This document shows positions 1 to 34,783 of a DNA stretch of 34,783 bases, piece by piece (within the stretch, counting starts at the first letter, position 1; the number at the start of each line of letters is the position of its first letter). The position numbers and the translations under genes are program-made. This stretch comes from Thermoproteota archaeon (lineage in GTDB: Archaea > Thermoproteota > Thermoprotei_A > Sulfolobales > Pyrodictiaceae): assembly GCA_013153145.1 (NCBI GenBank), contig JAADEY010000021.1, positions 1 through 34,783 of the forward strand, written 5' to 3'. The notes beneath the pieces were generated by a model, which had not been told where the DNA came from, searched no databases, and saw only the letters and a list, made by a program, of their open reading frames with translations.

Positions 1-3
1 CTT

Positions 4-966
4 GTGCGTCTCTGCCCTAGCTGTAACGAGACAGACTACTATAGCGTATACCAGCTATACACTGACAAAGATGAGGTAGTTGATGTCGCCTATCTGCCTT
101 ATAGAGTTAATAGGAACTGCAGGAACTGTATGTACTATGAACGCTTCATAAGAACGCCCATACCAGTAGAGAACTTCACTACCGGGGAGATAGAGCAGCA
201 TTTTGAGGCAAGACGCCGAGGACAGATAATTGAATCAAATAAGCGGCTTGATCCTTCCACGAAAAACCATTATGTTGCATCCCTAATAGCAGTATCGGCC
301 TGCATAGCTGCCCCCAGACAGGCAATAGGCTGGCGGAACCTCACTAGAAGGGCATGGGCTTATGCTGTAGCTCTACGGTATAGCCCCATCTTTGACACAC
401 TAAAACATTGCCGAAATATTGATGCAAGACGTGATAATGTTTATCGTATCCGAAGTAGAACAATACTTAACATAATAAAGGCAGGAGATTACCTTGGTGT
501 TCCTGGATTCTTCCCTTCAAGGATGATAAAGGGGAGGCTGCTACTGGTCAAATTCAAGGCAGCAAGATCTGTAAGAGAGGTAGCATCATACATAGCACCA
601 ACAGCGTCCTCGCCGGGAGTGTTCTATAATAGAGATAAAGAGTGCTTCATGTTTGCATGGGCTCCTCCTGATTCTATGGAGGAGTTTATGAGTAGGTTGA
701 GGGGCCGTGGCTTGGTGTCTTCCTATCAGGTTAATGTGATTCGGGCTGCTAAGCATACCTCGTTGGCGTGGGAGATGTATAATCCGCTTGATGGGAGGTG
801 GTGTAGGGCTCTGGAGCCTCGTGGGCTTAAGGCTTGTCATGAGAAGGGGATTGTGTATTGGAGTAAGGCAGGTATTATATTGTTCATTAAGGCTGCTCTG
901 CAGGATAGGGATGAGGGGGCTTGGAGGCAGTATATGGATTCAATGGAGTTTCTTGGCGGTGCCTAG
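4..966 (+). CDS. Hypothetical protein with N-terminal and internal CxxC motifs
   Basis: I do not recognise this protein. It begins with a CPSC motif (residues 4-7) and has a second pair, CRNC, at about residues 39-42, so a zinc ribbon near the N terminus is plausible. The remainder is a basic, soluble-looking sequence with no membrane segment. A GTG at base 4 can start it, but the frame is open to the window edge, so the true start may lie upstream. The 3' end overlaps the next gene by 46 bases. Base usage is odd: up to about base 655 the codons are mixed and A-containing, whereas from about 660 they become strongly G/T-rich like the following gene. That suggests a junction or chimeric gene. 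Function unknown. Confidence 0.6.
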   Translation: MRLCPSCNETDYYSVYQLYTDKDEVVDVAYLPYRVNRNCRNCMYYERFIRTPIPVENFTTGEIEQHFEARRRGQIIESNKRLDPSTKNHYVASLIAVSACIAAPRQAIGWRNLTRRAWAYAVALRYSPIFDTLKHCRNIDARRDNVYRIRSRTILNIIKAGDYLGVPGFFPSRMIKGRLLLVKFKAARSVREVASYIAPTASSPGVFYNRDKECFMFAWAPPDSMEEFMSRLRGRGLVSSYQVNVIRAAKHTSLAWEMYNPLDGRWCRALEPRGLKACHEKGIVYWSKAGIILFIKAALQDRDEGAWRQYMDSMEFLGGA

Positions 967-2747
967 TTGTTCTCCTGCTGGTCTGCCTATCTCTTGTAGT
1001 CCCCGTTGCTGTTGGTAGTGGTGGTGGGCCTGGGTATCTTGTTGCTCCTGTTGCTTCTGGGTTTAAGAGGCTTGTTGTGTATTATGGCTGGCTTAATGCT
1101 AGTGGTTTAGAGTTCTACGGGTTTGATGTGCTCGTTACTGCTGCTCCTACTGGTGCTTCTCATGGGGCCTATCTTGGTGTTGTTAAGCGTTTGGCTGGTA
1201 GGGGTGTTGAGGTGTTCGCGTATCTTCATGATGGTGATAGGCCTGTTGGTGTTGGGTCTAGTTTCCGTAGGATGGTTGTTGAGGGTGGGCTTGGTTGGAG
1301 GGAGTGGCTTAGGTATATGGAGGGGCTTGTTGATAGGCTTGTTGAGGCTTATAGTGGTGGGGGGCGGAGGTTTGTTGCCGGTGTGTTCCTGGATGAGTGC
1401 GATCCTGCTTATCTTGGGGCTGGTTGGAGGAGGTGGCTGCCTGTCTTCAATGAGGCTTTGAGGGAGCTTATTAGGTATATTCATTCTCTCGGGTTGAAGG
1501 TTATGGTTAATGGTGTTAGGGCTTATGCCCCCTATGCTGATTATTATCTATGGGAGGGTTTCTATAGTGATTGTAGTGGCGGTGTCTGTAGGCCCGATAG
1601 GGGCTTTATGAGGCATGGCGGTGGGGATCCCTATGTCTGGGTTAATGGTTATGCTAAGTATGAGTGGCTCCGTGAGAGGGGGTTGTTGAACCGCACCCTC
1701 GCGGTGACTGTTGTTGAGCCTGGCGGGGATGTTGCTGGCTGGTGTAGGGCTGGCTATGTGTTGGCTATGGTTCTGGGTCTTGCTGGGTGGGGTTGTGCTT
1801 ATCGCGGATATAATGCTGTTGGTGGTGCTCCGCTCGATGTTGGCGTCGTTGACCCGGGGCTGCTTGTTGAGAGGAGGGGTGTGCTTGGCGGCGTGTTTAC
1901 TACTGGCTTCTGGGGTGTTGATGTTGAGCGTGTTGCTGTCTCGTCGCCTTATAGTGGTGTGAGGCATCACCCGGTTGTCGATGGCTTGCTTGACACGGTG
2001 TATAGGCTTGCTTATAGTGGTGGTGGGTTTAGGGTTTACGCCGTATACTCTGTTGCTGATGGCGTCCTCTACGTTTACGTTGATTCTCAGCGGCCTCCCA
2101 GGATAGTGTTTGATGTTGATTCGAGCGTGTCGACGGGTGCTGGTTGGGGCGTCTATAAGGGTGGTGATGTGCTTGTGGAGGATTATGGGTCTTGGTGCAT
2201 GGAGTACGGCTATTCCAAGGCTAGGGGCTGGTATAGTAGGCCTCTCCGCGCCCTGCCATGCGGCAAGCTTAGAGGCTATGAGGTGGCTGTGCCTGGTGCG
2301 AGGGGGTTGTTTAGGGTCGTCGTTGGCGGTAAGGCTACGCCGTGGATGAGGGTTGACTCGTTCCGTGAGGTGCTAGCCCCCTGCTTCCTCGACGGGCTGG
2401 GGGTGTGGAGGAGTTATGGGGAGGTTGGTGAGCCCGTTGTTCTCCGCCTCAGCATGCATGGAGAAGCCTTGGAGCTCCTGGTCGCCCACCCGGCTGGAAG
2501 GTACTCGCTTGTCATCCATACACCGTTCCGTGAGCCTAGGCCCCTGCACGTGCATTGGAGGAGCCTGGGTGGGGGCGCCGTGGTTGTCGAGGCTGGTTGG
2601 AGGGGGCCTGGCGTGGATCTGGTTGTCGTTGAGTCTGGTGGCGGTGGGTGGTGGTCTTCTTGGTGGTTATTCCTGGTTGTCGGCGTGGTCGTCGCCTTCA
2701 TCGCTGTTGCTGCGGCGTGGAGGCATTACCATTCGTCCTCCTCGTAG
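921..2747 (+). CDS. Secreted, membrane-anchored glycoside-hydrolase-like (TIM-barrel type) protein
   Basis: This 608-residue protein has a signal-peptide-like hydrophobic stretch at about residues 14-31. A C-terminal transmembrane helix (about 578-598) is followed by a short basic/serine tail, so the bulk should face outside the cell. The region at about 45-330 resembles the beta/alpha-barrel of GH114-like and related putative extracellular glycosidases. It has an acidic strand end FLDECD (156-161), a strand ending VMVNG (194-198), and YLWEGF (209-214) with a possible second acidic residue E212. The start is TTG 921 with a GAGGGGG Shine-Dalgarno element just upstream, inside the previous gene. 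The first part uses T-ending codons heavily. The 3' end overlaps the convergent cas6 gene by 22 bases. Substrate unknown; the family assignment rests on motif pattern only. Confidence 0.6.
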   Translation: MEAVYGFNGVSWRCLVVLLLVCLSLVVPVAVGSGGGPGYLVAPVASGFKRLVVYYGWLNASGLEFYGFDVLVTAAPTGASHGAYLGVVKRLAGRGVEVFAYLHDGDRPVGVGSSFRRMVVEGGLGWREWLRYMEGLVDRLVEAYSGGGRRFVAGVFLDECDPAYLGAGWRRWLPVFNEALRELIRYIHSLGLKVMVNGVRAYAPYADYYLWEGFYSDCSGGVCRPDRGFMRHGGGDPYVWVNGYAKYEWLRERGLLNRTLAVTVVEPGGDVAGWCRAGYVLAMVLGLAGWGCAYRGYNAVGGAPLDVGVVDPGLLVERRGVLGGVFTTGFWGVDVERVAVSSPYSGVRHHPVVDGLLDTVYRLAYSGGGFRVYAVYSVADGVLYVYVDSQRPPRIVFDVDSSVSTGAGWGVYKGGDVLVEDYGSWCMEYGYSKARGWYSRPLRALPCGKLRGYEVAVPGARGLFRVVVGGKATPWMRVDSFREVLAPCFLDGLGVWRSYGEVGEPVVLRLSMHGEALELLVAHPAGRYSLVIHTPFREPRPLHVHWRSLGGGAVVVEAGWRGPGVDLVVVESGGGGWWSSWWLFLVVGVVVAFIAVAAAWRHYHSSSS

Positions 2748-3637
2748 GGCTCCTCGGTGTGCACGGCCTCTTCGTAGCATGGTGTTACGGGTGGCGGGAG
2801 TCTTGGCGGGGGCGGCACCCTCTTGACTCCCCTGACCTCGCCCATGCCTATGCCTGGGCCTCCTCCGAGGCCTAGTAGTTTGGCTGCTTCGAGTAGTTGT
2901 TCGAATGCTTCTACGAGTGGCCTCGGCGCGACGATGTAGTATCTCGCCGTGCCGAAGAATATGGGTTGTCTTGTCCCGTGCGATATTGTGAACCTCTCCC
3001 TCCTAACCTTGAACCTGTACAGCTCGACGAACTCGGCGAGCGTGCTTGCAGCCTTCCTGTAGCTTATCGTTGTTATCTCTGTCAGCCTCCTCGCTATGCT
3101 TGCCAGCATCCTTCTCGGGGAGGGATAGTTTATGATCGCTCCATGGAACCTGTAGAATGTCGGGCCGTGGTTGACGACGTATACTGATGCGCAGGGGTCG
3201 CCCTCCTCTGATGCCTTGATTATCTTCTCTGGATGCGGGACGGTGAGCGTCTTCTTGGAGAAGTTGACCTCCTCGACGATCACGTCCTTGAGCATTGAGA
3301 GGCCCACGGTGAGGCTGCTGATTATGTTCGCCGCCGTCACGCGGCCAGGTATGTCCCAGATGTAGAGGTTGAAGGAGTAGCGTGCACCCGGTAGGAGCAC
3401 CTGCCCGGCAGCTATCTCCGGGCCCCTCACCGGCTTTAGGGGGGATACGCGGAAGAAGCCGCCCTTCTCGACGACGACGCCCGCCCCCTGGAGCGCGTCG
3501 TAGACTATCTTCCCGGAGTAGACCCCGCTCCAGGCGCCGCGCAGCAGGATCCTCCGCCTAGGCTTGAAGGACACCCTCCCAGCGTAGACGTCCAGCCTCA
3601 CGGTGTCAGCCTGCAGGACGGCTCCCCGGCAGAGCAC
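2726..3637 (-). CDS. cas6: CRISPR endoribonuclease Cas6 (stand-alone)
   Basis: Cas6 cuts the repeat in CRISPR precursor RNA to make crRNAs. This 303-residue protein carries the hallmark C-terminal glycine-rich segment (about residues 256-270, GLGGGPGIGMGEVRG) that follows a helix. Before it lies a beta-rich body of the RAMP type, with segments such as GPTFYRFHG and a basic strand FKVRRERF. Beyond the glycine loop is an unusual tail: proline-rich, then strongly acidic (about residues 275-303). It starts at GTG 3637; later in-frame GTGs near codon 12 are alternatives. No other cas gene is adjacent. The interference operon lies about 23 kb away on the other strand, so this Cas6 probably serves it in trans. 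The 3' end overlaps the convergent glycosidase-like gene by 22 bases. Confidence 0.82.
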   Translation of the reverse strand: MLCRGAVLQADTVRLDVYAGRVSFKPRRRILLRGAWSGVYSGKIVYDALQGAGVVVEKGGFFRVSPLKPVRGPEIAAGQVLLPGARYSFNLYIWDIPGRVTAANIISSLTVGLSMLKDVIVEEVNFSKKTLTVPHPEKIIKASEEGDPCASVYVVNHGPTFYRFHGAIINYPSPRRMLASIARRLTEITTISYRKAASTLAEFVELYRFKVRRERFTISHGTRQPIFFGTARYYIVAPRPLVEAFEQLLEAAKLLGLGGGPGIGMGEVRGVKRVPPPPRLPPPVTPCYEEAVHTEEPYEEDEW

Positions 3638-3747
3638 ATGGTATGCAGGCCAATAACCCCTAACCTACACGCCAGCCTCCCCGGAAGAGGGGGATCCGGA
3701 GCCCAGATATCCCTCGGGCCGCTAGAGGCTCTATTCACCGGTGGTGC

Positions 3748-4956
3748 ATGGAGGGTTTGAGGGGCTGGCCCCACGAGTCCAAGCCACTGCTCGTCTTCTG
3801 GGAGACCACTAAGGCCTGCATGCTTGCATGCAAGCACTGCAGGGCTGAGGCCATAACCAGGCCCCTGCCGGGCGAGCTCACCACCGAGGAGGGGATGAAG
3901 CTCATAGATGATGTGGCTGGCTTCGGTAAGCCGTCACCCATACTGGTGTTTACGGGCGGCGACCCCCTCATGAGGAGGGATATCTGGGATCTTGTCAGGT
4001 ACGCGTCTAGCAAGGGGATAAGGGTCGCGATGGCGCCGGCCGTCACAAGCCTCCTAGACGAGGAGGCTGCGGAGAACATGAAGAGGTACGGCGTGAGGGC
4101 TGTCAGCATAAGCCTGGACTCCGGCGTGCCTGAGGTGCATGACGGGATAAGGGGGATCAAGGGCACGTGGGAGAAGACCGTCGAGGCGATAAAGATGCTG
4201 CTGGGTAAGGGGATCCGTGTGCAGGTAAACATGCTGGTCTCGAGGGACACGGCGGAGACCATACCGGAGACGATAAAGCTCATACTAGACCTGGGCGTAC
4301 CCGTGCTGGAGGCGTTCTACATAGTCCCCGTGGGCAGGGCGGCGGAGGAGATGATGCTCTCCCCAAGCGAGTTTGAAGACGTCTCACACCTCCTCTACGA
4401 GGCCTCGAAGTACGGCCTCGTGGTGAGGACGACTGAGGGGCCAATGTTCCGCAGGGTGTCGATAGAGAGGATGGCCCTAGAGCAGCACGGCATCAACCCC
4501 GACGAAGCCCTGAAGCCCGGGGAGCTGTACCGGAGGCTTAGGAGGAAGATGGTTAGCCTCCTCGGGGAGCCTGAGGGGGCTGCGAGGGCCTCCACTACCG
4601 GCACTAGGGACGGCAAGGGGATAATCTTCGTAGCATACAACGGCGACGTCTACCCGAGCGGGTTCATGCCCTACAGCCTCGGCAACGTGAAGAAGGAGAG
4701 CCTGGTCGACATCTACCGGGGACACCCACTCCTCAAGAAGATAAGGAGGGCCGAGTTCCACGGCCGCTGCGGGGCCTGCGAGTTCAGGGACGTGTGCGGG
4801 GGGAGCAGGGCCAGGGCATACATGGTGACCGGCGACCCCCTAGGCGAGGACCCCGCATGCCCCTACCAGCCCGGCTCCTTCACTAGGCTCGCGGAGAGCC
4901 TCGGCATAGACACGTCGAAGCTCCCCATACTACCACCCCTCAGCATACTCCCCTAG
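3748..4956 (+). CDS. ahbD: Radical SAM heme synthase AhbD (coproheme decarboxylase)
   Basis: AhbD uses radical SAM chemistry to decarboxylate two propionates of Fe-coproporphyrin III, giving heme b, the last step of the siroheme-dependent heme pathway. The radical-SAM cluster motif CxxxCxxC is at C24, C28 and C31 in the AhbD-typical context KHCRAEA. The SAM-binding GGDP is at 70-73. A C-terminal SPASM-type cluster has C341, C344, C350 and C371 around CGGSRARAY and TGDPLGEDPAC. At 402 residues it is of normal length. The ATG at 3748 is the first plausible start, although a Shine-Dalgarno site is weak, so a short leader or leaderless message is possible. It heads a same-strand cluster with ahbAB and ahbC. 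I separated it from AhbC by the CRAEA context here versus WN-TxxC-CxHCY in the 5996 gene. Confidence 0.85.
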   Translation: MEGLRGWPHESKPLLVFWETTKACMLACKHCRAEAITRPLPGELTTEEGMKLIDDVAGFGKPSPILVFTGGDPLMRRDIWDLVRYASSKGIRVAMAPAVTSLLDEEAAENMKRYGVRAVSISLDSGVPEVHDGIRGIKGTWEKTVEAIKMLLGKGIRVQVNMLVSRDTAETIPETIKLILDLGVPVLEAFYIVPVGRAAEEMMLSPSEFEDVSHLLYEASKYGLVVRTTEGPMFRRVSIERMALEQHGINPDEALKPGELYRRLRRKMVSLLGEPEGAARASTTGTRDGKGIIFVAYNGDVYPSGFMPYSLGNVKKESLVDIYRGHPLLKKIRRAEFHGRCGACEFRDVCGGSRARAYMVTGDPLGEDPACPYQPGSFTRLAESLGIDTSKLPILPPLSILP

Positions 4957-5001
4957 CAATGAGCACAGCCGTGACCCTGGGGCTTGGAGGGGCAGGGGAT
5001 C

Positions 5002-5973
5002 GTGCTGGTTAGGCTTGGAAGCCTCGAGGAGAAGGTGTTGATGAAGCTGCAGTACGAGTTCCCCCTGACGCCGACGCCTTATAGTGATGTGGCATCGGAG
5101 ATCGGTATTGGGGTCGACGAGCTATTATCTATGCTCCGCAGGCTCCATGCAGAGGGCGTGGTTAAGAGGATAGGCTTCTACTATAACCCGAGGAGCCGCG
5201 GCGTCAACGCAGTACTCGTAGCCATGAGTACTCCCAGGCCGGTGGAGGCCTCGGGGAGGCTTGACGAGCTCCTGGAGGTGACCCATAGCTATCTCAGGGA
5301 TCATCCGGTCTACAACCTCTGGGTCGTTGTACGCTACCGGGAGTGGGAGAGGCTGGTCGAGGCGGTAATGGATGCATGCAGGGTCTCCGGCTGCACCGAC
5401 TACGTCATCCTGCCCGCAACCAGGCTGCATAGGCTCTCGGTCAAATACGACCTCGCCATGGGTATCTCGAGGGCCGGCCCATACTCGAGGGTTAGGCTGG
5501 ATCCCCCGAGCCCCGAGGAGCTGGGGGTTCCGGGGGAGCTGCCCAGGCTCGTGAGGAGGCTCCCACTAAGGCCGCACCCCTACCGTGAGGCTGCCCAGAG
5601 GCTGGGGATGGGCGAGGAGGAGGTTGTAGACTACATCGTTAAGCTGCTTAGGGAGGGGGTTCTAGGCGACCCGGGCGCGACGCTGAACGGGCAGAGGATA
5701 GGCTTCACGGTGAACGCGATGTACGTCGCCGAGCCGTACCCCGGTGTGGATGCATGCGCCTGGGTATCAGACCATGTGCCGTACGCGACACACATAGTCA
5801 CTAGGAGGATTGTGCCGGAGGACTCGCCGTGGAGGTACACGTGCTTCTTCATGGTGCACGCGGCTGCCAGGGACAGGCTACGGGTCGTCGACGAGCTCCT
5901 AGCCGCCGCGCCCGTCACACGGTGGGATCGGTTGGTGAGCCTAACCGATTTGAAGCCCGGCGCCCAGCGCTAA
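5002..5973 (+). CDS. ahbAB: Siroheme decarboxylase, fused AhbA-AhbB
   Basis: AhbA and AhbB are Lrp/AsnC-like proteins that together decarboxylate siroheme to 12,18-didecarboxysiroheme. Here both halves are in one chain of about 323 residues. Each half starts with the same signature: FPLTPTPY...A..IG near residues 20-35 and LPLRPHPY...A..LG near 180-195. In each case this is followed by a winged-helix-like stretch and a ferredoxin-like alpha/beta domain. A GTG at 5002 is preferred because GGAGGGG (4986-4992) lies nine bases upstream; a TTG at 4984 would add six residues and has no good ribosome site. It lies 45 bases after ahbD and 22 before ahbC, consistent with one operon. I cannot say which half is AhbA and which AhbB. 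Confidence 0.82.
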   Translation: MLVRLGSLEEKVLMKLQYEFPLTPTPYSDVASEIGIGVDELLSMLRRLHAEGVVKRIGFYYNPRSRGVNAVLVAMSTPRPVEASGRLDELLEVTHSYLRDHPVYNLWVVVRYREWERLVEAVMDACRVSGCTDYVILPATRLHRLSVKYDLAMGISRAGPYSRVRLDPPSPEELGVPGELPRLVRRLPLRPHPYREAAQRLGMGEEEVVDYIVKLLREGVLGDPGATLNGQRIGFTVNAMYVAEPYPGVDACAWVSDHVPYATHIVTRRIVPEDSPWRYTCFFMVHAAARDRLRVVDELLAAAPVTRWDRLVSLTDLKPGAQR

Positions 5974-5995
5974 GGGGCATAGGGGATGTGGAGGC

Positions 5996-7204
5996 GTGAT
6001 ACCCCTCTCAGTCATGGTTACGGGCGAGGGCACCGTATCGGTCAAGATTAAGGGTAGGTATGGGCCGGGCAGGCCCTCGAGGTTCACCGATATACTGAGG
6101 CCGATAATCTTCTGGAACATAACCTACCAGTGCAACCTACGCTGCAGCCACTGCTACATCAGGGCTATGGCGGAGAGAGCCCCCGCGGAGCTGGACACCG
6201 GGGAGGCACGCGGCCTCGTGGAGCAGCTGGTGGGGATGAGGATCCCGCTCCTCCTCCTAAGCGGCGGCGAGCCCCTCGTGAGGGAGGACATCTGGGATAT
6301 ACTTGAGCCCGCTAAGGGCAAGCCCCTCCCAAAGCTAGCCCTAAGCACAAACGGCACACTCATAGACCGCGACACCGCCGAGAGGCTAAAGGAGTACGGG
6401 TTCACCTACATAGGCATCTCGATAGACAGCCTAAACCCCGAGTGGCACGACAAGTTCCGGGGGGTCAAGGGGGCCTTCGAGGCGGCGCTGAGAGGGATAA
6501 AGAACTCCCTCGACGCAGGGCTCGACGTAGGGCTAAGGACGACGATAACCAGGTATAACGCGCACGAGGCACCCGACATAGTGGACTGGTGCGTGAAGCA
6601 GGGGATACCGAGGCTGAGCCTCTACATACTCGACACCGTCGGCCGCGGCGAGGGCCTCAAAGACTGGCTGCCAAGCCACGAGCAGCTAAGAAGCATGGTG
6701 GACTCCCTCATAGAGGCCGCCAGGAGGAACAAGGGGAGGATAGAGATACAGCTCGTGAGGGCAAACTTCCTAGGCATATACCTCGCAGACAAGCTAGCCA
6801 AGACACCCGAGGAGTTCAGACAGTACATGGAGATGCTCGAGGCGCAGGGAGACTGCGGCAGGAAGTCCGCAAGCATATACCCGGACGGGAGCGTAAAACC
6901 ATGCCAGTTCGTAGACTGGGTAACCATAGGGAACGTGAGGGAGAAGCCTCTCAGGGAGATACTCCGCCCAGACAACCCACAGCTCAAACCATTCCTAGCA
7001 ATACACCGCAACCTACGCGGCCCACGCTGCAGCAAATGCCCATTCCGCAGGATATGCGGCGGAGGCTCAAGGAGCAGAGCAAAGATACTCACCGGCGACC
7101 CATGGGGAGACGACCCGCTCTGCATCATAGAGGATCCGGTCGCCCTAGCCGAGAAGTGGGGCTTCCACGACCCCGAACTAGAACAGGAAGAGTGCCGCGG
7201 CTAA
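5996..7204 (+). CDS. ahbC: Radical SAM Fe-coproporphyrin synthase AhbC
   Basis: AhbC removes the acetate groups of 12,18-didecarboxysiroheme to give Fe-coproporphyrin III, the substrate of AhbD. The radical-SAM motif is at C46, C50 and C53 in the AhbC-typical context FWNITYQCNLRCSHCY. GGEP follows at about 91-94, then the STNGTLI and GISID strands. A C-terminal SPASM-like set has C345, C348, C354 and C376 around CGGGSRSR and TGDPWGDDP. The GTG at 5996 gives the N terminus MIPLS, which fits AhbC proteins from memory. However, GAGG sits almost against the start, and ATG 6014 is an alternative. It is the third gene of the heme cluster. The last 400 bases use A- and C-ending codons far more than the first part. 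Confidence 0.85.
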   Translation: MIPLSVMVTGEGTVSVKIKGRYGPGRPSRFTDILRPIIFWNITYQCNLRCSHCYIRAMAERAPAELDTGEARGLVEQLVGMRIPLLLLSGGEPLVREDIWDILEPAKGKPLPKLALSTNGTLIDRDTAERLKEYGFTYIGISIDSLNPEWHDKFRGVKGAFEAALRGIKNSLDAGLDVGLRTTITRYNAHEAPDIVDWCVKQGIPRLSLYILDTVGRGEGLKDWLPSHEQLRSMVDSLIEAARRNKGRIEIQLVRANFLGIYLADKLAKTPEEFRQYMEMLEAQGDCGRKSASIYPDGSVKPCQFVDWVTIGNVREKPLREILRPDNPQLKPFLAIHRNLRGPRCSKCPFRRICGGGSRSRAKILTGDPWGDDPLCIIEDPVALAEKWGFHDPELEQEECRG

Positions 7205-7212
7205 CCAGGAGA

Positions 7213-7232
7213 ACACTCCCCCTCTTTTCCCT
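7213..7232 (+). terminator. Probable T-rich archaeal terminator after ahbC
   Basis: A pyrimidine run with CCCCCTCTTTTCCCTT begins about nine bases after the ahbC stop codon. Archaeal RNA polymerase commonly stops at such T-rich tracts without needing a hairpin. The sequence from here to 7375 shows no convincing gene. Confidence 0.45.
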
Positions 7233-7375
7233 TGGAGAGGAGGAAATCCCACGGGTTCTTGGAGGGAGGCGTGTTCTAGTATGAACTGTCTCCTCTACAT
7301 GCACGCGTTTAGGGGGATAAAAAGATGGGCTTCTGGGGCTCCTCCCGGGTTCATGGACTGGCTCTCGTGTCTCCT

Positions 7376-7693
7376 CTAGGCGCCGGTTAGGATGCCTAGT
7401 AGGAATCCTAGGAGGGGTGCGCCGGCTACGAGCGTCGAGGTTGACGCTATGTTGCCGCTGGTTATGTTTGTCAGCAGGCTCTGGTACATGCCCTTCACTG
7501 TCTCCATGTCGCACTCGACCTTTAGTGCGCCGAGCCCGGACATGTAGCTGGCGCCGGATGCGAGCATTGCGGCGACGAGTGTTAGTACGTAGAGTAGCCT
7601 GGGCTCGCCTAGTATAACCATCAATAGCTTGCCAGCAGCGAAGCCAGCGATGAAGCCCGTCAGCACTAGTAGTGCTACCTCCTGTCCAGCCAT
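7376..7693 (-). CDS. Small hypothetical membrane protein (about 105 aa)
   Basis: I do not recognise it. It is mostly hydrophobic, with three likely membrane helices at about residues 5-30, 34-55 and 84-105. Between helices 2 and 3 lies a polar loop with a single cysteine and NIT/NIAS-type sequence, which could be outside the cell. A tandem GTG ATG start is present at 7696/7693; ATG is chosen. It is the last of three minus-strand genes for tiny membrane proteins. It is separated from the middle gene by 64 bases that contain a TATTTTTA-like element, so it may also have its own promoter. Cellular role unknown. Confidence 0.6.
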   Translation of the reverse strand: MAGQEVALLVLTGFIAGFAAGKLLMVILGEPRLLYVLTLVAAMLASGASYMSGLGALKVECDMETVKGMYQSLLTNITSGNIASTSTLVAGAPLLGFLLGILTGA

Positions 7694-7759
7694 CACTGCT
7701 ACTCACCATGTAGGAGGAGGTGAAGTGGAGGGCTAAAAATACGGTGCACACATCTATGC

Positions 7760-7900
7760 TCAGGTTGTCGGCAGCGCCACCAGTATGCTGTGTAGCTCGA
7801 GGAAGACGAGGATTACGAGCGCCAGTGTGGCCAGCTCGAGTATAACCATGGTCGCCATGAACTTTGTCAGGGAGTCGCATGTCAGGGCCACGGCGCTCAC
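7760..7900 (-). CDS. Very small membrane protein (46 aa), translationally coupled
   Basis: This 46-residue frame has one strong transmembrane segment (about residues 17-40, rich in L, V, I and A), a polar N terminus and a short tail. Its GTG start at 7900-7898 overlaps the TGA stop of the upstream gene in a GTGA four-base arrangement. That typical coupling is the main reason to believe it is translated. The same frame stays open upstream as a low-quality arginine-rich sequence out of keeping with the hydrophobic part, so the coupled GTG is the better start. Function unknown; it may form a complex with its two membrane neighbours. Confidence 0.5.
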   Translation of the reverse strand: MSAVALTCDSLTKFMATMVILELATLALVILVFLELHSILVALPTT

Positions 7901-8124
7901 CCTATCACTATACCAACGCCACCCGGCAGGCTTAGGTATATAGACACCGGTATACCTAGGGCGCCGCAGACGAGGAGCACTAGGAGCATCATGAGGTAGT
8001 TGTCTATCGTCTTGCCCGCCTCCTCGGGAACCCCGTTGACGTACGCTACCGCGACTGCTGCGCCGTAGACGACTGCGCCGGCGAAGATGACGTACACGGT
8101 GGTCCATGGTATTGCTAGGGCCAA
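7897..8124 (-). CDS. Small hypothetical membrane protein (75 aa)
   Basis: It has two likely membrane helices (about residues 5-28 and 43-66) joined by a polar loop containing PEEAGKTIDN. The TTG at 8124 has a GGAGGG element about ten bases upstream. It is the first gene of the minus-strand trio of tiny membrane proteins and overlaps the next start by four bases. Upstream lies a symmetric TATA region at 8202-8219 that could serve both this operon and the plus-strand regulator at 8260. I do not recognise the family. Confidence 0.6.
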   Translation of the reverse strand: MALAIPWTTVYVIFAGAVVYGAAVAVAYVNGVPEEAGKTIDNYLMMLLVLLVCGALGIPVSIYLSLPGGVGIVIG

Positions 8125-8201
8125 GGCGAGCCTGCCCTCCCAGGTCTAGCCTCTGGGCCTGGTAGGCTGGCATAAGCACTATAGGTTATCCATTCATGAC
8201 T

Positions 8202-8219
8202 CGTAATCTATAAATTACG
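8202..8219. promoter_or_regulatory. TATA box inside a perfect 6-bp inverted repeat (candidate operator)
   Basis: CGTAAT and ATTACG flank CTATAA, forming a perfect palindrome with a six-base centre directly over the TATA element. Downstream, on the plus strand, are a GGGGAGGTG ribosome site at 8244-8252 and the start of a winged-helix regulator at 8260. A dimeric repressor bound here would block TBP, so autoregulation by that protein is a natural inference. The element is nearly symmetric and could also drive the minus-strand membrane-protein operon. Confidence 0.55.
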
Positions 8220-8259
8220 GGTTAACATCCACTATACATCCACGGGGAGGTGTAAAGGC

Positions 8260-8574
8260 CTGTGCCCGCCCCAAGAGGAGGGATTAGAACGCCTAGCCCG
8301 CATACTGCAAGCACTCTCACACCCCCTAAGACTACGCATAGTCGCCCTCCTAGCAGGCCACAGGGAACTATACCTCGCAGAGATAGCGGAGAAGCTCGGG
8401 GTCTCAAGGGCGCTCGCAAAGATCCATCTAAAGAAGCTCGAGCAGGCAGGCTTGGTGGAGTCAGTCATACGCGTGGAGCCCGGGAAGGCGCAGGCGAGGC
8501 GGTACTACAGGCTGGTCTGGAGGAGCCGCATCTGCATATCACCGGAAGAGATTAAGGAGCTCGTGGAGGGATGA
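8260..8574 (+). CDS. ArsR-like winged-helix transcription regulator with an apparent CTG start
   Basis: This is a 104-residue DNA-binding protein. LARILQALSHPLRLRIVALL (about residues 12-31) is the classic first helix pair of ArsR-type winged helices. It is followed by the recognition helix in IAEKLGVSRALAKIHLKKLEQAGLV (about 42-66) and a wing with RRYYRL. The frame has no ATG, GTG or TTG upstream of the domain. A CTG at 8260 lies seven bases after a perfect GGAGGTG (8246-8252), so CTG initiation is the best reading. The overlapping GTG at 8262 opens a different frame whose translation looks like a shadow. The next gene begins three bases after the stop, so it is co-transcribed with the membrane protein and the DUF4097-like protein. 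Confidence 0.7.
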   Translation: MCPPQEEGLERLARILQALSHPLRLRIVALLAGHRELYLAEIAEKLGVSRALAKIHLKKLEQAGLVESVIRVEPGKAQARRYYRLVWRSRICISPEEIKELVEG

Positions 8575-8577
8575 GCC

Positions 8578-8841
8578 GTGGAGGACATGGACAAGACCTT
8601 CATAATAGTCTCGCTCATCGTCTGGGCAGGCCTCGCAGTACTAGCGGCGACCGTCGGCACATACTCCGTGGTCGGCACGGTATTCACCTTCATAGTATTC
8701 ATGCTAGCTGTCGCAGGCTGGGTGAAGCTCATAAGGATATGGCTCGAGGAGAGAAGCGGCAAGGAAGAGGAGCCGCTCAGGGAGGAGATAAGGAGGCTTA
8801 GGGAGGCCGTCGAGGAGCTCCGCAAGGCCCTCGAGTCCTAG
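8578..8841 (+). CDS. Small membrane protein with cytoplasmic coiled coil
   Basis: It has 87 residues with two transmembrane helices (about 8-25 and 28-48). A highly charged C-terminal helix (about 55-87) with heptad-like leucines, EIRRLREAVEELRKAL, looks like a coiled coil. GTG 8578 or ATG 8587 could start it; GGAGGG sits at the end of the upstream gene. It lies between a winged-helix regulator and a DUF4097-like extracytoplasmic protein. That order recalls bacterial regulator, membrane adaptor and DUF4097 modules linked to envelope sensing. A signalling role between the membrane and the regulator is inferred, not shown. Confidence 0.65.
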   Translation: MEDMDKTFIIVSLIVWAGLAVLAATVGTYSVVGTVFTFIVFMLAVAGWVKLIRIWLEERSGKEEEPLREEIRRLREAVEELRKALES

Positions 8842-8848
8842 AGAGCTG

Positions 8849-9622
8849 ATGGGGAGGAGAGCCGCCTTGCCCCGGGAGAGGTTCTACCACTCACTATTGG
8901 CAGTAACAGCGACGGTGACAGCACTGGCGCTACTAGCGGTCGTCGTGACGCTCGCCGCGCCGGTGATCGAGGTGAGGCTCCCGGCACAGATAACCCGCTA
9001 CATCCCCTACATAACCGGCTGCGGGCGCTATGAGACAATAACACTGCTCAACGAGACAGCACCGCCCCTGGACAGCATAGTTGTGGAAGCGGGGGGAGTA
9101 GGGGTAACGATCAAGGCATGGAGCAGCGACAGGGTGGTGGTGCAGCTAGTCAACGAGGGGAGATGCATAGAATGGGGCGCATCAATAAGCGGCGGCCAGC
9201 TAAGAGTCCACGTGGAGGGCCAGGGCTGCTGCAAGGCATACATAAACATCCCGCGGAGAAGCTACAAGCAGATAGACGTCAAAGGCTCCGCAGTCAAGCT
9301 AGCCATGGAGGGAGTCGACGCGGGTGAGGCATGGATAAGCCTCAGCGCAGCCTCAGCAGAGATAGCATCAGCGAGGATAAAGAGCCTCCACATAGACCTA
9401 GACGCCGCAAACCTACACACAAGGGGACTCACAGTAACCAAGGAGGCAGTGATAAAAGCCGTGGCAAGCAACGCGAAGATAAGCCTCGCAAACCACGCAG
9501 CAAACATACTACTAAAGCCACCAATAACAGCTGCAAACATCCAGACAGCATGCAGGGAGGCGCCAAGCCCAGTAATCATGATAAGCGGCTCAGCCGCAAA
9601 CATCGTGGTAACATGCAGCTAG
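8849..9622 (+). CDS. Membrane-anchored DUF4097-like beta-helix/adhesin-type protein
   Basis: The protein has 257 residues. A short basic N terminus is followed by one transmembrane helix (about 16-38), so the rest should be outside the cell. The body has repeated short strands such as DSIVVEAGGVGVTIKAW, IDVKGSAVKLAM and IDLDAANLHTRGL. This matches the right-handed beta-solenoid style of DUF4097/putative adhesin proteins. Cysteine pairs (residues about 53, 98 and 126-127, and near both ends of the last 25 residues) could form disulfides. ATG 8849 follows the upstream stop by seven bases. It is the third gene of the regulator-membrane-adhesin set. The last 300 bases are markedly A/C-rich in third positions. 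Confidence 0.6.
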   Translation: MGRRAALPRERFYHSLLAVTATVTALALLAVVVTLAAPVIEVRLPAQITRYIPYITGCGRYETITLLNETAPPLDSIVVEAGGVGVTIKAWSSDRVVVQLVNEGRCIEWGASISGGQLRVHVEGQGCCKAYINIPRRSYKQIDVKGSAVKLAMEGVDAGEAWISLSAASAEIASARIKSLHIDLDAANLHTRGLTVTKEAVIKAVASNAKISLANHAANILLKPPITAANIQTACREAPSPVIMISGSAANIVVTCS

Positions 9623-9672
9623 CAAAACCAGCCTCGATACCCCAGCCTTTTCCTCCAGAGGATTTGAGGGGG

Positions 9673-9749
<77 letters not shown>

Positions 9750-9784
9750 ACGCGCTCCATGACTCAAGGGTTCAATACACGGCT

Positions 9785-9795
9785 GGTTTATAACC
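9785..9795 (-). promoter_or_regulatory. TATA box for tRNA-Ala
   Basis: GGTTATAAACC on the minus strand lies about 36 bases upstream of the mature tRNA-Ala 5' end, the usual spacing for an archaeal tRNA promoter with a short leader. I see no comparably good box close upstream of tRNA-Ile. Confidence 0.5.
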
Positions 9796-9901
9796 ATTTC
9801 CTCGCAATTTTGAAAAAGGCTTCCCAGCCATCCCTGCTCATAGGGGTTCTCAGCCACCCTAGGGAAGGCGTGAGCTGGGTGGACGTGAAGGGCCTGGGGT
9901 T

Positions 9902-9976
9902 GGGCCCGTAGCTCAGCCCGGTCAGAGCGCCCGGCTGATAACCGGGAGGTCGGGGGTTCAAATCCCCCCGGGCCCA
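9902..9976 (+). tRNA. tRNA-Ile (GAT)
   Basis: Cloverleaf: acceptor GGGCCCG with CGGGCCC, anticodon stem CCCGG/CCGGG with loop CUGAUAA giving anticodon GAU, and T arm GGGGG-UUCAAAU-CCCCC. The discriminator A at 9976 is not followed by CCA, unlike the three other tRNAs in this window. The stop codon of the minus-strand regulator begins at the very next base. Confidence 0.95.
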
Positions 9977-10645
9977 CTACTCCCTCCTATGAATGTAGTG
10001 TGGTAGTTCGCTGTGCACGTACGCCTCCACGACCTTGGCTTCTGCCTTCCTTAGCTGCTCCGCCAGCGTTGACACGGAGACTCCTAGCTCGCGTGCGAGT
10101 TGGCGTAGGTTTATCTTGCGTGGGTAGTTGTAGTAGCCTTTGAGGTATGCCTCTACGAGTATCTCCTCCTGCTTCGGGGTTAGCCCGGTGTCTAGTGGTG
10201 CTATTGGCTTGTCTTCTAGTATCCTGTAGCCCTGTGCCTCTAGTTCTCTGCGTAGGGTGTGTTTAGCGACGATGTATTCTACGATGAGGCCGCGGGGGGT
10301 CACGATTATTGATTTGAGTAGTGCTGCTGGCGGCGTGTTGTCTAGGGGGCATGTATGGTTCCTGCATATGCCCTTCGGCACTATTATCCTGTAGAGCCTG
10401 CTGTGTTTCGTTGATTGTAGGCACTGGTATCGGAGGTCTTTCTCGGCCCTTATGGTTGCGTCGAGGCTGCGTAGCTGTGTGGGTGGGCCGCGGACTATGA
10501 TCCATAGCTCCTCTGTGTCGCCGTAGACCCTCCTGTCGAGTATCCTTGCAGCGAGCTTGTCGTTGTCCGGCGTCTTTGCGAGGAGCTGGTGTATGTAGCA
10601 GTTGTCGTCCCTCATGCAGATTATAATGTGGGGCTTGGTATTCAT
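9977..10645 (-). CDS. HTH_10 (bacterio-opsin-activator type) transcription regulator
   Basis: The C-terminal part (about residues 155-222) has the HTH_10 pattern: LTPKQEEILVEAYLKGYYNYPR, then LRQLARELGVSVSTLAEQLRKAEAKVV. This is typical of archaeal Bat-like activators. The N-terminal 150 residues form an unassigned sensor region with cysteines in CMRDDNC (10-16) and CRNHTC (about 113-118), so metal or redox sensing is possible. It lies just downstream of the NarG-like operon on the same strand, 91 bases after narJ, with its own candidate TATA box, and may control that operon. Its stop abuts the tRNA-Ile gene end. Coding-strand wobble positions shift from C-rich to A-rich toward the 3' end. 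Confidence 0.75.
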   Translation of the reverse strand: MNTKPHIIICMRDDNCYIHQLLAKTPDNDKLAARILDRRVYGDTEELWIIVRGPPTQLRSLDATIRAEKDLRYQCLQSTKHSRLYRIIVPKGICRNHTCPLDNTPPAALLKSIIVTPRGLIVEYIVAKHTLRRELEAQGYRILEDKPIAPLDTGLTPKQEEILVEAYLKGYYNYPRKINLRQLARELGVSVSTLAEQLRKAEAKVVEAYVHSELPHYIHRRE

Positions 10646-10683
10646 AGCTGGGTTCTCTCCCCCGCGGAGACGCCGTGTACCCC

Positions 10684-10692
10684 TGTTATAGG
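10684..10692 (-). promoter_or_regulatory. TATA box for the HTH_10 regulator
   Basis: CCTATAACA on the minus strand lies about 40-45 bases upstream of the ATG at 10645, in the 91-base gap after the chaperone gene. Position and sequence fit an archaeal promoter, suggesting that the regulator is transcribed separately from the reductase operon. Confidence 0.4.
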
Positions 10693-10736
10693 GTCTGCTG
10701 GGTGTTGAAATACGTATCCTTGGAGAGGCGGGGGGT

Positions 10737-11450
10737 TTAGCTTATAAGCTCTGATAGGAGGTCCTGGTCAACCTCTATGTATTTCTCCACGAGCCTTATG
10801 ATTGTCTTGAAGTATTCTAGCTTTGAGTGCTTGTCTACGCAGCAGCGCAGCTTGGATAGCCAGTCGAGGTGCCCTTTCAGGAAGTTTTCCTGCTTGAGCA
10901 GTATGCTTCTCGGCGGCTTCTCCTCCTGGCACTGTTTTGTCGTGAGGTGGTGCATGTATTCTAGCTCGACGACCAGGTGGTCTGGCGGGTAGCGTAGCGT
11001 TGTGAGGCCCTCGGAGGCGTATAGTGCCTGCAGCTCAGCCATTAGCAGGAGACCTGGGGCCGTATAGTATGGGCCCTCGAGCCTCACCTTGAGGCTGCCC
11101 GCCTCCTCCTTGTAGACGTGCTCCCTTAGGGGGCAGGGGGGCTGCGGCATCCCTAGCTCAAAGAGGGCCACGTATTCTGCTTGGAACATGTCCCTGCCCA
11201 GTCTCCCGGCCTCCTCCCGGAAGAGGTCGAGAGCCTTGTCGGCGAGGCCGGCTAGCTCGCGGAAGCCCTCGTGGATCTCGGCCGCGTCCTCGAAGACCCT
11301 CCTCGCCTCGGTGAGGAGCTCGGGTAGCTTCTCGAAGTCCTCGTCGTAGGGGTAGTCTACCAGCCTGGCTGCAATATAGTAGGTCAAGGGCCTTATTGGG
11401 CAATGCCTGCTCTGCAAATTAACCCCCTTCACCCTGCAGGTGTCCTGCAT
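10737..11450 (-). CDS. narJ: NarJ/TorD-family chaperone for the molybdoenzyme
   Basis: Members of this family hold the catalytic Mo subunit until cofactor and Fe-S clusters are inserted. The 237-residue sequence is almost entirely helical. It has the family-typical pattern: a tyrosine-rich helix after LTYYIAARLVDYP, a central LxxEYVALFELG segment, and PPDHLVVELEYMHHL, which matches the conserved PDH-containing helix. It follows narG and narH on the same strand, the A-B-D order seen in type II DMSO-reductase operons. The 137-base gap upstream contains TGTTTAAAC and a CTGTAAGC copy, so it may have an extra promoter. No heme-b membrane subunit gene follows. Confidence 0.82.
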   Translation of the reverse strand: MQDTCRVKGVNLQSRHCPIRPLTYYIAARLVDYPYDEDFEKLPELLTEARRVFEDAAEIHEGFRELAGLADKALDLFREEAGRLGRDMFQAEYVALFELGMPQPPCPLREHVYKEEAGSLKVRLEGPYYTAPGLLLMAELQALYASEGLTTLRYPPDHLVVELEYMHHLTTKQCQEEKPPRSILLKQENFLKGHLDWLSKLRCCVDKHSKLEYFKTIIRLVEKYIEVDQDLLSELIS

Positions 11451-11587
11451 TCAAGGTTTTTCAGTGCTTACAGTCACACACATCTGTTTAAACACAGCCA
11501 CGTGGAGGGCTCGGAAGGGATCATCCCCTCGGGAGGGTGAGGGGCCGAGTGGGGTGTTCGAGGAGAGGGGGTAAAACACTGCCTGGG

Positions 11588-12544
11588 CTAGAGCTTCCAC
11601 GTCGGGTACATTGTTAGTACCTGCATTAGCTTGCTCTTGGGGCCCTTGGCGCGCTCCTGCTCCAGCACCTGCTTCACGCGACGCCAGTCCGGGCCGAACA
11701 TGAGGTCCATGTATTTCTCGTCGTACCTCGGTGTGCCGTCGGGCTTCGGTGGGGTTAGTACTGGTGGTATGTAGAGTACTCTCGGTACGACTCCATGCTT
11801 CTCGGCCAGCACTGGTAGTAGTGGTAGTGCCACCTTGTACTCCTTCGCCAGCACGTAGACGGGGCTTGCCGGGTCGTCTATGCGGCCGAAGTATATTGCG
11901 CGCTGTGGGCACGTCCTAACGCATACTGGTGGCTCTCCCCTCTCCAGCAGCGGCGCACACATTATACAGTGGCTGGCCTTCTTCCTCTCGAAGCTGAAGA
12001 ACATCCTTGCATACGGGCATGCCTGTACACACTGCATGCAGCCGCCACAGAACTCTGGGTTCACCAGGACGGGGCCCTCGGGCAGCTTTATGATCGCCGT
12101 GCCTGGCATCGGGCAGACTCTCAGGCATGCAGGGTTGTCGCAATGCATGCATGCCATGGGCAGGTAGAAGAACCAGGCGTCCTCAGGCTTGTTGCCCTCG
12201 CCCTTGTCCCAGTCCCAGTTGGGGCCGAACTGCGGTATCGGCAGCGGATAGATCCTCGGCGGGACTGTCGACTCCTTGTTGTTGAACAGGTTCTCGTACC
12301 TGAACTTGGCCTCGGGCTCGTAGTCCTCCCTCTTCAGCTCCAAGCCTAGCATCTTCTTGTTCAGCCAGTTCTTCGGGTATCCGGGCCCGGGCCTAGTCTC
12401 TACAATCCTCCACCAGATGTACGGCGCCTCGTACTGGTCGGTCTTCCACCACACCTTGCACGCTACGGCGCAGGCCTGGCAGCCTATACACTTGTTTAGG
12501 TCTATCACGAACACGTAGCCGCTGTCCGGGATCTTCACGGCCAC
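11588..12544 (-). CDS. narH: Fe-S electron-transfer subunit (NarH-like beta subunit)
   Basis: This 318-residue subunit passes electrons to the Mo subunit through four clusters. The cysteine sets are C19/22/25/29, C132/135/140/144, C166/169/172/176 and C193/196/208/212. The contexts FYLPMACMHCDNPAC, ACPYARMFFSFE and CIMCAPLLERGEPPVC match NarH and other type II DMSO-reductase beta subunits. In NarH the third set is CRGWRLC, where Trp replaces a cysteine and a 3Fe-4S cluster forms. Here it is CGGCMQC, so four 4Fe-4S clusters are predicted. GTG 12544 has GGAGGTGAG shortly upstream. It is 55 bases after the catalytic gene. There is no signal peptide, as expected for a partner carried out with a Tat substrate. 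Confidence 0.87.
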   Translation of the reverse strand: MAVKIPDSGYVFVIDLNKCIGCQACAVACKVWWKTDQYEAPYIWWRIVETRPGPGYPKNWLNKKMLGLELKREDYEPEAKFRYENLFNNKESTVPPRIYPLPIPQFGPNWDWDKGEGNKPEDAWFFYLPMACMHCDNPACLRVCPMPGTAIIKLPEGPVLVNPEFCGGCMQCVQACPYARMFFSFERKKASHCIMCAPLLERGEPPVCVRTCPQRAIYFGRIDDPASPVYVLAKEYKVALPLLPVLAEKHGVVPRVLYIPPVLTPPKPDGTPRYDEKYMDLMFGPDWRRVKQVLEQERAKGPKSKLMQVLTMYPTWKL

Positions 12545-12599
12545 ACCTGCTCACCTCCGCCCAGGGATCCGGGGCATGCACCTCCCTTGTGGAAAGGGG

Positions 12600-15500
12600 T
12601 TAGGGTGTTGATCCCTTGTACTTCCTTATCGCCACGCTGGTGTCACACTCGTTACCGGTGACTCCCCACAGGTTCCAGCCGTAGTGGATGTGATAGAACG
12701 GTGGCTTCGCCTCCTCGGGGTACTGTACTGCCTGCGTCGGCTTCGGCCTTATCGGCGTCACGCCGTTGAACCAGCCCTTCACGAACGTCGTCATCTCGGC
12801 GCCGTTGGCGACCCATACCTCGCCTGGCTTGACGCCTGGCAGCACCCTCGCCATGGCGACGAAGGAGCCGTAGATGTTGTATACCTCGACGAGGTCGCCG
12901 TCCCTTATACCATACTTGGCGGCGTCCTCCTTGCTTATGGCCACGGTGGCCATGTAGCGCTGCAGCCTCAGCAGCAGATCCATGTCACGGAACGTCGAGT
13001 GGGTGCCCCAGCGCTCGTGCGGCGTGTTCATCTTCAGCGGCGCCGGCTGCCCGTTGGGCAGCGGGTCGACCTCTGGAGGCTTGTAGGTCGGCAGCTCCTC
13101 GCCGAGCGCTAGGAAGTAGCTGTGGTCTATGTAGAACTGCTGCCTGCCGGTCAGGGTCTTGCCGCCGTGGGGTACCACGCTGAGGTACCTTGATATGAAG
13201 AGTACCGGCACCTTCACGCCTCCAGGCAGCTTCGCTGTCTCGTAGTGGAGCTTGCCGCCGGCGGGCCATGGTATGTACTTCTCAACGTTGTCCCTCCATG
13301 GGGTGTGCGGCCTCTTCCTGGTCTGCGCCGAGGGGAATGGTACTGGGTGCTTCTTTATCAGCTGTAGTAGGCCGTAGATGTAGCCGTCCACGTCGCCCTT
13401 GAACAGCTTCTCCTCTATCAGCTTCCTAACCTCCGGCGCCAGCTGGTCCTTGTACTTGGCGTAGCCCTCGGGGTCTGGGTACATTACCGGGCTGTGCTTC
13501 AGTATGAAGTGCGCCGCCATCTCCGGTGTCTCTAGGCAGCCCTCGCTGCATAGTCCCTTGAAGAACGGGTTCTCCTTGCACTTAGCGTCTATGAACTCCT
13601 CGTACACCTTGGTGAGGTCGTGCACCACCTTGTTCCTGGTGTCGTAGAACCTCACTCCACCCCTCCTAGCCGCCTCCATTGATATCGCCTTTGCAAGCAT
13701 CTTGAATATCTCGAAGTCGCTCCTCGCCTCCCCGAGTGGCTGCGCCGCCGCGTTCAGCGCCTGTATATAGACGTGCATCGGGGTCGTCTCGATGTCGAAC
13801 TTCTCGTACCAGGTCGCCGTGGGTAGCACGTAGTCTGCGAATACCGCGGTGGTGTTCATACGGAAGTCTATCACTACTATGAGCTCGAGCTTCTTCGGAT
13901 CCTTGAACCACTCAAGGGTCTTGAAGCCGCCCTTGCTCTGGTTGAGGAAGTTGCCACGCCATATTATCATTGCCCTCGGCCTCTTCGGCGGCTTCGGGTA
14001 GACCGGCACCCAGCCCTCGGCGAGCGCCTTGAGTATCAGGTAGTTCCTGTAGCCCCTCACGTTCCTTGGGTCGGTGCTGACGGGCTCCTGGAACTTGCCC
14101 GGCAGTGGGCCGGGCAGCTTTGTAAGCCTGCCTGCCTCGATGTCCGCGACTATCTCCTTGAACGTCTTCCCTAGCTTCCAGAGCTCGGTGTAGTAGTGCA
14201 CCCAGACGTAGAGGGTTGCGTTCTCCGGCCTCGTCTTCAGTATGCGGCCGTACTTGCCTAGGCCCTTCAGCCATACCTTGTACTGGCCGGTGTACTGGTT
14301 GAAGTTGCCGCCGTTGATGCCTATGTTGCCGGTCAGCGCCAGCAATAGTATCATGCTCCTGTTGTTGAGGTCGTTGTTGAACCAGTGGTTGGTGCCTCCA
14401 CCCTCTATTATCATGGCTGGCTTTATCTTGCCTAGGAGCTCTCCGAGCATCTTCACCTTCTCCGGCGGCACACCGGTTATCTCTGATACCTTCTCCGGCG
14501 TGTACTCGGCGAGCTTCTCCTTCAGTATCCTGAACACAGTCTTTACCTTCACCATCCTGCCGTCCTTGAGCTTCACCATCCACTCTCCGTCAAGCACCGG
14601 GTTGATGCCATACTTCTTCAGGTCTAGGTCGCGGTTGTCACCCATGCAGCCGGGCGCCACGACGGGCTTGTTGGTGTTGGCATCCCATACGTATAGCTTG
14701 AATGGGCTGCCTCCCTCAACCAGGTCGCTCTCACGCAGGAACTTCTTCGTGTCGCACCTAACCAGGAACGGCATATCGGTGAACGTCTTGACGTACTCCT
14801 CGTCGTAGAGCTTGTTGTCTATTATGTACTTCGCGACGCCCAGCGCCAGGGCGGCGTCGGTGCCTGGCTTGACGCTTATGAACTCGTCGGCTATCCTCGC
14901 TGTGGCGTTGAAGTCCGTGCCTATGTATATGACCTTGGTGCCCCTATACTTCGCGTTGGTTATGAAGTGCGCGGCTGCTATACGGCTCTCAGCTATGTTG
15001 GTACCCCATATGATTATCAGCCTGGCGTTGAGCCAGTCGGCCTCCTCACACTCCTCGGTCTGCACACCCCATGTTATCGTCTCTCCTGGAGGCAGGTCAC
15101 AGTACCAGTCGTAGAAGCTCAGTGGGCCGCTAGCACCCAGCAGGTTCGCGAGCCTATAGCCAGCGCCGGCGGAGATGTAGTTGTATGCTGGTATCGGCGA
15201 GAAGAACACTATAGCCTCGCCAGCATCCTTGCCGCCGTACTTTGCTGCCTCATCCTGTATGATATCTATTATCTTCGAGGCTATCTCCTTCAGCGCCTGG
15301 TCCCAGGTAATCCTCTTGAACTTGCCACTACCCCTAGGACCGACCCTCTTGTAGGGGAAGAGGACCCTCATCGGGCCGTAGATGTACCTCACGTAGGAGG
15401 CGCCGCGCTGGCAGCCCCTAGGGTTGTACTCGTGGCCCACAACCGGGTCGTAGACGTGGTAGTCGGCGGCCTGCTCCAACCCTATGATTATGTTGCCGTT

Positions 15501-15782
15501 CACATACGCCTTCCAGCCACACGCCTGCGTACAGTTGCCGGCACAGGTGCTCCTCACAACCTTGGTGTAGGTGACGCGCTGGCCCCAGTAGTACATCGTC
15601 GTCATGGCAACCCTTGAGTCCCTGAAGCTTGACAGCGTCTTCATCACTGCCTGGCCCTTCTTTATATCCTCGATAACCTTGGCGAGTAGTGGCAGGCCTG
15701 CAGTAACAGCTACAGCCTTAAGGAACTGCCTCCTCGTTACGAGCAGGCCCTCCCTCCTACGAGGACTAGAGCCCTGCGCCAC
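12600..15782 (-). CDS. narG: Molybdopterin oxidoreductase catalytic subunit (NarG-like, type II DMSO reductase family)
   Basis: This 1060-residue Mo-bisPGD enzyme has a Tat signal, TRRQFLK (16-22), and a hydrophobic stretch after it, so it should act outside the membrane. The N-terminal 4Fe-4S ligands are C80, C84, C88 and C124 in RSTCAGNCTQACGW...NPRGCQRGAS. Nitrate reductases have His where C80 is. The Mo-binding region SFYDWYCDLPP places D229 as the type II Asp ligand. WGTNIAESR and PGTDAALALG follow the NarG pattern. GTG 15782 has AAGGTG eight bases upstream. Nitrate is the first guess for the acceptor. Archaeal (per)chlorate or related oxyanion reductases belong to the same family and cannot be excluded. 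Confidence 0.87.
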   Translation of the reverse strand: MAQGSSPRRREGLLVTRRQFLKAVAVTAGLPLLAKVIEDIKKGQAVMKTLSSFRDSRVAMTTMYYWGQRVTYTKVVRSTCAGNCTQACGWKAYVNGNIIIGLEQAADYHVYDPVVGHEYNPRGCQRGASYVRYIYGPMRVLFPYKRVGPRGSGKFKRITWDQALKEIASKIIDIIQDEAAKYGGKDAGEAIVFFSPIPAYNYISAGAGYRLANLLGASGPLSFYDWYCDLPPGETITWGVQTEECEEADWLNARLIIIWGTNIAESRIAAAHFITNAKYRGTKVIYIGTDFNATARIADEFISVKPGTDAALALGVAKYIIDNKLYDEEYVKTFTDMPFLVRCDTKKFLRESDLVEGGSPFKLYVWDANTNKPVVAPGCMGDNRDLDLKKYGINPVLDGEWMVKLKDGRMVKVKTVFRILKEKLAEYTPEKVSEITGVPPEKVKMLGELLGKIKPAMIIEGGGTNHWFNNDLNNRSMILLLALTGNIGINGGNFNQYTGQYKVWLKGLGKYGRILKTRPENATLYVWVHYYTELWKLGKTFKEIVADIEAGRLTKLPGPLPGKFQEPVSTDPRNVRGYRNYLILKALAEGWVPVYPKPPKRPRAMIIWRGNFLNQSKGGFKTLEWFKDPKKLELIVVIDFRMNTTAVFADYVLPTATWYEKFDIETTPMHVYIQALNAAAQPLGEARSDFEIFKMLAKAISMEAARRGGVRFYDTRNKVVHDLTKVYEEFIDAKCKENPFFKGLCSEGCLETPEMAAHFILKHSPVMYPDPEGYAKYKDQLAPEVRKLIEEKLFKGDVDGYIYGLLQLIKKHPVPFPSAQTRKRPHTPWRDNVEKYIPWPAGGKLHYETAKLPGGVKVPVLFISRYLSVVPHGGKTLTGRQQFYIDHSYFLALGEELPTYKPPEVDPLPNGQPAPLKMNTPHERWGTHSTFRDMDLLLRLQRYMATVAISKEDAAKYGIRDGDLVEVYNIYGSFVAMARVLPGVKPGEVWVANGAEMTTFVKGWFNGVTPIRPKPTQAVQYPEEAKPPFYHIHYGWNLWGVTGNECDTSVAIRKYKGSTP

Positions 15783-15790
15783 GATGAAGA

Positions 15791-15832
15791 CACCTTGCAG
15801 GGACTATCTCTCCACCAACAACTGCATATACA
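15791..15832 (-). promoter_or_regulatory. Promoter and ribosome site of the narGHJ-like operon
   Basis: On the minus strand TGTATATGC (15832-15824) makes a TATA box about 42 bases upstream of the GTG at 15782, and AAGGTG (15796-15791) is a Shine-Dalgarno site with eight-base spacing. Between this box and the divergent PadR gene lie about 230 bases, including the repeated motif described at 15989-16060. Confidence 0.5.
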
Positions 15833-15988
15833 AATCAACCCCTTACTAGCTTTTACCCGCAGATTTCCGGTCGCCCCCATACAGCATACCGCAGCAAGAA
15901 GCACCCAAGCCCAACTAGCAGGGAGGACAACCCGGCAGCAACCATCCAGCCAACCCCTCACCCCTCTATGGCGCCGCCGAAGCATTCT

Positions 15989-16060
15989 TGCTGTAAGCTG
16001 CTACAAGCCTAAGATGCTATACAGTAAGCTTATAATATACTGCTGTAAGCTACAGTAACT
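15989..16060 (+). promoter_or_regulatory. Repeated CTGTAAGCT/ACAGTAAGCT motif around a TATA box (candidate PadR operator)
   Basis: CTGTAAGCT occurs at 15991-15999 and 16043-16051. ACAGTAAGCT occurs at 16021-16030, and ACAGTAACT at 16052-16060. The TATA-like CTTATAATAT lies at 16029-16038 between copies. The last copy ends only six bases before the GTG of the PadR-family gene. Repeats that bracket a TATA box fit repression by the adjacent regulator. A related CTGTAAGC is also present upstream of the NarJ-like gene (about 11471-11478 on the minus strand). Confidence 0.5.
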
Positions 16061-16066
16061 CGAGGT

Positions 16067-16573
16067 GTGGGCAGAGTGTTCGGTCCACCCGCGGCAACAC
16101 TAGGCCTCATAGAGCCAAACTTCATAGACGAGATAGAGGCACAGGTAAGGGAGTTCCTAGACCTAATCATACTAAACGCTATCAAGAAGGGGAACAACCA
16201 GGCGATGACGATCCTCGAGAAGATAAGGTCATGCGGAGTACCACTAAACATGAGCACACTCTACGCAACCCTGAGAGAGCTTGAGAGAAAGGGGCTGATA
16301 CGCTCAGAGGGGGCGAGGAACAAGAGGTACTACCTAACAGAGGAGGGCGAGAAGTACCTCGAACAGCACGCAGAGAGGCTCGAGAAGGTAAAGGAGGTAA
16401 CCAGGAAGCTGAGGATGACGAGAGCCATAGGAATACCAATGATGCTCTCAGCCCTAAGAGAACTAATGACAAACATGGATAAACTAACCCCAGAAGACAA
16501 GGCAGAGATAACGGAGGCACTGGGAAACGCCTTCATAACGATAAAGAAGATCCTAGTCAAGTACGTAGAGTAA
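16067..16573 (+). CDS. PadR-family transcription regulator
   Basis: This is a 168-residue winged-helix protein. The region at about 25-95 reads FLDLIILNAIKKGNNQAMTILEKI, then VPLNMSTLYATLRELERKGLI and RYYLTEEGEKYL, the standard PadR layout of helix, recognition helix and wing. A C-terminal helical region (about 100-168) would serve dimerisation. The GTG at 16067 has GAGGT just upstream; a second GTG four codons in is an alternative. It is transcribed away from the NarG-like operon, and its promoter is full of repeated CTGTAAGCT elements. That suggests autoregulation and possibly control of the reductase genes. A T-rich CTTTTCCCC tract about 20 bases after the stop may end transcription. Confidence 0.78.
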   Translation: MGRVFGPPAATLGLIEPNFIDEIEAQVREFLDLIILNAIKKGNNQAMTILEKIRSCGVPLNMSTLYATLRELERKGLIRSEGARNKRYYLTEEGEKYLEQHAERLEKVKEVTRKLRMTRAIGIPMMLSALRELMTNMDKLTPEDKAEITEALGNAFITIKKILVKYVE

Positions 16574-16760
16574 CCCTCCACGAGAAGACCAAGTCTTTTC
16601 CCCGTCTCCTCTAAATCGATGCCCAACCCCTCTTCTCTACCAGACGATCCATCCACAGTCCACGAAGAGCCATACGCTGTCCTAGACGATGCCATCGTAA
16701 GGGACTGCAGCACCTCCCCCGGGTAGAACCCAGGGTGAAGAACTCTGGGGGAAGAAGGGG

Positions 16761-16839
16761 TGGTGCGGCGGCCGGGATTTGAACCCGGGATCGCCGGCTT
16801 GGCAGGCCGGCGTCCTAGTCCAGGCTAGACGACCGCCGC
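16761..16839 (-). tRNA. tRNA-Gly (GCC), CCA encoded
   Basis: On the minus strand the acceptor GCGGCGG pairs with CCGCCGC. The anticodon stem CCGGC/GCCGG carries the loop CUGCCAA, giving anticodon GCC. The T arm is CCCGG-GUUCAAAU-CCCGG in the usual form. The discriminator A at 16764 is followed by encoded CCA (16763-16761). No intron. Confidence 0.94.
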
Positions 16840-16916
16840 ACCCGGCTTTGCCTGCGGAGGGGCTTGGCCCTCCGCCTGCCGTGTCTCGTGGTAAAATGGG
16901 GGAGGGTTTATGTTGT

Positions 16917-18800
16917 TTACTCCTTGGCTTTGACTGTGACTGGTAGTCCTTTCTTGAGCCTCTCCTCTACGGTCCTCGCCATGTCCCTTATTATGTCGTT
17001 CTTGCAGATTGTTGCTATTGGTGCTCCCTTCTCGTCCACTACTGGTATTCCGTCGACATTGTATTCCTCCATTAGCTTGACGGCCTTGTATATTGTGTCG
17101 GTCATTGTTAGTGTTACATCTAGCGGTGTTGTAGCGTCTATCGCTAGTAGCGGTGTTACCTTCACGTACCTGCCCTTCCTCGGGCCTGCCTTGGTTATCC
17201 TCCTGACCCAGATCAGTCTCCTGCTCTTGATGCCCTCGACTGCGTCCTCGAGTGCTATGAATGGTAGCCTGTTAGCGGATACGACGCCGTGTATCCTTGA
17301 GCCGTCGAAGACTGTTACTGCGTCTAGGTAGAACATCTTCATGCGCTTGACAACGTGTGCTAGGCTGTGGTGTGGGTGTACTATGCTGGTCTTGCCGGGC
17401 ATGACTACGTTCTCTACCAGTATGCTTGCGCCCTTCGCCTCGGCGTATGCCTTCACTAGGTCGTCCTTTGTTATGAAGCCTATTATGTTGCCCTTCTCGT
17501 CCACCACGTATGCTAGCTCGGCCTTCTCGTTGAATAGCTGGTATGCTGCCTCCTCTATGCTCGCGTCGGCCGGCACCTTGGGTATGTTGCGCTCCATCAC
17601 GTAGTCTATGAAGAGGCGGTCGTGCACCCTCCTCTTCCATATCGGGCCCTTCAGCGCTATAGCCTTGAGCATACTCCACTTGGTCACAACGCCAGCTATC
17701 CTCCCATCCTCGTCGATGACTAGGATGTAGTTGGAGCCGGTGCGGAGCATCACGTTCCTGGCGTGCTCGACGGTGTCGTTGATGCTTATGGCTGGCAGCT
17801 CCTCCCTCATGTAGTCCCTGACCCTGGGCCCAACATACTCCGTTACAGCCGGCTTCGCCTTAGCGACCTGGACCAGGAGCTGGCCGGACTGCTGGTAGCG
17901 TAGCTGCTGCGCCGCGGGAACCGGCACCGGCAGTACCGCCTTCTTCGCAGGCCTCACCCTGCCGGGCTTCGCACCCTCCAGGTACGCCCTCACCACATCC
18001 TCAAGCGTTATCACTCCAACCAGCTTACCCTCCTCATCAACCACTGGGAGGACTGTGAACTCGTTCTCAGCCATAATCCTGGCCACATAGCTTATCGGGG
18101 TCTCCGGCGTAGCCGCCGGCGCACCACGTATCATTATCGTTTTGACCTTCGCTATGCTCTTCAACCCCCTCTCGCTCTCACGGTGGAAGAACCAGCGGCT
18201 AGTCTCCACGAACTCCTTAGGAGTTATCAGCCCAACCGGGGTCGGCTCCTCCTTACTCCTCAGCACAACCTTCCCGGGCACTCCATGGTACACGAAGTCA
18301 GCCCAGACACGGTTAACACCCTCATCCGGGTAGGTCACATACTTCTCTATATCCTCCTTAGTCATAACCTCCTCAACGGTCTCCGCAATAGGTTCAACGC
18401 CAGCCTTCAACAAGCCAAGCACAATGTCGCTGAGGGTAAGCACACCCTCAAGTCTCGCCTCCCTACCCTTAACAACAGCAGCACCATAGAGGCGGTGCTC
18501 CCTAAGCCTCTCAAACACCTTGTCAAGATCCTCCTCAACATCTATCAACGGCTCACTAACCATTATATCCTTGGCGCGGAGATGACTATAATGACTAGTT
18601 ATCTGTATAACCTCCCTCCTCGTAATATAGCCGAGAACCTTACCCTCCTCAGTAGCAACAACAGCAACACCCTCCTCATTATCCCTCATCAAAGCCCTAA
18701 CCACAGTAGCAGGAGTATCAGGCTCAACAACCACCCTAGGCCTCCGCGCCAACTCCCAAGCCTTAAAGCTCAACCAACCACCCAAGACAAGCCACGCCAC
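16917..18800 (-). CDS. Protein with eight CBS domains (four Bateman modules)
   Basis: The 627-residue chain is almost entirely CBS repeats, which bind adenine nucleotides or related ligands and act as energy sensors. I place them at about residues 21-67, 74-131, 142-200, 217-274, 325-382, 397-453, 461-517 and 546-608. Typical ends are GYITRREVIQ, GVLTLSDIV, GLITPKEFV, GVITLEDVV, GVVTKWSML, GFITKDDLV, GVVSANRL and ATICKNDII. No catalytic domain is attached; a Pro/Gln-rich linker (about 280-320) divides it into two halves of four. GTG 18800 is the longest start; the first 20 residues may not be translated. Wobble use runs from T/G at the 5' end to C/A at the 3' end. Partner unknown. Confidence 0.82.
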   Translation of the reverse strand: MAWLVLGGWLSFKAWELARRPRVVVEPDTPATVVRALMRDNEEGVAVVATEEGKVLGYITRREVIQITSHYSHLRAKDIMVSEPLIDVEEDLDKVFERLREHRLYGAAVVKGREARLEGVLTLSDIVLGLLKAGVEPIAETVEEVMTKEDIEKYVTYPDEGVNRVWADFVYHGVPGKVVLRSKEEPTPVGLITPKEFVETSRWFFHRESERGLKSIAKVKTIMIRGAPAATPETPISYVARIMAENEFTVLPVVDEEGKLVGVITLEDVVRAYLEGAKPGRVRPAKKAVLPVPVPAAQQLRYQQSGQLLVQVAKAKPAVTEYVGPRVRDYMREELPAISINDTVEHARNVMLRTGSNYILVIDEDGRIAGVVTKWSMLKAIALKGPIWKRRVHDRLFIDYVMERNIPKVPADASIEEAAYQLFNEKAELAYVVDEKGNIIGFITKDDLVKAYAEAKGASILVENVVMPGKTSIVHPHHSLAHVVKRMKMFYLDAVTVFDGSRIHGVVSANRLPFIALEDAVEGIKSRRLIWVRRITKAGPRKGRYVKVTPLLAIDATTPLDVTLTMTDTIYKAVKLMEEYNVDGIPVVDEKGAPIATICKNDIIRDMARTVEERLKKGLPVTVKAKE

Positions 18801-18803
18801 CCT

Positions 18804-18819
18804 CTATAGTAATAAACCC
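18804..18819. promoter_or_regulatory. Divergent TATA region between the CBS protein gene and tRNA-Glu
   Basis: CTATAGTAATAAAC contains TATA-like elements on both strands. On the plus strand it lies about 40 bases before tRNA-Glu. On the minus strand TTTATTACTATAG lies immediately upstream of GTG 18800, which would leave little leader and favours a later start for the CBS protein. Confidence 0.4.
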
Positions 18820-18854
18820 CTCCAACATCAACAACCAATAACCCGACGGAGGCT

Positions 18855-18932
18855 GCCGCGGTAGTATAGCCCGGCCAAGTATGCGGGCCTTTCAAGCCCG
18901 TGACCCGGGTTCAAATCCCGGCCGCGGCACCA
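18855..18932 (+). tRNA. tRNA-Glu (TTC), CCA encoded
   Basis: The acceptor GCCGCGG pairs with CCGCGGC. The anticodon stem CGGGC/GCCCG with loop CUUUCAA gives anticodon UUC. The T arm is CCGGG-UUCAAAU-CCCGG. Discriminator A 18929 is followed by CCA at 18930-18932. The region after it is compositionally mixed and holds ORF remnants, as often seen beside tRNA genes used as integration sites. Confidence 0.95.
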
Positions 18933-19092
18933 ACCAACCACAACCCCCACTTAAAAGCCACACAGGCTCTGAAAGGCTGCAGGGCAGCTCACCAATAGAC
19001 ATACGCGTGGTTTCCCTCGACAGCACCGTAGATTGATACGGCCTGAGCCATATTGGGGCCAATACTCAAGGGCTTCAACCGAACGAGGCTGA

Positions 19093-19299
19093 GATGGGGC
19101 TGCAGAGGAGGCTAGGAGTCGCCGCCTACGTGGAGGACTATACCTTGGGTTACCGGGCTACACCGAGGCTTGCAGGGGGATACGGGAGGGCCTCACGCGG
19201 GCGTATCAGGAGAAGCGCGTTGTGTATCTGTATATTTCTCGGCTGGCTGCGTGTTTTACTTTGCTCGTAAACGTCTTAGAGTACTTGAGGACTGGGTGA
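19093..19299 (+). pseudogene. Decayed ORF fragment (about 68 codons), possibly integrase remnant
   Basis: One frame between the stops at 19090 and 19297 reads as plausible protein: LYLGLPGYTEACRGIREGL, then RVVYLYISRLAACFTLLVNV and LEYLRTG. It has no convincing start codon or ribosome site. The helix-rich pattern, ending in a hydrophobic helix followed by a leucine-rich one, vaguely recalls the central part of archaeal tyrosine integrases, and it lies next to tRNA-Glu. That link is only pattern-based and weak. The rest of the gene-poor stretch 18933-19338 shows nothing else that I can identify. Confidence 0.25.
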
Positions 19300-19338
19300 A
19301 TGCCTAAGGAGCAATAATTCCGTTCGAAGGAGATCTCG

Positions 19339-20205
19339 TTGGATCGGCACAGGGAAGCCATCATGAGGGCTGTGCTTAAGCTGAGTGGAGCGGGGCTTGG
19401 GGCTTATCACTGGCTGCTTGACTGGCTTAGACGGCTCTGCAGGAGAGAGCCATTATCTGTGCATTGTTATGCCCTTCACTACCTAACGCATGAGCCTGCA
19501 AGAACCGAGATGATGCTGCTTCTTGAGGAGGGTGATAGGGTAGGGTCTTATCTCCTTGTATGGTGGGGCGGCAGGTACGCTATCCAGGATCTGTATGAGG
19601 TCTACCTATGGAAGCCATGCAAGGAGCTGGTTTCAGCGCTTTACGTGCCGCCCAGTAAGCGGGTTGACATACAATTGTATGATTACGTTCCAAGCGATAT
19701 TAAAACAGTTGTAAAGCATATGGAGGGTCTGGGATTCAAGAGATTTCACATCGGGAAATTCTATGACATGGTATGCTGGCATGACACCTTCAGGCCAAGC
19801 CCGCTTGAAGCCCTTGCGGTTAGGCTAGGGGAAGAGCATGCACCCCTTTACCGGGAGCTGGAGCTTGAAAGGGGAATAGAAATAGGCATTGAAGAGGCCA
19901 GGATGATTCTCAGGGAGTATGTCCATTACGGCGTCATTATCAACAATACACTCGCATCAATTGCTGCAAGGTACGTAACTCTCCAAGACATACACATCAT
20001 AGGCGGCGTCTACACGAGAACCAGGTATAGGAGGAGAGGCTATGCAACCGCCGTTACATCTGCTTTAACAAGGGAGGCTGTGGGGTCGGGGGCCTTGGCG
20101 GGTCTCCACGTAGGAGTTGATAATAAGACTGCCATAGGGATTTACGATAAGCTTGGGTACAGGATATTGAGGGTCAGAGAGTGGATCTTCGCCTATCCTA
20201 CATAA
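19339..20205 (+). CDS. GNAT-family N-acetyltransferase
   Basis: GNAT enzymes move an acetyl group from acetyl-CoA to an amine. The C-terminal part (about residues 205-288) shows the fold: strand IGGVYTRTRYR, the acetyl-CoA pyrophosphate loop RRRGYA (231-236), a helix, then LHVGVDNKTAIGIYDKLGY (about 256-274) with the common N-xx-A-xx-Y-xx-LG end. The N-terminal 200 residues look like a degenerate second GNAT or FR47-like half. The TTG start at 19339 follows AAGGAGAT closely. Codons are more mixed than in flanking genes. It lies behind tRNA-Glu and a decayed ORF, so recent acquisition is possible. Substrate unknown. Confidence 0.75.
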   Translation: MDRHREAIMRAVLKLSGAGLGAYHWLLDWLRRLCRREPLSVHCYALHYLTHEPARTEMMLLLEEGDRVGSYLLVWWGGRYAIQDLYEVYLWKPCKELVSALYVPPSKRVDIQLYDYVPSDIKTVVKHMEGLGFKRFHIGKFYDMVCWHDTFRPSPLEALAVRLGEEHAPLYRELELERGIEIGIEEARMILREYVHYGVIINNTLASIAARYVTLQDIHIIGGVYTRTRYRRRGYATAVTSALTREAVGSGALAGLHVGVDNKTAIGIYDKLGYRILRVREWIFAYPT

Positions 20206-20281
20206 GGGTTGATGCAGAGCCACTATGAAGGCTCCCAGAACTAGCGCCCGCGATGGGCTGGATAAACTAGGGGTCGTTCCT

Positions 20282-20899
20282 TTAAGCTACAACCCCGGCT
20301 CCATTCATATCCCTTCTTGTTAGACGGCTGCATACTTCTCTGCCCAGTCTCCCTTGCCTACAGAGTTCCTCTACCTCGTCGAGCTGCGTTTCTTCTATGC
20401 AGAGGTATGTCTCTCCGTGTACGTGGTGTACGTATGCGTCTATGAGTCTGTCTTGTAGTTCTTTGGCGTATTTCTCCGCGTTGACGGGGTCTAGTGGGAT
20501 GCGGGTGTACTTGCTGGTTACATAGCTTATGCAGCATTCCTCTCCCACTAGGACGTGGAGGGTTTTTAGGGTGTTGTTGTCGATCACTTGTATTTCTAGG
20601 CTGCCTCCACCGTTACAACAATATGTTACGCCTGTAGCCTTGCTGCCTATGAGTGACGAGAGCAGCTCTACTACCTTGGGGCTGCACTTCTCCCTGCTAC
20701 AGTCCTGTCTCGCTTCGTGCCCATCGATTTCTAGGCCCCAGTCACAGCACTTAAGCCCCCGGTTGAGTCTCCTCCTGAATATGTAGACTTCTAGCTCCAC
20801 TCCGTTGCTGAATATGAGGTCGAAGCCGCAGGGGCCGCATCGTGCCCCCTCTATCTCCGCGTTGACATGTATGCTTGCACAGCAGCTTATGGTAGGCAT
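20282..20899 (-). CDS. Cysteine-rich hypothetical protein
   Basis: I do not recognise it. The 205-residue sequence has 15 cysteines. Four are adjacent CC pairs: residues 6-7 and about 51-52, 94-95 and 122-123. It also has a CGPC motif (21-24), DCSREKC, and single cysteines in the C-terminal 40 residues. No signal peptide or membrane helix is visible, so it should be cytoplasmic. Metal binding, an Fe-S site or multiple disulfides are all possible. ATG 20899 has GGAGA upstream. It sits alone, divergent from the methyltransferase gene, between the GNAT gene and that gene. The 3' end stops about 75 bases from the convergent GNAT stop. Confidence 0.55.
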   Translation of the reverse strand: MPTISCCASIHVNAEIEGARCGPCGFDLIFSNGVELEVYIFRRRLNRGLKCCDWGLEIDGHEARQDCSREKCSPKVVELLSSLIGSKATGVTYCCNGGGSLEIQVIDNNTLKTLHVLVGEECCISYVTSKYTRIPLDPVNAEKYAKELQDRLIDAYVHHVHGETYLCIEETQLDEVEELCRQGRLGREVCSRLTRRDMNGAGVVA

Positions 20900-21078
20900 T
20901 GCGGTCTCCTTCGGGGCTGTGCTTGGTGCTGGAGGCTGATAAGTTGTGGGCGTTTAGGTGTGTGTAGCTGTAGTCATGCCTCTTATTAGGGCTGCACGGT
21001 GCATGTGTTAGTACTTTCTTGATCGGGCTCCGCGGCCCTCTCGGCTTGGAGGCTTGTTCATGTAGGGGGCTGCTCGTC

Positions 21079-21942
21079 TTGGCTGCTGGGTTGGAGGAGC
21101 TGTATAGGTGGCTTCCGTGGCCCATGAGGCCCGGGAACCCGGAGGCTGAGAGGAGGTTTGAGGCTTACCGGAGGCTCTTCTCGGGGCTCATTGAGGGTCA
21201 TCCCTCCTTTGGGTGGCTGCGGGGGAGGCGTAGTGTCTCTGTGCTGGATGTTGCTGCTGGTACTGGTATTGCTGGGGCTGCTATGGCTTCCGCTCTGGAG
21301 GGGGCTGGGTTTGATGTATGGCTTGTAGCTGTTGATTGCCGGGCCGGGGATCTACGCTTTCTCCCCGCATGGCTCGGCCGTGCCGGCTCCAGGGCCGTGT
21401 ATGATGTCGTTGCCGGCGATGCACTGCTGCTCCCAAGGCTCCTCCGCGGGGGCTTCGACGTAGTACTCCTCATGGGTTCGAGCTTCCCCCACTTCAACCC
21501 CTGGCAGGCTGCACGCATCATCGCCGGCATACACCGTCTCCAGCCACGACACGGAGTCTTCCTAGCGGAGCAATGGGATATAGCTGGGAGCGTGATCCTA
21601 CGCAACGCCTACCGCCACATACTCCTCGAGGGCGGCCAGGTAGACGAGGAGGGCGGGGGGCTCATCTCCCTCCACACGGGCTACGACAAGTACCGGGGCG
21701 TGTTCCGGAAGGCCCACTACCGTATCCCCGGATGGCGCTACATAGGCTCGATGGAGACGCACCTCTGGTACCTCTCATGCCTGGCAGTCCTCCTCTGGCT
21801 ATACTACGGCGAGGTAGACGCAGCTGAGCCGGCCGGGGCTAGGTATGCCCGCACCGTGCTGATCGCATGGAGGCCCAGGGCCAGGGCTACTCCCTATAGT
21901 GAGCTGAGAGAACCCATGCTGCTGAGGAGGGGGAGCGGCTAG
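21079..21942 (+). CDS. Class I SAM-dependent methyltransferase-like protein
   Basis: The Rossmann-type SAM-binding core is visible: motif I VLDVAAGTGIAG, an acidic strand end VAVDC (about 30 residues later), VAGDALLLP, and FDVVLLMGSSFPHFNP, which matches motifs II-IV. The C-terminal half has strands such as YRGVFRKAHYRI and a hydrophobic helix LSCLAVLLWLYYGEV. The frame is open from TTG 21019, but a TTG at 21079 with AGGGGG eight bases upstream is a better start and removes a poorly protein-like leader. Substrate unknown. Codon ends change from T/G near the start to C/A near the stop. Confidence 0.7.
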   Translation: MAAGLEELYRWLPWPMRPGNPEAERRFEAYRRLFSGLIEGHPSFGWLRGRRSVSVLDVAAGTGIAGAAMASALEGAGFDVWLVAVDCRAGDLRFLPAWLGRAGSRAVYDVVAGDALLLPRLLRGGFDVVLLMGSSFPHFNPWQAARIIAGIHRLQPRHGVFLAEQWDIAGSVILRNAYRHILLEGGQVDEEGGGLISLHTGYDKYRGVFRKAHYRIPGWRYIGSMETHLWYLSCLAVLLWLYYGEVDAAEPAGARYARTVLIAWRPRARATPYSELREPMLLRRGSG

Positions 21943-22024
21943 GCCCCCTCCCGGACGCCTATAGTGTTGCCGGGCATGCAGACTCCGGGCGAGGAGCCGC
22001 GACGGGTGAGCAGCGTTAAGCGAC

Positions 22025-22489
22025 CTGATAATAGCCATCGATGTCAGCTGGGGCGGCAAGGGGGTAGTGGCGCTGGTGGGTGCCAGGGAGCATGTATTGA
22101 AGACTAGGAGGTTCTCCACCATCGCCTCCATGCTGAAGCATTACCGCGAGCTCCCCTCTAGGCGTAAGCACAGCTACATCAAGGCTTTCGTGAGGAGGTA
22201 TTTCAGAATCTACGACTATATAGAGGTTGCAAGGATATACATATACGGCGGCTCATCAATGAACAAGGTTAATGAGCTGCTTAGGCTACTAGACCCAGCC
22301 CTCGTCATAGTGGATGACAGCCTCTACAAGCTGGTCGTGTTTCCGAGGAAGGTGAGGGAGAGCATGGCGAGAAGGAGGCATGAGGAGTACCTAAAGAGGG
22401 TCGCAGACAACCTTGCAAACTATTTCAGGGTGTTGTTGGAGGAGGAGCCGAGACTCTTCAGGGAGGAGCTTGAGAGGTTTGAGAAGTGA
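22025..22489 (+). CDS. Small RNase-H-fold-like hypothetical protein with a disturbed start
   Basis: The clear protein frame begins LIIAIDVSWGGKGVVALVG, a strand-Asp-strand pattern like RNase H/RuvC or actin-type folds, and later has ALVIVDDSLYKLVVF. The C-terminal third is a charged helix. In this frame GTG 22067 is the first standard start but would cut off the first strand and its Asp; CTG 22025 keeps it. A GTG at 22006, nine bases after GAGGAG, reads VSSVK and would join the frame if one base near 22021 were skipped, so a frameshift is possible. It follows the methyltransferase gene by about 80 bases. No family recognised. Confidence 0.5.
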   Translation: MIIAIDVSWGGKGVVALVGAREHVLKTRRFSTIASMLKHYRELPSRRKHSYIKAFVRRYFRIYDYIEVARIYIYGGSSMNKVNELLRLLDPALVIVDDSLYKLVVFPRKVRESMARRRHEEYLKRVADNLANYFRVLLEEEPRLFREELERFEK

Positions 22490-22510
22490 GGGCCGCCGGG
22501 TCACGGGGCC

Positions 22511-22542
22511 GCTCCACGGATCATCTTCACTCACCGTGGAGC
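22511..22542. repeat. Perfect 9-bp inverted repeat (hairpin)
   Basis: GCTCCACGG at 22511-22519 pairs with CCGTGGAGC at 22534-22542 across a 14-base loop, about 20 bases after the stop of the RNase-H-like gene. It could end transcription or protect the 3' end of the message between the two convergent genes. Confidence 0.45.
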
Positions 22543-22622
22543 CCGGCGTCCCCGGCGGGGAGCCTCCCAGCCATCCCGTATCCTCTGGGTCTTGGTTATT
22601 CTGGTATAAGGGTTGCCGCTCT

Positions 22623-23363
22623 CTAGGCGGCTGGGCAGATGCTCGCCGCTAGGGGCACTGCCAGGGTCATGAGTAGTGTGCCGAGTGCTATTGGTAGTGC
22701 GATGAGTAGTGCTGCTGGCTGCTTCTCGCCTACTGCGTAGAGGACTGCTATGTCTGGTATCGCTGTACCCGATAATATGAGTGCTATGGTTAGTGCATCC
22801 GTCTTCCTCATCACGGTGCCGAGGAAATGGATTCTCGGTGGGAGTACGACCGCGGATGCTATGGCTGTGGCGAAGGCAGCCAGGTATAGGATGACTGCGG
22901 CTCCGAAGAGGATGCGTGCACGGTTAACAATCCTAATCCCCGCCGCTGCGGGGGCCGGGCCCCCGGCCATGCCGATGAGCCTGCCGGCCAGCCTCGACGC
23001 GCCATAGCCTAGGAGGATGCGGCGCCCATCCAGCGTCTCTACTAGGAGGAGGTCGCATACATCATCACTATATACGAGCGCCTCCCCTAGGCCGCGTACG
23101 TGGTAGCGGCCCGAGTACCTCGAGCCGGGCAGGACGGGGCCTCCGAGCCGCTCACCGAGCTCGATACAGCCAATGACCTCGACCCTCCGGGCTGCGGAGA
23201 GGGGTATGCTCAGCCAGCCGTATGGCCCGAGGGATAGGGTGAGCCTATCGCCGCGTAGAACGACACGCGGCCTCGCGAGCCTAGCCGCCGCCAGCACGAG
23301 CAGGCTTCCGAGGGGGGCTATGACGAGCCCAGCGTAGAACAAGAGGTCGGCCAGGCACACCAA
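22623..23363 (-). CDS. Multi-pass membrane protein with a PH-like domain
   Basis: The 246-residue protein starts with a membrane helix (about residues 5-28). It continues with a beta-rich soluble region (about 33-125) of short strands, RVVLRGDRLTLSLGPYGWLSIPL and RRILLGYG, that resembles bacterial-type PH (bPH) membrane-associated domains. Three more helices follow at about 148-172, 188-208 and 217-240. The role is unknown. It lies 34 bases downstream of the iron-sulfur flavoprotein gene on the same strand and may share its transcript. Family match uncertain. Confidence 0.55.
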   Translation of the reverse strand: MVCLADLLFYAGLVIAPLGSLLVLAAARLARPRVVLRGDRLTLSLGPYGWLSIPLSAARRVEVIGCIELGERLGGPVLPGSRYSGRYHVRGLGEALVYSDDVCDLLLVETLDGRRILLGYGASRLAGRLIGMAGGPAPAAAGIRIVNRARILFGAAVILYLAAFATAIASAVVLPPRIHFLGTVMRKTDALTIALILSGTAIPDIAVLYAVGEKQPAALLIALPIALGTLLMTLAVPLAASICPAA

Positions 23364-23397
23364 GGCCCCACGACACCCGCCCCGCTGGTTCTCACGC

Positions 23398-23982
23398 CTA
23401 GGGCTCGGAGGGGCCCGGCGGCGCCCCTCCCCTCCACACCCTCTCAGCGACCTCTACAAGTCTCTTGCACATAGCCTCCAGGTCCCTCAACGCCCTCGTA
23501 TCCCTCAGTGCCTCCCCGGCCTCATAGGCCCTGCAGCGCACGCCCCGGTGGCAGATTATCATCTCGTGCTTCAAGCCCCACCTATAGACAGCCCCTATAG
23601 CATTGTCCAGGCCATAGCCCCTACCAACAGCTATCGCCCCCAAAACCCTGTCCCTAAGCCTGCCCCGGAGGCACCACGTCCTATCCATGAACCTCTTAAC
23701 CAGTGCAGTCACGTTGTCGAAGTAGACCGGTGTCGAGACGATAATGATGCTGCTCCCGAGGAGTAGGGGTGTCAAGACCCTGGACATGTCGTCCCCTAGG
23801 CAGCACCTGCCTTCAGCGAGGCACCTCCTACACCCCGTGCAGTCGCTTATCCGGAGCCTCCGGAGCTCCACTACTACCGCATCAACACCATAGCTCCTCA
23901 ACAGCTCCGCCGCCCTCCCCGCCAGGAGGAGGCTGTTACCCCTGGGCCGCGTGGAGCCCGCAAGGACGAGGCACCGGAGCAA
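23398..23982 (-). CDS. Iron-sulfur flavoprotein (NADPH-dependent FMN reductase family)
   Basis: The FMN phosphate loop is GSTRPRGNS (9-17). The compact 4Fe-4S motif C48-x2-C51-x2-C54-x5-C60 (with C61 adjacent) is that of Isf-type iron-sulfur flavoproteins. TPVYFDNVTALVKRFMDR matches the flavodoxin-like segment near the flavin ring. At 194 residues it is of usual length. Such proteins pass electrons between ferredoxin-like donors and acceptors such as O2 or H2O2 in anaerobes; the partner here is not evident. ATG 23982 starts it, with the SDR gene divergent 112 bases away. The upstream gap carries no clear operator. Confidence 0.8.
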   Translation of the reverse strand: MLRCLVLAGSTRPRGNSLLLAGRAAELLRSYGVDAVVVELRRLRISDCTGCRRCLAEGRCCLGDDMSRVLTPLLLGSSIIIVSTPVYFDNVTALVKRFMDRTWCLRGRLRDRVLGAIAVGRGYGLDNAIGAVYRWGLKHEMIICHRGVRCRAYEAGEALRDTRALRDLEAMCKRLVEVAERVWRGGAPPGPSEP

Positions 23983-24094
23983 GAGTAGGCGCCATTCTCC
24001 CCGGGGAGGAGGGTAGCGCTGATATGCTTCACCGGTATACGCCTCCTAGATACCCCTGCGAGAGCCAGCACGTACCGGCAGGAGGGGGGCCTCC

Positions 24095-24808
24095 ATGGAG
24101 GAGCAACTGGCCGTAGTGACGGGCGCCTCCAGCGGCATAGGGGCTGAGCTCTCGAGGAGGCTGTGCAGGATGGGGTGGAGGGTCATCGGGGCAGCCAGGT
24201 CGGCGGATAAGCTCAACGCGTTAAGAGAGGAGCTCGGCGAGTGCTTCACACCGCTAACAGTAGACCTCGCCGATCCCTCCAGCCTCGAGAGGATAACCGC
24301 CGCCGTGGAGGAGCATGGAGGGAGACTCGGCCTCCTAGTAAACAACGCCGGCTACGCCATAGCCAAGCCCCTGCACATGCACACCCCACGGGAACTCGAA
24401 GACATATTCCTCGTGGACGCCATACGCCCCATACAGCTCACGATAAGACTACTGGAATACATGCCAAGGGGCTCAACAATAGTCAACGTGATAACAGCAG
24501 GAGTCCACGTGAGGATGAGGAGCCTACCATCCTACGGGGCCGCAAAGATAGCCCTCATGTACGCCTCCATGATGCTCAGAGAAGAGCTGGAGGAGAAGGG
24601 CATACACCTCATCGAGGTCTACCCAGGCCCCGTCAAGACAAGGTTCTTCGAGAGAGCAGGCATGAAGACCCCCAAGTGGGCATCAACACCCGAGAAGGTA
24701 GCAGAAGAGATAATCAAGGCGATAGAGAAGAGGAAGAAGACGGTATACATACCAGCACCACTAGCCATCCTAAGACCACTATCAACACCACTACCAATCT
24801 ACTTCTAA
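24095..24808 (+). CDS. Short-chain dehydrogenase/reductase
   Basis: It is a classical SDR of 237 residues. The cofactor loop is TGASSGIG (9-16), DL at 57-58 follows the third strand, NNAG is at 83-86, and the active site YGAAK puts Y147 and K151 in place. The start ATG 24095 follows GGAGGGGGG. The catalytic Ser position (Y minus 13) is Thr134, and the structural Asn of the tetrad (LVN in most members) is Asp108. The enzyme may be active with Thr or be altered. An Arg at residue 35 after the second strand suggests NADP preference. Substrate unknown. The second half of the gene is A/C-rich at wobble positions. Confidence 0.83.
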   Translation: MEEQLAVVTGASSGIGAELSRRLCRMGWRVIGAARSADKLNALREELGECFTPLTVDLADPSSLERITAAVEEHGGRLGLLVNNAGYAIAKPLHMHTPRELEDIFLVDAIRPIQLTIRLLEYMPRGSTIVNVITAGVHVRMRSLPSYGAAKIALMYASMMLREELEEKGIHLIEVYPGPVKTRFFERAGMKTPKWASTPEKVAEEIIKAIEKRKKTVYIPAPLAILRPLSTPLPIYF

Positions 24809-24939
24809 TAACGAGGCCAAAACGGAGGCGTAGACAGAGAAATCCCTGGATCACTGTAGCCGCGAGAAGCCATTCCAATCACAACCTACGCCGGACACCG
24901 AGGAGGCCCTTGAGGACAAATCGCCGAAGACAAGAGTCT

Positions 24940-24948
24940 GTAAATAAG
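24940..24948 (+). promoter_or_regulatory. TATA box for the toxin-antitoxin-like pair
   Basis: GTAAATAAG lies about 36-44 bases upstream of ATG 24984, at a spacing that suits a short leader. It is the only TATA-like element in the 175-base gap after the SDR gene. Confidence 0.4.
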
Positions 24949-24983
24949 GGAGCCAAAAAGCCCAGACACATGGGCCTCGATAC

Positions 24984-25283
24984 ATGACCCAACGATTCGA
25001 CGAAATAATAAGAGCCGTAAGGAGGGAGCTATCCAGAACCAGCAGCCTCATGAGCATGCTATCAGAGCTAATGATCGTCTCTGAGATGTGGGAGGAGAAC
25101 GGGAAAATAAACATCATAGCATGGATACCAGATATTGAGAAAGGGGTGCTAAAATACCGTAAGAAGCACATAATCTACGACCCCGCCTCGAAGCGGATTC
25201 AATGCATTAAAGACCTGAGCAGAAGCTCTGAGGAGACGACACATGCCAGACCACTTCCTCGATACGAGACGCTCGGCACGTAA
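24984..25283 (+). CDS. Hypothetical small protein, candidate antitoxin for the PIN protein
   Basis: It has 99 residues: an N-terminal helix (RFDEIIRAVRRELSRTSSLMSMLSELM), then a small beta part (INIIAWIPDIEKGVLKYRKKHIIYD). The C-terminal 30 residues are of low complexity and may not matter. It is not one of the AbrB-, RHH- or DUF217-type antitoxins that I can recognise. It lies directly upstream of a PIN-domain gene with close spacing, the position an antitoxin would take. The KHIIYDPASKRIQCIKDL strand pattern resembles small DNA- or protein-binding modules. Codon use is mixed, as in its neighbour, and unlike the flanking SDR gene. Confidence 0.45.
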   Translation: MTQRFDEIIRAVRRELSRTSSLMSMLSELMIVSEMWEENGKINIIAWIPDIEKGVLKYRKKHIIYDPASKRIQCIKDLSRSSEETTHARPLPRYETLGT

Positions 25284-25305
25284 AACGCCGAGACACATCC
25301 ACGGC

Positions 25306-25755
25306 ATGATAATACTTGATTCAGGCCCCCTCATAGCACTAGTTGTACATAAACTTGGCCTAGGCTGCAGCAGCGCCGCACCTCCAGAGCTAGTAGATGC
25401 CGTCAAGAAGGTAGAGGAGCGGCTAGGGCTTAGACTCGCCTCGCTCTGGCCCGTTGTCACTGAGGCGCTACATATACTTGACAGTAGGTGTAGAATCTCC
25501 AAGAGGAGTGATGCGCCGGAGAAGATCAAGACAATATGCAAAGCCTTAAGCGAGCTGGCAGAAATCCACATATCCTTCCATGAAGCGCTGAAGAACCTAA
25601 AAGTAGACCTAGATATAGCGGATCCAGCGGTTCTCCTTGCAGCCGAGAGAAGCAAGCCAAGCATCATACTGACCATAGATCAACGCCTACTCAAGGAGGC
25701 TGAAAGAAGGAAGTTGCAGGCATTTACACCCTATATGATAGCATCTCTCTTGTAG
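25306..25755 (+). CDS. PIN-domain ribonuclease (VapC-like toxin)
   Basis: PIN nucleases cut RNA using a cluster of acidic residues around Mg2+ or Mn2+. With the ATG at 25306 the protein is 149 residues. It begins MIILDSGPLIAL with D5, followed by E53 (VVTEAL), D103/D106 (DLDIADPAVLLAAERS) and D125 (ILTIDQRLL), the expected set of four. An ATG at 25243, inside the preceding gene, would add 21 residues that look unlike a PIN start. The small gene just upstream would be the antitoxin. The target RNA is unknown. Confidence 0.75.
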   Translation: MIILDSGPLIALVVHKLGLGCSSAAPPELVDAVKKVEERLGLRLASLWPVVTEALHILDSRCRISKRSDAPEKIKTICKALSELAEIHISFHEALKNLKVDLDIADPAVLLAAERSKPSIILTIDQRLLKEAERRKLQAFTPYMIASLL

Positions 25756-25775
25756 AGCGCAGAGTCTGGTGCCGA

Positions 25776-25886
25776 GGGTGATGTGCAGGGGCTCCGTCTC
25801 GCCCTCGCACATCACCCCGGGAGGATCAGTAAAGGGGGAGTACCCCCACCCCGCTTCACCGCCCCCTGCCTCCCGGGAGGGAGGCA
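25776..25886. repeat. Cluster of three hairpins in a gene-free gap
   Basis: Three inverted repeats lie in a row. GGGTGATGTGC (25776-25786) pairs perfectly with GCACATCACCC (25807-25817). GGGGG (25834-25838) pairs with CCCCC (25843-25847). TGCCTCCC (25867-25874) pairs with GGGAGGCA (25879-25886). The gap 25756-25987 has no convincing ORF. The set could be a structured RNA, a compound terminator after the PIN gene, or an element end. No transcript boundary can be told from sequence. Confidence 0.5.
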
Positions 25887-25987
25887 TTTCCACGGGCTTC
25901 CGGTGACTGTTATGGGTAGGGGGCTTTATAGCTGGTATTCTTGGCGTAGTCGTCTGCTGGAGCGTTAAGGGTTAGGGTTGGGCCGGG

Positions 25988-26485
25988 TTGCGTGGAGTTG
26001 TTGTCCTCGTGGTGGTCTTTGTCGTGGGGTTTGTCTGCGGCTACCTGGCCGCCACCTGGGCTCCCCGCGGCGGTGTAGGAGGAGGGGTCTCTGTCGGCGC
26101 TGGGCTCGCCGAGCCCCTCCACTTGATAAACACTAGTCTCGGCGAGACGTGGGGCGCTATGCTCAACATAACCATGACCCCGCGGGGCCTCAGCCACCCA
26201 GCCCCGGTTGAGAGGGTTGATGTATACGTCCGGGTCAGATCCACCGCTGGGGGCAGGCCTGTATGGCTCAGGGCTGAGTCCTCCTGGAACGGTGCCGTCA
26301 TGGGCCAGGCCCTCACAGCCATTGTGACGGGCGACCACCTGCTCCTACCCGGCAGCCCTGGCCACCTGGAGGTGACCATACTGTCGCCGGGCGACGAGAA
26401 GCCCCTGGAGGCCGTCGTCGCTGTAACCATTCGTGGTGTAGGCACTCTCTACATAGGCCCGGTGAGCCTCGCCGGGAGGAGGTGA
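25988..26485 (+). CDS. Membrane-anchored extracytoplasmic hypothetical protein
   Basis: The 165-residue protein has an N-terminal hydrophobic helix (about residues 3-24) that acts as signal or anchor. After a glycine-rich linker comes a beta-sandwich-like body with alternating strands (VERVDVYVRVRST, GHLEVTILSPG, LEAVVAVTIRGVGTLYIGPVSL) that would sit outside the cell. The TTG start at 25988 gives RGVVVLVVVF at once. A potential N-glycosylation site NIT is at about residue 60. The stop codon lies within a GGAGGTGA ribosome site for the thioredoxin-like gene, so the two are translated together. Family not recognised. Confidence 0.6.
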   Translation: MRGVVVLVVVFVVGFVCGYLAATWAPRGGVGGGVSVGAGLAEPLHLINTSLGETWGAMLNITMTPRGLSHPAPVERVDVYVRVRSTAGGRPVWLRAESSWNGAVMGQALTAIVTGDHLLLPGSPGHLEVTILSPGDEKPLEAVVAVTIRGVGTLYIGPVSLAGRR

Positions 26486-26503
26486 GCCGTCATCCCCCTG
26501 AGG

Positions 26504-26821
26504 GTGTTGAGGCCGAGGAGCCCCGAGGAGATGCTGGAGGCAGTGCTCGCCGCCACCGGTGACGGGCGGCCGGTTGTCCTCACCGCCCACCCCTGCCCCG
26601 ACTGCGCCGTGCTCGAGAGGCTCATCGAGCTAAACGGGCTCGGTGACTGCCCACTCGTGGTAGACGTGCCTCCCGAGGACTGGGCCATCGACCTTGTACT
26701 GGATACCCTCAACGCGCCGGGCGCGCCGGCAGTCATAGACCCCGAGGGCAGGGTTCATGGAGGAGACCCCTATAGGCTGCTGGAGCTCCTTGAGATGCTC
26801 TGCAGGGCGGCTGGCCCCTAG
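26504..26821 (+). CDS. Small thioredoxin/glutaredoxin-like protein
   Basis: The 105-residue sequence has the thioredoxin layout: strand PVVLTAHP, active site C31-P-D-C34, helix AVLERLIELNG, strand CPLVVDV, then APAVIDPEGRVHGGD with the cis-proline. It has no signal peptide. A thiol-disulfide role is likely, possibly with the exported neighbour. The start is unclear. GTG 26504 or TTG 26507 lie more than 18 bases after the strong GGAGGTGA at 26478-26485, whereas in-frame CTG 26498 is closer; all are in the same frame. Confidence 0.7.
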   Translation: MLRPRSPEEMLEAVLAATGDGRPVVLTAHPCPDCAVLERLIELNGLGDCPLVVDVPPEDWAIDLVLDTLNAPGAPAVIDPEGRVHGGDPYRLLELLEMLCRAAGP

Positions 26822-26829
26822 GCTGCATG

Positions 26830-26894
26830 TACATGTGGATGCCCTCCACCGTATACTACTATATACACGTCTCCGGCACCGTGAACGTATACTA
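26830..26894 (+). promoter_or_regulatory. Candidate operator region of csa3
   Basis: TACATGTGGATGCC (26830-26843) is close to TACACGTGGACGCC upstream of csa5 (28325). GTATACTA occurs twice here (26851-26858 and 26887-26894) and again before the 27681 gene (27656). Shared motifs upstream of the regulator and the genes behind it suggest binding sites for one protein, most simply Csa3 itself. Confidence 0.45.
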
Positions 26895-26948
26895 GGAGAG
26901 AGGAGATATTAGCCCCGGCCCCTCCCCTTCATCACGGGATGGGCATAC

Positions 26949-27614
26949 ATGAAGAGCCTTATCGCGACGCTCGGCTTCGACGATAAGCCTATAACGCATG
27001 CGACGCTCATCGACCGCTACGACCTCCTCATCGCCATCGCCCTCAAGACCAGCAGCGAGGCTTGGAGCAGGGTTGAGATGGCCTACCATAAGGCCCTGGG
27101 GGTTGTCCGTGATAGGATTCAGCGCGCCAGGCTCGTGGGCGTGGAGATACCCGCGGGTGTCGGGAGGGAGAGGCTGCTCAGCTGGCTCACCCGCAGGGTT
27201 AAGGAGGTTGTTGAACCAGTTGTACGCGACTCGAGCAGCGTCGTCCTGCAGCTGAGCGGCGGGCCTAGGATGCTCATACTAGCCGTCTACACCGCCGCCA
27301 TGAGCCTCGACGACCCCGAGGCCTCGAAGATCACAGTGATTGTTGAGGGTGAGGGGTTTGCAGCCGAGGCGTGGGAGCCCCTCATAAACCTCAAGCCGGT
27401 GCCGCTCACGAGCCTCCACCGCGCCGTGCTGAAGATACTCCTCGAGGCCGGGGCGCCCCTCGGCCCAACCGACGTCGCGTCGAGGCTAGGGGTCAGCAAG
27501 TCCACCGCCTACAAGTACCTCCGGCAGCTCATGGAGCACGGCCTCGTAGAGAAGGTGAACGAGAAGGGCAAGTACCGGGCCACCGGCAGGGCCCTCGTAA
27601 ACGCTGCTGTATAG
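26949..27614 (+). CDS. csa3: CRISPR-associated transcription regulator Csa3 (CARF-HTH)
   Basis: Csa3 regulators sense cyclic oligoadenylate or related ligands with a CARF domain and control cas genes or CRISPR arrays in type I-A systems. The N-terminal 140 residues are CARF-like: MKSLIATLGFDDKPITHA, then the conserved LSGGPRMLILAVYTAA (about 103-118). The C-terminal part (about 150-215) is a winged helix with TSLHRAVLKILLEAG, DVASRLGVSKSTAYKYLRQL and EHGLVEK. At 221 residues it is of usual length. ATG 26949 is the start. It opens the cas locus, 66 bases before the next gene, and its promoter shares motifs with those of downstream genes. Confidence 0.87.
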   Translation: MKSLIATLGFDDKPITHATLIDRYDLLIAIALKTSSEAWSRVEMAYHKALGVVRDRIQRARLVGVEIPAGVGRERLLSWLTRRVKEVVEPVVRDSSSVVLQLSGGPRMLILAVYTAAMSLDDPEASKITVIVEGEGFAAEAWEPLINLKPVPLTSLHRAVLKILLEAGAPLGPTDVASRLGVSKSTAYKYLRQLMEHGLVEKVNEKGKYRATGRALVNAAV

Positions 27615-27655
27615 GGGCCGGCGTACACCCTCATTTTTAATCCCCCATAATGACG

Positions 27656-27673
27656 GTATACTACACGCGCGTG
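27656..27673 (+). promoter_or_regulatory. GTATACTAC motif and CACGCGCGTG palindrome before the 27681 gene
   Basis: GTATACTAC (27656-27664) repeats the motif found twice upstream of csa3. It runs into the perfect palindrome CACGCGCGTG (27664-27673), which ends seven bases before the ATG at 27681. TTTTTAATC at about 27635-27643 may be the TATA box. A bound protein here would cover the transcription start. Confidence 0.45.
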
Positions 27674-27680
27674 CCTAGCC

Positions 27681-28289
27681 ATGGCCTCCGGGAGCATCAT
27701 AACCCGGGCGCTGAGCGTGGGGCCGGAGCCCCTCCAACGCGTCAGGCTCGGCAGCAGGGATGTACGCCGCCTCCTGAAAAGGAGCCCCGGCGTGATACCC
27801 TTCATAGAGCAGCCGGAGAAGTGCTTCGTGCTCGAGAACGTGGCGGTGGAGGACGACAAGGTAGACCTCCTGGTGGTAGAGCCGGGGCCTAGGAGGGCCA
27901 GCCCAGACCTATACCTCGTCTACCTGCGCTGGTACCGGTATGGCAGCAGGTTCGAGGCCTACTCGGCTGATGAGGCCTACTGGGAGATAGGCCACGACAT
28001 AGAGGCTGCGAGCGACTCGGTGGCAGCCGTCGGCGAGATGGGGTCCTCGAGGGAGCAGTGGGCCCTGGAGCTGAAGAGGAGGATTAAGGAGAGGCTCGGC
28101 GTGAAGAGGCTCTCCGTCGGAGAGGTCTACATGATAGCCGTGTTCGACGAGCTCCCCGCAAGCATAATAGGAATGATGGACTACGTGAACGACGTCGTAG
28201 GGGCATACGTGGACGCCATGCAGATCCAGCTCTTCCGGGGGAGGGGAGGCTGCGAGATGGCCGTGTCAAGCATCTACACGTGGAGGTAA
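27681..28289 (+). CDS. Uncharacterised protein inside the type I-A cas locus
   Basis: I do not recognise this 202-residue protein. It has a basic N-terminal stretch (GSRDVRRLLKRSPG), then an alternating alpha/beta body with KVDLLVVEPG and DLYLVYLRWYRYGSRFEAYSADEAYWEIG. A charged helix (ALELKRRIKERLG) follows, then VGEVYMIAVFDELP and a final helix with GMMDYVNDVVGAYVDAM. No transmembrane segment is seen. It sits between csa3 and csa5 on the same strand. Its promoter carries the GTATACTAC motif also present before csa3, so it is probably co-regulated with the CRISPR genes. An accessory or effector role is inferred from position only. ATG 27681 is the start. Confidence 0.6.
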   Translation: MASGSIITRALSVGPEPLQRVRLGSRDVRRLLKRSPGVIPFIEQPEKCFVLENVAVEDDKVDLLVVEPGPRRASPDLYLVYLRWYRYGSRFEAYSADEAYWEIGHDIEAASDSVAAVGEMGSSREQWALELKRRIKERLGVKRLSVGEVYMIAVFDELPASIIGMMDYVNDVVGAYVDAMQIQLFRGRGGCEMAVSSIYTWR

Positions 28290-28324
28290 AAAGCACCGGT
28301 ATAGGGTCTGCAGAACCGTTCATT

Positions 28325-28343
28325 TACACGTGGACGCCGTGTA
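28325..28343 (+). promoter_or_regulatory. TACACG/CGTGTA inverted repeat upstream of csa5
   Basis: TACACG (28325-28330) and CGTGTA (28338-28343) form a perfect inverted repeat with a seven-base spacer. The left part, TACACGTGGACGCC, matches TACATGTGGATGCC before csa3. TACACGTGGA also occurs at 28275-28284 at the end of the previous gene. CATAGTATAG at 28371-28380 may be the TATA region for the csa5-cas3'' operon. Confidence 0.5.
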
Positions 28344-28395
28344 GGTAGCCGTCTTTTACCGTCCACGGGGCATAGTATAGGCTGGTGCCCTACCC

Positions 28396-28809
28396 GTGCA
28401 GAGTACCGGGGAGCGGGGCGGAGCCCCGAGACTCTACTACATCTCCTGCATACTCTCCTACTTCGCCGAGAACAGGCAGTACGGCGTCCTGGACCGCGTC
28501 GCCAACGCGCTCGGCCCCGACCAGGCCATAGCCGCGCTCTACGACGCCCTCCGCTCCTACCGCAGCAACTGCGTGAAGCCCCCCGAGGAGTTCAACGCCA
28601 TGAAGCCCGAGGAGAAGAGGCTCTGCATGGCATGCGGCAAGGACCCACACGAGCTCGTCTCGAAGGCGAAGTACGAGGTCGAGGAGCTCTCCAAGCTCCT
28701 CCTAGACCCCGCGAGGATCGAGGAGGCGCTACGCCTAGCGAGGGTCGCCGCACTCTACGCACTCACCTACACGGGGGCCGGGCCCCGCTCCAAGCAGGGG
28801 GAGGGGTGA
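28396..28809 (+). CDS. csa5: Type I-A Cascade small subunit Csa5 (Cas11a)
   Basis: Csa5 is the helical small subunit that lines the crRNA-target groove of the type I-A complex. The 137-residue, mostly helical protein starts, after a variable N terminus, with LYYISCILSYFAENRQYG and continues through GPDQAIAALYDALRSY and a long charged helix to RLARVAALYALTYTG. These helices and the position directly before cas7 fit Csa5. CMAC near residue 77-80 is notable. GTG 28396 is the start; a strong ribosome site is not seen, so it may be leaderless or have a short leader. The stop codon overlaps the ribosome site of cas7. Confidence 0.78.
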   Translation: MQSTGERGGAPRLYYISCILSYFAENRQYGVLDRVANALGPDQAIAALYDALRSYRSNCVKPPEEFNAMKPEEKRLCMACGKDPHELVSKAKYEVEELSKLLLDPARIEEALRLARVAALYALTYTGAGPRSKQGEG

Positions 28810-28815
28810 AGACCC

Positions 28816-29853
28816 ATGCCCGTCTACATGGCCGTATCGGCCCGCATACTAGTCAACATGGAAGCACTAAACATGGCTGAGAGCGTAGGCAACGTCGTAC
28901 GCCACCGCCGCGCACCAGTAGTATTCAGGACGGGTACGGGCTTCGTCCTCCGCTACGTGCCCGTCGTGAGCGGTGAGAGCCTGGCACACCACTACCAGCG
29001 CCTACTAGCAGAGCTCGCAAAGCAGCGCGGCCTACCAGTATGCAAGGCCTGCAGCCAGGGAGTCTTCCTCAAGCACGCCGACCGCCAGGTCTTCAAGACC
29101 TATGACGGGATAGCAGACCCTAAGAAGAAGTTCGGGAAGGGAACCGAGGTGGAGAAATACATAGTCGAGAACTGCGTCGTGGAGGACATAGGAGGCTTCC
29201 TCTTCACAGACATGACTATAAAGAGGACCTCGAGGTTCAGGGTAGGCTACATGGTGCCCGCCCTAGACGCCCTTGAGAAGGGCGCGGCAGCAACCGAGGC
29301 CCAGTTCCATGTAAGGTACTCGCCCGGCGCCCAGGCAGGGCAGCAGGCGATATACTACGTTGAGGTGGGGAGCGCCGTCTACGTCTTCAACTACGCTCTC
29401 GACGCCTCAGCGGTAGGCATGTACAGCGCCGAGAACCCCGGCTACTCCGAGAAGACACCATACATACTCAGCAAGGAGGAGAGGCTGAAGAGGGTTGAGC
29501 TGGCCGTCGACGCCCTCGCAGCACTCCTGGGGGGCATGGCGTGGGGCGCTAAGACGAGCAGGTTCATGCCCCACTGGAAGGTGGTCAGCCTAGTAGCCGC
29601 CGTCGCAAGCCCCATACCCTTCACCGTCAGCCCCGGCCACGACAAACACTACCTCGTAGAGACCGTGGAGAGGGCCTGCACCCTGGCAGGCATGGTAGGC
29701 GGCTTCAACGCCACGATATACTACTACGACGACGAGGGCCTCGACAAGCCCAGGGCCTGCAGCGGAGTCGCCGTAGAGGCCTCCAGGAGCTACCTGGAGG
29801 CACTCAACAAGGCCAAGCAGGCGCTCCTGGAGAAGCTGCGTAGGGAGGAGTAA
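28816..29853 (+). CDS. cas7: Type I-A Cascade backbone protein Cas7 (Csa2)
   Basis: Cas7 forms the helical backbone that holds the crRNA. The 345-residue sequence has the Csa2/DevR-type start VYMAVSARILVNMEALNMAESVGN followed by RRAPVVFRTGTGFVLRYVPVVSGESLAHHYQ. Later it has FTDMTIKRTSRFRVGYMVPALDA, and near the end SRFMPHWKVVSLVAAVASPIPFTVSPGH. Cysteines at about 74 and 77 (CKAC) are typical of crenarchaeal members. ATG 28816 lies six bases past the csa5 stop, with GGAGGGGTGA as ribosome site. It would assemble with Cas5, Cas8a and Csa5. Confidence 0.88.
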   Translation: MPVYMAVSARILVNMEALNMAESVGNVVRHRRAPVVFRTGTGFVLRYVPVVSGESLAHHYQRLLAELAKQRGLPVCKACSQGVFLKHADRQVFKTYDGIADPKKKFGKGTEVEKYIVENCVVEDIGGFLFTDMTIKRTSRFRVGYMVPALDALEKGAAATEAQFHVRYSPGAQAGQQAIYYVEVGSAVYVFNYALDASAVGMYSAENPGYSEKTPYILSKEERLKRVELAVDALAALLGGMAWGAKTSRFMPHWKVVSLVAAVASPIPFTVSPGHDKHYLVETVERACTLAGMVGGFNATIYYYDDEGLDKPRACSGVAVEASRSYLEALNKAKQALLEKLRREE

Positions 29854-29874
29854 GCTGGGAGGGGCAGCCTTGTA

Positions 29875-30684
29875 TTGAAGCTAGTAATGGTGGTCTCCAG
29901 GGTAAGGCTCGCCTGGGGCTACAGCATACGCTACGCCGGCGCCAGCGCCGCCCAGCCAGCCCTCCCACTACCCCCGCCAACAAGCATAGTCGGCTTCTAC
30001 GCAGAGCCCCTAGCCAGGCTCGCCGGCCTACCCGAGAAGGGGCCGAGGAGCGTGATCAGCCTACTAGCAGGCGCCGTGTACGCCGCCGCCGCAGGCCTAG
30101 ACCCCGGGGGACGCGTAGGAGTCGCAGTCTACGCCGACGCGACCAGGATACTCAGCCTAGTCTTCCAGAGGAAGAGGAAGGAGTGGCAGAAGTACGCCTG
30201 GGCCGTACAGTCCATGGGGGCGGCCTACGCGCCGGGAGCAACACTATACCTCGCACTACTCCTCGACGCGGAGAAGGCAGCCAGGAGCCTCGGGCTGGCC
30301 ACGGGCAGGCTCATAGAGGCACTGCAGGCAGCCGGCTGGAGGCTCGGGGCGAAGGAGGGCCTAGCAGCACCCGTAGAGACCATCGCCGGCGAGCCCGTAG
30401 GCAGCACGGGCGAGTACGAGTCCATCCTCTACCAGGACAGCCGGGCGGCCAGCCACACACGCGGCACGGTGGTCGAGGTTGACATGTGGGGCCTGGAGGC
30501 GCTGACGAGGAGGAGCCCGACGCCGAGCTACCGGGTCTTCATGGTGCCCGCATCACCCGAGTCCACGCCATCCCTCATACTACCCCCCTACGAGCCCGCC
30601 GCCTTCACGCCGAGGAGCGGGCGCCGTGCCTACTGCCTCGAGGAGGCCCCAGAGGGGCTCTGCGTAGCAGCGGAGACGGGGTGA
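29875..30684 (+). CDS. cas5: Type I-A Cascade subunit Cas5
   Basis: Cas5 caps the 5' handle of the crRNA. The 269-residue protein begins with the RAMP strand LVMVVSRVRLAWGYSIRYAG and then LPLPPPTSIVGFYAEPLARLAG, the PPxTxxG-type loop typical of Cas5. MVPASPESTPSLILPPYEP lies near the end. TTG 29875 has GGGAGGGG ten bases upstream; ATG 29887 in the same frame is an alternative. It lies 21 bases after cas7 and seven before cas8a. Confidence 0.83.
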   Translation: MKLVMVVSRVRLAWGYSIRYAGASAAQPALPLPPPTSIVGFYAEPLARLAGLPEKGPRSVISLLAGAVYAAAAGLDPGGRVGVAVYADATRILSLVFQRKRKEWQKYAWAVQSMGAAYAPGATLYLALLLDAEKAARSLGLATGRLIEALQAAGWRLGAKEGLAAPVETIAGEPVGSTGEYESILYQDSRAASHTRGTVVEVDMWGLEALTRRSPTPSYRVFMVPASPESTPSLILPPYEPAAFTPRSGRRAYCLEEAPEGLCVAAETG

Positions 30685-30691
30685 GCATGGC

Positions 30692-31822
30692 TTGCTGCGC
30701 GTCGAGCTCTTCCCCCCGGGCTGGATGGGTAGGAGCCTACAGCTCCTAGCCATAGCCGTCGGCGGCCCCGAGCACCTAGACCGGCTCAGCCCAGACGCAG
30801 CCCTCTTCCCCGACAAGGAGGCCTTCATAGACCTGCTCCTAGAGGCCTACAGTATAGCCGAGAGCATAGCGCTCGCCAAGGCCAGGAAGCCCCAGCCACG
30901 CCTCTACGGGAACGACACCAAGCCGCTGAAGAAGCTGCTCGGCGTCAAGGTCACCCGCTGGGGGGACGCCGCCAGGCTCCTCGTCGAGAGGCTCGAGAAG
31001 GGCGAACTAGACCCCGGAGGCCCGAGAGTAGTCGCAGTTATGCTCACCAAGCTGAACATCTTCGAGCACCTGAGAGCGGAGGCCGGTGCTGTGAAGGCTT
31101 CCGGCCCCGCCTCCCAGACCACGCCGGCCGGCCTAGCACTAGCCATGGTCGGGGGCCTCCTAGCGAAGATGGGGGCCGTCGGCACCACCGGCGTATACCT
31201 CCTACCAGGCCCAGACACCCCCCTCGAAGCACTAGACGACATAGCACCCCTCTACGCCGTCCTAGCCCTAGAGCCCGGCGAGGACACGACACCACCACTA
31301 CCATACATCTTCACCCCGAGGACGAACAACGCGCCCGTCAGCCTCGACGTACTCCTAACAATCTACGGCGCCTCGATACTAGCAGACCAGTTCAGCGAGG
31401 AAGAGGAGAGGCTATGCGGCGAGACCAGGCTAAACGCCCTCCACATGGCAAGCATAAGCGAGGCAGGCAACCGCCCAATACTAGCCCAGCTAGCACCCCT
31501 AAGCTTCTCCGAGCCCCTCTGCCTCCTAGGCACAAAGGCGCTGAAGACGGCGGGCAGGCTGATACACCAGGCCCTCACCAGGGGCATATGCCGCGGCGGC
31601 GGGTTACGCGGAGCAGCAGACCCCGGCTCCGAGGCCGTGCTGGCCTGCACCGGTAAACTCTACCTATACAGCATGACCGGCAACAACACCTTCCTCTACG
31701 ACTGCGCCCGCCTCATACACCAGGCATCAACAACGAAGGAGTGCAGCGGAGCCAAGAACCTCACATGGCTCCTAAGAAGCCTACGCAGCACACCACCAGG
31801 CAGAGAGGTCCAGGTCACTTGA
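30692..31822 (+). CDS. cas8a: Type I-A large subunit Cas8a (Csa4-like)
   Basis: The gene takes the Cas8a place between cas5 and cas3'. Cas8a recognises PAM and target DNA in the effector complex. The 376-residue protein has no classic motif, as is usual for this fast-evolving family. It shows a mixed alpha/beta first half (ELFPPGWMGRSLQLLAIAVGGPEHL, SLDVLLTIYGASILADQF) and a helical, cysteine-containing last third. TTG 30692 follows GGGGTGAGC at the cas5 stop. The final codons overlap the TTG start of cas3' as TTGA. Assignment rests on order and size more than on sequence. Confidence 0.7.
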   Translation: MLRVELFPPGWMGRSLQLLAIAVGGPEHLDRLSPDAALFPDKEAFIDLLLEAYSIAESIALAKARKPQPRLYGNDTKPLKKLLGVKVTRWGDAARLLVERLEKGELDPGGPRVVAVMLTKLNIFEHLRAEAGAVKASGPASQTTPAGLALAMVGGLLAKMGAVGTTGVYLLPGPDTPLEALDDIAPLYAVLALEPGEDTTPPLPYIFTPRTNNAPVSLDVLLTIYGASILADQFSEEEERLCGETRLNALHMASISEAGNRPILAQLAPLSFSEPLCLLGTKALKTAGRLIHQALTRGICRGGGLRGAADPGSEAVLACTGKLYLYSMTGNNTFLYDCARLIHQASTTKECSGAKNLTWLLRSLRSTPPGREVQVT

Positions 31823-33525
31823 AGCCGCCCTGGGAGAGGCCGGGAGTAGAGGAGCTGGCACAGCTAACCAGGAGAGGGGAAAACACCGTCTTCATAGCCC
31901 CAACCGGCTACGGCAAGAGCAAGTCAACCCACCGCCTCCTAGCCATAGCCGAGCAGGAACATGTAGCCGTAAGAGCAGTACACGTACTCCCCCTACGCGC
32001 ACTAGTCGAGGAACTCTACAACTACTACACGGGGCTCCTAGGAGACGCCGCAGGCTACCTTGCAGGAATACACCACCTACCAAGGAGTGGCTACAGCGGC
32101 CTAATGCTACGCAGGCTAACCGTCTCAACGATAGACAGCTTCTCCCTAAACCTCGCCAAGGTGCCGGTAACCGAGCTGAGGATGGTGAGGGAGGGGCTAA
32201 TGGAGGGACACTACGAGCTCCCAAGAACAGCCATACTGACAAGCCTAGTGGTGCTGGACGAGACACACCTCTACGCCGAGCCCTGGACAAACAAGCCACA
32301 ACCACCACTAGGCAGAATATTCCTAGAAGCAGCCGCCGAGACACTAGCAGAGATGCACACACCACTAGTACTCGAGACAGCAACACTACCAGTAAACTAC
32401 ACCAAGAAGCTAGCAAAGATATCCAAGGCAAGAATACTAGCCGTCTGCAGGAGCTGCGGAGACAACACATACACACGCATACACGACAAAGAATACGAAG
32501 AAACACACACCCACCAATGGAGGACAAGACTCGCCAAAGGAGGACTACCCGAAGCCACAAAGAAGGCCCGCGAGGAAGCCGAGAAGGGCAGAAAAGTACT
32601 CCTAGCAGTAAACACCGTCAAAGACGCCCTCCAAGCCCACAGCCTACTACTAGACATGGGCCAAAAACCAGTACTAATACACGGCAGGCTCTCAGCAAGA
32701 GACAGGATGGAGGCAGTCAGGAAGATAAGAGAAGCAGAAATCATCATAGCAACGCAGGTCATAGAGGCGGGAGTAGACGTAGACGCAGAAGCACTAGTAA
32801 CAGCAGCAGCCCCACCAAGCACACTAGCACAACGAGCAGGCAGGCTATGCAGGTCGGAGAAGACCATAGAGAAGTGCAGCGAGGAACCACCAACAATAAC
32901 AATCTACACGCCCAGCCAACCCCACCCATACCCACAGAGAACCATACAGAAGACAATACACCTAATAACACACATACTCACAGGAGGCAAGGAGATAGAG
33001 TGGCGCCTACTAGACGACAGGCCAGGCTACAAGACATACACCCACCTAATAGACGCAGCAGAACAACCAACATACCATAGGCCACCAGGAGAAGTAACAG
33101 CATACAAGATACTCCTAAGATACACGCTACAAAACCCCCTCATAGGACACAAGTACACCGACACACTACTAGAGAGGTACTGCAGCCTAGTACGCGGCAC
33201 AACACTAGTAGCCCTAGCAATACCCCGCGGCAAAGACTACGACCACCTAGAAGCACCACTAGACTGGCTCAAACACCACCCCGAGATACTCGAATGCCGC
33301 CAAGGAAGATGCAAGATAATAGCAATACACTACACCGACACCGGAGAGGAAGCAGAAGAGGAATGGATAGACGCACAGACAGTATCAAGAATGCTCACAA
33401 GCTGCAAAACATACCAAGAAACACTGGCAAGAATAGCATCAAAGACAAAGACCAGAAACATACACGACATACACCTAGCAGTCAAAGAAGAAGCCTACAA
33501 GCCAGGCATAGGCCTCACACCATGA
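31819..33525 (+). CDS. cas3': Cas3' helicase subunit
   Basis: This is the superfamily 2 helicase half of split Cas3, which unwinds target DNA after recognition. With TTG 31819 (overlapping the previous TGA as TTGA, GAGGT upstream) it has 568 residues. Motif I is APTGYGKS (27-34). Motif II is D147-E-T-H150, a DETH box in place of DEAH. Motif III is ETATLP (186-191), motif V ATQVIEAGVDVD (311-322) and motif VI QRAGRLCR (338-345). Two CxxC-like cysteines (RSCGD region and near 350) occur. The frame is open 26 codons upstream, but that stretch looks like a shadow. Wobble positions become A-rich through the gene. Confidence 0.9.
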   Translation: MKPPWERPGVEELAQLTRRGENTVFIAPTGYGKSKSTHRLLAIAEQEHVAVRAVHVLPLRALVEELYNYYTGLLGDAAGYLAGIHHLPRSGYSGLMLRRLTVSTIDSFSLNLAKVPVTELRMVREGLMEGHYELPRTAILTSLVVLDETHLYAEPWTNKPQPPLGRIFLEAAAETLAEMHTPLVLETATLPVNYTKKLAKISKARILAVCRSCGDNTYTRIHDKEYEETHTHQWRTRLAKGGLPEATKKAREEAEKGRKVLLAVNTVKDALQAHSLLLDMGQKPVLIHGRLSARDRMEAVRKIREAEIIIATQVIEAGVDVDAEALVTAAAPPSTLAQRAGRLCRSEKTIEKCSEEPPTITIYTPSQPHPYPQRTIQKTIHLITHILTGGKEIEWRLLDDRPGYKTYTHLIDAAEQPTYHRPPGEVTAYKILLRYTLQNPLIGHKYTDTLLERYCSLVRGTTLVALAIPRGKDYDHLEAPLDWLKHHPEILECRQGRCKIIAIHYTDTGEEAEEEWIDAQTVSRMLTSCKTYQETLARIASKTKTRNIHDIHLAVKEEAYKPGIGLTP

Positions 33526-33538
33526 GGAGGCCCCCGAA

Positions 33539-34294
33539 ATGCCCATCTACGCATGGCCCAACGTAAGACTATACCAGCACAGCCGGAACACAGCAGCAAT
33601 ACTACTAGCACTCATGGAGCCCGAGCTAACAGTAGCCGCGAAAAGACTAGGAATAAGCAGAGAGGAGATACTAGCCCTAGCAGCCGCAGCAGCAATACTA
33701 CACGACACCGGCAAAGCAGCAAGAGAATACCAACAAACAATAAACACCGGGAACCCCAGCTTCTACTGCCACGAGCTCCTCAGCTCATGGATAACCCTCG
33801 AAACACTAGAAAAACTAACAAGCCAACACAAAGCAACAATAGCAGCAATAGCAGTACTAAGACACCACCACGGCATGAGAAGCCTAGCAAAATGCCTCAA
33901 CAAACCACCACACACAACAACCACAAGCATAGACTACAAGGAACTCGCAAAAGAAATAGCAGAAATAGACACACCCCTAGCAAGACAACTAGCAGAGAAA
34001 ACAGCATCCATAAAGACATTCAGGCCACTAACACCAAAAGAAGCAGCAAAAACAACAATAAACAAAACAAACAAGCTACCAACACCATGGAAAGCAGCAG
34101 CAACAATACTCACCGGCACACTAGCACTAGCAGACTACCTAGCAGCAACACTACTAGACAACAGAACAAACAACCCACAACCAAAAGGATACGCCAAAGA
34201 AGCACTAAAAGAACTAGCATGGAGAACAAAACAACAAGAACCAAACAAACTCAAAGAAAAAGGCCTAAAACAACTCAAAACACTAAAACTATAA
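33539..34294 (+). CDS. cas3'': Cas3'' HD nuclease subunit
   Basis: This is the HD-domain nuclease half of split Cas3, which cuts single-stranded target DNA with metal ions. Expected ligands are visible: H14 (LYQHSRNTA), H55-D56 (AILHDTGKA), H78 (FYCHELLSSW), and H109-H111 (VLRHHHGM). A later Asp is in LALADYLAA. At 251 residues it is of usual size. ATG 33539 has GAGGAGG about ten bases upstream, 13 bases after the helicase stop. It ends the operon. Its plus strand is extremely A-rich (one 60-base stretch from 34021 holds 34 A and 3 T), the far end of the gradient seen along the locus. Confidence 0.88.
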   Translation: MPIYAWPNVRLYQHSRNTAAILLALMEPELTVAAKRLGISREEILALAAAAAILHDTGKAAREYQQTINTGNPSFYCHELLSSWITLETLEKLTSQHKATIAAIAVLRHHHGMRSLAKCLNKPPHTTTTSIDYKELAKEIAEIDTPLARQLAEKTASIKTFRPLTPKEAAKTTINKTNKLPTPWKAAATILTGTLALADYLAATLLDNRTNNPQPKGYAKEALKELAWRTKQQEPNKLKEKGLKQLKTLKL

Positions 34295-34783
34295 AACCAG
34301 CAAACAACAACCAAACACAAAGATTCCACACCATCACCAAGTAGCCGTGGAGTACTATCCACCGATACCCATCCCACGACCCATGTAAACAGTCCACCTA
34401 AACCAGCAGCAGACCAGGTGCGGGAACCCGCAGACCACTCGGAGCCCACCATAAAGAGTGCAGGTGTATCGGAAAACAATACGCCACCATCGCGTTAACC
34501 CCTACTAGTACAACATCACTAACAGATCATTGATCCACCTAAACGGTAATACAGAGGTTCAACAAAGAATGTACCGGTTAAATGATCAAGGACGTATCCT
34601 AGACAGTTGTAATACTAGAATCAACATCCATTACCCCGACTGCAATCGACTACATGTTTGCCCCGGAAACTGTTCCTTCAACAGTTTATAGTTCACAAAC
34701 TCCAACCACCAGAGAGTCCCAATGATACAATTCATCTATACTTCCAATAGTTTTCATCCGCTCACACAACGGCATGAATACAC
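34295..34783. other. Apparently non-coding end region with one hairpin
   Basis: I find no convincing gene or CRISPR repeat in these 489 bases. AAACTGTT (34667-34674) and AACAGTTT (34680-34687) form a perfect hairpin with a five-base loop. TCCACCTAAAC occurs twice (34393-34403 and 34536-34546) without regular spacing. The base balance returns to near even, unlike the A-rich cas3'' gene before it. A leader for an array or a gene just beyond the window is possible. Confidence 0.4.

Follow-up and report, generated by a model that had tools for sequence, protein, structure and literature searches.

A probably deep-branching clade of type II-like molybdoenzymes with cysteine at the FS0 histidine position in archaea and bacteria

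The locus described here raises the question of whether a NarG/NarH-like gene pair from an archaeon, in which cysteines stand at both cluster-ligand positions where nitrate reductase has histidine and tryptophan, encodes an ordinary nitrate reductase or a member of a separate family, and what such an enzyme would reduce. The window (the whole stretch of DNA analysed, 34783 bases) is one contig of the archaeal MAG G000, which is 1.19 Mb in size, 79% complete, and divided among 47 contigs. The features that bear on this question are as follows:

12600..15782 (-): catalytic alpha subunit, a NarG/PcrA-like Mo-bisPGD protein of 1060 aa (PF00384, PF01568)
11588..12544 (-): electron-transfer beta subunit, NarH/PcrB-like, 318 aa, with exactly 16 ligand cysteines
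10737..11450 (-): NarJ/TorD-type maturation chaperone (PF02613, 55.6 bits; TIGR03482, 54.3 bits)
9977..10645 (-): HTH_10 (Bat-type) regulator (PF04967)
15543..15545 (-): Cys80, codon TGT, first of the FS0 ligands; every characterised type II enzyme has His here
12038..12040 (-): Cys169, codon TGC, at the place of the fourth FS4 ligand; NarH has Trp there, PcrB Ala, and EbdB His
15096..15098 (-): Asp229, predicted Mo ligand, within SGPLSFYDWYCDLPPGE
14280..14282 (-): Tyr501, at the substrate gate, where PcrA has Trp and NarG has Glu; every member of the clade described below has Tyr

The alpha subunit carries a twin-arginine signal (VTRRQFLKA) and is the only PF00384 protein in the window genome, at that genome's completeness of 79%. 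A preliminary description of this DNA had placed both cysteines at nitrate reductase ligand positions and had the Mo ligand retained, and alignment bore out all three placements, with no gaps shifting the cysteines. First, Cys80 corresponds to His50 of the E. coli NarG precursor (His49 of the mature protein): the FS0 motif CAGNCTQAC aligns gaplessly with NarG HGVNCTGSC, and phmmer pairs Cys80 with the cysteine of the NarG variant in PDB entry 3ir5. The remaining FS0 ligands are Cys84, Cys88, and Cys124. Second, Cys169 aligns with NarH Trp220 (CGGC against CRGW, with CKGA in PcrB and CKGH in EbdB), and every one of the 16 cysteines in the NarH-like subunit lies at a ligand position (16/16). Third, Asp229 aligns with Asp222 of mature NarG (Asp223 of the precursor); a clade-specific one-residue insertion just ahead of the Mo-ligand loop is present in all clade members. 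The alpha subunit also keeps Asn83 and Arg126, the equivalents of NarG Asn52 and Arg94, together with His466. Phe223 and Tyr224 preserve two residues of the aromatic gate of PcrA (Phe, Tyr, Trp), and Tyr501 stands in the place of the third, a position whose role as a substrate gate is taken from PMC8301774. AlphaFold2 models built from 3-sequence alignments had a mean pLDDT of 38.6 and 41.7 for the subunits, too poor for use, so the cluster geometry given here is read from the alignment.

The closest homologue was found in G082, a MAG from the window's own family (78% identity). The other archaeal member, G010, comes from a genome that is 99% complete (70% identity), and a bacterial member, G597, belongs to the phylum searched around locus L038 (68% identity). 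Members were also present in 6 of 22 genomes in the class of Candidatus Tharpella aukensis. The close homologues found include no proven nitrate reductase, and a search of viral contigs found no relatives. The enzyme is rare, as it occurred in 3 of 197 genomes of the window's order, and a thinner sampling of the window's phylum (398 genomes) yielded no further member. Cys80 was conserved in all eight clade members with a readable site (3 archaea and 5 bacteria, four of the latter from the Ca. Tharpella class), and these alpha subunits follow the FS0 loop consensus C-A-[GA]-N-C-T-Q-A-C (8/8). The other type II alpha subunits sampled (25) all lack cysteine at this position; among them, and in the trees below, PcrA and EbdA are represented by residues copied from printed PDB alignments, for PcrA as separate segments. 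At the FS4 position, four of six clade beta subunits have cysteine (window, G082, G010, and G597) and two from the Tharpella class have alanine, from which a natural [4Fe-4S]/[3Fe-4S] split among clade members is predicted. An FS4 cysteine also occurs outside the clade, in the corresponding loop of the long-branched EbdA-type locus L085.

Two further observations concern relatives of these enzymes. A second uncharacterised and more distant group (L024, L025, L082, and L083), found in archaea and bacteria, has cysteine at the FS4 position, a Mo-ligand loop reading GDLPMFW or GDLPTFW, and cysteine at FS0 where that site is readable (L024, L082, and L083). A type II-like alpha subunit in L079 (6439-9006, minus strand) has aspartate at the FS0 histidine position (DLPNCTGAC) and asparagine in its FYNWYGD loop.

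In an alpha-subunit tree rooted on FdnG and DmsA, the clade was supported at 100/100 and was sister to all 25 His-ligated enzymes (93/98), with the union of the two supported at 94/99. A second tree, rooted on DmsA and YnfF, gave the same placement and one Cys/His change, and the beta-subunit tree recovered the same clade (96/94) in the same position, with less support at deeper nodes. The best reading of these trees, with 25 His-ligated enzymes sampled, is that the clade is a deep branch and sister to the known His-ligated type II enzymes. Grouping with the EbdA branch was rejected (p = 0.004), and grouping with Nar and Pcr was disfavoured by 15 log units and not rejected (AU p = 0.068). The suggestion that the pair marks a distinct branch of the type II family is thus upheld by a strongly supported clade outside the His-ligated enzymes in both subunits. 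The preliminary description had also treated the cysteines as changes; it had the positions right, but the direction is probably the reverse, since cysteine is the outgroup state, so that the FS0 cysteine is probably ancestral and the histidine derived. The archaeon G010 and the bacterium G597 pair in the alpha tree (98/95) and have a common neighbour gene encoding a membrane protein of 159-169 aa, which was not found in the other members searched; the simplest reading of both would be transfer between domains. This protein was ruled out as a general anchor, being absent from the window genome and G082.

Profile searches gave TIGR03479 as the best NCBIfam model for the alpha subunit (755.8 bits, below the cut-off of 984.75) and TIGR03478 as the best-scoring model for the beta subunit (249.4, below 480.7); the narG and narH equivalogs also scored below their cut-offs (421 against 1084 and 123 against 524, respectively). 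PcrAB was the best PDB match for both subunits (alpha match 4ydd), and NarGH was also among the best PDB relatives, with 7b04 and 2ivf among the alpha matches as well. The protein is nearer to PcrA and to the general type II model than to NarG. PMC8840923 and PMC8301774 describe the FS0 histidine (HxxxCxxxC) as conserved throughout subfamily II, and the latter gives two haloarchaeal exceptions. No paper describing this clade was found in the open literature (subscription papers were outside the search), and the clade is apparently undescribed so far.

The chaperone gene also adjoins the alpha-beta pair in G082, G010, G597, and the Tharpella-class loci, and the HTH_10 regulator probably controls the cluster. 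A regulator that by eye resembles it lies elsewhere in the window genome (L108, 1528-2286), near an octaheme cytochrome gene. The gene order in G597 is NapC-like tetraheme, octaheme HAO-family cytochrome, alpha, beta, membrane protein, and chaperone; in the Tharpella-class loci L038 and L073 it is cytochrome b genes, octaheme, alpha, beta, and chaperone, with a Rieske protein in L038. The best PDB match of the G597 octaheme was 4qo5, which we take to be the Ignicoccus hospitalis octaheme that reduces nitrite, followed by hydroxylamine oxidoreductases. The window genome has 3 HAO-like octahemes, all on other contigs; G010, at 99% completeness, has the enzyme and no such octaheme, and octahemes also occur in Pyrodictiaceae genomes that do not have the alpha-beta enzyme. 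NarI (PF02665) had no match in G000, G082 (both incomplete), or G010, in a search that likewise detected none in G056, a genome with a canonical NarG, and bc-type cytochrome b (PF00033) was not found in these three archaeal genomes.

Several other genes of the window genome were recorded. L107 (1646-3304, minus strand) lies close to an octaheme HAO-like gene and encodes a 553 aa protein containing 19 CxxCH heme motifs, and the short contig L108 (3-8369) holds, by eye, an NrfD-like membrane protein, a monoheme cytochrome, the HTH_10-like regulator, and an octaheme. Within the window, 3748-7204 (plus strand) encodes two radical SAM/SPASM proteins around a protein with doubled NirDL-type HTH and AsnC-type domains; these genes likely represent the siroheme-dependent (Ahb) heme pathway, which would supply heme to the genome's many c-type cytochromes. 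Type I CRISPR-Cas genes occupy 26949-34294 (plus strand) and 2726-3637 (minus strand), comprising a Csa3-like regulator, Csa2/Cas7, Cas5, Cas3 helicase, Cas3 HD, and an unassigned 376 aa protein at the expected place of Cas8, with Cas6 at the opposite end of the contig. A 608 aa secreted-looking protein with a C-terminal hydrophobic segment and no Pfam match is encoded at 921-2747 (plus strand).

In DmsB and NarH, FS4 is a [4Fe-4S] cluster if its fourth ligand position holds Cys and a [3Fe-4S] cluster if it holds another residue, and an all-cysteine FS0 works in DmsA. On these grounds, the window enzyme is expected to hold five [4Fe-4S] clusters, four of them in the beta subunit. The earlier claim that both cysteines would alter cluster type or potential needs one correction: a change of type is expected at FS4 only, as an all-cysteine FS0 is still [4Fe-4S]. 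The expected effect at FS0 is a potential below that of the His-ligated form. Rothery 2010 is said to have found that the FS0 potential falls by at least 500 mV in the E. coli NarG His-to-Cys variant. The kept Arg126 and Trp90 may partly offset such a fall. According to PMC8301774, the histidine is thought to raise the FS0 potential and the E. coli NarG His-to-Cys variant is inactive, so that function as a high-potential nitrate reductase is not automatic.

We propose a TAT-exported alpha-beta molybdoenzyme whose substrate would be an oxyanion reduced outside the membrane, with nitrate, converted to nitrite, as the most likely case. We hold the chances of this reading to be even; the sequences, ligand positions, clade, and operons were observed directly, and from them we infer the cluster types, substrate, and donor. 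Electrons would enter the NarH-like subunit at FS4, predicted to be a [4Fe-4S] cluster because of Cys169, pass along FS3-FS2-FS1 to the all-cysteine [4Fe-4S] FS0, and reach the Mo-bisPGD held by Asp229, where the oxyanion would be reduced. In the bacteria, a NapC-like tetraheme or a Rieske/cytochrome b pair would be the likely electron carriers, and the neighbouring octaheme HAO-family cytochrome would remove nitrite. The TAT motif, the NarJ-type chaperone, the retention of Asn83, Arg126, and His466, and the recovery of the same clade in both subunits all count in favour of this proposal. Judged from family and neighbours, nitrate is the likeliest substrate, at about even odds. Against the proposal stand the gate tyrosine, which is neither the Glu of NarG nor the Trp of PcrA, the octaheme-free genome of G010, the octahemes in Pyrodictiaceae that do not have the enzyme, and the low nitrate of the Tharpella habitat.

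The gate tyrosine, peculiar to the clade, is one of the points that make a different substrate on the same architecture (a sulfur oxyanion, or selenate, iodate, or (per)chlorate) a substantial possibility, though one we would not favour. According to PMC8301774, type II enzymes accept a range of oxyanions, with gate residues altering their preference; the Auka sediments that are home to Ca. Tharpella hold little nitrate (PMC9213671). That description of Tharpellota names no terminal reductase and proposes the octaheme for sulfur species; no statement on the adjacency of octaheme and molybdoenzyme was found in the part of it consulted. Conversely, the HAO-family partner and the NapC-like protein point to nitrogen, and the three active-site residues noted above match NarG.

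We consider it unlikely that the pair is an ordinary archaeal nitrate reductase with recent His and Trp to Cys replacements of no functional meaning. The AU test leaves room for a grouping with Nar and Pcr, but Cys80 is kept in archaea and bacteria alike and the tree needs a single C/H change, the archaeal NarG proteins of the window's family and order lie far away in the tree, and the narG equivalog score falls well short of its cut-off. Slightly less probable again is a dehydrogenase in vivo, oxidising some reduced compound or nitrite, for example: nitrite oxidoreductase, ethylbenzene dehydrogenase, and DMS dehydrogenase are all type II enzymes, and the PDB matches include 7b04 and 2ivf, but the host is a probable vent anaerobe, grouping with EbdA-like enzymes was rejected, and the octaheme and NapC-like neighbours fit reduction. 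An assembly or binning artefact, conceivable for an incomplete MAG in 47 contigs, is very improbable given that independent genomes, a MAG at 78% identity and a 99%-complete genome at 70%, have the same residues.

Taken jointly and put forward tentatively, the proposed reductase may represent a separate respiratory family that split before the His-ligated FS0, with an ancestral all-cysteine relay, natural [4Fe-4S] and [3Fe-4S] versions of FS4, movement between hyperthermophilic archaea and vent bacteria, a role as the unrecognised terminal reductase of part of Tharpellota, and a substrate of its own. Such a clade would be an Asp-ligated enzyme in which selection has kept an all-cysteine FS0 despite the inactivity of the E. 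coli variant, and an outgroup for the origin of the FS0 histidine and the [3Fe-4S] FS4. Its close relatives that differ at FS4 are natural material for direct comparison, and it supplies a candidate terminal reductase for bacteria of the Ca. Tharpella class.

Among known systems, PcrAB (Azospira, 4ydd) is alike in its Asp Mo ligand, similar beta-subunit size, and exported heterodimer; it differs in its FS0 His (Cys80 here), FS4 Ala (Cys169), gate Trp (Tyr501), Lys in place of Arg126, and an alpha subunit about 160 residues shorter. NarGHI has the Asp ligand, an FS0 loop with Asn, Arg, and Trp neighbours, and a NarJ-type chaperone in common with the window enzyme, but has FS0 His, FS4 Trp, a NarI anchor, and gate Glu, is cytoplasmic in bacteria, and leaves the clade outside it in trees; with Cys169 at FS4, the window enzyme does not have the non-Cys residue that gives [3Fe-4S]. 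Haloarchaeal pNarGH is likewise TAT-exported, lacks NarI, and, like the bacterial clade members, has genes for Rieske and cytochrome b proteins close by, whereas it has FS0 His, Lys at the Arg126 position, and, in H. larsenii, FS4 Tyr. DmsAB (type III) has cysteine at the FS0 and FS4 positions as the window enzyme does, but its Mo ligand is Ser rather than Asp229, and DmsA is an outgroup in the trees. Finally, PMC9213671 mentions molybdopterin oxidoreductases of Ca. Tharpellota, uncharacterised and with no function given. Tharpella-class genomes hold members of the clade, which differ from the window enzyme in the alanine at FS4 in the two beta subunits read.

Follow-up and report, generated by a model that had tools for sequence, protein, structure and literature searches.

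The human genome contains N-shaped skew domains, in which upward jumps, located at origins, are linked by near-linear falls. On the level of single genes, Hooper and Berg reportedly described, in 2000, intragenic codon and nucleotide gradients in E. coli. In yeasts, according to one study, the leading strand is A/C-rich in S. cerevisiae and K. lactis, and upward jumps of the GC and TA skews occur at some S. cerevisiae termination sites (PMC3459929). tRNA genes of yeasts have been described as replication fork barriers, with polarity in S. cerevisiae but not in S. pombe (PMC5368702). In human cells, phospho-RPA has been reported at the ends of transcription and not at the starts (PMC7414224). 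One review on archaeal replication makes no mention of tRNA (PMC5333045), and among the open-access matches listed there was no precedent for an archaeal skew centred on tRNA genes.

Here, we describe a synonymous drift along the genes of an archaeal contig and its relatives. The underlying strand asymmetry is real and is widespread among the relatives tested, but not present in all of them, and several of the extreme cases are centred on tRNA genes. The drift is very probably the sum of three strand asymmetries: a trend along transcription units, a part centred on tRNA genes, and a long-range field associated with Cdc6 loci.

The window, that is, the whole stretch of 34,783 nt that was analyzed, is contig 40 of the 47 contigs of a Pyrodictiaceae-like genome of 1.19 Mb (79% complete). 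The molybdo-oxidoreductase encoded there shares 78% identity (best segment) with the counterpart in a Pyrodictium sp. MAG, and 10 of the 18 relatives searched belong to the same family as the source genome. The sample of the source genome comprised 887 kb including the window, in which 895 ORFs were called with an amino-acid log-odds caller that takes the first start codon in frame; in the window, it missed a gene at 30692-31822 that overlaps the longest start of cas3'. The features of the window that are discussed below are compiled in Table 1.

Table 1. Positions of the discussed features within the window
Feature	Position	Strand	Remarks	Basis
608-aa protein	921..2747	+	no Pfam or NCBIfam match; T-rich (T61/A1 at 1-2 kb)	composition
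DUF4097-like gene	8849..9622	+	name from the original prediction; no Pfam match	composition
tRNA-Ala	9676..9749	-		ARAGORN, Rfam
tRNA-Ile	9902..9976	+		ARAGORN, Rfam
HTH_10 regulator	9977..10645	-	abuts tRNA-Ile; + strand T-rich, hence coding strand A/C-rich	Pfam
One sawtooth tooth between two tRNA loci	10000..16700	.		1-kb profile
PadR-family regulator	16067..16573	+	left of tRNA-Gly; A-rich and T-poor all along	Pfam, composition
tRNA-Gly	16764..16839	-	upward jump 1.05	ARAGORN, Rfam
CBS-domain protein	16917..18800	-	between tRNA-Gly and tRNA-Glu	Pfam CBS; slope z
tRNA-Glu	18855..18929	+	upward jump 0.90	ARAGORN, Rfam
csa3...csa5, csa2 (cas7), cas5, orf376, cas3', cas3''	26949..34294	+	type I-A-like cas run	Pfam, NCBIfam

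Synonymous drift along genes

The original prediction held that synonymous codon choice changes from G/T-ending to C/A-ending codons along genes and operons. The base counts on which it drew were reproduced exactly on recounting, with 34 A, 17 C, 6 G, and 3 T at bases 34021-34080, and 6 A, 13 C, 18 G, and 23 T at bases 1141-1200. The drift was quantified as the slope of T-A at four-fold sites and was compared with synonymous permutations inside each gene, with the amino acids kept fixed. By this statistic the drift is real: the slope was negative in 22 of the 27 window genes of sufficient length, with z about -2 or lower in 14 genes and z > +2 in a single gene. For the 692 genes sampled in the source genome, z was below -3 in 73 cases and above 3 in 6 cases. 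The permutation null was calibrated in the relative G016 (mean z -0.06, sd 1.00), where none of 147 genes was below -3 and none above 3. The mean slope z was -0.81, -0.64, -0.49, and -0.34 in the same-family relatives G009, G003, G007, and G001, respectively, and -0.33 in the order-level relative G012.

Along the 645 complete genes, the four-fold T/(T+A) was 0.515 in the first tenth, decreased to 0.330 by the ninth, and rose to 0.379 in the last, and G/(G+C) was flat (0.41-0.44). Thus, the change from G/T-ending to C/A-ending codons applies to extreme loci, whereas on average T is replaced by A, with G and C flat. Two of the examples singled out at the outset proved to be strong ones: the gene with eight CBS domains has a four-fold T-A slope of z = -11.0, and the csa3-cas3'' run is indeed extreme at its end, with four-fold counts of T13/A8 at the beginning and T0/A75 at the close. 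Over this run, T-A falls from about 0 to -0.85, and the run ends about 0.5 kb short of the contig end; no tRNA gene inside the contig accounts for its skew. The slopes of csa2 and cas5 within it are opposite to the trend (z +1.7 and +1.9). Altogether, four-fold sites on one strand range from T61/A1 to T0/A85 within this one contig. Upstream of the T-rich gene for the 608-aa protein, a change point lies at 656-662, within the preceding ORF.

The drift had also been described as following the direction of transcription on either strand. The pattern as such is present, but a falling T-A reads identically on both strands, so that orientation alone is no argument for transcription.

A trend along inferred transcription units

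Transcription units were inferred from intergenic gaps. No reset of T-A was observed across tandem gaps of at most 40 bp (jump 0.014 +- 0.011, n = 222, in the source genome; 0.017, n = 33, in G009), whereas a reset occurred across tandem gaps of more than 150 bp (0.162 +- 0.041, n = 52, and 0.172, n = 15, respectively). Hence, T and A are about equally frequent on the coding strand at the start of an inferred unit, A exceeds T at its end, and the skew resets at the unit boundaries; the drop of T-A along units amounts to 0.07-0.09. The difference in T-A between the start and the end of a unit was 0.091 [0.060,0.124] in the source genome, with positive values for 119 of 173 units, and it was similar in G009 (0.100; 29/39), G007 (0.094; 32/39), G003 (0.080; 32/48), and G012 (0.070; 27/41). 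In G016 it was 0.022, with an interval that spans zero (21 of 32 units positive). A third-position trend with distance from the start is therefore present along the inferred units in the source genome and in most of the relatives sampled.

The arrangement of neighboring genes is informative as well. More than 4 kb away from RNA genes, in the source genome and in G009, the jumps were about 0 at divergent gaps, 0.13-0.53 at convergent gaps of more than 40 bp, 0.16-0.17 at tandem gaps of more than 150 bp, and about 0.015 at tandem gaps of at most 40 bp. This is roughly the pattern that a trend per unit, starting near 0 and ending near -0.15, predicts, with roughly additive contributions.

Could replication strand alone produce the drift? 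Local fields are strong, with gene halves such as T67/A2 and with sign changes, as this explanation would lead one to expect. However, with fork direction inferred from the strand field, the within-gene drop was the same in genes oriented with the neighboring field (0.070), against it (0.071), or in neutral surroundings (0.080). The trend thus persists when replication strand is controlled for, and replication strand as the sole cause, which we regard as extremely improbable, is refuted by the equal drop across field classes. Selection on codons or on the message, be it a translation ramp or mRNA structure at starts, receives some support from the finding that T-ending NNY codons are more common over the initial 300 bp of units, G016 included, in line with a generally relaxed structure near gene starts. 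It is nevertheless very unlikely as the main cause: the skew is not reset between operon genes 40 bp or less apart, and it is further contradicted by the situation near tRNA genes, where both gene orientations are affected and codon positions 1 and 2 are included. It was rejected on these grounds, and the selection on message structure that had been offered as one reading of the drift is disfavored for the tRNA part in particular.

A third candidate, an effect of transcription distance per gene or operon as the single cause, through polymerase-linked mutation or repair and with nothing special about tRNA genes, has more in its favor. The trend follows unit starts and resets between units but not within operons; it is found away from tRNA genes in the source genome, G009, G007, G003, and G012; it is independent of the field; and the gene slopes in G009 do not depend on the distance to tRNA genes. 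The evidence that speaks against it comes from the surroundings of RNA genes.

Strand asymmetry around tRNA genes

The start skews of divergent gene pairs, read on the coding strand, are correlated at -0.64 (n = 91) in the source genome, and the end skews of convergent pairs at -0.53 (n = 76). These negative correlations indicate that, in this genome, the skew largely belongs to the physical strand. Whichever way genes point, T-A tends to drop from left to right within them, and it tends to rise abruptly in certain gaps; among the gaps with |D| of at least 0.55, there were 53 up-jumps versus 21 down-jumps.

tRNA genes were predicted with ARAGORN, and RNA genes were confirmed with Rfam, with L067 outside the Rfam scan. 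The Rfam-confirmed set of the source genome consists of 24 clusters, of which 5 of the 48 sides were dropped because they had too few sites, and it omits four tRNAs found by ARAGORN only (jumps -0.02, 0.22, 0.45, and -0.57). It was used for the two-sided jumps, the approach side, the flank profile, the unit trend, and the field classes; the count of jumps in 24 gaps and the distance profile of the outward strand take in all four ARAGORN-only tRNAs. T-A jumps up in 20 of the 24 gaps with predicted tRNA genes, with a mean of about 0.45 (summed from the listed values). For the Rfam-confirmed RNA genes, the mean two-sided jump was 0.334 (n = 19) versus 0.018 in 208 control gaps, a result obtained in 0 of 20,000 resamplings, and the outward T-A was positive on 29 of 43 sides. 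In the source genome the effect is often one-sided, with both sides positive in 7 of 19 cases and a correlation between sides of -0.66. Divergent gaps of more than 120 bp had a mean jump of +0.62 when a tRNA gene was present (n = 4) and of -0.055 when it was not (n = 50). The only SRP-RNA gene seen (Rfam; at about 1.38 kb in L032) also lies at an up-jump, with D 0.80.

The outward strand contains T40/A11 at 150-300 bp from a tRNA gene, compared with a genome mean of about T15/A20, stays T-rich for 1-3 kb, and has an outward T-A near zero by 3-4 kb. Thus, a bidirectional asymmetry is centred on tRNA genes, with an outward strand that is T-rich and A/C-poor whichever way the neighboring genes point. 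With outward T-richness on both sides, the skew takes a sawtooth shape, its upward jumps being located at tRNA genes.

The window illustrates this structure. Its largest upward jump in + strand T-A, 1.10, is found at the site of tRNA-Ala and tRNA-Ile. In 1-kb bins, the + strand T-A is -0.44 on the left side of this site, +0.35 just right of it, and -0.34 at tRNA-Gly, so that the single tooth between the two loci falls from +0.35 to -0.34 through genes of both orientations. Over the CBS gene the values are +0.24 and then -0.46, and beyond tRNA-Glu they are +0.05 and +0.23. The last third of the DUF4097-like gene, just left of tRNA-Ala, has A44/T1 at third positions. The PadR gene had been regarded as an exception to the drift; it is indeed A/C-rich throughout, but this composition is expected from its location immediately left of tRNA-Gly. 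For the HTH_10 regulator, the drift is not significant on its own (z -1.1), and its A/C-rich coding strand fits its place beside tRNA-Ile. The tRNA-centred asymmetry thus explains the CBS, PadR, HTH_10, and DUF4097-like genes as well as the fall across the tooth, and gives no account of the methyltransferase, SDR, cas6, ahbC-like, and cas genes. The CBS, PadR, HTH_10, and DUF4097-like genes lie beside tRNA genes, that is, in places with a T-rich outward strand for either gene orientation, and their own transcription is not the cause of their composition. The transcription-linked cause considered in the original prediction therefore holds for a modest part of the drift, namely the part that resets with units, is field-independent, and is found away from tRNA genes, but not for several of the strongest examples.

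Among the relatives, outward T-A was positive on 33 of 39 sides in G009, reaching about 1.5 kb, and on 29 of 38 sides in G012, reaching about 1 kb; for each, 20 non-randomly chosen stretches were used, out of 45 and 43 tRNA hits, respectively. For the other relatives, +-1.5 kb around the best-scoring tRNA genes was analyzed (10 or 5 loci per genome, again not random), and positive outward sides numbered 15/20 in G003, 14/20 in G007, 12/17 in G001, 9/10 in G018, 8/10 in G014, 7/8 in G011, and 5/9 in G013, with a mean effect of only 0.05 in G001 and G007. At these loci no tRNA effect was found in G016 (6/10 sides positive, mean -0.004) or in G017 (3/9, mean -0.032). Altogether, the unit trend and the tRNA asymmetry are common to most relatives tested; G016 lacks both, and G017 lacks the tRNA part.

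After correction for the mean of the coding strand, an effect was present within the first 300 bp on either side of the tRNA gene and was stronger upstream than downstream (0.360/0.239 in the source genome, 0.260/0.190 in G009, and 0.313/0.168 in G012). There was no consistent preference for genes pointing out over genes pointing in (0.484/0.219, 0.270/0.202, and 0.114/0.362, in the same order). The shift near tRNA genes was 0.305 at four-fold sites and reached 0.075 and 0.050 at codon positions 1 and 2. Noncoding flanks within 1 kb shifted by 0.066-0.103, compared with 0.16-0.31 at four-fold sites; within 300 bp of the tRNA gene, the values were 0.193 upstream and -0.055 downstream, and no outward shift was present in noncoding DNA within 600 bp downstream of tRNA genes.

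These profiles bear on the possibility that outward U-rich sequence is selected for transcriptional insulation, blocking both read-through from strongly transcribed RNA genes and the entry of antisense transcription at 3' ends. Archaeal terminators are U-tracts, and away from RNA genes the jumps do occur at convergent and tandem gaps and not at divergent ones, both of which would suit insulation. Yet the tRNA effect is stronger upstream than downstream, single four-fold sites are affected out to 1-3 kb, and genes facing away from tRNA genes would bear U-rich messages to their own harm. We therefore consider insulation improbable.

For transcription distance as the single cause, too, the surroundings of tRNA genes are difficult. 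In the source genome, the mean slope z was -2.41 for the 30 genes that have an RNA gene within 300 bp but -0.64 for the 559 genes beyond 5 kb, although in G009 genes near RNA genes were not clearly steeper (-0.93, n = 7, versus -0.79, n = 118). Outward T-richness is found for genes facing toward or away from the tRNA gene in the source genome, G009, and G012, and divergent gaps jump only when a tRNA gene is present. As the only cause, transcription distance is unlikely: the tRNA effect, being neutral to gene orientation, refutes it in this role and leaves it as one component.

The association has its limits. Most of the 18 change points that were examined by eye had no adjacent tRNA gene, and many up-jumps lie away from any known RNA gene. 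A contrary case is a tRNA-Tyr gene with a long intron in L054 (ARAGORN only, jump -0.57), which lies at a strong downward step. By eye, this tRNA-Tyr gene appears genuine.

Long-range fields, Cdc6 loci, and a possible role of replication forks

At the Cdc6 loci of the source genome, the orientation-corrected step in T-A plus G-C was -0.392 +- 0.052 and -0.217 +- 0.068, the strongest values obtained. Across five genomes, 9 of 9 comparisons were negative, of which four were within two standard errors of zero and two more barely beyond; one stretch is common to two comparisons in G007, and G003 has two Cdc6 genes that were counted as one place. Most comparisons used flanks at distances of tens to hundreds of kb, with a maximum of about 250 kb. 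The down-step at Cdc6 loci is thus clear for the two loci of the source genome and weaker elsewhere. A field that steps down at these origin-linked loci suggests that leading strands are A/C-rich. A chromosome-wide two-arm skew pattern was not found in the relatives, which, sampled at 10 points each (7 in G001), show only weak fields.

The sign of this step bears on the idea that tRNA genes are small, R-loop-primed sites of replication initiation with T/G-rich outward leading strands. The bidirectional, outward keto bias centred on genes that are expected to be strongly transcribed would agree with it. However, the step at Cdc6 loci, the expected true origins, is opposite in all nine comparisons, with the four near zero noted above, and by this sign outward forks should leave A/C-rich strands. 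Outward origins at tRNA genes are thus quite unlikely and were rejected.

Given A/C-rich leading strands, forks would be heading for the tRNA genes at which the skew jumps up. Stable-RNA genes might stop or slow replication forks arriving from either side, and the A/C-rich signature of the leading strand would then be directed at them on either side, in the manner of termination sites in yeast. This fork-barrier step behind the tRNA-centred part is tentative. The effect predicted for the approach side did not emerge: approach exceeded exit in 11 of 19 cases, with a mean difference of 0.052, and the far field and the difference between sides were correlated at 0.16. The stronger effect upstream of tRNA genes is not expected from a head-on barrier as in budding yeast, and the smaller shift of noncoding flanks than of four-fold sites is not expected from a purely mutational process. 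It also counts against a barrier that the effect fades within 1-3 kb, since forks travel much further. The best explanation overall, to which we give about an even chance, is that three additive asymmetries, most likely mutational, act together, with tRNA genes as fork barriers. For Pyrodictium-related, hyperthermophilic crenarchaea it is possible, if rather doubtful, that tRNA genes and perhaps other stable-RNA genes are two-way fork barriers that create kilobase-sized sawtooth domains of mutation bias, in addition to a weaker, 3'-directed bias along transcription units.

If so, fork barriers and origins (for example, at the strong down-steps at about 9 kb in L054 and about 7.5 kb in L026) would be readable from sequence alone, and the codon usage of a gene, and in part its amino-acid composition, would be determined by its position relative to a tRNA gene. 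Base composition would then be a cheap map of archaeal fork stops. A local strand bias of this strength would mislead analyses of codon usage, gene transfer, and phylogeny. tRNA genes seem to shape the mutation of the DNA on both flanks.

Compared with the described systems, one likeness is to the yeast skew jumps: as in yeast, the skew steps down at origin-linked loci and up at the stop points proposed here, and it is carried by third codon positions; the archaeal up-jumps differ in that they lie at tRNA genes, fade within 1-3 kb, and are known from sequence data only (PMC3459929). With the yeast tRNA barriers, they share tRNA genes as special chromosomal sites, but the barriers described there are fork-pausing sites tied to transcription and helicases and not to base composition (PMC5368702). 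The absence of jumps at divergent promoters resembles the distribution of phospho-RPA in human cells (PMC7414224); despite this likeness, transcription itself is favored for that component by a unit trend that does not depend on the field. The human N-domains likewise consist of upward jumps joined by near-linear falls, but they are far larger and have their up-jumps at origins, whereas the sawteeth described here are of kilobase scale and probably have the opposite meaning. Finally, as in the intragenic gradients of E. coli, the choice of base depends on where in the gene a site lies; here, it tracks transcription units and the tRNA neighborhood and not each gene start.

Skew steps within the genome

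When skew was compared across 6-kb flanks at 575 positions, the deepest drop (-0.71) was found at the tRNA-Tyr gene of L054, another sampled stretch of the same genome. This site is a possible extra origin. The tRNA itself was absent from the Rfam matches at gathering score. In the T-rich segment of L026, a second such stretch, the first half of one gene reaches T67/A2; the origin-like down-step at ~7.5 kb (-0.62) and the tRNA up-jump are separated by only ~5 kb.

In the window, T-A skew shifts abruptly at 656-662, within ORF 4-966, with neither an RNA gene nor a gap at the site. This change point may be a recombination joint.

Coordinates of the features (local to each stretch)
Feature	Location	Basis or remark
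tRNA-Tyr with intron of ~100 bases	L054 ~9000-9200	intron judged by eye
Strongly T-rich segment, tRNA-Arg through to down-step	L026 2700-8900	
ORF with AhbA and AhbB matches	window 4984-5973	NCBIfam profiles
DMSO-reductase type II-like molybdoenzyme, iron-sulfur subunit and chaperone, consecutive	window 10737-15782	NCBIfam
376-aa ORF	window 30692-31822	flanked by cas5 and cas3'

Heme-related, molybdoenzyme and cas genes

The gene at 3748-4956, named ahbC in the original prediction, instead scored highest with the radical SAM/SPASM family TIGR04053 (NCBIfam, over cut-off). The ORF at 5996-7204 is closer to NirJ1/AhbC, yet under the NCBIfam cut-off. Since siroheme decarboxylase AhbA (residues 16-157, under the curated cut-off) and AhbB (residues 190-324, over it) both match a single ORF, this ORF probably encodes an AhbA-AhbB fusion. 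For the molybdoenzyme row, each of the three matches is under the curated cut-off.

Neither Pfam nor NCBIfam profiles matched the 376-aa ORF; its position in the cas run suggests a candidate divergent type I-A large subunit.
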